Source of the DNA: Pelagophyceae sp. CCMP2097
Lineage: Eukaryota; Sar; Pelagophyceae
NCBI GenBank assembly: GCA_026770575.1
Contig: MU657175.1
Span: 158,895 to 212,861, forward strand
DNA: 53,967 nt
Reading direction: 5' to 3'
The notes under the pieces are model-generated. The model ran no database searches, was not told the DNA's origin, and worked only from the letters and a program-made list of their open reading frames with translations. Positions within the stretch are counted from its first letter, which is position 1. Every line of letters starts with the position of its first letter. The position numbers were made by a program, and so were the translations under genes. Positions 1 to 53,967 of this stretch are shown here, one piece after another.

Positions 1-175
1 TTTCTTCCCAAAGGTGGAACCTCACGGATGGACCCGGCGACGGACGGACAAACAGACAAACAGACGGACAGACAGACATAATTGCCCCTGGTAATCCTTC
101 AATCAAAGGACCCGAAGGGCCCTTGCCGTAAACTGACGTTGAATAAACGGCAAGGACCCTTCGGGTCCTCAATAA
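1..175 (-). repeat. Dispersed repeat R1, partial copy at window edge
   Basis: This stretch is nearly the same as 13689-13862. It has the same opening, a short run of GGACGGACAGAC-like units, and the same block in which a piece of an ACCCTTCGGGTCCT-type sequence recurs in inverted form. Only the part of R1 farthest from its poly-A tract is present; the rest lies outside the window. Orientation is set by the full copy at 13371-13862. Confidence 0.7.
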
Positions 176-1722
176 CTTGGACTTGATTGAAAAACAATAA
201 AAACTTCGTACATTAAGAAATGGCGGGCGGTTCGCGCGGCCCCCGCCGGCCGAGCGCGGTTAATGATGGCTCGCAGCCCCCTGGGGGGTGTGGGCTCTTA
301 GTTCGTCCAAAAAAATCGGGCCGCGACGCGCCGCCGCGCCCTCGGGAGCATCGCTGTGGTGCACGGGGTCGGTCGGCACTGTGGCGCGTCGGTCGGGGGG
401 CGTTTGGGGCGGTGATTAGTATCGCGCGTTGGCGGCGGGAGGCCTGGCTCGCAACCGCGACGGAACGCCTCGACGCAGCGCGCTCGGGCCGATGCTCCAG
501 CGGCTGCAAACGGTGGACGCGGCCCGTGGTCACGACTGCGGCGCGCCGTCGCCGTCGGGGCCGTCGTCGGCGGTGCCGCCTTGCAGATGCGGGGAGATAG
601 ACGACGGGTTCGTCTGCCAGCCGCGTTTGGCGCTCTCTCGCCTGGGCGGGGCGGGGACGCCGTGGTTACGCACGGGGACCACGACGTCCAAGGCTCCAAG
701 CCCCCCAGTCGAGTCGACGGCTCTCGCGCAGCGACCGCTCCGCCGCGCCAACCTCTTTGTCGCAGTCCGGCGCGCCGTGTGCTCCACGCGTCGACGGCCG
801 AGACGTCGAGAGGCAACGATTCCGCGCGAGTGCCGCGAGCGACGCAAGCGCGCATTCGGAGTTCAGAAGCGAATCGAACGGCCCGACACTCTCCAGAGCC
901 CCAGTTCGTGTTGGCGAAGCTCCTGCCCCGTCTCAAGCCGCTCGTGTCCATTCAAACGCCGTTTGACGATCGAGGATGCGTGATGACTTCCGACACACTC
1001 CTCTTCGATCGACGTCGATGGTATCGGCGTTTCACCTTGATGGGATCCAGCCGGGAGACCCCTGAGGTCTTCAGAGCCGGCTATCACCCCGGAGAGCAGT
1101 CCGCCGCACCGGCAAGCACCGCCAGACCCAAGCTAAAAAACGACCTCAAAAATCCCGATAACGTCCGAAATTTGGAACACTGGGCGTTTGCCAAAATCTT
1201 TGTCTTGAAGGGTCAAATCCGGCAAGGTGCTCAGTATTATTTGTATTATTAGATCTAGGAATTCCTATTAGGAATTCCTATGGTAATACCGCAAAACGTC
1301 ATAATGACGCGTCAATTTCTGGAGATATTCGTCAAGACTGAAAATGAACACAATACAATCAAGCGCGGTGCGTTGGCCGCGTTTCCCTGGGCTCACGAAC
1401 TGCTTCCGCGACTGATCCAAAACTGGCGTCTCATTCCGGACACAGCAGTTACAGCAGGCTCCTCTTCGTAATCGTCGCAACAAACTTCACGATCCGCAAG
1501 ATCTTGCTGCAAAACGTTCAAAATGCCGTCTGGAACTTTCCCCTGACGGCTGATCATCAAAGGGCAATCTCATTTGCGGGAACAGAACAGGCAAACTCAA
1601 CGCTTCCGCAACAACCGACTGCGGCGCCGCGAGAGCCGCGCGAGCCGAACCGCACGAGCGCGCGCGCGCCGCGAGACGTCCAAAGCCGAAGCCCGGCCGG
1701 CGGCGTCCGGACGGGGCTGAAG
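176..1722. other. No recognisable gene; palindrome pair at 1255-1280
   Basis: Long open frames exist on both strands at 213-1252, but they overlap one another, are Arg/Ala/Pro-rich and match no family I know, as expected for GC-rich non-coding DNA. Positions 1255-1280 hold two adjacent copies of the palindrome AGGAATTCCT. The same motif recurs beside mobile elements at about 13338, 14297 and 15503-15548. The hydrolase gene begins at 1723. Confidence 0.5.
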
Positions 1723-4066
1723 ATGATGCGGGCGGCGTGGGGCCTCGCCTGCGTTTGGGGCCTTGCCTGCGTCGGCGCCGCCGCGCGGCCGCGCAGCGTG
1801 GCCTGCCTCGGCGACTCGATTACGCTCGGGAAGTCGGCTTCGTTTGAAAACAAGACGTATCCTGGAGTTTTGCAGATGTTACTCGGAGAGACGTCCGTCG
1901 TGCAAAATTTCGGTGTTAGCGGGCGCACGGCCATGGAAGGAGACGCCTACAAGAATTCGCCGGCGTGGCTGTCCGCGCTGGAGGCGGAGGCGGACGTTTA
2001 CCTCATTTCGCTTGGAACAAACGACGCGAAAACCAAGTCCTAACCCGCGTCCGCCAGACGCGTCCAACGCAGACCGGGGCCCGAAAGCACCCTTCTCCAG
2101 GTACTGGGTCCCGGAGCTCGTGGACGGTGCGGAGGTGCCGATTGGCGAGATTTTCGTCGAAGCGTACGCTTCACTCATTACCGAGCTGACAAGCCTCCCG
2201 CACCAACCACGCGTCCTCGTCGCCGTCCCTTTGCCCCAAGTCGAAGGCAGGTCGCAGTGGGACGACCCCAGCGTTTTGAACGTTGAATTTCCGGACCTGC
2301 TTCGGAGGTGGTACGAAGGTTCGCTGAAAACGCCGTGGGTTTTGGGCACGGAGCTTTTAGACTTTCATGCCGCCTTTTTGCCGATAGACGGCAACATGTA
2401 CAAGGACGCGATCCATCCGAACGATTCCGGGTTTGCCGTGATGGGTGAAACTGCCTTTGAAGCGATTAGCAATGTGCGCTACGCCCCGTCAAAAGCGCCC
2501 ACGAAACAACCGACAGAAGCCCCCTCCTATTCGCCGACGTATGCACCATCCTACGCCCCCTCCGACAAACCGACGCTCCGACCGACGCCGAGACCTACAT
2601 TTGAACCGACGCCCGGGCCGACGCCGAGACCGTCGAGAGAGCCGACGTTCTTTCCGACTCTTTTTCCGACTTTCAGACCGACGTCTTCGCCCACTTCCAT
2701 GCCGACGTCAAGACCGACGGCCCTGCCCTCTTCCAAGCCTTCGGGAATGCCGTCTTCCAAGCCTTCGATGGTGCCTACTGCATTGCCTTCTGGCGTCCCG
2801 ACGCAGATGCCGTCTTCATCGCCGTCTTCAACGCCTTCAAGTGTGCCGAGCTCAATGCCGACGCGTGTGCCGACGGCGGCGCCGAGCGTGGCTCCGCTAA
2901 GGCCCGCAGCTGCAGTTTTATTGACTTCAGCGGTGGTGGTAATTTTCGATGCACGGCCGTTCGATGACACTTTCTCCACTTTCTTCGCAACCGCGCTCGA
3001 AGCCGCGGGCGTTTTAAGGCCCGGCGATAGAATCGTTTCTGTTAGCGCGGCGGCGTTTGAGTCGAGCAGATTCCGTGGTCTCGGCAGGACAGCTTCGGCG
3101 ACAAAGGTTTCCTTCGAGGTGATCCGCTGTTGCGCCTTTGACCCGCAAAAAGCGCTGAGACCCTTCCAGAATGCGCTGAAATTGGCAGTCGAGGGAGGCG
3201 CGCTGGAGGCAGCGCTTCGACAAGAGTGGGATTCCGGTTTAGAAGTCGACGTTGAAAAGTCCGCACTGTTGAATTTGCGCGCTTCGTTCTACGCCAACCC
3301 AAACAGCAGCGGCGGCGCGAGCCACGCGGGCGCGACGGTGCTATTGGCGTTGGCCATTTTGGCGGCGGGGTTGCTGCTTTGCATTGCGCTGTGCGCGTTG
3401 GCCGTCAAGCGGCGCCGCGAAAAGGTCGCATCGCAGGCGCAGCTGCGCCCAATGGCGATTTTGGCCTCGCCGGCGACGCTCCCGCCGGCGGCGCTTTTGA
3501 AGTTAGACGGACAGAAGTCGCCGCGGAAACAGTGGTCACCCACGCTGAAAAACCGCGACCTGAAGAACCGCGACGCCACGCTCGACCCGACCGTCTTCCG
3601 AATCGACGACGGCGACGACGACTCCGCCTGCGCCGACGCCGCCGATGAACCACCGGCCTCAGCGCAGCCCGCCGCGGAACACGCGTCTGTCTCATTGGCG
3701 GCTCCGAGCACCGCGCCGCTGCCGAGCTTTTCCGCGGCGGCGCTCTTCTACGGCAGTGCCGGCACCAGCGACGCCGCCGGCACCAGCGACGCCGCCGGCA
3801 CCAGCGGCGCCGCTGGCACCAGCGGCGCCGCCGTCGCCGCTGCCGCCGCCGGCCGCGCAGCGCAGGACGGCTTGGCGCCGGACGGCGGCGCTGCGCCAGA
3901 CGGCGGTGTCGCGCCGGACGCATCCGCGACGGCGTGGACCGCGGGCGGCGCAGCGCGCGTCCGTGGCCGTTGCGCGGGCCCAAGCGCCGCCGCGGCGGAC
4001 GGCTCCGCGCCGCCGCCGCTGTGGGTGGAAGAAGCGACCCTGCTAGTCACACCACGGAAGAAGTGA
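1723..4066 (+). CDS. Membrane-tethered SGNH/GDSL hydrolase with Pro/Thr-rich stalk
   Basis: Predicted 759-residue type I membrane protein, join(1723..2036, 2101..4066). The start is the first Met of a signal peptide (two Met codons, then a hydrophobic run to about residue 21). The SGNH block I motif GDSI lies at residues 30-33 and block III GTND at 98-101; the block V Asp/His motif (DAIHP) is encoded near 2405. A frame change and stop at 2041 are removed by a 64-nt GT-AG intron (2037-2100). This gives GTNDAKTKYW, which fits the GTND-x-K-x-x-x-W pattern of acyl-esterase-type SGNH hydrolases. About 100 residues of PT/PS repeats follow, typical of stramenopile surface proteins, then a globular region, one TM helix (about 3325-3400) with a basic stop-transfer, and an Ala/Ser/Pro-rich tail. 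The substrate is unknown; an extracellular ester is likely. The donor (GTCCTA) is weak, so a frameshift remains possible. Confidence 0.8.
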
Positions 4067-5107
4067 CGCACCGCCGCCCGACGACGCCAGCCCGATTTTC
4101 AAGACCATGCGCTCTTTGTTCGATATCTAAATGATCCCCCAACTCAAACGACCATGCTCGGGGTTCACAGGGCCGCGCTCTCGATGTTCGAACGATTGGC
4201 GTCAACCCGCGGGTGTCCGCAGAGGCTGTTGCAACGAGTGCGCCCGCGAGCAGCTGCGCCCACCTGGCCTGCTGCGGCGCACGAAGCCAGTCGCTGCGGC
4301 AGGCGAAAATCACAGAACAATTTGCGTAGTTTACGAAAACCCTCTCTCTCTGAACGCATGTGATATTCTGAGGAATTTTCACGAATCACGATTCCAGGAA
4401 TCACATGTAATTCGCGGAAACTTTGGTGAAAGCCGAAACTTGAAGTATCCGTACCGAAATTTGAAGAACCAGAAGGTCGAAACTTGAAAAAAACAGAGTA
4501 CAATTGTACAGAACCCGAAAACAGGAAGCAAGCAAGGAACATGTCCGACGCGGAGTCGAACCGGCCGACGGCGAACGTGCGCCCCCCTCCCGAGATGCAT
4601 GCGTCTCGCCGCGTCGGTGCTTTGCGCGTCGTGGTTCAAGCCGTCTCGTCAGGCCGCGAAGAAACAAAAGTTCGCCAGGAAGGCCGACAATGCCTCACGT
4701 TCCGCGTAGACGGTGCGCCGAGATCCCTACGACTCCCCACATCGGTGGAACGGCCTCGCGCCCAGCGAAGAGATGCGTCGGCGGTCCTCGTTGGTCGACG
4801 CCGTTTGGTCAGGCCACCGGGGCGCACGGTGTCGCGCGCGTCGACGCCACCGACACCTTTGCGTTCGACGCCACGTCGCGCGACGCCGCGTCGCCCGACA
4901 CCGCGCCGTAGCGCCAAACGCCCGGAACCGGGCCCAGTTTTGCTCGAAGGACCAGTGACGTGACCCGCTTCTCTTATGTAGGCCCGTGGAAACGCGCAAC
5001 AAATGCGTGGACGCGAACAAAACGTTCGCCGTGACGCGGACCGTCACTGAGGACGGGTATATTCCCCCATTTTTTTTTATTCCCCCATTTTTTCTAGACA
5101 GGTTTCC
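4067..5107. other. Intergenic, no supported gene
   Basis: Several overlapping open frames at 4131-5119 are compositionally biased (Arg/Pro/Thr) and have no recognisable domain or convincing splice pattern. Around 4370-4480 the sequence is AT-richer, with short AAACTTGAA/GGAATTT-like words repeated in both orientations. I see no RNA gene. Confidence 0.4.
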
Positions 5108-5471
5108 AGTAAAAGTCAATTTAAGAACCTGGTCAATTTAAGAACCGACGAAAAAATCGACAAAAGACGTTCAATATCCCAATAAGGCATTTATAAGACC
5201 CAATTAAAATCCATTAAATCCATTATTGGGATATTATCCGGCTCCAGGGACCCGGTTCTTAATCTGACCGGCGTTTTTTTTAGAACCGATGGTCGGTCCG
5301 GACTCTCTGCCTATGCTAAATTTCTCACAGAGGTCCTCCGCGGACGCCATGATTTTGGGGTGGGTGGAGGGGACCCAGACGCGTCCCATGGCAGCGTCAA
5401 AACCGCAAACAACGGCGTCGCCGGGCCGCTGATTTTTTTTCGCTTAGCCGGTTCTTAAATTGACTTTTACT
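5108..5471. mobile_element. MITE-A copy 1 (non-autonomous TIR element)
   Basis: The ends are inverted repeats: AGTAAAAGTCAATTTAAGAA begins at 5108 and its complement ends at 5471. The interior is non-coding, with a second GTCAATTTAAGAACC just inside the left end. The whole ~365 bp recurs inverted at 34196-34560, where it is flanked by TA on both sides, suggesting TA target duplication as in Tc1/mariner-type MITEs. In this copy the right tip is interrupted: the expected final bases (CTCTA) lie beyond MITE-B at about 6031. Confidence 0.85.
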
Positions 5472-6028
5472 AGGGAGGTTCACTTTTTTTGAACAAGTTC
5501 TGAACTCAGAGTTCAGGCGATAGTTCAGAACTTGTTCAAAACATTTATTGGATGTGAGGCTGACTGGCCGTGCTGTGCGCTTCTCGTGGTGAGGCTGACG
5601 TGTCCTGCAGAGAACAAAACGTCAAACGCGACGCAGAAAAAGTTGAATTTGCACTCAACTGCATTGGGTCACGGAAATTGTGATAGGCTATCACGGAAAT
5701 TGTTTGGGTGTCGCGCGGAAACTGTTTTCGCTGCGCGCGGCGCGAAGGGCGACGCGCTTCGGCGGCGCGTTTGTCGCGCCGAGCGCGCGGCGGCGGCACG
5801 CGTCGATCGCGCCCGGGCGCGTCGAAAACGGTGCGCTACGGAGCGAGGACGGCCGCCGGGACGGACCCCGCGGCACGCAATAAACGCCGTTCAACCCTCG
5901 TATTTTCCAATGTGCAAGGCAGTTCTGAACTTGTTTAGAACACCGAGTTCTGAATTCAACATTTCCTAACAGCGTATTTGCGTTTTCTGAACCAGTTCTG
6001 AACTTGTTCAAAAAAAGTGAACCTCCCT
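5472..6028. mobile_element. MITE-B inserted in the tip of MITE-A
   Basis: A 557-bp element with about 35-bp near-perfect terminal inverted repeats. The left end AGGGAGGTTCACTTTTTTTG starts at 5472 and its complement ends at 6028; the repeats continue through TTCTGAACT. It is flanked by the trinucleotide ACT (5469-5471 and 6029-6031), a likely 3-bp target duplication. The interior has further inverted copies of the TTCTGAACT word (5520-5540, 5930-5960) and no transposase. A 3-bp duplication and GGG-starting ends would suit a PIF/Harbinger-like or similar family, but this is not decisive. Confidence 0.85.
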
Positions 6029-6377
6029 ACTCTAGGATTCCTACGTTCAATTTTGTTTCCACGAGCAGCTCAATTGCAGCTCCGCGATTCCACGCGAGCT
6101 CCAGTATCCTGGGAATCCGCGGCGAGCGCTTCGAATCGAAACGGTGGCAAATCGACCCTCAAGCGCCGGCCCTCGAGCGGCGGCCGGGCGAGACCGCGGC
6201 AAGGTGCGAATTTACTGCGAAGGAAAGGTGTTCCAGGAGGGGGTGCGAGGAAGTGTGTGGGAGGGCGGGGCGAAATGCCTGCGCGGGGCCAAACTGCGCT
6301 CCCCGTCGCCTCTGCGCGGCGGTGCCCGAGCGCCAGAGGCGCTGACGATACGACGCAGGTCGTGCGAGAGTCGACGC

Positions 6378-7663
6378 ATGCGGAACAGCAGCATGCCGGG
6401 CGAGAGCATGCCGGGCGAAAGCACGCGCAGCGACAGGCGCGCCCTGGCCGCCGACGAGTCACCTTTGGCATGGCGGCGGCCTCTTTCGGCGCACGCGCCG
6501 GACGAGGCGCGCCGCTGCGACTTGGACGGAGCGTGCGGCGGCGACGGGGCGCGCGAGGCGCCGGCCGCCGCAACGCCGGCCGGCGGCGCTTCGTTTCGTT
6601 TCGGTGGCTGGCTCAGCGCATTGCTGCATTCCAACGCGGCGTTCTTCGTCGGCTGCGCGCTCGGCGTTTTCGGCATCGCGGTTGGCGTTCCCCGATTCGC
6701 GCGGGTGTCGAAAACGCCGCTGGGCGTGGACACTGGCACGAGCGCCAAAGACGCGGCATCCATCGCTCGGTCGGCGGAGTACGCTTTGCGCTTGCGCGAG
6801 TGGAAGGCGCTGGAGCGCCATTTTAACGAGGTTCGACTTAAAGAAAAAGGGGACATTTGGGACGCGGCAAAAGTCGTCGGGTTCGTATCCGCGTCACCTT
6901 TATGGAATACCATTGGAGAGGTCGAAACCTGGACGGCGGATCCCATACCTACTGTATGGGCTCCCACGGTCCCCGTGGCAGCATGCCATCGAACAGTCCA
7001 CGCGCCTTATTCAACTTGAAGTTATAAACAACCAGGATCGTCCTTTTCGCCGCAACCGCCTGGCTCTGCGCCCGCCACGCCTACGAGCGCAGGCGATCCG
7101 GGCAAACGATGCCGCCGGCGACGCCGAAGGCGCGGCTGCGGCGCAAAGTCCGGAAACGGCGCGCACCGACGCAGGCCCCAGCGCCGCCGCGACACACGAC
7201 GGCGCCGCGGACGCCCCGGGCGCCGCGCGCGCCGCGGGCGCCGAGGACGCGCAACGCGGAGCGCGACGAGGCGCGGCCCGCCGATGAGCGAAACGAGGCG
7301 CGGCACGATAAGCGCGACTCGGAAGAGTCGGACGACGACGACCTCGACGTTTACGCAGAGAAACTCGACGCGTTCTTCGCGGTGCCGGGCTCCGCGGTGC
7401 CGCCGGGCTCCCCCGCCGCGGCGGGCTCCGCGGCGGCGGCGGCCGTCCCCGCGGCGGCGGATTCCCCCGCGGCGGCGCCGTTCCCCGCGGCCGCGCCAGA
7501 ACCCGACGAGTGTCCCATCTGCCTCGACGCGGCGCGCGACGCGGCGCTGGTGCCCTGCGGCCACCGCTGCTGCTCAAACTGCGCTCGCGATCTTCAAAAG
7601 AAAAAAGGGTACTGCTTCTTCTGCCGGGCAAAGATCCAAGCAATCCTCCGCACCTGGGATTGA
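6378..7663 (+). CDS. Two-TM RING-finger protein, probable membrane E3 ubiquitin ligase
   Basis: Predicted join(6378..6880, 7036..7663), 376 residues. A Ser/Ala-rich N-terminus is followed by a TM helix (about residues 83-105, LLHSNAAFFVGCALGVFGIA), about 65 polar residues, and a second TM that spans the splice (VVG then IVLFAATAWLC). Next come a basic then acidic low-complexity stretch and a C-terminal C3HC4 RING: CPIC, CGH, a CxxC pair and YCFFC, ending 14 residues before the stop. TM-loop-TM-RING resembles mitochondrial/chloroplast MUL1/SPL1-type ligases, but the loop is much shorter than theirs and I cannot see their conserved domain. The 155-nt intron is inferred from the frame change and phase fit (donor GTTCGT, acceptor CCAG); the first Met is also a guess. 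The RING and stop codon are firm. Confidence 0.7.
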
Positions 7664-7983
7664 CCCCTCCGTACACGGGATTGACCCTTCCGACGCCTCC
7701 TGCGTCCGTAAAAACACGCCGGCATCCGCCCTCCGCGCCCGGGATGGAAGCCCGATGAACGCCTCCGCAAGCACGCGGCGTGGAGCCACAAGGTCGGCCC
7801 CGGAAGCGTATCACGCAAATGTCCGAGCGTCGGACGATCGAGGCAATCGTGCTCCTTGCGGTTGCGGCGCCCGCCGGGATGCGCCAAAGGGCATCGCCGC
7901 AGGCGCCGCGGGAGACGCACTAGTACTGTTATTATTAAGTTCTGGCTTATAGTTTCTCCGAAGCGACGGAGACGGGCGTGTGC

Positions 7984-9202
7984 ATGGGCGCCCGGGCCGT
8001 GGTCATGTTCGCGCCGCCGAACCTCCAGGCGTACGTCAATGAGCGGACGCGCACCAAGCTTCAGCAGTTCGTCGGCGCGGAGCGCGCGGCGGGCCTCGGC
8101 GACGGCGCGCTCCGCGACATGGCCTATTCCGAGATCGTGCGCGACGCCGAAGGGTACGCGTTGCAACTAAAGGCATGCATCCTCGATCGAGGCGCTGCGG
8201 CGGGAGGACGTTGGAGAGAATGTGTTTTTGGAGCGGAGGGGCGTCGAGCCGATGAACGTAGGTCTTTCCGCGTGGCATGGGCGGGCGGGGACCAGCGCCA
8301 AGCTTATGACGGCGCGGACGACGGGCATCGCGCTGTCGCGCAAAGCACAGCACGAGGCGGTGATGGCGCTCGCACGGAAGAAGCCCAGGCTCGGCGGAAA
8401 CGTGCACGTAAAGGCCGGCAAGGAGTCGGAACGAAAGCGGCAAGACGGCTCTGCGGCGCCGGCGCAAGTGCGCCGCTTTGAGCACACGAAGGCGTCGACC
8501 GCGGAGTTCGTGACGGGCGCTATTGCGCGGGCCGACGCGGCGGCGACGGAGCTCGGACGCTCTCTCGCGAAAACGGCGGCAAAAGTGCTACATGACCAAC
8601 AGGACCGGGACGTGGTACGCACTGGAGAGGTCGTCGCTGCTTTCCAGGCCCGGCACGCGCGCGCAGCCGCGGGCCGCGCATCCGCGCGGGCGAAACTCGA
8701 GACGCTGCCGGTGTCTGACCAGCGGCCGGCGGTCGCATCAAACTTGTCCGACTTGTTCCCGCTGGGCAGCTTCAACTCCAAGGAAAAGATCTGCGCGGAG
8801 CTGACTGCACGTGGCGTGTCGTGGTCGGTGGACGACCCTTGGCTTGAGAAAGAGACGAATATCGGCCTCACGTTCAAGCAGAAGCTCAAGGTACGTTCTC
8901 CGCCCACGGTCGTAAAATCGGAATCGTCAAGAGGCTCGGAGACTCCTAGAACGCCCTCGTCAGAGGCGCGGGGGAGCCGGGGACGTTTTCGTGGCGAAAA
9001 ATGCCCGAAATTCCGTCACGGACGCCTTCCACCGTAGGCGCTCCCCGACGTCGTGACTGATCCCGCCTCGAAAAAGAGCTTCTTGAAGCGCCTCAGGCCC
9101 TCGTGAGAGGAGGACGACGCGGACGAGGACCACGCCGAGCGATTCTTGGCCGCTGACGACGTGAATCAGTTCGGTGAAAACGACGGCGAGGCGCTTGAGT
9201 GA
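7984..9202 (+). CDS. Conserved-looking protein of unknown function, three exons
   Basis: Predicted join(7984..8136, 8192..8890, 9110..9202), 314 residues. A frame change near 8180 is explained by a 55-nt intron with a GTGCGC donor, which leaves phase 0 on both sides. The second intron (219 nt) has a GTACGT donor. The last exon is short and acidic (EDDADEDHAE...) and ends at a TGA. The protein is mixed-charge and soluble, with no TM or signal peptide and an Ala/Arg-rich helical centre. The segment around NLSDLFPLGSFNSKEKIC to TFKQKLK looks folded. I do not recognise the family. Upstream coding exons cannot be excluded; the RING gene ends 320 bp before it on the same strand. Confidence 0.6.
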
Positions 9203-9852
9203 CCGCCACAAAGGCACCATGCCGTAATTTGTAAAGAGATCGATACGGGTTGCTCTCATGGGTCCGAGGACCGTATACAATTCTTAGGGTTCTGGGTTGG
9301 GCGCATGGTTGACGAGAAAAGAGCAGGCGGTGGGCTCAAAAGCTATACCGATCGATTCACCAAACTCTACTCTTCAAGTACCAGTTTTACGACACGACGT
9401 CCATCCTATGGACCCAACGACAGCACCTGCAGCTTCAAATAGCCCGTTCCGAGACCCCGCCGACGAGGAAGTAGCGAAATGTGTCCGACAAAAAATCGCA
9501 AATCGGACCGGGAAGCCGCAACGCCGCGCGGATCTCCCCCAAAGAAGGTGCAGGGCTCTATACCTAGGTCTAATGAACGTATAGAACCCTTAGGGTTCTA
9601 GATCCGTGACCTGGAAGACCGTCATCTAGAGTCGACCACACGCAAGATAGTTTGATAAAGTTTAAGAAACCGAGGATAATTTCGGTTGCATTTTCTATCG
9701 AGCTTTCAGAGCCTGCTTGCTAGATTTAATTTGCACTCCGCTTAACGAATTGCGCACGATAACTGTCTAGCATACCCCAACGTACAAGCACTTGCCTGCA
9801 AGTCCCCCAGTTGCTCAATAAAATATATTTGATTAAATTAATTGATTTCGGA
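9203..9852. other. Intergenic, no gene seen
   Basis: This stretch is AT-richer than its surroundings. Two similar words containing CTTAGGGTTCT sit about 300 bp apart (near 9281 and 9587) in the same orientation. The second lies in the palindrome AGAACCC-TTA-GGGTTCT. No coding potential is evident. Confidence 0.4.
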
Positions 9853-12151
9853 GATAGCGGCCACTGGCTTGATTAGATATTAAGCGAGTTAGAATGGGGC
9901 GGACATCACGGAAAGGATCGGTCCGTTGGCTAAATGCCCGTGAGGATCCACGCTCCCCCGTCTAAGTGAAACGGAGAAAACGGAATGAAGTAGCAGCAGT
10001 GCACTTCTGAGAGAACGAGTTGGAGTGCAAAAGTGCACTTCTGAGAGAACGAGTTGGAGTGCCAAAGTGCACTTCTGAGAGAACGAGTTGGAGTGCAAAC
10101 GTGCACTTCTGAGAGAACGAGTTGGAGTGCAACAGTGCACTTCTGAGAGAACGAGTTGGAGTGCAAACGTGCACTTCTGAGAGAACGAGTTGGAGTGTAA
10201 ACGTGCACTTCTGAGAGAGCGAGTTGGAGTGCAAACGTGCACTTCTGAGAGAACTAGTTGGAGTGCAAAAGTGCACTTCTGAGAGAACGGGTTGGAGTGC
10301 AAAAAACAAATGCACTTCTGAGTTTGCACTTATAAGTGCCCGATAAGTCTGGCGACGTTGCGGCAAAAGTGATCGGTTGCTTCCGCTGAACAGTAAATGT
10401 CAGCGACGTTGTCGGAGTGGTTAGCGGTAAACGACGTCTTTGTTATCATTGCTGGCGATGAGTAGGTTGAGAGAAATGCGGAGGTGCCGTACATTCGGGC
10501 CAAGAATGCGCTTGCGAATCGTCTTGAGCGCCGTGCGATTGTCGGCCCAAAGAACCGTCGGCGGAAGAGTCTTACCCGTCACTTGTGTAATAAGTGAGCG
10601 AACAGCCTTAATCGCTTTAACCAAATGTGCCATTGCAGTCAGGCATGACATCTGAGTGTCAAAAGCTGTCGACGTCTGGCGGCGGCTCACATCAAAGACC
10701 TTAGCGCCGTTCACCCAAATTGCTCCTCCCGTGCGTGACAGCGCCAGTCCGCGTGCTCCCACAGCTAGCTCGCTTGCGAGTGTCTCGTCCGCATATGCAG
10801 TAATCTCAAAACGGCCTTTGAACCTCGACGAAAAAGTGATGCGCTGATTACGTACACCCACGAGGTAGCGAATCGTCTGTACAAGAGCGCGTGCATGCGT
10901 CGGTGCCCATACCTTGACGGCCGTGAGCAGCGAGTGCACTGACAATGCAAATCTGTGGAAAGCATGCGCGCAAATACTGAAGAGATCCAAGTGTCTTCGG
11001 TGGGTCCAAAGACCGTGGAGGAGAGCCGCCGGCCGGAATAGGATAAGCTGCGTCCGGATCAACCGACCATTTTGCGGGAAGTGGAGTCTCCGGGATGGCC
11101 GTAACTTCATTATAACCGACCAATTTAAGAAACGAATCCAAAGCCCGTCCCTGACTGAGTGAAATCGAGCCGTCTTCCGAGTAAGAAACTTCGATCGCAG
11201 CAACGTCCGAAATCGTGTCTTGCCATGTCATGTCAAAACGCGCCGACAGCCGCTCGCGCACAGCCTGAACATGATATGCAGCACCAGAGATCGGGCAGTC
11301 GCCGACGATTGAAAGCAATATAGTCGGCTTGGCATCAACCTCGGAGCGATAAAGAAAGCACGGATGATAATCCGCCTGCACAAAACCAAGTTCCTTCGTG
11401 AGAAACGGAACAAATGTCTCGAACCACCACCTACCTGATATGGGGTGTCCATAAACCGGCTTAATAACGTTGAAGAATACGTCATGAGCCTGAAAAGGCG
11501 GCTTGCCGTGAAATTTGCGGTCAAGATATCTCGAGAACCCAAAAGCAGGACGCATCAGGACTCACATCGAATGCACCAGCGCATCGCCCTGTAAATAAGC
11601 TGACACCGAATCACCGCAGGCGCTACAGCCCGGCGCCGTGTGCCCAAAAGCGACCGTAAGCATAATGAAAAGGAACACACAGTTCAAATCCGCCGCAGGC
11701 GAAGCATAGCGCGGTGTCGTATCCGTGACGAGTAGACCCCCCTGCTCCTCTGCGGAGCATAATGCTAGGTCGCTTGCCACTATAGTCGAACCATCGACCG
11801 AGGCACGGACCTTTTTTCCGGCCATCTCGGCGCGCCTTAAAAGTGACGACCATGCGATGAATCTTTGCCAAGGGATCCACGTCGCATCGTCGGGCGACCT
11901 CGAGCGCGCCGTACGTCTTCAGCAGAGCAGTGTACTCCTTGTCGCACGCCTGAAACCAAGCGTCACCGTCCGGTCCCGACAGCGCCTCCTTTATGTCCTT
12001 GGGATCACTAGAGTCTGCAGGCACGACCAAAGCACTTGGCATCGTCTCGGCGTCGAGGTGTGCCTCTTCCGGAAGCATTGCCAACGTCATACAAACGACA
12101 GATCGAGCACGAGAGCACCAAGCTTTCGTGGATATCACAGCTGTGTCCTTA
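9853..12151 (-). mobile_element. Ty1/copia retrotransposon copy 1, decayed, 5'-truncated
   Basis: Minus-strand pol remains from reverse transcriptase to RNase H lie at about 10421-12150, spread over three frames and so broken by frameshifts. Recognisable parts are the RT start (SAYLQG, near 11590), the RT middle (SGRWW, LGFVQADYHPCFLYR), the LSQ motif, and an RNase H region (AYAD; LWADNRTALK). The usual copia YVDD catalytic box reads IVGD, lacking the first Asp of the pair, so it is probably dead. Downstream are a 34-bp tandem array and a terminal sequence (9853-9960) shared with copy 2 at 38040-38152. Homology to copy 2 stops at 12151, where later insertions begin, and resumes briefly at 15552-15590. 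No host function is expected. Confidence 0.9.
9995..10325. repeat. 34-bp tandem array in the copia 3' region
   Basis: About nine head-to-tail 34-bp units, each holding GTGCACTTCTGAGAGAACGA and GTTGGAGTGC. The word GTGCAC is palindromic. A shorter array of the same unit sits at the same place in copia copy 2 (37838-38010). Because 34 is not a multiple of three, the array is open in several frames, which yields spurious Leu/Ser-rich translations. Confidence 0.95.
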
Positions 12152-12516
12152 GAGCCCGAATATACGGACTTTTTTGCGGTATAAGGATTGCGGTCTGCGG
12201 CCTTGCGGACTTCCAACGGACTTAAATTACACCGCAAAACTTTTTTCCCTCAGCAACCTTTTTCCTTACAATTTGTATCAAAAGAAGTTGACAAGAAAAA
12301 AACAAGGAAACGATGTTTTTGGCTCTGGACTCCCTGGCGGACGCGTCGCTTGCGCTCCTCCGTTTCGTCGGCTCCGCCTCGGCGGCTCGGACGGCGGCGC
12401 GCGCGCGGACCCAATACTAGCTCGGCGCCGCCACAAATCGCTCAAAGAAAATTTGTGGGCAGCAAGGTTGGCATCACGGTGGGCACGTTGCTCGTGTCCG
12501 CCCGACGCCATGGCTC

Positions 12517-12755
12517 TCGGCGCTCGGCCTGGCCGTGCACCGCCTGGACCTGCTCGTGCCAACGTCGCCCGACGGCGTCGCGGCAGACCCGGCGCTCGGC
12601 CTTGACGTGCTGCGCCTGTTCCTGCACGTGTCCACGTTGCCCGACGGCGCCGTGGCGGATCCTGGCGCTCGGCCTCGACGTGCACCGCCTGGACCCGCTC
12701 GTGCTCATCGCGCCTGACGACGTTGCGGTGGCTGGCGCTCGGCCTCGACGTGCAC
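12517..12755. repeat. Degenerate ~70-76-bp tandem repeat
   Basis: GGCGCTCGGCCT followed by GACGTGC-like words recurs at about 12517, 12593, 12664 and 12733. Spacings are 76, 71 and 69 bp, giving roughly three and a half units. It lies inside the 12159-14887 element. Confidence 0.7.
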
Positions 12756-12976
12756 TCCCGAGCCGTTTTGACACGTCGGTTGCGCCGTGGTGGCAAGTAC
12801 GCGGCCTCGCTGCTACAGTACCTTGTGCTCGTCTACACGGAGTTCCACGGCCGCATGCTCCGCATCTACCTCACGCACCCCCGTCCAAGCGGTGCTTGAG
12901 AGCTCCAGTACATGACCCGCCCAAGCGGTGCTGGAAGCTCCAGTACAAGGCCCCATTGAGAGAACCCACCATACAC

Positions 12977-13166
12977 CGCGACGATGAGAAGATCGGCGAC
13001 AGTGCTGTACTTTGTATAGCACCACCGCTGCCCCGTGGTGACATGGCCCTCCGAGGTCCGCTGTCATCACACCGAGAAGATCGGCGACGGTGCTGTACAT
13101 TGTATAGCACCACCGCTGCCCCGCGGTGACATGGCCCTCCGAGGTCCGCTGTCACCACACCAAGCG
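12977..13166. repeat. ~98-bp tandem duplication
   Basis: Two adjacent copies share AAGATCGGCGAC, GTATAGCACCACCGCTGCCC and ATGGCCCTCCGAGGTCCGCT. They start near 12979 and 13077 and differ at a handful of positions. Just upstream (12890-12955) a ~33-bp unit containing CAAGCGGTGCT is also duplicated. Confidence 0.8.
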
Positions 13167-13370
13167 CCAGGCCGAGGCCCAGCCACCGCGTGAGACCCAT
13201 CACAAGCCGCACCGCCTTCAATGGCGACGTGGAAAAAAGCCATTGTGTGGAGTCCAGCAGCGACGGACCGCCTGTTGGTTTTTAAGCAGCCTCAGTGGAG
13301 TGCATGAGGCATGAGGGTATTTATATATATCCCGCATAGGAATTCCTCATAGAAGAAGAAGGAAAAAGAA

Positions 13371-13862
13371 TATTACAAGAGCGCGCCGGAGGCACACGGA
13401 GGACCCGACTTCGAGCGAAGGATACAGACAAATCCCATTGCAAAGCCCACGTAAATAGTTAAAATTATTTAACTAATCGCCGAACCTTCAAATCCCCCTT
13501 ATCTTTATTTTTTATTTTTTATTTCTTATTGAGCTAATTTTTTTTTTTTTTTTGCGGCCGACCAGATTCGAACCTGTGACCAAAAACTTCTTCTATGATG
13601 ATTCCAATGAGGCTCCTGCTCGACCTCCACTCCCAATTTTAGCAATCGCATCGACCACCAATCGCTGAATCGGCCGAGTTGCTGCCCTTTTCTTCCCAAA
13701 GGTGGAACCTCGCTGATTTACCCGGGGACGGACAGAAGGAACGGACGGACAGACGGACAGACAAAATTGCCCCTGGTAATCCTTCAATCAAAGGACCCGA
13801 ATGGCCCTTGCCGTAAACTGACGTTGATTAAACGGCAAGGACCCTTCGGGTCCTCAAATTCG
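13371..13862 (-). repeat. Dispersed repeat R1, most complete copy; tRNA-related core and poly-A
   Basis: Read on the minus strand, this has GGTTCGAATCTGG at 13562-13574, which fits an RNA polymerase III B box (GGTTCGANTCC-like). It is followed by GTCGGCCGC and a run of 16 A. A complementary CGGCCGA lies about 105 nt upstream, next to an AGCGATTGGTGG stretch that loosely resembles an A box. This suggests a tRNA-derived SINE, but the fold is degenerate and conserved sequence continues past the poly-A to the boundary at 13371. A second copy starts with the same TATTACAAGAG at 17770; the far part matches 1-175. Confidence 0.65.
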
Positions 13863-14888
13863 GGTCCTCAAAAAAGCACGAAGGCTTCATTGGTTATGGG
13901 CTCCTTAATGTTGGTTTTGGGCCCTTGTTGACCGTGGCGGCGGCCATGGAGCCTCTTGGCGCTGCCGGCGGCTACGCGCGGCCGTGCGGGGCGTCGCGCG
14001 TCCGCGCGAGCCTTGCGAGCAAGGCGGTGTCGATGCGGCAGGTGTCGGCGGCGGCGCGCGCCGTCGCTCGCGTCGCCGTCGCTCGCGTTGCCGCCGTCCG
14101 CGTTGCCGCCGTCCGCGCCGAGGCGCGCGTCGTCCGCGCCGAGGCGCGCGCCGCCGCTCGAGTCGCCGCTCATGTCGTCGCCGACCGCGTTGCCGCCGGC
14201 CAAGTGGCGCGCTTCGGCTTCAGATTCGCGCGCGGCTTGATAGACCGCAAATACCGCAGTTTGTCGGAGCCATCCCGTAACGCCTTCGACACGATTAGGA
14301 ATTCCTGGGGATTCCTATACGAATACCGCTCGGCCCCGACGTGCGCAGCTGTCGACGAATTCACCGACATACTCTTCCTGGCCAAGATCATCTTTGACGC
14401 GTTCCAAGTTCACGCTGGACATGCTCTCTGTTGCAGCAACAACAGCCTATAAGTCTTGCAGACTATCTACTTTAGCTCGGAGGCAAAAGAGGAAAACACG
14501 GAGGAAAGGGCCCAGGCCATGCTCTGGGCCGGTACGCGGTACATCCTCATCCCGAATGAACTCGAAAAAGCCGCTGACGCCGCCCCGCCCCCCAACCGGC
14601 AACGCCAACGAACCACGACCGAAGTGCCAAAGCGACTGGGCACCCATACCACCGCGAGGAGACGCCGCGCTATATGTGCTGTCGCGCTCTCCGAGGCCTT
14701 GGCTCCGGGCCTCTAGGCCTGGTTGCCAACCTTTGACTCGGGTTTGGCGGTTATTCCCTTTTGGGTCAGCCCCACCCAGGGGCGATTTTAAGCAAGCAAT
14801 ACCGCAAATGAAGTATTGCGGTATGTCCGTTGGGAGACCGCAAGGCCGCAGACCGCAATCCTTATAGAGCAAAAAATTCCGTATATTA

Positions 14889-15494
14889 GACAGCTTCACT
14901 TATTTCAAGCTGACCTCGCACTTTGCATAACGTCGCCTAAAACGCTTTAACGAGCAAGAACCAAGTCGACTGTGATATGCACATCTCCTGCTGACGCCGA
15001 TGCGCCCAGCGCGCTCGGATCCTTCAGACTCGATGATGGAATTAGACAAGTTCACTTTTTTCAAGCTACTTTTCAAGCTACTTTTTCAACATATCTTTTG
15101 TCGCTTCAACGAGAGCGCGAAGCGGCGTCAAGGGCGCCTTCCTTCGGCCACCCAGGTGACATGGCGCGCGGGACTGGGCACGTCGGCCCCGCGACCGGTC
15201 CGCGCCTCGACGGAGGCGCGGGCACCATCGGCGCCGCCCCGCCCGCCAGAGGCCGCGCCCCGCCCCCTCCACGCGGCGCGCCCGCGCCGCGCGCCCGCGC
15301 CGGGTTAACGCTCATCTAACGCTCGCTCAACGCTCATCCAACGAACTCTTCCCGCGCTTTAAAAGCTGCTTTAAAAGCTATACTTTTCACTTTTTTCTGC
15401 GCTTGAAAAGTACAACGTTTAAAGCAGATTTACGCAAACAAACACCCTCATGCCGTACAAAATTTAAAAGCTGCTTGAAAAAAGTGAAGCTGTC
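14889..15494. mobile_element. MITE-C, TA-flanked TIR element
   Basis: The ends are inverted repeats of about 25 bp: GACAGCTTCACTT then TTTCAAGC at the left, and the complement ending GAAGCTGTC at 15494. TA dinucleotides at 14887-14888 and 15495-15496 fit a TA target duplication. Inside, words such as TTTTCAAGCTACTT and TTTAAAAGCTGCTT repeat near both ends. There is no coding. It lies directly against the right end of the 12159-14887 element. Confidence 0.8.
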
Positions 15495-15551
15495 TAGATC
15501 TATAGGAATTCCTAGAGGCTCTAGAATTCCTAACGGCGTAGGAATTCCTAG

Positions 15552-15590
15552 TAATGCCTTGCACAGAGAACCACCCATAATGCCGTGGGC
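15552..15590 (-). mobile_element. Short copia remnant displaced by the insertions
   Basis: These ~39 bp match, with about five differences, the complement of copia copy 2 at 35883-35921, immediately upstream of the point where copy 1 stops at 12151. The two fragments are therefore halves of one copy separated by ~3.4 kb of inserted elements. Homology ends at 15590, shortly before the next gene. Confidence 0.75.
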
Positions 15591-15664
15591 CGCTGATAAT
15601 CTACTGTTCCCAGCCACACTTCGAAGAGCCGTGTTCGCAGCGCGCGTGCCCCCCCTCCGCGAGG

Positions 15665-17095
15665 ATGCGCGTCGGGCTGCTGTGCCTGCTGTGGGCGTGG
15701 GCGTCGCTCGCGGCGCCGCACCGCGGGCAACCGGGGGCGCGGGGCGAAGGGCCGACCAATCGCCCGGCACAGGCGTCGAACCGCGGCCCGCCGCGGGCGT
15801 CGAGCGCCGCCAAGGAGCCGCGTGGCCTCGGGGTTGGCGACCAGCAGCGGTGCGCGTCGCAGGGGGACCTGCCGACGATGTGCCCGCGGGGCCGCGACCA
15901 CTGGGCGCCGTCGGAGCTCCGGGCGTTGCTGTCCGAGTTCTTCGCCATGTACCCGCGCCGGCCCATCTCCCGCAACTTCCACGGCGTCTCAATGAACCAC
16001 GCCTTTGCGCTCTGGTTCCTCGCCAAGACGCTCAAGTCCAAGGTCATCATCGAGTCCGGCGTCCTCAACGGCCAGGGCACGTGGGTCCTGCGCGAGGGCG
16101 CGGGCCCCGACGCGAAGATCTTCTCCATCGACCCACGCGCCCCGGACCTCATGCAGTACAAGGACTCTAACCCGCGCACCACGTACCTCACCGGCGACGA
16201 CTTCGAGGTGCGCCCTGGTCAGCATCGAGCAGCACCCCGAGGCCACGGCGCTCGCGAGGGCGCGCCCGCGGGCCGCTCTCGAGAGAGGAGCGAGGGAGGA
16301 CCCGGGGCGCCTCTGACCTTAGGACTTTGGCAACATCAAGTGGCTCGAGATGCTGACGGCGGAGGAGCGGGCAAGCACGCTCGTCGTGCTGGACGACCAC
16401 ATGTCCGCCGTGAAGCGGGTGCTCCAGTCGCTGCGCTTCGGCTTCCGGCACTTGTGGTGAGTCGACGGCCTGAACGGAAGCCGTGCGACGCTCTCGGTCT
16501 GCTTGAGAGTCCCGACGCCCGATAGCACCCTCCCCGATCGCACCAGGCGGGCAGGTACGACGACAATTGGAAGTACGCTAAGGTGGACTGCTACTCGTTC
16601 AACACGCTGTGCTCGCCGGCGACGGGCGGGTCCGTCGTCTACCGCGACAACTTCAATTCGTTCGTCCGGGAGATTTCGCTGCGGGAGCACCAGAGCAACG
16701 TCGATTTCCTCGTGGCCCACGTCGAAGCGTACTTCGAGTTCCCGCCCATTTGGGACTCGTGCAACCCGCACTCGTCGCGCAGCGCCCCGTGGCACTACCT
16801 CTCGCGGCCCGTCAACAAGCAGGGCAACGCGACGATGCGCGCAGACCTCTTGGGCCGCGAAGACCTCCTGGCGCGCAACCTCCCGGGCGTCCCCTGGCTC
16901 ACGGCCAACCCAGAGTTCTTCACCTACTTTTCGCCCTACATCCTCCTGAAGCAGCACAACGGCACCTTCGACGAGAGCGGCGCCGAGGCCACGACGCCCA
17001 AGAAGCTCGAGCGCGAGGGCGCGGCGGTCATGCGCGTCAGCGGCCTCAACGTCGCCCTGCAGGGCAAGGGCAAGCACCTCATCACCAGCAGCTGA
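15665..17095 (+). CDS. Secreted class I methyltransferase-like protein, three exons
   Basis: Join(15665..16207, 16323..16456, 16555..17095), 405 residues. Both introns (115 nt with GTGCGC/CTTAG; 98 nt with GTGAGT/GGCAG) keep frame, one in phase 0 and one in phase 2. A signal peptide (MRVGLLCLLWAWASLA) is followed by a Pro/Arg linker. The core begins near residue 90: VIIESGVLNGQGTWVLREGA resembles the glycine-rich SAM-binding motif I, FSIDP the acidic strand 2 end, and LVVLDDH the strand 4 motif. After exon 2 comes a DDNWKYAKVDCYSFN segment. This pattern is shared by algal and plant proteins related to cephalosporin-hydroxylase/O-methyltransferase folds. The substrate is unknown; a secretory-pathway sugar or lipid methyltransferase is possible. 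It lacks TM segments and the C-terminus looks complete. Confidence 0.8.
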
Positions 17096-17365
17096 GCCGT
17101 AGCCGGCGGAAATTTAACCAGTGACGGCCGAACCCCCGGTCCACCGTCCCGCGGTGAGCCTCGGAGCCGCGGGGGCGAATCTCGCGCGGCGAATGCGCGA
17201 CGCGCGGCCACGGTGCTGCTCGTTCGCCGTCAGGCTTGGACCTCGTTCGTCGGAGCGTCCCTCTTGCGAGTCGTCTCCCCGCGACCGAGGCGCGTTGGTC
17301 CGCGGTGCCACCGATGGCACAGAGGCGGTGGTATCATTACGGGCCCCGAGGGGCGGCTTTTCGCG

Positions 17366-17638
17366 CTACGAGGGGACGATCTGGCTGGGGCGGCAGCAGC
17401 CGATGGTGTAGAAGAGGATGACGAAGAGCGCGGGCACGAAGATGAGGATGAGCAACGTCGCGTCGTCGAGCTGCGCCGCCAGCCGGCGCCCCGCGTGTCG
17501 GTCGTGGCCGTCGGCGGCGCCGCGGAGGCGCTGCGCAACCGACTGGGCCTGGACCGCCAGGCCGCTGAGGCCGACGGCGCGGTGCCGCAGCGCCGGCCCG
17601 GCCGCGGCGACCCAGGGCGCGCCCCACGTGAGTGGCAT
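17366..17638 (-). CDS. Small predicted tail-anchored membrane protein
   Basis: A 90-residue frame from ATG at 17638 to TAG at 17366. The N-terminal two thirds are Ala/Arg/Gln-rich and helical (AVQAQSVAQRLRGAADG). The last third is a clean TM helix (LLILIFVPALFVILFYTIG) with only about ten residues after it, as in tail-anchored proteins, including some SNAREs. I see no diagnostic SNARE layer, so I assign no family. A TTATAC word lies about 20 bp upstream of the ATG. Repeat R1 starts 132 bp upstream (17770), so 5' exons may have been lost or displaced. Confidence 0.45.
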   Translation of the reverse strand: MPLTWGAPWVAAAGPALRHRAVGLSGLAVQAQSVAQRLRGAADGHDRHAGRRLAAQLDDATLLILIFVPALFVILFYTIGCCRPSQIVPS

Positions 17639-17769
17639 CCCGAGCCGGGCGGAGCGTATAAGCCGGGGGGAGTGTGTAGGTCTCGCCGGGCGGAGCGCGA
17701 TTCGCGCCAGCTTTTCGCGCCGAGCCTGGAGCGCCGGCCCCCCCACAAATTGGCACAATGGCCACATGG

Positions 17770-18023
17770 TATTACAAGAGCGCGCCGGAGGCACACGGAG
17801 GACCCGAAGGATACAGCCAAATCCCATTGCAATGACCACGTAAATAATTGAAATTATTTAACTAATCGCTGAACTTTCAAATCCTCCTTATCTTTATTTT
17901 TATTATTTTATTTCTTATTGAGCTATTTATTTTTTCTTTTTTTGCGGCCGACCAGATTCGAACCTGTGACCAAAAACTTCTTCTATGATGATTCCAATGA
18001 GGCTCCTGCTCGACCTCAACTCC
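17770..18023 (-). repeat. Dispersed repeat R1, copy running into the gap
   Basis: Starts with the same TATTACAAGAG boundary as 13371. It includes the same AT-rich stretch, T-run and B-box-like sequence (complement of GGTTCGAATCTGG at 17955-17967) until the gap. A ~12-bp word near the left edge is missing relative to the 13371 copy. It lies upstream of the tail-anchored frame. Confidence 0.85.
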
Positions 18024-18528
18024 NNNNNNNNNNNNNNNNNNNNNNNNNNNNNNNNNNNNNNNNNNNNNNNNNNNNNNNNNNNNNNNNNNNNNNNNNNNNN
18101 NNNNNNNNNNNNNNNNNNNNNNNNNNNNNNNNNNNNNNNNNNNNNNNNNNNNNNNNNNNNNNNNNNNNNNNNNNNNNNNNNNNNNNNNNNNNNNNNNNNN
18201 NNNNNNNNNNNNNNNNNNNNNNNNNNNNNNNNNNNNNNNNNNNNNNNNNNNNNNNNNNNNNNNNNNNNNNNNNNNNNNNNNNNNNNNNNNNNNNNNNNNN
18301 NNNNNNNNNNNNNNNNNNNNNNNNNNNNNNNNNNNNNNNNNNNNNNNNNNNNNNNNNNNNNNNNNNNNNNNNNNNNNNNNNNNNNNNNNNNNNNNNNNNN
18401 NNNNNNNNNNNNNNNNNNNNNNNNNNNNNNNNNNNNNNNNNNNNNNNNNNNNNNNNNNNNNNNNNNNNNNNNNNNNNNNNNNNNNNNNNNNNNNNNNNNN
18501 NNNNNNNNNNNNNNNNNNNNNNNNNNNN
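18024..18528. other. Assembly gap (505 N)
   Basis: The run of N begins inside repeat R1, so the gap was probably caused by this repeated sequence. Any translation through it is meaningless. Confidence 1.
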
Positions 18529-18645
18529 AGATTTTTGCGGGATCGGGCATCGTGGGACTCAGCGCGGCATCCTCTACCACCCCCAACAGGAGCAAAACAG
18601 CCCCCGACGAAAACTGCAGTTGATGTCAACAGCAAGTCCCTGGTG

Positions 18646-19013
18646 TTATAACCGATCCCCCTTGTAGCATCTTGAAAGGCGAATCGAGCACGGCGGCGCA
18701 CGATCCAGAGTCGGATCTTTCTCCCGGTCGAGCGCGCCCCCACTCTCGTCGCGCCCGCGGCGGTCCGGGGTGTCCCGGCATCTTCGGCGCAGGAGCGCGC
18801 CGACGCGCTCAAAGCCCATGTCCTCGATAAACGTCTCGACGTCGCGGTGCGCCTGCGGCTTGGCGGTCCGCGCCGGCGCTGCCCAGGAGGCGCGCGCCCG
18901 GTGCCTCGAAGGCTGCGTCGGCGGCGTTGGCGCACCTTGATAGAGAACTCGTCGGCAGGGTCGTTGAGGCCAAAGTAATTCATAAAGACGTCCTTCACCT
19001 TGGGCAGCTTGTC
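18646..19013 (-). CDS. 3' part of an unrecognised minus-strand gene
   Basis: Two exons are supported: 19013..18936 (26 codons, DKLPKVKDVFMNYFGLNDPADEFSIK) and 18852..18646 (68 residues and TAA), joined by an 83-nt intron with GTGCGC donor and CGCAG acceptor, phase 0 on both sides. The second exon begins AHRDVETFIEDMGFERVGALLRR and then becomes Arg/Asp-rich. An upstream exon around 19040-19095 (FALWADVNSLEPAVRLPFAA) is likely, ending before 19014, but its donor is not clear. I do not recognise the product. It is antisense to the 5' extension of the WD40 frame. Confidence 0.5.
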
Positions 19014-19193
19014 CTGCGTGCGGCGGCGTCGCCGAAACGCGCGGCAAACGGCAAACGCACCGCGGGCTCGAGGCTGTTGACGTCCGCCCAGAGCGCAAAC
19101 GGATTCGCGCGGCTCCGAACCGCTCATGCGGGTCCAAAAGACTTCAAAAACAAAACGAACTCCGGGCGCGCGCCGGCGCTGCCGCGCTCGCAG

Positions 19194-19955
19194 CATGACC
19201 TGCTCACGCCCATCCTGCGGCTGGCGGCCTCTCCTGACGGCCTCCTCGTCACGAAGCACGTCGCCCGCGACGCGCGCGTCGTGGTGCTGGCCCTGCGCAA
19301 GCTCGTCTGGCAGGACCGTATTTTGAAGGGCACTGCCATCCTCAAGGGGCACACTGGCCCCGTCTTGAGCTGCGCGTTCTCGCCCGACGGCAAGCGCGTC
19401 GCGACGGCGAGCGACGACGGGACGGCGCGATTCTGGGACGCCGAGACGGGCGCGCTGCTGATGACGCTCGAGGGGCACGACGGCGAAGTCTTGAGCTGCG
19501 CGTTCTCGCTCGATGGCACGCGCGTCGTGACGTCGAGCAGCGACGGAATGGCGTGGCTCTGGGACACCGATACAGGCGAGCTGGTGCTGACGCTCGAAGG
19601 GCACACCGGCCCCATCTACAGCTGCGCTTTCTCGCCCGACGGAAAGCGCATCGCGACGGCAAGCGCCGACGGGACGGCGCGACTCTGGGACGCCGAGACG
19701 GGCGCGCTGCTGCTGACGCTCGAGGGGCACACCGGCTCCATCTACAGCTGCGCGTTCTCGCCCGACGGCAAGCGCCTCGCAACGGTGAGCTGGGACGGGA
19801 CGGCGCGACTCTGGGACGCCGAGACAGGCGCGCTGCTGACGACGCTCGAGGGGCACACCGGCCCCGTCTGGAGCTGCGCGTTCTCGCCCGACGGCGATCG
19901 CCTCGCGACGGCGAGCAAGGATTGGACCGCGCGGATCTGGCACATCGCGCTCTAA
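19194..19955 (+). CDS. WD40-repeat protein, 5' end unresolved
   Basis: Five consecutive WD40 repeats (about 19340-19950), each with GH, CAFSPDG, a TASxDGTA stretch and LWDAETG. The last ends in WHIAL before TAA. Repeats are nearly identical (TLEGHTG...SCAFSPDGKR), implying recent internal duplication. Upstream, DLLTPILRLAASPDGLLV may be a sixth, diverged blade. The frame is open back to 18927, but that part is antisense to better-looking exons. A CGCAG acceptor at 19193 offers a natural exon start, so the N-terminus probably lies in an unseen exon. A seven-blade propeller would need more repeats. Likely a scaffold; partner unknown. It converges on the PIG-M gene. Confidence 0.75.
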   Translation, partial: HDLLTPILRLAASPDGLLVTKHVARDARVVVLALRKLVWQDRILKGTAILKGHTGPVLSCAFSPDGKRVATASDDGTARFWDAETGALLMTLEGHDGEVLSCAFSLDGTRVVTSSSDGMAWLWDTDTGELVLTLEGHTGPIYSCAFSPDGKRIATASADGTARLWDAETGALLLTLEGHTGSIYSCAFSPDGKRLATVSWDGTARLWDAETGALLTTLEGHTGPVWSCAFSPDGDRLATASKDWTARIWHIAL

Positions 19956-20365
19956 CGTCGAGCCTCGGCGGTGCAAGCCGGCCGCGGGCCTGCCAGCCGC
20001 ACCCAAGAGCCCTCGTCGCCAGAGCCCCGTACCCCAACCTGATTATTAACCACTCGGCATCTTCCTCGACGGCGGATTGTCGCTGTGGTCTTCGAGCAGG
20101 GGCGCCCTCCAACGGCGGCGTTCGTGGCCGAGGAAGTGTTCGCCGAGCGCCTTGTTGAGCGGATGGCGGCTTTTGCAGAGGTGCGCCTCTCTCGAGAACG
20201 GGGCCTGCCACTTCCCGTGTGTGTACGCTCTTCGGCGTCTCCGAGGCGGAGGGCGCTCGTCAGGGCGATGAGGGGGGCTTGCCTGCGCACTCTGGCCATC
20301 GGGATACAAACACCCTGCGCTCGGCAAGCCCCGCGGCGTGGCGCGCCCCTCGGCTTTTGTGTGGT
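19956..20365. other. Convergent intergenic region
   Basis: Lies between the 3' ends of the WD40 gene (plus) and the PIG-M gene (minus). Overlapping frames on both strands near 20050-20360 have no recognisable domain. It presumably contains both 3' UTRs; no clear polyadenylation signal was found. Confidence 0.4.
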
Positions 20366-22405
20366 TTAGGAGCACCGCGCGCGCCGGCGGCTCGGGGCCG
20401 CCGTCGCCGCCGTCGTTTTGGGTCTGTGGCCGACGGCTTGGGATCTGGGGCCGATGGCTTGGACGACAGTCGTGAGGACATGCAAATTTGCCGCGTAGAA
20501 TACAAGCGTCGCGGCCCAGAGCGGCGCGAGGACGTTGATGCCGCGGAACTCGAGGAGCGATGCGAGGAAGAGCCACAATGCGAGGGCCGTGAGCCTGCGA
20601 GTTGGCGGTCCTCCGGGCAACGCGTTTCCCTCACGTGCGCCCCCCGGCCCACGCGCGGCCCCGCGGCCCGGGCCTCACCAGCGCAGCGCCGCGCCGACGA
20701 GCCTTTGTTTCGTCTCGCGCGTCGCCTATCAATGGGTGATAACAAAAGGACATGTCGAAGAAATCTTTCCCGAGGCCGGCGTCTCGCGTCTTTGGCGTCT
20801 TTCACTTGGCAGGCCACCAGTGCGTGGCAGGCCACTAGTGTGCGCAGGCCAGCAGTGTGGCAGGCCAGCAGTGTTTGCGCAGACCACCAGTGAGGCAGGC
20901 CACCAGTGAGGCAGGCCACGAGCGCGCGCCGTTGCAAAACGTACCGTGGGCCACGCAGGCGCAACCACGACGAGCGCAAAGGGCGCCCACCAGACAAAGT
21001 ACTGTGCCGTGCACACCTTGTTCCCCGCGACGAAGAGGAGCGTCTGCGCAAACACTGCGAGCGGAAGGTCCAAAGGCGCTACGAAGATTGTCGCCGCAAC
21101 GAGCGTAAACGCCGTGAGGAAGAGCGGCACGAGTGCCAGACCGAGGTTGCCGGAAACGCCGCCATATACGCCGTCGAGGCCGCCCGCGAGGTACATTGGG
21201 AACCTAACTTGTTGGTGAAGGACCCTTTATGCCCTTGTAATGGCGCACCAATACGCTGAAAAATTATGTCGATGATCTCGTCGCGTGACGTGGTACACCA
21301 CCGCATGCTCGACGTACTCGCCGCCGTAGATCCAACAGCACGCGGCCGTGCAAACGACGAACGAGATAGCGGAGCCGGAGAGACCTATTTGCGGATAGTC
21401 AAGGGACTCTTAAAGTCCGAAAACGCACACGCCGCGGCCTTTCGCCACGCTCGGCGGTGCACGAAGAAGACGAGTACGGCCTGCGGGCGGCTTCGTTTCA
21501 GCGGTGGGGCAAACGCACGAGGACGGGGCACTCACAAGTACGTGCATCGCCGGGTAGATCTTCACGTGGGCCCCCAGCCCTAACACCGCGCCACAGGCCA
21601 GCGAATCGCGCAAGGGCGAAGCGCCGTCGGCGGCGCGCAGCGCTAGGAGTAAAGCGCCGGCGACGAGGCCGGCGACGACCTATCAGCGGACGTCTCCGCC
21701 TGCGCCTCTCCGCCATTCAACGCACGGCGTCAAGGGAGCCTCGCGTGCAGATGTTGACTGCCAAAGGGTTGAGCATCCATCCGTAGAGGGCGTATTGGTG
21801 CGCTTTGGCAATTGCGAGGCCGCGGCGCCGCAGCAGCGAAAAGATGGCGACACCTGCCGCGGAGCGTCGCGCCGATGGCGACGCCTGCCGTCGCCTCAAC
21901 GCTTCCAACGCCTCACCGAGGGCGACGTCAAAGGCGCTGAAGAGGAGCCTTGCGATGAAGGTGGTGCCGAGGAGGACGTCTGGCAGGAGGAGATAGGCGA
22001 ATACCGGTGTGTATCTGTACGTCGTCCGGCCGTACGGCGAAGCGCCGCGGGCCACGAGCGCCTACGACGGTCGGGCGTGGAAGGGCCGCAAGGGGGAGGG
22101 TCGCCAAGAGAGGGCCTTGCGGGGAGAGGGCCGCGAGGAGAGGGCCGCCAAGAGAGGGCCTTGCGGGAGAGGGCCGCCAAGAGAGGGCCGCGGCGACGGC
22201 CCGTCGACGGCGGGGTCGCCCTCCCGGCCTTTCGTTGGGCGCCGGCGCTTACGGCTGCGTCGTGGAGCACGAGGTAGTCGACGTCGGTGTAATCTATAGA
22301 CTTCCCAAGACCATCAACGAACATGCCCACACCCACAAAAAAACACCGCACACCCAACCCAATCCAAACGAGGCGCCACAGCCCGCGCTGCGGCGGCGGC
22401 ACCAT
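20366..22405 (-). CDS. PIGM: GPI mannosyltransferase I (PIG-M homologue), seven exons
   Basis: Predicted join of complement exons 22405..22253, 22061..21726, 21679..21536, 21480..21429, 21384..21249, 21203..20945, 20629..20366; 447 residues. PIG-M adds the first mannose to GlcN-PI in GPI-anchor synthesis, in the ER membrane with PIG-X. Family landmarks appear in order: the lumenal DXD motif in YTDVDYLVLHDAA (residues 39-51), SPYGRTTYRYTP, NPLAVNICTRGSLDA, LGLGAHVKIYP, EHAVVYHVTRRDHRHNFSAY, NKVCTAQYFVWW and LLEFRGIN. Multiple TM helices match the family, as does the length. All GT-AG junctions keep phase and restore family spacing. Introns are 191, 46, 55, 44, 45 and 315 nt. The last junction (20945/20629) is the least certain. 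Tandem repeats fill the first and last introns. Confidence 0.92.
20805..20935. repeat. Minisatellite inside PIG-M last intron
   Basis: About seven degenerate 16-19-nt units of the type GCAGGCCACCAGTG occupy roughly the third of the intron nearest the donor. Units vary in the spacer (GAG, TGCG, TTTGCG). It lies wholly between exons at 20945 and 20629. Confidence 0.8.
22080..22200. repeat. Minisatellite inside PIG-M first intron
   Basis: Repeats of GAGAGGGCC with GCCAAGA or TTGCGGG spacers occupy over half of the 191-nt intron (22062-22252). Unit lengths alternate around 15 and 27 nt. Confidence 0.75.
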
Positions 22406-23203
22406 GCCGCTCTCGAGAGCCACGCGGGCGCGCGGGCGGCAACGTCCACGCCTAGCCAGTTTCCAGCGCTCGCCGAAGCCCTCAGTTTGGAGAAGGCCCT
22501 TCGCAGTGTTCGTGGGTATATAAAGAGTCACGACATGCTCCTATATCCCACAGCACTGGGACGCGATATCCCTTTTGCTCTTCCTATCAACACGATAGGA
22601 GATATCTCCGGTGTTCCCCTTCGTCTTTCCCAAGGTTGAGCGTCGGGCCGTCGCGCATCGGAGCGTTGGAGTGCATAATAGAATAAGAAGGAGCGCCTCG
22701 CGCGCCTCTACTGGGCCTGCGGATCGGGCTGCCAAGGAGCTGCGATTCGTCGTTCGCTCCAGACCCCATCGGGCTCTGCTTTCCCAAGCAAGTTAAAGAA
22801 GCCCCAACCCTCGACATAGAATATACTTCCCCCCCGGATAAAAGCCCCACCCAGGATGGATCATGAGCAAGCAACCCTGCTTTCCCAAGCAAGTTAAATA
22901 GCACGCTCAGGCTCTTTCAGGCCTCGGCGAGTGCCATGGCGGCAGCAGCGCCTGGGACTGCGACCTGAGGCGGCCCAGCGGCGTGGCGGATTCGCGCGGG
23001 TCGGGCGACCGCAGGCGGCCCAGCGGGCGGTCGGCGTCTCGCGGGTCTGGCGCGTTGTTCAACCAAATTTTCGACCCCCGAGAAAACCTGCGCAGCACCG
23101 CCGGCGGCTCGAGGCCCGCGCCGCCGTCGGCGCGGACGGCGAGGCCGGCGACGGAGACGGGCCGGCCTTTTCCTTTTGTTGTGCGGTGCAGCAGCGCCGC
23201 GAC
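22406..23203. other. Intergenic between PIG-M and the EF-hand gene
   Basis: No gene seen. The word CTGCTTTCCCAAGCAAGTTAAA occurs twice (22777-22798 and 22878-22899). Between them, 22843-22873 is a copy of the dispersed CCCACCCAGG...GAGCAAGCAA motif also found at 14769, 44101 and 46956. A TATATAAAG word at 22515-22523 lies upstream of the PIG-M start. Confidence 0.5.
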
Positions 23204-26200
23204 CTAACGAACCTCTTCGACGACGGGTCTACCAATGGCTCTTTGACGCACCTTTGCGCCGCCGACGTCTGCGCCGCCGCGCGCGAGCATTTCGCACTGC
23301 TCCTCTAAGACTCGCGAAAACCTAGAGGGCAAGGAATGACCTTGCCGGAACGACAGTGGGCAAAGCAACGCCCCGCACCAGGGCACGCTCCCAAACGTCC
23401 ACGTCGCCGCCGCCGCGCGCGCCGCGTCGTTTATCGGCACGGACGCGTCTAACGCTTGTTTTCTGATTTTCACCACCGCATCGGCGTCCAAACTCCTTCG
23501 CCGGCGCAGCCCCGGCGCTTCGGGCGCGTCGCCGGCGGATTTGTACTTGGCTCGCGCGTTTGCGGACGTTGCCGAACGGATGCCGCCGACGAAATTTTGA
23601 GCCGCGTCCGTTGGCGGGTACCGCATGCGGACCTACGTTTGCGCTGTCTCCGGAGCCCCAACTGTCCCCGGATACCCAGTCCCCGGGCGTCCTCGCCCAC
23701 TCGTTGGTCGCCCACATACACGTTTCGTCCGTCGAGGGAGGGACGCGGCCCCTCACCGTCGCCGTCCTTGGCCGCTCATAAACGCCTGGCGACTTGGGTT
23801 CCCGGTCGTCGACGGTGATGGACGTGGCGCCCGCGGCGACGGCGAGTGATAAAGTCGGCGGGAAGAGGCCTCGGAGCAATCCTCGAGGCGCCGTCTTGGA
23901 ATACTCGAAGTGCGGTTCTCTCGGCGCTTCCCGCGGGCGGCCCCGCGAAGGCCGTTCCCGCCGCTCTCGCGAGCGGCTGCGCGGCTGCGCGGGCGCGTCC
24001 CAGACGCGGTGGTCGATTCGATGGTCTATGAAGATTTCATCTAAGACGTCATCGAAAACTTCCTCTAAAGCCTCATCGTCCGACGCCCTGAATTCGTCCG
24101 ACAGCGAGTCCTCGTCCGACCCCTCCGGCGAGAACGACAACGCACTCACGACAAAGGCCTCCACCGGCTGACCCGAGTCCTCGGCGGCCGCTTGGCGTAA
24201 GAGTTGCGAAATTTCATTGGATGGCCGACTGTCAAACGGCCTTTGTGGGCCTTCTTCATCCGAGTCGTCGAAGAACGGACCCGGTTCCCGCTCCGACGCG
24301 CCCGCGTCGGAGCCGCGCGCGACGTCGAGGCTCCCGCGGCTCGACCGACTGTCCCGACTAGCCCGGCTTAAACGGTCTCGGTCTTGGTCCCGGCTGTTCC
24401 GGCTGCCGCGGTCGCGGCTCGAGCGGTCGCGGCTCCGGCGCCGAGGTGGGCGCACCAGCCGCGGCTCCGCGGCGATCGTCGGCGCAGTTTCAACCGCATC
24501 GCCGGCCCCGAGCACCACGTCGCTGGCGCCGATCAAAATGACCGTTGCGTCTGCGCTTTTGCGCGGGGCGCCGGACGAGGGCCTTTTCTGCCGATCGGCC
24601 GAAGGCCGCTTCTTCCGCGAAACGCCGTCGGCAGACGGCCGCTTTTTCAGTGGAAGCTCCACCTGCAGCAACTTGTCATCGGGCAACTTCTCGTCGGCCG
24701 ATTCGGCCGCCGGTTTCGAGGGCGCCGCCGGCGCGGTCTCGTCGGGACGCTTCCGAGGCGCGGACTTTGGCTTCGGCGTGGCTTTTTGCTGCGGCAAAGT
24801 CGCTTTTTGCTGCGGCAAAGCCTCGGTCTGCTTTATAAATTTTGAGTCGCTCTGTTGAAAACTTGACTCTCTTGACTGCCGCAGCCGAGCGCGCCTTTCC
24901 GCTATCGTCGCGCCGGCGGCGGCGGCGGGGGGCGGGAGAGCGGGGGGCGGAAAAACGGGGGAAAAGATTTCCACGGCGCTGTCCATAAACGCCGCAAAGG
25001 CGCCAGCCTTCAGAGGCGCAGAGTCGACGGCCTCGCCGAGCTTTTGCTGCGACGGCCTGCGGATGACTTTAGCGTACGTCACGGGGCCGCCGCTGCCGCC
25101 GCTGCTCGATGGGCGCGAGTGCGCGGTGCCGTCGTCCACGATGCCATCAAAGGCGCCCATTAAGGCGTCCACAGTGGTGCCGTCCACAGCGGCGGCCACG
25201 GCCCGGTCCGCGGCGACATCTTTGGAGGTGGCGCGGGGGCCCTTGGAGACGGCGGGGGCTTGGTCTTCGGCGGCGATCGCCGGCGGAGCGGCAGCGGTTT
25301 GCTCCGCCGCGGCGGTCGCCGCCGATAGGTCGTCGTGCCGAGCCGCGGCGGTCTTCAATAAAGGGTCGTCGTGCCGCACGACCGCCGCGCATTCGAGTTG
25401 CGCCGCCGTCGATGGTAGGTCCGGCGTAGCAGAGGGCACCGTATCCGCATACGACGGCTCCGGCGCATACGACGGCTCCGGCGCCGCCGCGGGCGCCTCT
25501 GCGTTTAAATGCGCCGCTTTCTCCGGCGTCAATTCCCGGCTGCTCCGCCTCTTGTCCTCACTCTTCCGAGCATTCCGAGACCCGCGCTTCTTCCGCGCAG
25601 GGGCTTCATCGTTTGAAGGCTTGGTCTCAAGCGGGGCCTTTGTTTCTGAAGGCTCTGTCGCAAACTTCTTGGCCGCCTTCCTTGGTAGAGTATTCGTGCT
25701 CCTTTTCAACGGAGGGACCTTTTCGTGCCACAAATCGTCGCTCTGCCACTTCCAGCCTCTTTTGCCGTCGACATTATCCGTGGTTCGGTCTAGAAGTTGG
25801 TCTAAAAAGTCATTAAATGCATTCCCGCTGATCGAAGTGCCGTCTCGCCAAGAGTCTGCTGCTTGAAGAAAAGCCCAGAAAAATAACCGTTTGTCCAAAG
25901 CCGGCTGGTCCTGGCAGTCAAACTCCCACTCCCGTAGTGCAGTTTTTCGGCCTTCAATTACGTCGACTTCGTCTAGTACAGCTCTTTGCAGATTTAAAGA
26001 TAGTGTGATATATTCTTCCACTTCCACACTCCCGGAGGCGTCGGAATCTACCAGATGCCACAGCTCATCCAACTGTGCGATCACTTCGGAATCCCATCGT
26101 AACCTTTCCCTCTGCAGTAAACGCACATCTCCAAACTCATCAGCTGGATTCCGACGACGGTTCTCCAGCCAATTTCCAGAAGAGTCGAAAAGCCACGCCG

Positions 26201-29200
26201 CGAACTCTTCCAATGAGACGCCGCCGGAAGAATCGGCGTCTAGGATTTCGACCAAGGTGTCGATTTCCACCGACTTGACGTTGACGCCCAGCGTGGTGAT
26301 CATCGACCGAAGCTCGGACGGGTCCAGAACGCCTAGAAAGCGGAGGTTCTGCAACGCTTTGCCATCGGGCTTTGCCATCGGGCTCCGCCATCGGGCTTCG
26401 GGCTTCACCATCGGGTTCCGCCATCAGGCTCCGCCAGGGGGTCACCGGAGACGAGAGCTGAAGCACTGTCGCCGTCCGGACCTGACGGCGCCCTCGTCGA
26501 GGCGACACAGTCGCTCGTGAGTTGATCCCGATCGTCGACGAGGCTCCTTTTGCTATGATTACGGGGCCTCGTAGAGGGGAGACCAAGACCGTCTCGTGGA
26601 CAGTTTAGCGGAGCGGGCACCCGATGCGCTCTTCGGCGGACCTCTTCGACGTCGTCTCGAGTGGTCGACTTTGGTCTGGGGTTCAACACCCCTGCTCTGG
26701 CAAAGTCCCAGGAGCAGGGACGGTCACCATTCGGATCGGGTTGGGTTGCTCAATCTGTGCCGCACCCTCGGGTCGCGGGTTTGTCGAGCGACCAAAGCCG
26801 TCTTCGAAGGTTCGGGTTCGGACCACGGCCAAACCCACTCAAAGACGGCTCGGCCAAAACGCGCAAACCCGGAAAACCCGACCCGCAGGCTGCGGGCAAA
26901 CCCGAGCCCGCCGCTGCTCCTCGAGAAAGCCCCTGGAGACGGTCCCTGGAGACGGCCACTCGAAACGGCGCCTTGAAACGGCGCTTCGGGAAGGCCCCTT
27001 TCGACGGCCCTGGTCGACGGCAATTCGAAACGGCGCCTTAAGACGGCCCCTGGAGACGGTGCCTCGAAACGGTCACTCGAAACGGCCCCTTTCGATGGCC
27101 ATTCGAAACGGCGCCTTGAGACGGCTCCTCGGGATGACACTTCGAAATGGCGCCTCGAGACGGCTTCTCTCTCCGGCCCCTCGAGACGGCTTCTCGAGAC
27201 GGCCTCTTGAGACGACCCCTCGAGATGGCCATTCGAAACGGCGCCTTAAGCCAGCCTCTCGAGAGGCTCGGAAGGTCTCTCAGATGGTTGCTTGGGCGGT
27301 CCCTTGGACAGTTCCTTTGGACAGTTACTTTGACGGTCCCTCGACGGGCTCTCTGTGACAGTCGCTTTGATTGGCGGCCCTTCGACGGTCCCTTGGACGG
27401 TCACTCGGCTGCCGGCCTCTCGACTGCAGCCCCTCTGCGACATCCCCTGGACGGGCCCTCGGGCGGTCGCTCGGACGGTCCCTCGGAGTCGCCGCGGCGG
27501 TCCGGTCTCTTGCAAGGAACCCTGCGTGGGGGCTTGAGAGGGGCCTTGAAAAAGGCCTCGCAAGTAGCTTGCTGAGGCCTTGCAAGTGGCCGCGAAAGAG
27601 GCCTTACAGGGGCCCGTCCAAGGGCCCTTCAAAGAGACCTTGCAAGCGACCGCGCAGAGGCCGTGCAAGTGGCCACAAAAGAGGCATTGCAGGGCCCGTC
27701 CGGAGGGCTCTTCAAGGGCCCTTGAAAGAGGCCGCCCAAGAGGCCTTGTAAGTGACCGCGCATTCGGCCGTGCAAGTGGCCGCCAAAGAGGTCTTGCAGG
27801 GGCCCGACTGTCAAACACCCGGTGTTGGCGCCGTACAGCCAGGAACAAGGGCGGTGTATTCGAAGCGAGTCGGGTTTTCAATCACAGGCTGTGCCGATCC
27901 CTCGGGTCGCGGGTTTGTCGAGCGACCAAACCCGTCTTCGCGGGTCGGGTTCGGGTTTGTGCCACGGCCAGACGCACTCAAAGACGGATCGGCCAAAACG
28001 CTCTAACCCGGCAAGCCCGACCCGCGGGTTGAAGGGCAAACCCGAACACGCCCCTGCAAGGTGCCTCTTGAAAGGTCCTCTTGACGAGGTCCCTCTGGCG
28101 AGGTCCCTCTGGCGAGGTCCTCGTGACAAAGGTCCCAGTGAAAGGTCCCTCTGGCAAGATTCCCGTGACAAGGTCCCTGCGACAAGATCCCTGCGACAAG
28201 ATCCCTGCGACGAGAAACCCCGTCACAAGGTCCCTTCGACAAGGTCCCAGTGACAAGGTCCCTGTGAGAAGCCAGTGTCAAGGTCCCAGTGAATCCGGGA
28301 CGACCGCCCGTGCCACCGAAACCTTTGGAAAGCTGTCTGGCGACGTCGCCGTGACGAGGGCCCTGAGTCCCCGAGACGAGGGACCCTAACGCAAAGGTCC
28401 CTCTGGCAAGAGTCCCCGTGAAAAGTGCTCGTGACGAGGTCCCTGTGACAGAGTCTCTGTGACAAGTTCCCGTAAAGGTCCTTTCTGACAAGAGTCCTAT
28501 GAAAAGGTCCCAGTGACGAGGCCCATCTGACAAAGGTCCTCAGTCAAGAGCTCTCGAGGTCCCCTCGACGAGGTCCCGGTGACAAAGGGCCCGGTGATAA
28601 AGGGCCCGGTGATAAAGGGCCCGGTGACAAAGGGCCTTTTGACCTGTTCCCTGTGACAGGGTCGCCGTGACAAGGACTCTACGACAAGGCCTGTGTGACA
28701 TTGTCCAATGACAAGGTCCCCGCGACACGTTTCTCGCAAAGAGGTCCTTGTAACGAGGTCCCTTTAACGAGATCCTGTGACGAGAGCCCCTTACAACGAC
28801 CCTTGGAAGGGCTTTGAAGAGGTCCCTATTCGACGAGGTCCCTCTGACTCGGTCCTTGTGGTAAGAGTTCCAGAGCCGAGTTCCCCCTGACGAGTGCCGT
28901 GACGGGGTCCCGATTAGAAGATCCCTGCGACGACGTCCCCACGGCAGGCGACAAGGTCTTTGCGACAAGGTCCCTGCGACAAGGTCCCTGTGACAAGGAC
29001 CCTGCGCCAAGGTGCCTGTGACGAGAAACCCCTAACAAGGTGCCTGTGACGAGAAACCCCTAGCAAGGTCCCTTCGACAAGGTCCCTTCGACAGGGTCCC
29101 TGTGACAAGGACCTCGTGACAAGGTCCCTGTGAGAAGAATCGTGTGAGAAGGTCCCCGTGAAAGGTCCCCGTGGCAAGGTCCCTGAGACAAGAACCCTGT

Positions 29201-32200
29201 GACGGCCCCTCTGCGGGCGCGGAGACGGCCCGGAGAACGGGCTTAGAGACATACCCAGAGACCGTCCCAGAGGCGGCCCCGGAGACAAAGATTCCCTCGC
29301 CAGTCCCAGAGGCACCCCCTGGCCGAGGTCCCACGTCTCTAAGTCGAGGACCCTGTCACAACGTCCCTGTGACAAAGTCCCTGTGACATGGTCACTGTAA
29401 CAAACTGCACAAGGTCACTGTGACAAGAGCTCTGTGTCACGGTCCCTTTTCCCCTATGGAAGGTCCCCGTGCCAAGGTCTCGCGCCAAGCTCCTTGTGTA
29501 AAAGGGCCCAGTGACTAGGTCCCTATTTCAAAGTCCCTATTTCAAAGTCTCGTGACCCCGTCACAAGAACACCGTAACAAGGTCCCTTTGACAAGATCCC
29601 CGTGACAAATTGCCCATGAAAGATCCCAGTGCAAAGGTTCCAGTGCCAAGGTTCCAGTGACAAGGTCCCTGCGACAAGAACCCAGCGACAAGGTCCTTGC
29701 GACAAGAACCCAGTGGCAAGGTCTCTTTGACGACGTCGCTGGAACGACGTCGCTGCGCCAAGGTCCCCTTTGACAAGGTCCCTTCGACAGCTTTCCCATG
29801 AAAGGTCCCTGCGCCAAGGTCCCTGCCGCCAAGGTGCCTGTGACAAAGTGTCGTCTCAAGGATCGAAAAGGGACCCCCCAGAAGTGGCCGTGAAGAAGGG
29901 CCCTCCAAAAGGACCGCCCTCTGCTCTCGCCCGGTCCAGGTCGGCTACGTTCGAGAGGGGCCTTGTCTTATCTCGGGGGGCGTTTCCGAGGGCCCGTTTC
30001 CGAGGACCGCCCCGAGTCATTTCTTCGAGGAGCCGCCCCTTTGGCGTCGTCGAGAGGCATCGAAACAAGGCCTCAAGTCGAGATGGACCCTATACGCGGA
30101 TCCTCGAGCGCTCCTCGACCAGAGGGAGCGCTCAAAGGGACCCCCTTTGAGCCATGTTCCCAAAGCCGTCGGCGCCGGACATCAGGGCGCGCGATCCGTT
30201 GAATGGATCCTTTTATACGAGCCGGTTCGAGAGACGGTCAATTCATCCACCGTCGAGCGCGACCGAGTCGAGGAGCCCCCAATAAGGACCGTCCGGAGGG
30301 ACCGTCCAGAGGGACCGTCCCGAGGGTCGACAAGGGACCGCACCGCACCGCCGTGATCTGCCGTCGCAGTCCGCCTCGGCCACATTCGAGAGGAGCCGCC
30401 TCCAAGGGCCGTCAAAGGGGAACCAAAGGGGAACCAAAGGGGCGCCGTCGAGAGGGACCTCGATAAGGACCCTCGAGAGGATCCGTCAAGAAGGGGTCGC
30501 CGTCGGCCCCCGGGGGGTGCAAAGGTCAAGGGTTCGTCCGGCTCCGGACGGAGAAACCGTCCAGAGGGGCCGTTTCGGAGAGACCTGGACCCTCCCGGGG
30601 AACATTCACGAGGGACCCTCGAGAGAGCGACGCCCTGATCCCTTTGCCGCTGCCGAGGTCCGGGTCGGCCACATTCGAGAGGGGCCCTCGAGAAGGGACC
30701 TCGCAGTAGGACCGCCTCGAAGGGCCGTTTTGAGGGACCGTTTTGAGAGACCGTCTCGAGGGACTGTCAAGAGAGACTGCCTTTTGCCCCGGTCCCTCAG
30801 CCGTCGCCCGGTCCGCGATGGCCACCGTCCAGAGGGACCGTCTCGAGGGACCTCGCAGAGGGTCCGTCTCGAGGGACTTTGCAGAGAGGCCGTCTCGAGG
30901 CCTCTCGAGAGACCGTTTTGAGGGACCGTCTGGAGAGACCGTGTAGAGCAAGCGGTGGCGGCCTCTCCGTTGGGGGCCTGCCCCCTTTGACGCGCTTTGT
31001 TTCTGCCCCGTCTCGGCCTCGCACTCTCAAGTTTTCCGCACTGACCTGTCTGGGCCTTCTCTCGTCGACACTCGCCGGTCCCGTCCAAAACGCCAAAGGA
31101 GGTGCGTCGCAGTCTTTGGGGCCAGCAGCCAAGCGACCGCCCGAGGGCCCGTCCGAGGGGTCGCCGAAGGGACCGTCGAAAGAAGGACCGTCCGAGGGCA
31201 CGTTCAAAGGACCGTTCTCGCGACAGTTCTTTGGACAGTCCGCTGTCCAAACTTTTGACAGTCCGCTGTCCAAAGGACCGCCCAAGTGTTGTTCGAGCAC
31301 CCGTCCAAGCCACCTCACAAGAGCAGGACCGCCCGAGGGTCCAAGGGACCACCAAAGGGTCCGTCGAGCGACGGTCCGAGCGACCGTCCCAGGGTCCGTC
31401 CAGGGGACCGCCGTCGATGGACCGTCGCAGAGGGACCATCCAAAAGACTGCCGCGCGACCATCCAAGGGACCAGTCCAAGGGACCCTCAAAGGGACCGCC
31501 CCGCTCTCCTCTCAAGCACCCCGCTCGCCCCGCACCGACCCGCTCTCCAGGTTTCCACACCGTATTTGTGCTCTCCAGTTGTCCACACTCCGCGTGTAGT
31601 AATCCTATGGGAAACGTATAGGAAATGTATAGTAAAACGCACCTGTGCCATCGGCATCGACGAGATCGAACATCTCCACGACGCCGACGTCCCGCGCGCG
31701 AATCGTCGCCAGCAGCTGGCGCTTGATCAGGAAGAGGCGGTACTGCGGGTCGAAGTAACTTCGAAGTTCGTGGAACATGACCAGAGGCGGTCTCTCACTG
31801 CGAAGCTCCCCAATATCAAAGCTGCGCCTTCTCAAGGGAAGCGGCGCCAGTGCGACGGAGTAGCGCACGGCGCGCTGCGCTGCTTGTAAGTTGGCGGCGA
31901 TTAAGGCTTCGGCGGTCTCGTAGTCGACGGCGTTTTTCTTCACGAGCCCAAGGGCGGGACCTAGACCGCCGATACGCACGCGGGCGAGCCGGAGGCATCG
32001 TACGCCGGGCCTCGGACGCGCGGGCGAGCCGCAGGCAGCCTCGCCGGGTTTCGCCGCAGGGCCTCACGGGACCCGCGGGCCCCTCTTCGACAGCCTCTCT
32101 CTGACCCCACTCGCACCCTTCTCGAGGTCTAGCAGACGCGCAAGTTCTGTGAAACACTGGGGTGACGCACCCGTCAATAAGAGAAAGGCGTTCAGCCTCC

Positions 32201-32348
32201 CGTCCTCCCCGACGCCGGCCTGCCGCAGCGGGTCGCTGTAGATGGAGGAGCCACTCCGGGCCGAAGCGGCGCTTAGGCGAGAAGAAGCTTTGCGTAGGAG
32301 GCCACGACGCGCATCGAAGTTCATAGTGCTAATAGTAGGCCGCGACAT
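23204..32348 (-). CDS. EF-hand calcium-binding protein with a 5.3-kb satellite intron
   Basis: Predicted complement exons 32348..32117, 31960..31643, 26332..23676, 23632..23204; 1,211 residues. Three EF-hand loops: 179-190 (DADGTG joined to VLDPSE), 215-226 ([12 protein letters not shown]) and 279-290 ([12 protein letters not shown]), all with Asp at 1 and 3, Gly at 6 and Glu at 12. The first loop is split by the intron 26333-31642 (donor GTGCGT, acceptor TTTCTAG). Joining the exons restores a canonical loop, an [10 protein letters not shown] helix and proper spacing to loop 2, which strongly supports the model. After about residue 300 the protein is disordered: Lys/Ala/Pro-rich, an RS/RD-rich tract, then acidic stretches. 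The 43-nt intron (23633-23675) and 156-nt intron (31961-32116) are phase-consistent. Likely a soluble Ca sensor or scaffold; partners unknown. Reading through the intron 3' end gives a false Met start at 26411. Confidence 0.85.
26690..26920. repeat. Intron module copy 1
   Basis: Carries GGTCGCGGGTTTGTCGAGCG, CGGCCAAAACGC and several AACCCGACCCG words. The same block occurs at 27820-28060 in this orientation and inverted at 45480-45670, 47405-47550 and 48113-48310, all within predicted introns. No coding. Confidence 0.75.
26930..27290 (+). repeat. 13-nt satellite array, block in EF-hand intron
   Basis: Degenerate units of GAAACGGCGCCTT/GAGACGGCCCCTC type, mostly 13 nt, on the plus strand, with interspersed CGATGGCCATTC-like variants. 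Belongs to the array superfamily filling intron 26333-31642. Confidence 0.85.
27560..28060. repeat. Intron module copy 2, long form
   Basis: First part (27560-27815): repeating words such as GGCCTTGCAAGTGGCCGC and GGGGCCCGTCC. Second part: the AACCCGACCCG-rich block. The same two-part module is found inverted at 45480-45860 and 48113-48520, including the shared junction word CTGTCAAACACCCGGTG. A ~500-bp unit is thus present in introns of two different genes. Confidence 0.75.
28065..29860 (+). repeat. 14-nt satellite array (GACAAGGTCCCTGT type)
   Basis: Well over a hundred degenerate units built on GACAAGGTCCCTGT, mostly 14 nt, all on the plus strand except brief variant patches (for example 29200-29330, which are 12-13-nt GGAGACGGCCC-like). 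Open frames in all six directions arise because 14 is not a multiple of three and stop words are rare in the monomer. Confidence 0.95.
29865..31560 (-). repeat. Satellite array, opposite orientation (GACGGTCCCTC type)
   Basis: Units read GAGGGACCGTC on the plus strand, the complement of GACGGTCCCTC. Mostly 13-15 nt, more diverged than the neighbouring block, and with embedded CGGTCGGCCACATTCGAG-type unique stretches. It lies nearest the intron donor (31642). Together with 26930-29860 it forms a converging arrangement. Confidence 0.85.
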
Positions 32349-33960
32349 CCTATACGCGCACGGCCAGAGGCGCAAATGCCCGAGACCCAAAGGCCGCCGC
32401 AGACGGCTGCCGCAGTCTGCAGGCAGCTCAGCTGCCAGTGGCTACAGCTTTTTCTGTTAAACACACACCTCTCTAACCCACTGCTTTTCGAACCCCTCGA
32501 GCTCTCTCGTAAACTGGAGGCTACGGTATGTCCATGAGGGCCTCAATAAAGCGTTAAAGCTGGCGTAGAGAAGTCCTGCCTACTGTCGGCCTTTTGCCCT
32601 AAAATTTAGGCGACCCGGACACCGCAGCGCGCAGCGAAGGGCGTGGACCGGGGGTTTCCGGCGGCAGTCCCGACCGCTCCGAGTCACCGCGGCCACGAAG
32701 TGGCCGCGGTTGTCTGCGTGCGGTACCACGGGCGAGAGAACTCTCTCTCCCTCGTTTTCCCTCGTCGTCGCTCACGCACGGCGCGCGAAAACTTTAGAGA
32801 CCGGCGCCTCTACGAAGCGCCGGACTGTGGCACAATAAATCCCCTTAGAGTGGAAGGAATTGATTGAGAGGTTTGAGACGAGATCACTGTGGTGCCTCGC
32901 CAAAGGACGGTGGGGACGGAGTGCGGGAAACGAGTCCGAGTCGTGTCTGTCGAAGGAGGGCCCCGGGCCCTTGGAGCTCTAGACGCGGGGCCCCGTTGAC
33001 GGTTGTCGCCGATCCGGCGATGCGTTACGAGACCGTTGCTATCGCTCGGCAGTCGACACTTGCCCGGTTTGGTCGCCATGGCGCCATTGAAGGCTTGGTC
33101 GCCTCAGGAGTACGCCGCGCGCGAAGCCGAAGTCCACGCCACGGACACAGCGATGCCTCACGCGGAATGCGCTCCCAAGGCCATCGTCCGGACAGCGTTG
33201 GGACGCCATCGTCGGCCGACCCACGTGCTCACGGGGGCCCGCGGGCCCTGCAGGGCAAGGAGGTTGCTCGACTGTTGGGCCAGTGCTGGCCAATGCCCGA
33301 CGGCGCACGCGGCGCTGCTCGCGAGCGCTTCCCGCAGCCGAACGGTCCCATAAACGCCAAGAAACGCGGCGCGGACGCCAAGCCTGCCATGCGGCCGCAT
33401 CGACTCGCGGTCGCATGCAATCGTCTCATCCGCACCACGGCGATTCCAAATGATGGTGCCCCGCGTGCCGCTGCCGACGTCGTGGGAGCGCAGCGAGTGC
33501 GCGGTGGCGCCGCCGCCGACTGCCTTTGATTTCGGAACGTGGACACCCTTCGTTTCAAAGGCTTTGGATGTGCCACGCCGCTGTGCCGCAGAGATCCGGC
33601 GAAGCACCACTGCGGACTGCGGCGCTGCGTAGGAGCTGGACACGGCGGGAGCCTCGTCGGCAGCGGCCTAGATGATGGAGGCATGGACAGGTTGAGACTG
33701 GCGCTTTACACGTAAGCACTGACAGATTGATGCTCTCGCTCCGTGGCGAGGCCCTCCACTAAGTCAGGTCGACCTATGTCAGGGGGTACCCACGACAAGT
33801 ACAAGGTACGGCGCAAAAGCGGCGAACCTTGGACGGCGACTCATCAAGCCAAGCGCATAGGCCCCCCTTTTTCCTGCCAACAATTGTTGCAAAGACTTTA
33901 TATCCAGATTGCCGCGATGCCCAAGAATGCTCTATGGCCAGCTGCGATCTCGTGACGAGA
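32349..33960. other. Intergenic, upstream of EF-hand gene
   Basis: Overlapping frames on both strands (for example 32864-33684) show no recognisable domain. Presumed to contain the EF-hand gene promoter; no TATA box stands out. Confidence 0.4.
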
Positions 33961-33974
33961 GCCGGGAAGCGTAC

Positions 33975-34165
33975 ACGGACACAGTGTGCTCGCATCCATG
34001 CGACATCTGAACCCGTCGGGTATCCGCGTCTCTCGGGGGTCCGCGTCCGTCGGGCGTCTGAATCCGTGGAGGATCCGCGTCTGTCAGACGCCTGCGTCTG
34101 CAGGGCGTCTGCGTCCGTGGAGGGTCCGCGTCTGTGCCGCATTCGCGTCCGCGTCGCGTCCGCAT
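33975..34165. repeat. Degenerate GTCTGCGTCC-type repeat tract
   Basis: Irregular units such as GGGCGTCTGCGTCC, GGATCCGCGTCTGTC and GGGTCCGCGTC repeat at about 15-33-nt spacing. Not related in sequence to the intron satellites. Confidence 0.6.
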
Positions 34166-34195
34166 GGACCCTTCTTTGTAACACAAAAGGCTTTA

Positions 34196-34560
34196 GAGTA
34201 AAGGTCAATTTAAGCACCGGCTAAGCGAAAAAAAAATCAGCGGCCCGGCGACGCCGTTGTTTGCAGTTTTGACGCTGCCAGGGGACGCGTTTGGGTCCCC
34301 TCCACCCACCTCCAAATCATGGCGTCCGCGGAGGACTTCTGTGAGAAATTTAGCATAGGCAGAGTCCGGACCGACCATCGGTTCCTTAAAAACCGCCGGT
34401 CAGATTAAGAACCGGGCCCCTGGAGCCGGATAATATCCCAATAAGGGATTTAATGGATTTTAATTGGGCCTTATAAATGCCTTATTGAGATATTGAACGT
34501 CTTTTGTCGATTTTTTCGTCGGTTCTTAAATTGACCAGGTTCTTAAATTGACCTTTACTC
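34196..34560. mobile_element. MITE-A copy 2, intact, TA-flanked
   Basis: A 365-bp inverted copy of 5108-5471, about 90% similar by eye. Terminal inverted repeats GAGTAAAGGTCAATTTAAG / complement are perfect for 19 bp, with TA at 34194-34195 and 34561-34562. The right end has the same double GTCAATTTAAGAACC structure as the left end of copy 1. Confidence 0.9.
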
Positions 34561-34950
34561 TATATACAAATTGTTTTCAGGTGAGGACACCTGAAGCCTG
34601 TCTTAAGTTTATGTACGGTTCGCCCGTCGTAATGCCACGGCTTAACGCTCATTACCGAAATAGCGATTAAATCAATGCCATGTCGACTGATCAAGCCCCA
34701 CGTTCAGTTTTTTGCCACACGTATCTCGTTTTCCTATTTTTTTGCCGAGCCAGCTATTTTGGATTTATTTCCGCCCTCTTTAACGCTTTATTCCGGCCCT
34801 CACGGACATACGGTAGCCTCCAGTTTACGGGAGATCTCGTGGATCCTCACGGACATTTAGCCAACGGACCGATCTTTCCGGGATGTCCGTCCCATTCTAA
34901 CTCACCTTATATTTGGACACGCGCCGGATAAGCGCGTCGATAGCTGCCTA

Positions 34951-37440
34951 TTGCGGCTCGGTCTACCGACAGTGGAACATGACATCGAAGACGGACCGTG
35001 GCAGTGCTGCACACTCGGCCGAATGAAGTACAAGCCGACTTTTGCGTCCTCGCATACGACGAGGAACCGCCCGCCGGGCACGGTCGTCGAGTTTGATCTT
35101 CAGGGGCCGTTTGCGTGCACAACCATGGGAAACGCAAGGTATGCCGGTGACTTTGTTTTTCGTAATCCTCCGCCCGCGGTTTACTCGGTACTTCTTGCGT
35201 CAAAAGCGGATGCGGCCCACGAAGTCGCGGCGTTTACGGCGCACGCGCGCATGATGGGTTTTCCCGTTAGCATGATTCGTACGGACATGGCTCCGGACCT
35301 TATTGGGAGCAAGTTTGCAGAGGCTGCGGCACGCGTCGGTCTCGCATCCGAATTTCTCTCGCCCGAGAAGCACATGACGGGAGAGTCTGGACACTTACGC
35401 ATAGCTGACCTCATGCGGTCCAACAACACACTCGTAGATGGCACTCTCAGTGCATCTTTCTGGGGTTATTCCTACCTTTATGCAACGGCGCAGATAAATT
35501 TGACGGGTGGATACCTACGTGCAATGGAGCAGGGGGATCAGGACTGTAGCGCGTTTGCACCATACGGCAGCATTATTGCGTACCGTGTTACGGAAAACAA
35601 GATGTTCAATCGCGCCCACCTCGGTATTTATCTCGGCGCCTGTACGCCGGCTGGCCCGGACGCTGTGTACGTCGTACCACTTCCGGAAAAGGGCAAGATC
35701 CAGAGCGATCTTCGTCTTGTGAGGACGTCGTCCTCGGTGTGTTTTATAGCCGCTCCAGAGGAGCACGTCGATAAAATCACCATCGAGACAGCGCTACGAG
35801 ACGTGTCGAGAGCAGAAATCGAGGTGCCCTTCCATAGCGGCCTCTTCGTGGCATATTCTACACCGATCCCTCTTCTCGACGAGGCCCACGGCATTATGGA
35901 CTCGTTCTCTGTACAAGGCGTTAAGGACACAGCTGTGATGTCCACAAAAGCTTGGTGCTCTCGTGCTCAATCTGTCGTTTGTATGACGTTGGCAATGCTT
36001 CCGNNNNNNNNNNNNNNNNNNNNNNNNNNNNNNNNNNNNNNNNNNNNNNNNNNNNNNNNNNNNNNNNNNNNNNNNNNNNNNNNNNNNNNNNNNNNNNNNN
36101 NNNNNNNNNNNNNNNNNNNNNNNNNNNNNNNNNNNNNNNNNNNNNNNNNNNNNNNNNNNNNNNNNNNNNNNNNNNNNNNNNNNNNNNNNNNNNNNNNNNN
36201 NNNNNNNNNNNNNNNNNNNNNNNNNNNNNNNNNNNNNNNNNNNNNNNNNNNNNNNNNNNNNNNNNNNNNNNNNNNNNNNNNNNNNNNNNNNNNNNNNNNN
36301 NNNNNNNNNNNNNNNNNNNNNNNNNNNNNNNNNNNNNNNNNNNNNNNNNNNNNNNNNNNNNNNNNNNNNNNNNNNNNNNNNNNNNNNNNNNNNNNNNNNN
36401 NNNNNNNNNNNNNNNNNNNNNNNNNNNNNNNNNNNNNNNNNNNNNNNNNNNNNNNNNNNNNNNNNNNNNNNNNNNNNNNNNNNNNNNNNNNNNNNNNNNN
36501 NNNNNNNNNNNNNNNNNNNNNNNNNNNNNNNNNNNNNNNNNNNNNNNNNNNNNNNNNNNNNNNNNNNNNNNNNNNNNNNNNNNNNNNNNNNNNNNNNNNN
36601 NNNNNNNNNNNNNNNNNNNNNNNNNNNNNNNNNNNNNNNNNNNNNNNNNNNNNTCAGGCTGTGCGCGAGCGGCTGTCGGCGCGTTTTGACATGACATGGC
36701 AAGACACGATTTCGGACATTGCTGCGATCGAAGTTTCTTACTCGGAGGGCGGCTCTATTTCACTCAGTCAGGGACGGGCCCTGGATTCGTTTCTTAAATT
36801 GGTCGGTTATAATGAAGTTACGGCCATCCCGGAGACTCCACTTCCCGCAAAATGGTCGGTTGATCCGGACGCAGCTTATCCTATTCCGGCCGGCGGCTCT
36901 CCTCCACGGCCTTTGGACCCACCGAAGGCACTTGGATCTCTTCAGTATTTGCGCGCATGCTTTCCACAGATTGCATTGTCAGTGCACTCGCTGCTCACGG
37001 CCGTCAAGGTATGGGCACCGACGCATGCACGCGCTCTTGTACAGACGGTTCGCTACCTCGTGGATGTACGTAATCAGCGCATCACTTTTTCGTCGAGGTT
37101 CAAAGGCCGTTTTGAGATTACTGCATATGCGGACGGGACACTCGCAAGCGAGCTAGCTGTGGGAGCACGCGGACTGGCGCTGTCACGCACGGGAGGAGTA
37201 ATTTGGGTGAACGGCGCCAAGGTCTTTGATGTGAGCCGCCGCCAGACGTCGACAGCTTTTGACACTTAGATGTCATGCCTGACTGCAATGGCACATTTGG
37301 TTAAAGCGATTAAGGCTGTTCGCTCACTTATTACACAAGTGGCGGGTGAGACTCTTCCGCCGACGGTTCTTTGGGCCGACAATCGCACGGCGCTCAAGAC
37401 GATTCGCAAGCGCATTCTTGGCCCGAATGTACGGCACCTC
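34951..37440 (+). pseudogene. Copia pol: integrase, RT and RNase H, interrupted
   Basis: One long frame from about 34951 has an integrase core (Asp in EFDLQGPF, Asp in IRTDMAPDLIG, Glu in EKHMTGESGH). A connector runs into the gap at 36004, and after the gap the RT 3' part resumes (QAVRERLSARFDMTW, LSQGRALDSFLKLVGY) followed by the RNase H region (AYADG). A TAG stop at 37267-37269 stands where copy 1 has CAG. The RNase H tail (LWADNRTALKTIRK) continues beyond it to about 37440. RT catalytic residues fall in the gap. Probably inactive because of the stop. Confidence 0.9.
36004..36653. other. Assembly gap (650 N) within copia copy 2
   Basis: The gap corresponds to the RT part present in copy 1 at about 11275-12050. 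Collapse or misassembly between the two copia copies is a plausible cause. Confidence 1.
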
Positions 37441-37837
37441 CGATTTTTGTTCACCCGCCGCCGATGGGCGCGTAAGGCCGTTTGTAAGACGGCTACGTCG
37501 AGCAACCTCTGGAATACCTTGCCTAAATTCCGCGAGAAGGTTCTTAAAAAGCTTCAGTTGACCCGTATTTTTTCAAAAAACGGGCGTTTCTTCTCTCTAT
37601 TTGAGGAAAATATGGTGTGTGTTTATAGCTACGTATGTGTAAAATCGGCTGTAACTTTTGCAAGAGATGGTCAATCGTGAAAGTAGCGGTCTCGCGGACC
37701 TTTCCTGGGGGTGCTTGCGCGGGCGCCGGAAGCTCCAGTCGAAGGACGCAATACTTTTGTCAAAAAACGGCGCAATGCAATATCAGTTTCATGCCCGAAC
37801 CAGCTTGTGTAAGTGCAAACTCAGAAGCGCATTTGTT

Positions 37838-38010
37838 TTTTGCACTCCAACCCGTTCTCTCAGAAGTGCACGATTGCACTCCAACTCGTTCTCTCAGAAG
37901 CGCACTTTTGCACTCCAACTCGTTCTCTCAGAAGTGCACTTTTGCACTCCAACTCGTTCTCTCAGAAGTGCACTTTTGCACTCCAACTCGTTCTCTCAGA
38001 AGTGCACTGC
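37838..38010. repeat. 34-bp tandem array, copia copy 2
   Basis: About five units of the same 34-bp monomer as 9995-10325, in the same position relative to pol and the terminal repeat. One unit carries a variant (GAAGCGCAC). Confidence 0.95.
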
Positions 38011-38403
38011 TGCTACTTCATTCCGTTTTCTCCGTTTCACTTAGACGGGGGAGCGTGGATCCTCACGGACATTTAGCCAACGGACCGATCCTTTCCGGGA
38101 TGTCCGTCCCATTCTAACTCGCCTAATATCTAATCAAGCCAGTGGCTATCTCTGGATCTAGCCACAGCTGTTTCGAGACCGGATTTCGTTTTTGGCGATT
38201 CCTCGAAAAACGGCCGAAAAGACCTTAACTTCCAGCCTGCTGCACGCACCCCACCCACGGCACAGTGGCGGTGGCTCGGGCGTTCGATCGGGTCCACTGG
38301 CATCGCGTTGCGGTGGTAGTAAAGATTTTCAAGGGGCGCGTCTCCTTGGTGAAATACGCCTCAAAATGTGACCCTCAAGCACCGTACATGTAACTCATCA
38401 GGA

Positions 38404-38496
38404 CATGCCGAAAAAGGTGTACGGGTCTAGGCCAGGATTGTAGCCCTGGCCGAGACGAGCATATCTGCCTATAGCGCGTACACCTTTTTCGGCATG
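38404..38496. other. Predicted strong hairpin (20-bp stem plus inner stem)
   Basis: CATGCCGAAAAAGGTGTACG at 38404-38423 is perfectly complementary to 38477-38496. Within the 53-nt loop, GGCCAGG (38430-38436) pairs with CCTGGCC (38445-38451). It could be a structured RNA, a cruciform or a very short MITE. No coding frame runs through it, and no A/T-rich promoter or poly-T terminator is evident. Confidence 0.6.
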
Positions 38497-38602
38497 CCCC
38501 GACGAGCTAGCGTGCTCTGAAGGTTCTATAGGAAGCATCCTACTTTTGAAAAAAAGATAGAAATGTTTATCCAAATTCCTAGTACAATTGTAGGAGGAAA
38601 AT

Positions 38603-41165
38603 TTAATGCAACTTCAAGTTCTCCGAACAAATCGAGACGGGGCTGCGCCGCTGGACGACTATACGTCGATGTCCGCAGGGTCCGGCGAGCGCACGTCCGG
38701 CGGCGTCGCTGTGCGGTGTCTGGCGCCGGCCCTGCGAACCACCGTCGGGGACGACGTGGCCGGTGCAGGAGAAGCGCTGCCGCACGCCGGCACACCGCAT
38801 GCCCGTCTCAGTGACGTAGATGCCTTCCGCGCCCAGCTGCCGGGGGTGGAGGCTCCCACCTGCCGCCTTGAACACGTCGTCGCTCATCCCAAGGATCTCG
38901 GGCCAGGAACCCGCGAGTTCGAACTGCTGCGAGAGCGCGCGGTGGGCCAGGGGCCACTGCGTGAGACCCAGCGCCCTCGCCCGGACCTTCATCGCCAAGG
39001 CGAGGGCTGGCATCGTCGACAGAGGCTCAAGCGCACGCCGCCAAGCGCGCGCCGCGCCGCTTCTCTACAAATTGTAGCGCGGCCTTCCAATGTTTGAAAG
39101 GCACCACGGTCTTTTTCTGAACATATTTTGTGTTCAAACGAAATCTGTTTCAAGAGTTCTCCAAACAGCTGTGGAGAGGGGTTCGTTAAGACGCGGCGTA
39201 AGAGGCTTAGCGGGGACTCGGGGTCCTTTCGCCGTTCGCCCCGCGATGGACGAGGGCCTGGCTGCGCTGGAGACGGGCGCTCAAGACGGGCGCTCGTTTA
39301 CGGGCCTTCAAGGCGGCTCCTCTTTACGGGCCCTCTTTACGGGCCCTCTTTACGGGCTCTCGAGACGGGTTTCGAGACGGGCGCTCGAGACGAGACCCTC
39401 GAGACCGCTTCGTTTGACGGGCGCTCGAGGCGGGCGCTCGAGGCGGACGCTCTGCTCTGTACGAGCCCTTTGCAAGGACCCTTGAAACGGCTCCTCGAGA
39501 CGGGCCCTCTGTACGGGCCCTTGAGACGGGCCTTCTCGACGGTCCTTATCGACGGTCCTTCTTGACGGGCGCTCTTTTACGGGCCCTCTATACGGTCCCT
39601 CGAGGCGGGCGCTTGAGACAGGCGCTCTGTTACTGGCCCTCAAGACGACTCCTCTGTCCGGACCATCGAGTCGGGCCATGGAGTCGGGCGCTCGAGTCGG
39701 GCGCTCGAGTCGGGCGCTCGAAGCGAGACCCTCGAGAAGACTCCGATTGACGGGGCCGTACGGGCCCTCTAGACGGGCGCTCTAGACGGGCCCTCGAGAC
39801 GGGCGCACGAGACGGACGCTTGTGACGGTCCCTCGAAATGAGCGCTCGAAACGGGTGCTCTTGTAAGGGCCCTCGAGACAGCTATGCTTATGGGCCTCTG
39901 CACGGGCCCTCGGGACGGTCGCTCGAGACGGGTCCTCGAGACGGCCCCTCTTCACGGGCCCTATGCACGGGCGATCGAGGCGGGCGCTCAAGACGGGCCC
40001 TTGAAACGAGACCCTCAAGGCCGCTCCTCTGAACGAGCGTTCGAGGCGGGCGCTCGAGACGAGACCCTCGAAACAGCTCCAATTGACGGCCCTCTTGACG
40101 GGCGCTCGAGACGGGCCCTCTTGACGGGCCCTCTTACGGGCCTTCGAGGCGGGCGCTCTTTGGAGGACGCACGAGACGGGCCCTCTTTACGGGCCTTTTT
40201 TTGCGGTCTCTCTGCGCCAGGGATCCCTATCGACGGGGTCGCCCTTTGACGGGCTCGATTGACGGGCGTTTCTCGAAGCGGCTCCTATGGACTCGTTCCC
40301 CTCGAGACGAGGGCCTCGGTTTACATTTCGCCGCGTACCAAAACCCGCGATAGGGGCCTTTTCGGTGCCCGCGCCAGGGAGCTCGTCGGGGCCCGCGCCA
40401 GAGAGCTCGTCGGGGTTTGCGATAGGGGCTTTTCGGGACCTGCGATAGGAGCCTCGCGAGGGACTTTTGCGAGGAGCTGCCCAGAAGACAAAGAGGGCCG
40501 TCTGAAGGGCCGTCGAGAGGGCCTTCTATAGGACCGCCTGAAAGGCCGTCTTGAGACCGGTTTAAGGGCCATCTCGACGATCGTCTCATGGCCGTCTGAA
40601 GGGCCGTCTCGAGGACAGTCTCGAGGACCGTCTCGAGGTCGTTTGAGACCGTCTCGAGGGCCGTCACCAGGACCGTCTTTAGAACCGTCTCGATGCCGTC
40701 AAGAGGGCCGCCAAGAGACCGTCCCGAAGACTGTCTAAAGGACCGTCTCGTTGCCGTCTAGAGGACCGTCTTCAAAGCTGTCTGAAGGGCCGTCTGAAGG
40801 ATCTTCTCAAAGGCCGTCTCGAGGGCCGTCTCAAGACCGTCTAAAGGGCCGTCTCGAGGACAGTCTCGAGGTCGTTTTAAGACCGTCTCAAGACCATCTC
40901 GAGCACTGTCTTCAGAACCGTCTCAATGCCGTGAAGAGGGCCGTCTCGAGGGCCGTCTCGAGGGCCATCTCGAGCCCGTCTCGAAAACCGCCAAGACGTC
41001 TGGAGGTCGTTTTGAGGCCGGCTCGATGTTGTCAAGAGGGCCGTCAAGAGGACCGTCGAGAGAGGCCGTCGAGAGAGGCCTAAAACACACGTGGCGCGTT
41101 ACAGCCGCCTCCCTCGTGACAATGGTGCGAGTCGACGAAATGCCGCCGAACCGCTTCCGGCGCAT
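38603..41165 (-). CDS. Unrecognised protein gene with a 2.0-kb satellite intron
   Basis: Exon 1 is 41165..41091 (25 codons, from ATG, MRRKRFGGISSTRTIVTR). Exon 2 starts at 39064 after a TTTGTAG acceptor; both are phase 0, giving a 2,026-nt intron (39065-41090, donor GTGTGT). Exon 2 reads RSGAARAWRRALEPLSTM and continues through MKVRARALGLTQWPLAHRAL and GSWPEILGMSDDVFKAAG, an amphipathic, well-composed stretch. If read straight to the stop at 38603 the product has 178 residues, but the end becomes Gly/Arg-rich and a GTGGGA donor at 38852 could begin another intron. I do not recognise it. The start lies 119 bp beyond the stop of the giant gene on the same strand. Confidence 0.45.
39190..40250 (+). 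repeat. 13-nt satellite array (GGGCCCTCGAGAC type)
   Basis: Regular 13-nt units GGGCCCTCGAGAC / GGGCGCTCGAGAC on the plus strand, the least diverged array in the window. GGGCCC and CTCGAG are each palindromic. Lies inside intron 39065-41090. Confidence 0.95.
40480..41080 (-). repeat. Satellite array, opposite orientation (GACGGCCCTCGA type)
   Basis: Units read GAGGGCCGTCTC on the plus strand, with AAGACCGTCT variants; 13-15 nt. Inverted relative to 39190-40250, with a diverged spacer between (40250-40480). The end abuts the donor at 41090. Confidence 0.9.
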
Positions 41166-41283
41166 GGTGGCGGAATCGGAGCGGAATTCCGTTCCGGCGG
41201 CTCGAGGTCAGCGTCATTCCAAGCCCAGCCGAGAGCCAAAGATTAGATTCCGGAAAATTATTATTCGATGGCCCGAGCCCGTC

Positions 41284-44200
41284 CTACTCTGCGAGCACGG
41301 CAGCGCTGCTGGCGCGGGAGAGCGTGTAGAACCGGTGCGACGGGCCCATGACGGCGTTGACGGCGCGTGGGACGATCTGGATTTCAGTCGTAAGAGGTGA
41401 AGCTCCATTTCCGCGGTCGAAGGCGGCGTTGACGTGCAAATTAAAGGGCTTGGTGCACAGAGCCAGCTTGTTCTTCAGCCGCGTCACTTTGAACGGGTGC
41501 GCCGGGCCGCTGCCGACTAAAGCGGCGTAGGCTCGGACGATGGACTCGGCGTCGTCGCAGACGACTGTCGCTCGAAGCGGGTCAGTGATCTTAGCCGCAT
41601 GCGGCCAGTTCACCCCCGCGGGGCCGTCCTCGGCGCGGTACGCCTCGACCTTGGCGCCCATGCGCGCCGCGCTCTTGACGGCCGTCGATGGGCCAGACTT
41701 GTAAAGTTCGCATCGAGTACGCCAGGCCACATCATCGTCCGCGAGCTCTTCGCCGTCGGCCGCCACGTCGGCGGTCCTCGAGCTGTCGGTCCTCGCGGTC
41801 AACAAGCCGTCAGTCCTCGCGCCGTCCTTGGCCTCGCCGTCGGTCCTTGGAGCACCGTCGGTCCTTGGAGCACCGTCGGCCCTGCCTCGGCCTGCCTCGT
41901 CGTCACCTTGGCAGAGCAGCAGACGGAGCTTTTCGATAAACTGCGGGTGGGCCTGCATGGCGGCGCACCGCAGCACATGGGGCAAAGCGGTCGCGTCTAG
42001 AGCGCCGAGCATGCCTCCTCCGTCTTCGCCGCCGAGGTTCTTCGCCCACTGGACCAAGTGCGAATCGCTCAAAGGCGCCTGCAGCACCGCATCGCCAGCA
42101 AAGTCGATCAACGCTGCTAATTGCACCCCCCACTTTGGCTGGATCAAAATTTCCGCTGCGGCCGCCTCCATGACCATCCAGCACCGAAAGTTCGCCGCGT
42201 GCGCGTGCAACGTAAGATCAAAAAAAGCGTCCTTCTGCGCCGCAACGTCCGGAGCATAATCGTCGTTTCGTCGCCGCGGAGAAAGCATGCGCCAGAAGCT
42301 TTTCATCAAAGATCCGCGGAAGCCCGAGTCCGTGGTCCGGACACTGGCGCGGACGGTTTCCGGCACAGCGTGGCCGGCCTCAAATTCGTCGTCCTTCAAA
42401 GCGAGGACACGATTGCTGCGTGGCGGCGTGACGTCGAAGCGTTTTGCGGAGATGTCGCGAACGTCGACGCGCTTAGCGGAGTAGTCGCGCTTGGCGCCGG
42501 GCGGCGATTCGCGCTTCGTCTCCGCAATCGCCTCGGCTTTCGCGGACCGGCGTCTCACGGCCTGCGGCACCGTGGCCTCGGCGTAGTCCTCGCGGCCGAC
42601 GGATTCCAAAATGGCTGTTAACGCTGCCGGGAACTTGCAAAGTTCCAACGCTTGCAAGGGCACCGCTGCCACCGCGAACCTGGAAAACGCATCGTCGACG
42701 GCGCCTTCGCCGACGTCCGCAGCTAACGGTCCTAAAACGGCAGAAACGTCGTTTTGGAATTGCCGCCGCGTGACCGTTTGTCGGGCAGCTCGTTTTGCTC
42801 TTGTCGTCGCTAAAAGCGCCGCGTTGGCCAACAGCCTCGGCTGGTGCGCCTCCACCAAATCCCGAAGAGGCTGCTCCTTGGCCCAGACGTCTTTTAAAGG
42901 AAGTAAGTCTTTTGTGAGGTACGCCCATCCAGAGCCCTTTGAACAAGCCTCATCTTCCAAAATGTTTAAAGCGGCCGAGAAGACGACGTCGTCCATCACG
43001 CGCACGTTCATGCCGACTCTTAATCGTTTGAAAGTTTGTGCGTCGAAACGTTTTCGGGCCTTGATGAGCTCTAAAAGTTCCGAGACCTCTTCGGAACGAA
43101 AGGCCCTGTACAACCTCGCCGAGATCAGGATGGCAATCGCAGACACTCCATACGCGAAAAAGTCGCTGGCCTTTTCCGACAGGAGGCCGGCGTAGAGGAC
43201 TAAGGCTAAAGAGATGCACGCCAGCACGAAGATTTGTAAGAAATTGACTAAAGCGTTATGTCCTCTGTTGATATACGGCCGAACACCTTGCGTTACATGC
43301 GCCCACCCGAAAATAATAACGAAGAGGACGGAGAATCGGAGACCTTTGCCCGTGAAGGGAACTAGAGCGCCGCAAATCACCAGACGGATTTCGAGAGCCA
43401 AAATCTCATAATACCACACCGCCGGCCGCACATGCCTCGTGAATATCGATAAAGCGCCGTCTCCGCGTTGGTTTAAGCGGTTCAGCTTGAGTTTTATTAA
43501 AAGTGAGAGAGGTACAACAAGGACGTAAAAGACGAGCAAAGTTGCGGCCGCCCCCTCAAACTCACTATAAGCGTCGCCGCCGCACCGGACAGCATAGTCA
43601 TATTCGAGCCAGCGCTCGCGCGCGATTTCCGAGACTTGGAAGGTTTGGGAGCAACTGTAGAAAGTGAAGATGTAAGAGCAGACGTAATTATGCAGCAACA
43701 CGAGCACCAACCAGAACAAGGAAGCTGCGGATCGGACCATGTCCCGGCCGGGGTCACTCTTGTTCAAGTAGTGGAAGAATCCGTTCGAGACGCCGTTTGA
43801 CTTTTCGTTTGACTTCACAAAAGCGACGATGCCGACGCCCGTGAAGAGAAAAACGCCAAACGCGAGCGGAAATAGCGTCCAAAATAAAAGCAATTGAAAA
43901 TATTCCATGTTGTAATAACACTGCATTGATGGCACGGCGAAACTGAGGTCGAAGGTGATGAAACCGAATATTCGAAGGATCGTTTGCAAAGGTTCTGGAT
44001 AATCGACGTTTTCGATCGAAATGAACCGAGAAACCGTGGAAACCGAGTACCACACCTAGAGAAAAATACGTTTGTTGACATCGACCCCTCCGGTGTTAAG
44101 GCCCACCCAGGGGGGGGTATAAGCAAGCAAGGGCCTTCGGGCCTGGAAGCCTGGCTTCGTTTCGATGTTTACCACGTCCCAGTGACGAGGCCTTTCCGAC

Positions 44201-47200
44201 TCGGTCCCTCTGATAAGATTTCCCCAAGGCCCCCGTGACGAGGGTCTATGAAAAGGTCCTTTGACTCGGTCCCTGTGGTAAAATTTCCAGAGTCGAGGTC
44301 CCTCTGGCGAGTTCCCTGTGACGGGGTCCCTGTGACAGGGTCCCTCTGACGAAGACCTGCGACAGGGCCCCTGGCAAGTTTCCGTAGGAGTCTCTACTCG
44401 CTGGAGGAAATGTATCACGGGGTCCTGGTCGCAGGAACCTTGGCACAGTGTCACCACGGGGACCTCGTCACTGAGACGTAGACTCGGGGACCTCCTCATA
44501 GGGACCTTGCCATAGTGACCTCGTCACGGGGACTTTGCCAGGACCTTGTGGAGCATCATGACGGGGGCTTCGTTACGGGGCCCTCGCCACGGGGTCCTTG
44601 CCATGAGGACCTTCCCGGACCTTGTCACAGGGACCTTGTCACGAGGGCCTCGTCACGTGGTCCTCATCACGGGGTCCTTGCCACGGGGACCTCGTCACAG
44701 GGACTTTCTCGCAGGGACCTCGTCGCAGGGACCTTGTCACAGGGACCGCCGCCACAGGAGCCTCGTCAACACGACGTTGACGTTGGCATGGAGACCTTGC
44801 CACGGGTTTTCCACAGGGACCTTTGTCATAGGGACCTCGTCGCACAGAGACCTTGGCACGAAGGGATCTGTCCAGATGCCGTTACGAGGCCACGGGACCG
44901 TAGTCAGAGGGACCTTGGCAAGGTGTCACCACCGGGTCACTGAGACGTTGACACGGGGATTCTGTCATAGGGACCTCGCTGGGGACGTCACGGGGACCTT
45001 TTCACAGGGGCCTTGTCACGGGAACCTCGTCATACGGACCTCGGCACGGGGACATTTTCACGAGGCCTTGTCACGAGGACCTCGTCGCGGGACTTTGTCC
45101 CAGTGACGACGTCTTTCTGACTCGGCCCTCTGGTAAGATTTCCATAGGCCCCGTGACGAGGGCCCCTGTGGCAACAAACGTCCCCTTGACCAGGCCCCTG
45201 TGGACAAGGACCCCAAGACAAGGCCCATGTACCATTGTCCAATGATAAGTTCCCTGAGGCGCGTCCCGCAACGACGTCACCGTCGCAAGGTCCCCTTTTT
45301 CGAGGTCCCTGTGACGAGGTCCAATTGACCAGAGTTCCAGTCGAGGTCCCCGTGACGAGGGCCCCCGCAGTCTCGTTTCAACATCACTGCCTCCAAAAAA
45401 CGTTTCGGGCCCTCCGCGCCGCCTCGGGAAGCTGGGGCAATGGTAGAGTGCTGGCCAAAACGCTCTCAGTCTCAAGACGGCAGGAGCAGGGAGGGGTTCC
45501 GGTTTGCCCTGAAGACCCGCGGGTCGGGTTTGCGCGTTTTGGCCGACCCGTATACCCGCGGGTCTCGCCGTGGCCCAAACCCGAACCCGACCCGAGAAAG
45601 ACGGGTTCGGTCGCTCGCCAATATCGCGACCCTTTAAGTTTGGCACAGATTGAGCAACCCAACCTGAAGACACCGTCCCTACGTCTGGCTTTACGGCGCC
45701 ACCACCGGGTGTTTGACAGTCGGGCCCCTGCAAGGCCTCTTTGGCGGTCACTTGCACGGCCTCTGCGCGGTCGCTTGCAGGGTCTCTATGAAGGGCCCTT
45801 GAAAGCCCTCCGGATGGGTCCCTGCAAAGGCCTCTTCGAATTGGATCGCACAGCTCCGGAACCACACTTCTTTCGAGTGGCGGCCCTCCGATCGGCGCCC
45901 GCGGCGCGGATCGGGCCTCGGGAGCCAAGGTCCACGCGACGTTTCGAGGGGCCGTCTCGAGTGGTCATCTCGAAGGGCCGTTTAAAAAGGCCGCTTTGAG
46001 GGGCCCTCTCGGGGGCAGTCTCGAGTGACTGTCTCGAGTGGTCGTTTCAAAGGCCCGTTTGAAGGGACCGTTTCGAGGGGCCGGCGAGAGTGGCTTTCTT
46101 GAGGGGCGATGGGGCCGTCCAAAGGCGTCGTTTCGAGGCGTCATCTCAAGGGGCCGGCATGAGAGGCATTCTCAAGGGGCCGTCCAAAGGCATCGTTTCG
46201 AGGGGCCTTCTCAAGCGGCTTTTTCGAGGTACCGTCTCATGCGCCGTCTTGAGCGGCCGTCTTGAGGCGTCGTTTCGAAGTGCCACCTCAAGGGATCCTC
46301 TCGATGGGGCCGTCCAAAGGCGCCGTTTCGAGAGGTCTTTTCGAGGGGCCGTCTCGAGTGGCTTCCTCGAGTGGCCGCCTCGAAGGACCGTCTGAAGGGG
46401 CCGTGTTTCGAGGGGCCCTCTCGAAGGGCCGGCGAGAGGGGCCGTCTCGAGGGGCCGTCTGACAGAGGGGCCGTTTCGAGGGGCCCTTCGAGAGGCCGGC
46501 GAAAATGGCCTTCTCAAGGGGCCGTCTCAAGGCGCCGTTTCGAGGGGCCGTCTCGAGGGGCCAAGGTGAGGGGCCTTCTCGAGGCGCCGCCTCGAGGGAC
46601 CGTCTAAAAGGACCGTTTCGAGGGGCCCTCTCGAGTGGCCTTGTCGAGTGGCCTTGTCGAGGGGCCGTCTGAGCGTTTACGGGCCTCAAAAAGACGGTCC
46701 GTCGGCGGTCCCGGAAACGGTCCCGGAGACGGCCCGTCGGCGGTTCCGGAGATGTTCACAGAGACGGTCCAAGAGACGGTCCCAGGGACGGTCCCAAAGA
46801 CAGTCCGTTGACGGTCTGTCGACGGTCCAGGCAGACCATCCCTGAGACGGTCCGAATGCGGCCGTCGAAAGGGACACTTCTTCAAGCAAGGGCCTTCGGG
46901 CCTGGAAGCCTGACTTCGTTTCGAGGTTTATTGACATGAACCTCTCCGGACTCGAGCCCCATCCAGGGTGGATTTTAAGCAACCCCCCAGTTCCCCGCCA
47001 AGGACGCACCTGTACGGCGGCGACGACGAACCACTTCGACTGGGCAAATGCTTTTGCCTTCAAAACGCGCTTCCTCGTCTTTTGCACGCCCGCGCAGGCG
47101 ACTGCGAGAGTCGACGTTACGGCGAGAAGAGAGAGTAAACCTCCAAACACTAAAGCAAAAAATAACGGCAGCGCCGACGTCCCGTCGCAGGCGGCGCAGC

Positions 47201-50200
47201 CGCCGCCCTGCGAAAGAGTAGATGGTCTTGGATAATGCCCCGTCGTGCACAGAGCGCAGAGAGGCCCTATCGAGTCCGGCGCGCAAAGCCGGGAACCGTG
47301 CGTTGACACCGGATCGTAAAAGGCCTCTTCGTACCCAACGCCGACACAGGCGCAGTCGTCACCGGTGCAGTAGTCCTATGCGTGGTCTTGTGATGGCCTT
47401 TATTTCATGCAAGAGCAGGGACGGGTTTGCCCTGAAGGCCCCCGGGTCGGGTTTGCCGTGCGTTTTGGCCGACCCGTCTTTGAGTGGGTCTGGCCGTGGC
47501 CCGAACCCGACCCGAGAAGACGCTCGACAAACCCGCGATCCGAGGGTGCGGAACAAATTGCTCTCCGGACGGGCCCCTCCTCTTTGGCGGTCAAGGCCTC
47601 TGCAAGGTCACTTGCGTCGGCCTCTTTGAAGGGCCCTATCGAGCCCCCACGCAGGGTTCCTTGCCAGTGTTCGGGCCCTTTCGGGGTCCCTTCACCGCTC
47701 CTCGCACGGGATGCCATATGGTTTGATACAAGCCCCGTCCAAGCGACTTTCCGAGGCCCGTCCAGGGGACGTCGCATCGAGGCCGCAGTCGAGAGGCCGA
47801 GTGACCATCCAAGGGGCCGTCGAGGGGCCGTCGTCAAAGCGGCGGTCACAGAGGGCCCGTCGCGAGACCGTCCAAGGAACTGTCCAAAAGTATTGTCCAA
47901 GGGACCGCCCAAGCGACTGCCCGAGGGACCGTCCAAGCCTCTCCAGGGGGGCGTTCCAAGGCGCCGTTTCGAACGGCCGTCGAAAGGGGCCGTCTCGAGG
48001 GGCCGTCTCGAGGGGCCGTCTCGAGGCGCCGTTTCGAATGGCCGTCGAAAGGGGCCGTCTCGAGGGGCCGCCTCGAGGGGCCGTCTCCAGGGGCCGTCTC
48101 GAGGAGCCGGAGATAGGAGCAACGATGGGTTCGGGTTTGCCCTTCAACCCGCGCGTCAGGTTTACCGGCTTTGCGCGTTTTGGCCGACCCGTCTTTGAGT
48201 GAGTCTGGCCGTGGCCCGAACCCGACCTCTCGCAGTCGGGTTTGGTCGTTCGATAAACCCGCGACCCTTTGGGTTTGGCACAAATTGAGCAACCCGACCC
48301 GACCCGAGTACACCGTCCAGCAGTCCTGGCTGTACAACGCCGCCACCGGGTGTTTGACAGTCGGGCCCCATGCAAGACCTCTTTGGCGGCCACTTGCACG
48401 GCCTCTGCGCGGTCGCTTGCAGGGTCTCTTTGAAGGGCCCTTGAAAAGACCTCCGGACGGGCCCCTGCAAGGCCTCTTCGAATTGAATCGCACAGCTCCG
48501 GAACCACACGACTTTCGAGCGGCGGCCCTCCGAAAGGCGCCCGCGGCGCGGATCGAGCCTCGGGAGCCACGGTCCACACGACGTTTCGAGGGGCCGTCTC
48601 GAGGGGCCGTCTCGAAGGGCCGTTTGAAGGCACCGTTTCGAGGGACCCTTTGAGGGGCTGGCGAGAGAGAGGGGCCTTCTTCAGGGGCCGACTCGAGATG
48701 CCGCCCAAAGGCGCCGTTTCGAGGCGCCATCTCAAGAGGCCGGCACGAGGGCCTTCTCGAAGGGCCGTCCAAAGGCGCCGTTTCAGGGGGCCTTCTTAAG
48801 GGGCTATTTCGAGGCACCGTCTCAAGCGCCGTCTCGAGAAGCCGTCTTGAGGCGCCGTTTCAAAGGGTCGCCTCAAGGGGCTCTCTCAAGGGGCCGTCTA
48901 AAGGCGCCGTTTCGAGGGGACTTCTCGAGGGACCGTCCAAAGGGGGCGTCTCAAGTGGCCTTCTCGAAGGGCTGGCGAGAGGGGCCTTCTCAAGGGGCCG
49001 TCTCGAAGGGCCGTCTGATAGTTTCGAGGGGCCCTTCTAGAGGCCGGCGAGAAAGGCTTTTTCGAGGGGCCTTCTCGAGCGGCCTTCTAAAGGCGTTGTT
49101 TCGAGGGACCGTCTCGAGGGGCCAACGAGAGGGGCCTTCTCGAGGCGCCGTCTCGAGGGACCGTCTAAAGGGGCCGTTTCGAGGAGCCTTCTCGAGGAGC
49201 GTGCAAGGGCCCTTGAAAGGGACCTTGCTAGCGACCGCGCAGAGGCCCGGCCCGGAGAATTTTCAATGGCAAAAGCGGCGATGAGATCGACTCACCTTGT
49301 CTGCGCATTCGTAAAGTTGGTGCGACTGTGGGAAGAAGCGGTAGAAGCCGCGCTTGATTGGCAACGTCTCGATCGTGTAGAGCTGGTAGCCCACAACAGC
49401 TGACGGCGCGTCCAAAGGCGCTTCCCGCTCGCATGCGGCGCCTCGCGGGCACGGAATGCACCTGCCCTCGTGGTGGTACTCAAAATGAGCGCAGGCGATG
49501 CAAGAGGCCGCGAGTAAGCCGTCGGCGCGTTGGACGAAACCGACGGGGCATTCTGAGAGGGTTAATGTCACAACACGAGTCTGCAGACTTGACAAAGGCA
49601 CGAGGAACTTCAGGCGGTGCATGTCGCCGGGTAAGCCGCGAATCGTCGTCGCGTCAAACGTCGCGACGCCGTCCTTGCACACCGCGACCAACCCAGACGC
49701 CTGGACGGCAGACCCGGCGTCGTCTAAAAACACGGCGCTCACCGCAGTCGTCGAGTCTGACCGGACGCGTTCGCCAAAGCCGTCGACGAGGACGACGTGG
49801 ATGGGTGGCACGACGGCGTTAGGCACTGCCATGATCATAGAAACATTCACCACCAAAGCCGTCGCCGGCGTCGCCGCGAAGGACCCATAAGCTGCTCGGT
49901 TGCCCGAAGAAAAGACTTGTGCCTCGAAAAGGCCTGTCGGCGCCTCCAACGCATACGAAACCGCCGCCCCACCGCCTTTCAACGCCTTATTTTCGGAAAA
50001 TCGCACCGCCCGCTTCTGTGGAGGCACGGCCTCGACGGTGAAGCTTAAAGGCATCGTCTGCAAGCCATTTGTTGACCAAACGGCGGTGGACTTTTGGCAA
50101 GGTCCGTCGAAGAGTTGTAGAGTGGCTTCTAACGTGCCCCCAAACCAAGCCGACCCTCGTCGGTCAAAGGCCGTCAAATCGAATGACCCGGCGCCGAGGC

Positions 50201-53200
50201 AATACGAGAATTCCTTGGCCGCGCCGGCGTCGGGCTCGCCGACGAAGAGTGGTGTCGAAAAGGCGTTTTGCACTGTAAAGGCGTTTTGCACTGTAAAGTA
50301 GCTCTCGCCAGCTCCGACAACGACGGCCTTGCAGGTACAGCCTTTGCAGCGCGAGTCGTCGTTCAATGTCCGAACGGAAGCGCATGCACCTATGTGGTAC
50401 GGGTTCGCTCCAAGAGCCGGTATTTACACGAAATGCGGGTTCTCCACTAGTTTAGGATTCCGAGTCGAAAAGAGACACCCCCGCCCTCCGCCCTCCGCCG
50501 CGCTTACCCGGGACGAGGTCGCATGTTTCGGAGACGTCGGATCCTGCATCTGCTATAACACCGATGATGTCACAACGAACTTCATTCCGCCTCCAGTCCG
50601 TAACAACCTTCAACACCGCAAGACACTCCTCGGGCTGCTGTGCCAGCGCCATCGCAGCGCCGTTCGGCGCCACGGAAACGCCGCCGCCCGAGCCAATGGC
50701 GACGGTATTTTTGGAGAACGTCGTAGTCTCTATAATTAGAGAGCTCTCTCGAACATCCACCGCTCCTCCCCCAACCGCAGCAGAGTTGTTGAAGAAGCCT
50801 GACTTCCCGACGAAGACGGGCCCCTGGTCGCAGCTGGATAAAGCTAGGGCGCCGCCGCGTTGCGAAGCGCGGTTGCTCGACGCTTTTAAATTTTCAAACG
50901 ACACTGTTCGCACACGATCCAAGACTGCGAATCCGCCAAAACCCCCAGCGCTATTACGTTCGGCAGTCGAGTTGGAGACGTACGCCCAGGCGAGCATGCC
51001 GACAGAAAGGCCGCCGCCGTCTTGGAGAGCAGAATTGGCGACGAAGCTGACGTCTCGAATATCAACCGAAGATAAAGCCCCAACGGAAACGCCGCCGCCG
51101 CTTCCCTTCAAGGCAGCATTCCTTTCAAACACCGCTTCGAAGACGACTGCCCGGCCTTCGTCTGAAGCGGAGACGCCCCCGCCATCTCCTGTTAAAGCAA
51201 CGTTGGCCGTGAGAAGCACTTCCCCACCGTCTCCGCCCCCCTCAAGCGAAAACGATGCAGCTAAAGCCCCATGCGCCTGATCTTTGCTAATGCCGAGGAC
51301 GCCGTAGGTATTCCGATCTTGGACGAAGGTTATACGGGCGTCTTGGGAAGACGCGGCTTCGATGAAAGGCGGTAGTAGCAGCCTCCACGAACCTTGCTGC
51401 CAGCTATTTCCAGTCACCGAAGCCGCCCAGAGTTCGTAAGAGCCGGGTCGGAGGCAGGCCTCGTTCCGAGTCAAGACGCCGTTGACGGGGAAGAAGTGAG
51501 TAGATGCGCCTCTCCTGTCCGTAAAGCCCTCTAAACCAGAGATGACCACACTCGCGTCGGCGGCGTCTAACCGTAAAGCGGCGGTCCAGTCTAAGGTGAC
51601 TTCGACGAAGGAGCAAGATGCGGAAAGGTAGAGGACAGCGCCTTTGCCCAAGACTTGTACACCACCACCATCCATAAAAGCAACGTTCCCCGCCAAAACA
51701 GCCCCCCGACCAAGGTGCAGCGTCGCGCCGGCGCCGACGATAAAGGCGCCGCCGGACCCGGACACGGCGACGTTTTCGGAGATTTGAGCGTTTTGAACGC
51801 CGCATAAAGATGCCGGGACGAGCTGTAATCCACCCCCCGAAAAAGTAGCCACGTTCTTCAACAACTTCGTCCCCCCAAACAAGGCGAGTCTGGCCGTCGC
51901 GGAGACGGAGACGGCGCCGCCTTGATTTGCGGAGTTTTCCTTGAAAAGGGAAGCGTCGACGCTGACCCTCGCCCCCGGAAAAATAGATAGAGCCCCTCCC
52001 GAAACCTCCGCGACGCAGTTTTGCAAACTACATTTCGACACTTCTAAAACCCCGCCGACGAACGCGGCTGAGACGGCGCCGCCAAAGGTGCCGGCGCGGC
52101 AGTGGTTGAAGTTGGAATTTGAAAGGACCACTGAAGAATCCGTCCCTAAGGCGATGCCTCCACCAGGCCCCTTCAACGCCGCGCACTTCTTAAACAAACA
52201 CCCATCAAAGACCCCAACGGTGTTAAACGACGAAACCAGAGCGCCGCCGCCAGACGCGGTTAAAGAGAGGCATCCGTCAAAGGTTGTGCCCGTAAAACGG
52301 AAGTCGTCTCCATTGTACATCTGCAGTCCTCCCCCGATCACAAACGCCGTACAGTTCATCAAAACGCAGCCTTCCACAACGACGTTGCTCAGCGTGAACC
52401 CGAACACCGCGCCGCCGCTGCCGTCGGTGTGGCATTGGGATATCAAAGAGTCGTTTCTCAACGTTATTCTCGCGAATCTTGCCACAAAAGCACCTCCCCC
52501 ATTCGATAAAGCGTAGCACCTTTCAATCTTCGAGAAAGACACGCCTATTAAAGAGCCAACGCCGCCGCCGATGCCGCCGCCGACGAAAGCTTTGGATGAC
52601 GTAATCAAAGTGCCGTTCATAGTCACCGTAGCTCTGTTGTGCGCATAAACTCCCCCACCTATTAAAGTCGCCATGCACCCTTTAAAGAACGACTGCCGGA
52701 CATCGAGGAAGGCCCCCGTCCAGGCCGCGACGCCTCCACCGGCGGAAGCTGCGCAGTTTTCCATAAAGACGTCTTCTAAAAACAACGACGCGCCCCCACC
52801 CACAAAGGCACACCCGCCCGCAAAGGCGTCGAAGCCGTTTCGCAGCTTCAGGAAAGATAAAGAGACGACCGCTTGGTCGACGACGGTGACAAGGCGGTGT
52901 CTTCCGGACAGCGGGTATAAGGCGGGCCTTTGTTCGCCGAGGCCGTTCAGTTTCACGCCAAACTCAAACAGTAAAGAAGCTTGCAGAGCGACATCTTGTA
53001 AGAGGTCGATTTCGGCGCAGTTCGGCGCCGTGCTTAAAGCATTGAGGAGCGCGAGTTCGGTTTTGGCCGGGTAGTTTGCAAACAACGGGAAGCCATTACA
53101 CGTTTCCTCCGGATCTTGAAAGTCGTCATTTTCCCCGCAAAGAAGACATCCGGCACAGTCGCAGTTGGCGCGCGCGATGACGAAAAGTTCGTTGGTCTGG

Positions 53201-53520
53201 AGGTCATCGCATGTGGCCCCGAGAGGGACGAGCCCGTCGCAGCCTCTAGGGTCGCCTAAGCAAGGTGCAGAACAGCCAACCGCAGATGTAGAAGCGTGCG
53301 CGTCGGCGAGCTGCCTCGACGCGCGCGGTGGTGCGCGGCGGGCGGGGAGGCAGTCTGCGCAATTGTAGCAAACGCAGCCAAAGAGGGAAAATGCTTGCAC
53401 ACACTCTCTTTCCGTCCTTTCGCATCCCAGCCCGCGGCAGACATCCGCGCACGCGCCGTCCGCGCCGTCCGCGGCTGCGCCCCGCGCCAAAAAGAGCCCC
53501 GCGAGGCCGGCGAGGCGCAT
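41284..53520 (-). CDS. Giant beta-helix / multi-TM surface protein (2,414 aa)
   Basis: Complement exons 53520..50508, 50389..49296, 47375..47010, 44055..41284, joined with perfect phase (1, 0, 0); introns 118, 1,920 and 2,954 nt. A signal peptide (MRLAGLAGLFLARGAAA) leads into a Cys-rich region. About 700 residues of right-handed parallel beta-helix repeats follow (GGG/GGA turns, NxA, FxxCxA), as in PMP/pectate-lyase-like proteins. Exons 2-3 carry CxxC-rich, TNFR/GCC2-like modules (CIACAHFEYHHEGRCIPCPRG; CALCTTGHY). Roughly nine TM helices follow, then a ~450-residue cytoplasmic tail. The tail end has ITDPLRATVVCDD...KNKLAL...TEIQI, faintly like RelA/SpoT-type synthetase cores; catalytic capacity is not established. 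Related stramenopile proteins are large and uncharacterised. A role in adhesion or sensing is inference only. Confidence 0.88.
44056..44170. repeat. Intron-end repeat, 3' copy
   Basis: In the giant gene's third intron, next to the acceptor (44056). Contains GCCCACCCAGG, AAGCAAGCAAGGGCC and GGGCCTGGAAGCCTGGCTTC. A permuted copy sits at the donor end (46883-46985), so the satellite in between is bracketed by direct copies of a ~45-bp word. Confidence 0.7.
44170..45375. repeat. 14-nt satellite array, mixed orientation
   Basis: GACGAGGTCCCTGT-type units on the plus strand (44170-44370), then the complement CAGGGACCTTGTCAC (44370-45075), then plus again (45080-45375). Same monomer class as 28065-29860. 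Lies inside intron 44056-47009. Confidence 0.9.
45480..45860. repeat. Intron module copy 3, inverted long form
   Basis: Complement of 27560-28060 over most of its length: the GGGTCGGGTTTG block first, then CACCGGGTGTTTGACAGTCG, then the CTTGCACGGCCTCTGC block. Within the third intron of the giant gene. Confidence 0.75.
45950..46870 (-). repeat. 13-nt satellite array (GACGGCCCCTCGA type)
   Basis: Units read CGAGGGGCCGTCT on the plus strand; some variants CAAAGGCGCCGTTT. Single orientation except for 46690-46860, where GACGGTCC words appear. Within intron 44056-47009. Confidence 0.9.
46883..46985. repeat. Intron-end repeat, 5' copy
   Basis: CAAGGGCCTTCGGGCCTGGA, then CGTTTCGAGGTTTATTGACA, then GCCCCATCCAGGGTGGATTT. 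The same parts as at 44056-44170, but in circularly permuted order. The intron donor (GTGCGT) is 25 bp further on at 47009. Confidence 0.7.
47405..47555. repeat. Intron module copy 4, short form
   Basis: The GGGTCGGGTTTGCC / GTTTTGGCCGACCCGTCTTT block in the same orientation as 45480. Located just inside the acceptor end of the giant gene's second intron (47376-49295). Confidence 0.75.
47740..48110 (-). repeat. 13-nt satellite array, second intron, block 1
   Basis: GAGGGGCCGTCTC units at 47950-48110 are almost perfect; more diverged AAGGGACCGCC-like units precede them. Confidence 0.85.
48113..48520. repeat. Intron module copy 5, inverted long form
   Basis: Closely matches 45480-45860 over both parts. 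The flanking ~100 bp (GAATTG/GAATCGCACAGCTCCGGAAC at 48480-48505 and 45838-45862) also match, so a segment of at least ~450 bp, with part of the adjoining array, is shared between introns 2 and 3 of the same gene. Confidence 0.85.
48580..49250 (-). repeat. 13-nt satellite array, second intron, block 2
   Basis: GAGGGGCCGTCTC / AAAGGCGCCGTTT units as in 45950-46870, single orientation, ending about 45 bp before the donor at 49295. Confidence 0.9.
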
Positions 53521-53967
53521 TCCACTGCCTTCTGCGGCCCTTCTCTTCTTCCCTAGAGTTCACTCTTTTGACTTCGGCGAAAGGCACAAGGCAGTGCAAA
53601 AATTCCTCAGCGCAACATTTCATCGACAGAACAAAAAGTTCATTCGACGAACAGCGCCGCAAGGAAAGGCTGAAATATTCAACCCCGCGTCATGAGCTCT
53701 AAAAGTACCGCTGAAAGCTCAACAAACAATTATTCCAACAAAGCTGCCTTCACAGGCCGAAAAGGAGACAGATTTTCCGTCACCCTGGCGGTGCGCAGCA
53801 GATAATTCGCTAAAGCTCCAGCAGCGCGGACCTCCAAGCTTGCGCGTCTCCAGGAGGCGATGTACCGCGATTGATGGCGCCGCGCCTGTTGGGAATCGTG
53901 CTGGGCGTGGTCCTTTGTGGTGCGTGCGAAAAACATCTGGACTGCGGCCGCTCTTGCGGAAAATATG
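53521..53967. other. Upstream region of the giant gene
   Basis: Presumed promoter and 5' UTR. No recognisable coding sequence or clear TATA box. The small frames present are biased and overlapping. Confidence 0.4.

What the first reader, a model, noticed from the sequence alone, without database searches (positions are those of the whole stretch)
26333..49295. A GC-rich satellite that appears only inside introns
Four predicted introns are huge: 5,310 nt (26333-31642), 2,026 nt (39065-41090), 2,954 nt (44056-47009) and 1,920 nt (47376-49295). The other 16 introns I could model are 43-315 nt. Each of the four is packed with the same short-repeat superfamily, and I see no array of it outside them. 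Genes of three unrelated kinds are involved. The exon joins are independently supported by phase and, in the EF-hand gene, by reconstitution of a calcium loop. This suggests either a repeat that spreads through introns or an intron-expansion process specific to this genome.
Basis: partly seen in the sequence, partly recalled or inferred. Interest (0 to 1): 0.88.

Follow-up and report, generated by a model that had tools for sequence, protein, structure and literature searches.

The report
Repeat-swollen young introns in an alga
In a marine alga whose sampled introns are nearly all under half a kilobase, one GC-rich short repeat packs a minority of predicted introns out to 1-5 kilobases, several of them at sites where sister genes have no intron at all, so young introns likely serve as the place where this selfish DNA lands and grows.

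Summary
The arrays are real and concentrated in four blocks. Three of the four proposed introns hold up: i3 and i4 (channel-like gene) are bridged by five sister proteins, i1 (EF-hand gene) by seven of eight homologs. The fourth (39065-41090) has no support: it lies behind the channel gene's stop codon, and no homolog backs its one open join.

Protein matches identify the genome as Pelagophyceae sp. CCMP2097. New facts: (1) 11 of 11 close paralogs of the channel gene read through both junctions in one frame, so i3 and i4 were probably gained; at all six positions that I could test, nearest relatives in the genome lack the array intron. (2) 58 of 59 kinesin/myosin introns are under 0.5 kb; the one long intron, picked blind to arrays, holds the same 13-mer array. 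All nine homology-placed introns over 0.9 kb carry the superfamily. (3) The 13-mer reads mainly in transcript sense in 14 of 17 introns. (4) A 0.5-kb module accompanies arrays in at least 40 places.

"Only inside introns" is not supported: arrays also lie in a 15-kb stretch without detectable coding. Best reading: young short introns were colonised by a composite, minisatellite-bearing repeat. Splicing itself was not observed.

The parts
26333..31642 (-). i1: 5,310-nt predicted intron of an EF-hand gene; arrays of 12-, 13- and 14-bp units from 26923 to 31504
   Evidence: junction spanned by 7 of 8 homologs; nearest paralog C71 uninterrupted
39065..41090 (.). Block 2: array tract 39252-41072, two halves of opposite orientation; not supported as an intron, lies behind the channel gene's stop codon
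44056..47009 (-). i3: 2,954-nt predicted intron of the channel-like gene, arrays 44198-46856
   Evidence: absent from 11 of 11 close paralogs
47376..49295 (-). i4: 1,920-nt predicted intron of the channel-like gene, arrays 47763-49193
   Evidence: absent from 11 of 11 close paralogs
49296..50423 (-). exon upstream of i4 (5' limit = start of the open frame)
47010..47375 (-). exon between i4 and i3
41284..44055 (-). last exon of the channel-like gene, ending at the stop codon shared with relatives
31643..32063 (-). EF-hand gene, open frame upstream of i1 (5' limit not determined)
23322..26332 (-). EF-hand gene, open frame downstream of i1 (3' limit = stop of the frame)
48110..48589 (-). conserved ~0.5-kb module in i4 (holds a 219-bp element with 15-bp inverted ends CAGGAGCAGGGACGG)
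45481..45947 (-). module copy in i3
27679..28057 (+). partial module copy in i1, antisense to the gene
26708..26921 (+). 219-bp inverted-end element alone, in i1, antisense to the gene
46887..46982 (-). ~95-bp dispersed repeat with a TTGC-type end near the 5' edge of i3; 40 candidates scored in the genome

Best explanation
In this pelagophyte alga a GC-rich superfamily of 12- to 14-bp tandem repeats, often accompanied by a dispersed 0.5-kb module, occupies predicted introns at positions where sister genes have none, and the likely course is that short introns were gained first and then colonised and swollen by this repeat, which would be spliced out with them. SHOWN: the arrays and the module; the exon joins by protein homology; absence of the intron from the nearest relatives in the genome at six of six positions that could be tested; short introns otherwise; the superfamily in nine of nine homology-placed introns over 0.9 kb; a transcript-sense bias of the 13-mer. 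INFERRED: that the introns are spliced in vivo; that intron gain came before repeat entry (the outer stretches of the long introns are not alike between introns on the donor side, as expected if the repeat entered an existing short intron); that the module is what disperses; and that the units then grow by slippage or unequal exchange. Why introns: exons do not tolerate inserts, and in transcript sense the 13-mers with C or G at the variable place contain no GT, so they offer the spliceosome no false donor site; this last step is a conjecture.
For: Paralogs: 11 of 11 close paralogs (60-66% identity) cover both i3 and i4 positions in a single open frame, read base by base; a distant paralog C74 (29%) also spans both. 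The nearest paralog of the EF-hand gene lacks i1 and two RRM-FAST paralogs lack the array intron before the L064 exon; a TMEM144 paralog (C95) spans the position of array intron 1; nine other myosin genes cover the position of the myosin array intron in one stop-free match (C44, C10, C94, C5, C293, C4, C526, C205, C61). Length: 42 kinesin introns estimated at 44-459 bp; 17 myosin introns, 16 of 48-295 bp and one of ~0.92 kb (one negative estimate dropped), the long one holding the 13-mer array. Nine homology-placed introns over 0.9 kb (i1, i3, i4, TMEM144 x3, STT3 x2, myosin) all carry the superfamily, eight by 13-mer hits, STT3 intron 1 mainly by 14-bp periodicity. 0 of 20 short kinesin intron loci hold two or more 13-mer hits. 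Dispersal: 1,650 exact 13-mers against 5 for the reversed control; module in 40 places, 40 of 933 candidates being scored, with 13-bp periodicity directly before it in 29 of 30 loci and 12-bp in the thirtieth, two of the 30 being the window's own. Edges: 0 of 15 donor-side pairs exceed the shuffled 95th percentile. Orientation: 14 of 17 introns majority sense, two-sided p = 0.013.
Against: No transcript was available; splicing is inferred. Of 34 non-window array loci, 21 hold no usable exon, so most arrays cannot be placed as intronic; C1:525001-540000 has arrays and no detectable coding in 15 kb, although the coding measure misses short exons. The window copy of the channel gene sits on a long branch with no well supported place among the paralogs, so intron loss in a retrocopied founder is not excluded. 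i1, STT3 intron 2 and the intron before the FAST exon do not show the sense bias (15:20, 19:20, 2:15), and introns of one gene are not independent. TMEM144 and STT3 were looked at because a module lay there; only the myosin intron is an array-blind test. 5 of 55 acceptor-side pairs of intron ends do exceed the shuffled 95th percentile.
Confidence: 0.6

Rival explanations
1. Giant introner: the composite repeat itself makes introns. It would insert into exons at AG|G sites with splice signals carried or co-opted, so intron and array arrive together.
For: Introns absent from relatives at six of six positions; transcript-sense bias; AG|GT...TAG|G ends of the introns placed by eye, which would allow an AGG target duplication; the 219-bp inverted-end element ends 17-37 nt before the acceptor in 3 of 11 introns; introners are reported in pelagophytes (PMC9481584, PMC9860276, passages read).
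Against: Intron ends are not alike between introns on the donor side (0 of 15 pairs); the myosin intron shows array but no module and has ~0.13 and ~0.25 kb of edge outside the array; the main module copy is antisense to the gene in i1, STT3 (L010) and L021; ordinary short introns appear to use similar signals (14 of 19 modelled end in CAG|G or TAG|G, by a model that favours such ends).
Confidence: 0.2
2. Passive tolerance: the satellite inserts and grows anywhere in non-coding DNA, and introns are merely where a reader sees it because exons stand on both sides.
For: Block 2 lies behind a gene, and C1:525001-540000 shows no coding; 3 of 19 classified exon boundaries facing array or module end in a stop and 1 has an ATG.
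Against: 15 of those 19 boundaries are splice-like (8 acceptor, 7 donor); the orientation bias relative to the transcript is not expected of a repeat indifferent to genes.
Confidence: 0.12
3. Old introns, lost elsewhere: the window genes keep ancestral introns, and the intronless paralogs descend from reverse-transcribed copies.
For: The window channel gene has a long branch among the 12 and no well supported position; retrocopied families are common in general (recalled).
Against: The distant paralog C74 also lacks both, and with C74 and C31 as outgroups the window gene falls among intronless copies (83/89, weak, outgroups very distant); the same absence recurs in the EF-hand, RRM-FAST, TMEM144 and myosin families; seven homologs of the EF-hand protein read through i1 as proteins, though their gene structures were not seen.
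Confidence: 0.18
4. Functional arrays: the repeats fold into stable RNA hairpins that help splice or regulate the long introns.
For: Block 2, i3 and i4 fold more stably than shuffles (z -10.6, -15.2, -4.8, eight shuffles each; i1 was not folded).
Against: The predicted fold does not bring intron ends closer than in shuffles for i3 and i4 (for block 2 the distance equals the smallest of eight shuffles); partly palindromic units would give such z-scores without function; units are diverged.
Confidence: 0.05

Closest known systems
Introners (introner elements) of Aureococcus and other algae (Gozashti et al. 2022, PMC9860276, passages read; intron-length peak near 210 bp in Pelagomonas, PMC9481584, passages read)
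   Same: Intron gain by a dispersed element in the same algal class; intron missing from relatives; ends compatible with AG|G-type sites.
   Different: The examples in those passages are short (about 70-210 bp); here the introns are 0.9-5.3 kb, filled with diverged 12-14-bp arrays, and their donor-side ends are not shared.
Satellite-filled gigantic introns of Drosophila Y genes kl-3, kl-5 (Fingerhut et al. 2019, PMC6508621, passages read)
   Same: Introns made up mainly of tandem satellite DNA while exons stay intact.
   Different: Those introns reach megabases on one repeat-rich chromosome; here kb-sized, on many contigs in a genome of otherwise short sampled introns, and at positions that relatives in the genome lack.
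MITE-type elements with terminal inverted repeats (general knowledge, recalled)
   Same: 219 bp, 15-bp inverted ends CAGGAGCAGGGACGG.
   Different: No target duplication apparent in the flanks of the 21 full matches listed, and the element mostly occurs inside the larger module.
GC-rich minisatellites (general knowledge, recalled)
   Same: 12-14-bp units in tandem, variable between arrays.
   Different: Dispersed over hundreds of places (430-630 clusters by extrapolation from C1), often together with a fixed 0.5-kb module.

Membership tests
Introner | Intron present in one gene copy and absent from the same place in relatives | tested here: met
   i3, i4: 11 of 11 close paralogs lack both; i1, FAST, TMEM144 and myosin positions likewise in nearest relatives; loss in paralogs not excluded
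Introner | Many introns share sequence from splice site to splice site | tested here: not met
   0 of 15 donor-side and 5 of 55 acceptor-side pairs above the shuffled 95th percentile; three of the four best acceptor pairs hold introns with the 219-bp element near the acceptor
Introner | Target-site duplication and/or terminal inverted repeats at the intron ends | tested here: inconclusive
   AGG at both ends is also the plain splice consensus; the inverted ends belong to an internal element
Satellite-filled gigantic intron | Intron length made up by tandem repeats | tested here: met
   9 of 9 homology-placed introns over 0.9 kb carry the arrays
Satellite-filled gigantic intron | Intron transcribed and spliced | not testable with these tools
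   no RNA data; protein homology only
MITE-type element (219-bp part) | Terminal inverted repeats | tested here: met
   CAGGAGCAGGGACGG ... CCGTCCCTGCTCCTG
MITE-type element (219-bp part) | Target-site duplication | tested here: not met
   16-nt flanks of the full matches show none by eye

The most novel reading that the evidence does not exclude
The satellite-bearing composite is a giant introner: it writes multi-kilobase introns into intronless genes in one step, in transcript sense, and its arrays are poor in donor sites in that sense, so that minisatellite growth inside the new intron stays invisible to the mRNA. It would be the first intron-making element whose body is a satellite.
Probability: 0.18. 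Interest if true: 0.85.

Novelty: new variant of a known kind. Interest (0 to 1): 0.58.

Why it matters
Why introns become long is an open question that is hard to study where everything is long. Here a 66-Mb genome with sampled introns of about 0.1 kb has a minority of 1-5-kb introns, and one repeat superfamily is present in each of the nine that were placed by homology. Because relatives without the intron sit in the same genome, the order of events (intron gain, repeat entry, growth) can be read from sequence, and the claim that young introns shelter selfish DNA becomes directly testable with one set of long reads.

Tried and rejected
Viral origin of the array: a 26-base array pattern had no match in IMG/VR contigs; this excludes little. 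Known RNA families in the window: none at gathering score. Hairpin bridging of splice sites: end-to-end distance not shorter than in shuffles for i3 and i4. Strict strand rule of the arrays: exceptions i1, STT3 intron 2, FAST upstream. Shared intron termini: none on the donor side. Target duplications of the 219-bp element: none seen. An acceptor argument against block 2 (TAG|A there, TAG|G in the 11 acceptors placed by eye) was dropped: those 11 were picked by eye, and the probable acceptor of L030 is also TAG|A. Treating 39065-41090 as an intron: not supported. PDB searches with the L029 and L028 exons gave no useful match; L029 is counted as 'coding', L028 rests on a weak Pfam match (E 2.6e-4, below the curated cut-off), as does L015 (PH, E 0.0012). 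In one search, exons overlapping repeats by more than 35% were dropped; its 'stop' for the L064 exon is a frame that runs on into the next intron. In some searches, intron lengths are gaps between matches less three bases per missing profile position; pairs out of profile order were dropped, one negative estimate. In print: library searches for CCMP2097 with intron (1 paper, on Phaeocystales), introner with Pelagophyceae (1), CCMP2097 with Pelagophyceae and genome (8), introner or pelagophyte (343, of which 25 listed), intron gigantism with satellite DNA (7) and at least three of intron gain, minisatellite, tandem repeat, introner (11) showed no title or abstract start on these arrays; of these papers only passages of PMC9481584, PMC9756366, PMC10366177, PMC9860276 and PMC6508621 were read. 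Huff et al. 2016 (PMC5684705) is not held; it was seen only as a reference.
Full report
WHAT GENOME. The window is C12:158895-212861 of a 66.18-Mb, 638-contig assembly. Translations of three stretches fetched from it (L067, L072, L075) are exact substrings of three NCBI proteins named Pelagophyceae sp. CCMP2097, and one contig (C53, 341,097 bp) has the length of the NCBI contig of the matching protein; the lengths of the other two contigs differ by about 10 kb. The published assembly is 85.8 Mbp in 1,716 scaffolds (PMC9756366, passages), so the held copy is not that file as printed; I take it as the same organism. On independence: P0001-P0005, used below as relatives, are identical over the tested region to five of the paralogs found in this same genome, so they are sister genes, not other species.

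THE OBSERVATION. Four blocks hold the arrays: 16 of 16 exact and 130 of 145 near matches to GAGACGGNCCCTC lie inside them, against 8 +/- 4 expected by a second-order Markov model of the blocks; outside, 15 near matches against 7 +/- 2. Units are 12 to 14 bp and diverged. The predicted intron lengths and GT-AG ends are right.

THE JUNCTIONS. Channel-like gene: the three exons join in one frame and five relatives align across both joins, without gap at i3 (5 of 5) and at i4 in 4 of 5 (P0004 has a one-residue gap four residues on); the sixth, P0006, starts downstream. EF-hand gene: the calcium loop is completed across i1 and 7 of 8 homologs, among them one from Aureococcus anophagefferens, span it without gap. 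The fourth proposed intron is unsupported. It begins 193 nt behind the stop codon at 41284, where P0001-P0003 end as well. One of its three joined frames is open across the join, from an ATG 24 codons before it, but its downstream part has no Pfam match, and no homolog search was made for it. I read block 2 as lying between genes or in an untranslated region; it is not disproved as an intron.

THE INTRONS LOOK NEW. A search of the genome with 260 residues around i3 and i4 gave 16 matches: the window's own three exons, 11 close paralogs (60-66% identity) that run through both positions in one open frame, and two distant ones, of which C74 also spans both. The bases at the empty sites were read in all 11: at i3 ten of eleven read CAG or CAA before GT; at i4 the site is plain coding. 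The EF-hand gene's nearest paralog (C71, 36%) lacks i1. Outside the window, an RRM-FAST gene on C1 (L064) has an exon that starts inside its RRM domain with arrays before and behind it; two paralogs have the RRM uninterrupted (the RRM was recognised by eye). A TMEM144 paralog on C95 spans the position of TMEM144 intron 1. Nine other myosin genes cover the position of the myosin array intron (profile position about 386) in one stop-free match. That is six of six positions tested. Loss is not excluded: the window channel gene has a long branch and no well supported place in the tree; with the very distant C74 and C31 as outgroups it falls among intronless copies at 83/89.

LENGTH AND ARRAY GO TOGETHER. 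Without regard to arrays I took the exon-by-exon matches to the kinesin motor (94 matches, 42 in-order gaps) and the myosin head (33 matches, 18 gaps). After subtracting missing residues, kinesin introns are 44-459 bp; myosin introns are 48-295 bp in 16 cases, one estimate is negative and was dropped, and one is about 0.92 kb. I then fetched that single long intron: a 13-mer array runs over about 535 of its 915 bp. TMEM144 (three introns) and STT3 (two) were examined because a module copy lay in one intron of each; all five gaps are over 1 kb and carry the superfamily; the STT3 gaps are wide enough to hide a small exon. With i1, i3 and i4 that makes nine of nine. 0 of 20 fetched short kinesin intron loci hold two or more 13-mer hits.

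NOT ONLY IN INTRONS. For 34 array loci outside the window (28 of the module loci and six stretches of C1 chosen for many hits) I classed every coding segment scoring at least 30. In 21 loci there was none usable. In the other 13, exon boundaries facing array or module were 8 acceptor-like, 7 donor-like, 1 with an ATG, 3 with a stop and 1 at an edge. So 15 of 19 classed boundaries are splice-like, but most loci are silent. C1:525001-540000 has six array clusters and no such coding segment in 15 kb without N; L060 and L062 are about one third N and were not used for this point.

WHAT THE REPEAT IS. Exact 13-mers number 1,650 against 5 for the reversed pattern; clustering of the first 100 on C1 extrapolates to 430-630 clusters in the genome. 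A 22-base pattern of the 14-mer kind has 25 exact matches, control 0. A ~0.5-kb module was found in 40 places (40 of 933 candidates scored), at 76-87% identity to the i4 copy. In 29 of 30 loci, two of them the window's own, 13-bp periodicity stands directly before it; in L033 it is 12-bp. The module contains a 219-bp element with 15-bp inverted ends, which also occurs alone; its end lies 17-37 nt before the acceptor in 3 of 11 introns. A ~95-bp dispersed repeat with a TTGC-type end lies near the 5' edge of i3. The myosin intron shows array only, so arrays can stand alone.

ORIENTATION. Counting near 13-mers per intron, 14 of 17 introns with at least five hits read mainly in transcript sense (two-sided p = 0.013; introns of one gene are not independent). 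By gene, for the nine placed by homology, 7 of 9. For the module, counting one main copy per intron: sense in i3, i4, L015, L017, L020, L025, L027, L028, L029, L030, antisense in i1, L010, L021; further partial copies in L020, L021 and L064 are of both kinds. The forms GAGACGG[C/G]CCCTC contain no GT in sense and one GT per unit in antisense; the form with T contains one in sense. That this explains the bias is my conjecture.

HOW IT WORKS, MOST LIKELY. The outer stretches of the long introns are not alike on the donor side (0 of 15 pairs); on the acceptor side 5 of 55 pairs exceed the shuffled 95th percentile, the best ones mostly involving the 219-bp element. By eye, the repeat-free edges of i3, i4 and STT3 intron 2 add up to about the length of an ordinary short intron; those of the myosin intron are longer, about 0.13 and 0.25 kb. 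Splice signals look ordinary (a rough model that favours them). This fits a short intron gained first, then entered by the composite repeat, then lengthened by tandem growth. The rival in which the composite brings the intron with it explains the sense bias and the missing introns equally well but not the unlike ends, the antisense copies or the module-free myosin array. I put the two at 0.6 and 0.2.

VERDICT. A sound observation with one unsupported intron and an overstated 'only'. It is a new variant of two known things, introner-type intron gain and satellite-filled long introns, met together in one small genome.

Noticed in passing
9998-10304 (+) and 37838-38008 (inverted): The same 34-bp tandem repeat (94% matches) occurs twice in the window in opposite orientation, 9 and 5 copies.
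   Followed up: no
36001-37000 and 18001-19000: AT-rich islands (19.5% and 31.7% GC) in a window of about 60% GC; the first lies inside an 802-aa open frame, 34861-37269.
   Followed up: no
46887-46982; L040-L058: A ~95-bp dispersed repeat with a sharp TTGCTTGCTTA end, 40 candidates scored of 78, SINE-like in looks.
   Followed up: partly
L064:3429-5022 and C81, C554, C2 and others: A very large RRM/FAST-type repeat-protein family: 253 matches to one exon in this genome (80 of 832 candidates scored), mostly in long open frames.
   Followed up: partly
window 19341-19916; C1:543020-543361: Tandem 126-bp repeat that looks like WD40 units; similar units on C1.
   Followed up: no
L008, L060, L062, L107 (C1): Runs of N of 1.5-3.6 kb in four fetched stretches; in L008 the run ends exactly where an array starts, so array counts may be too low.
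   Followed up: no
C95:18585-18740 and C95:19351-19376: The TMEM144-like exon on C95 has an array repeat about 0.6 kb behind it: perhaps another array intron.
   Followed up: no
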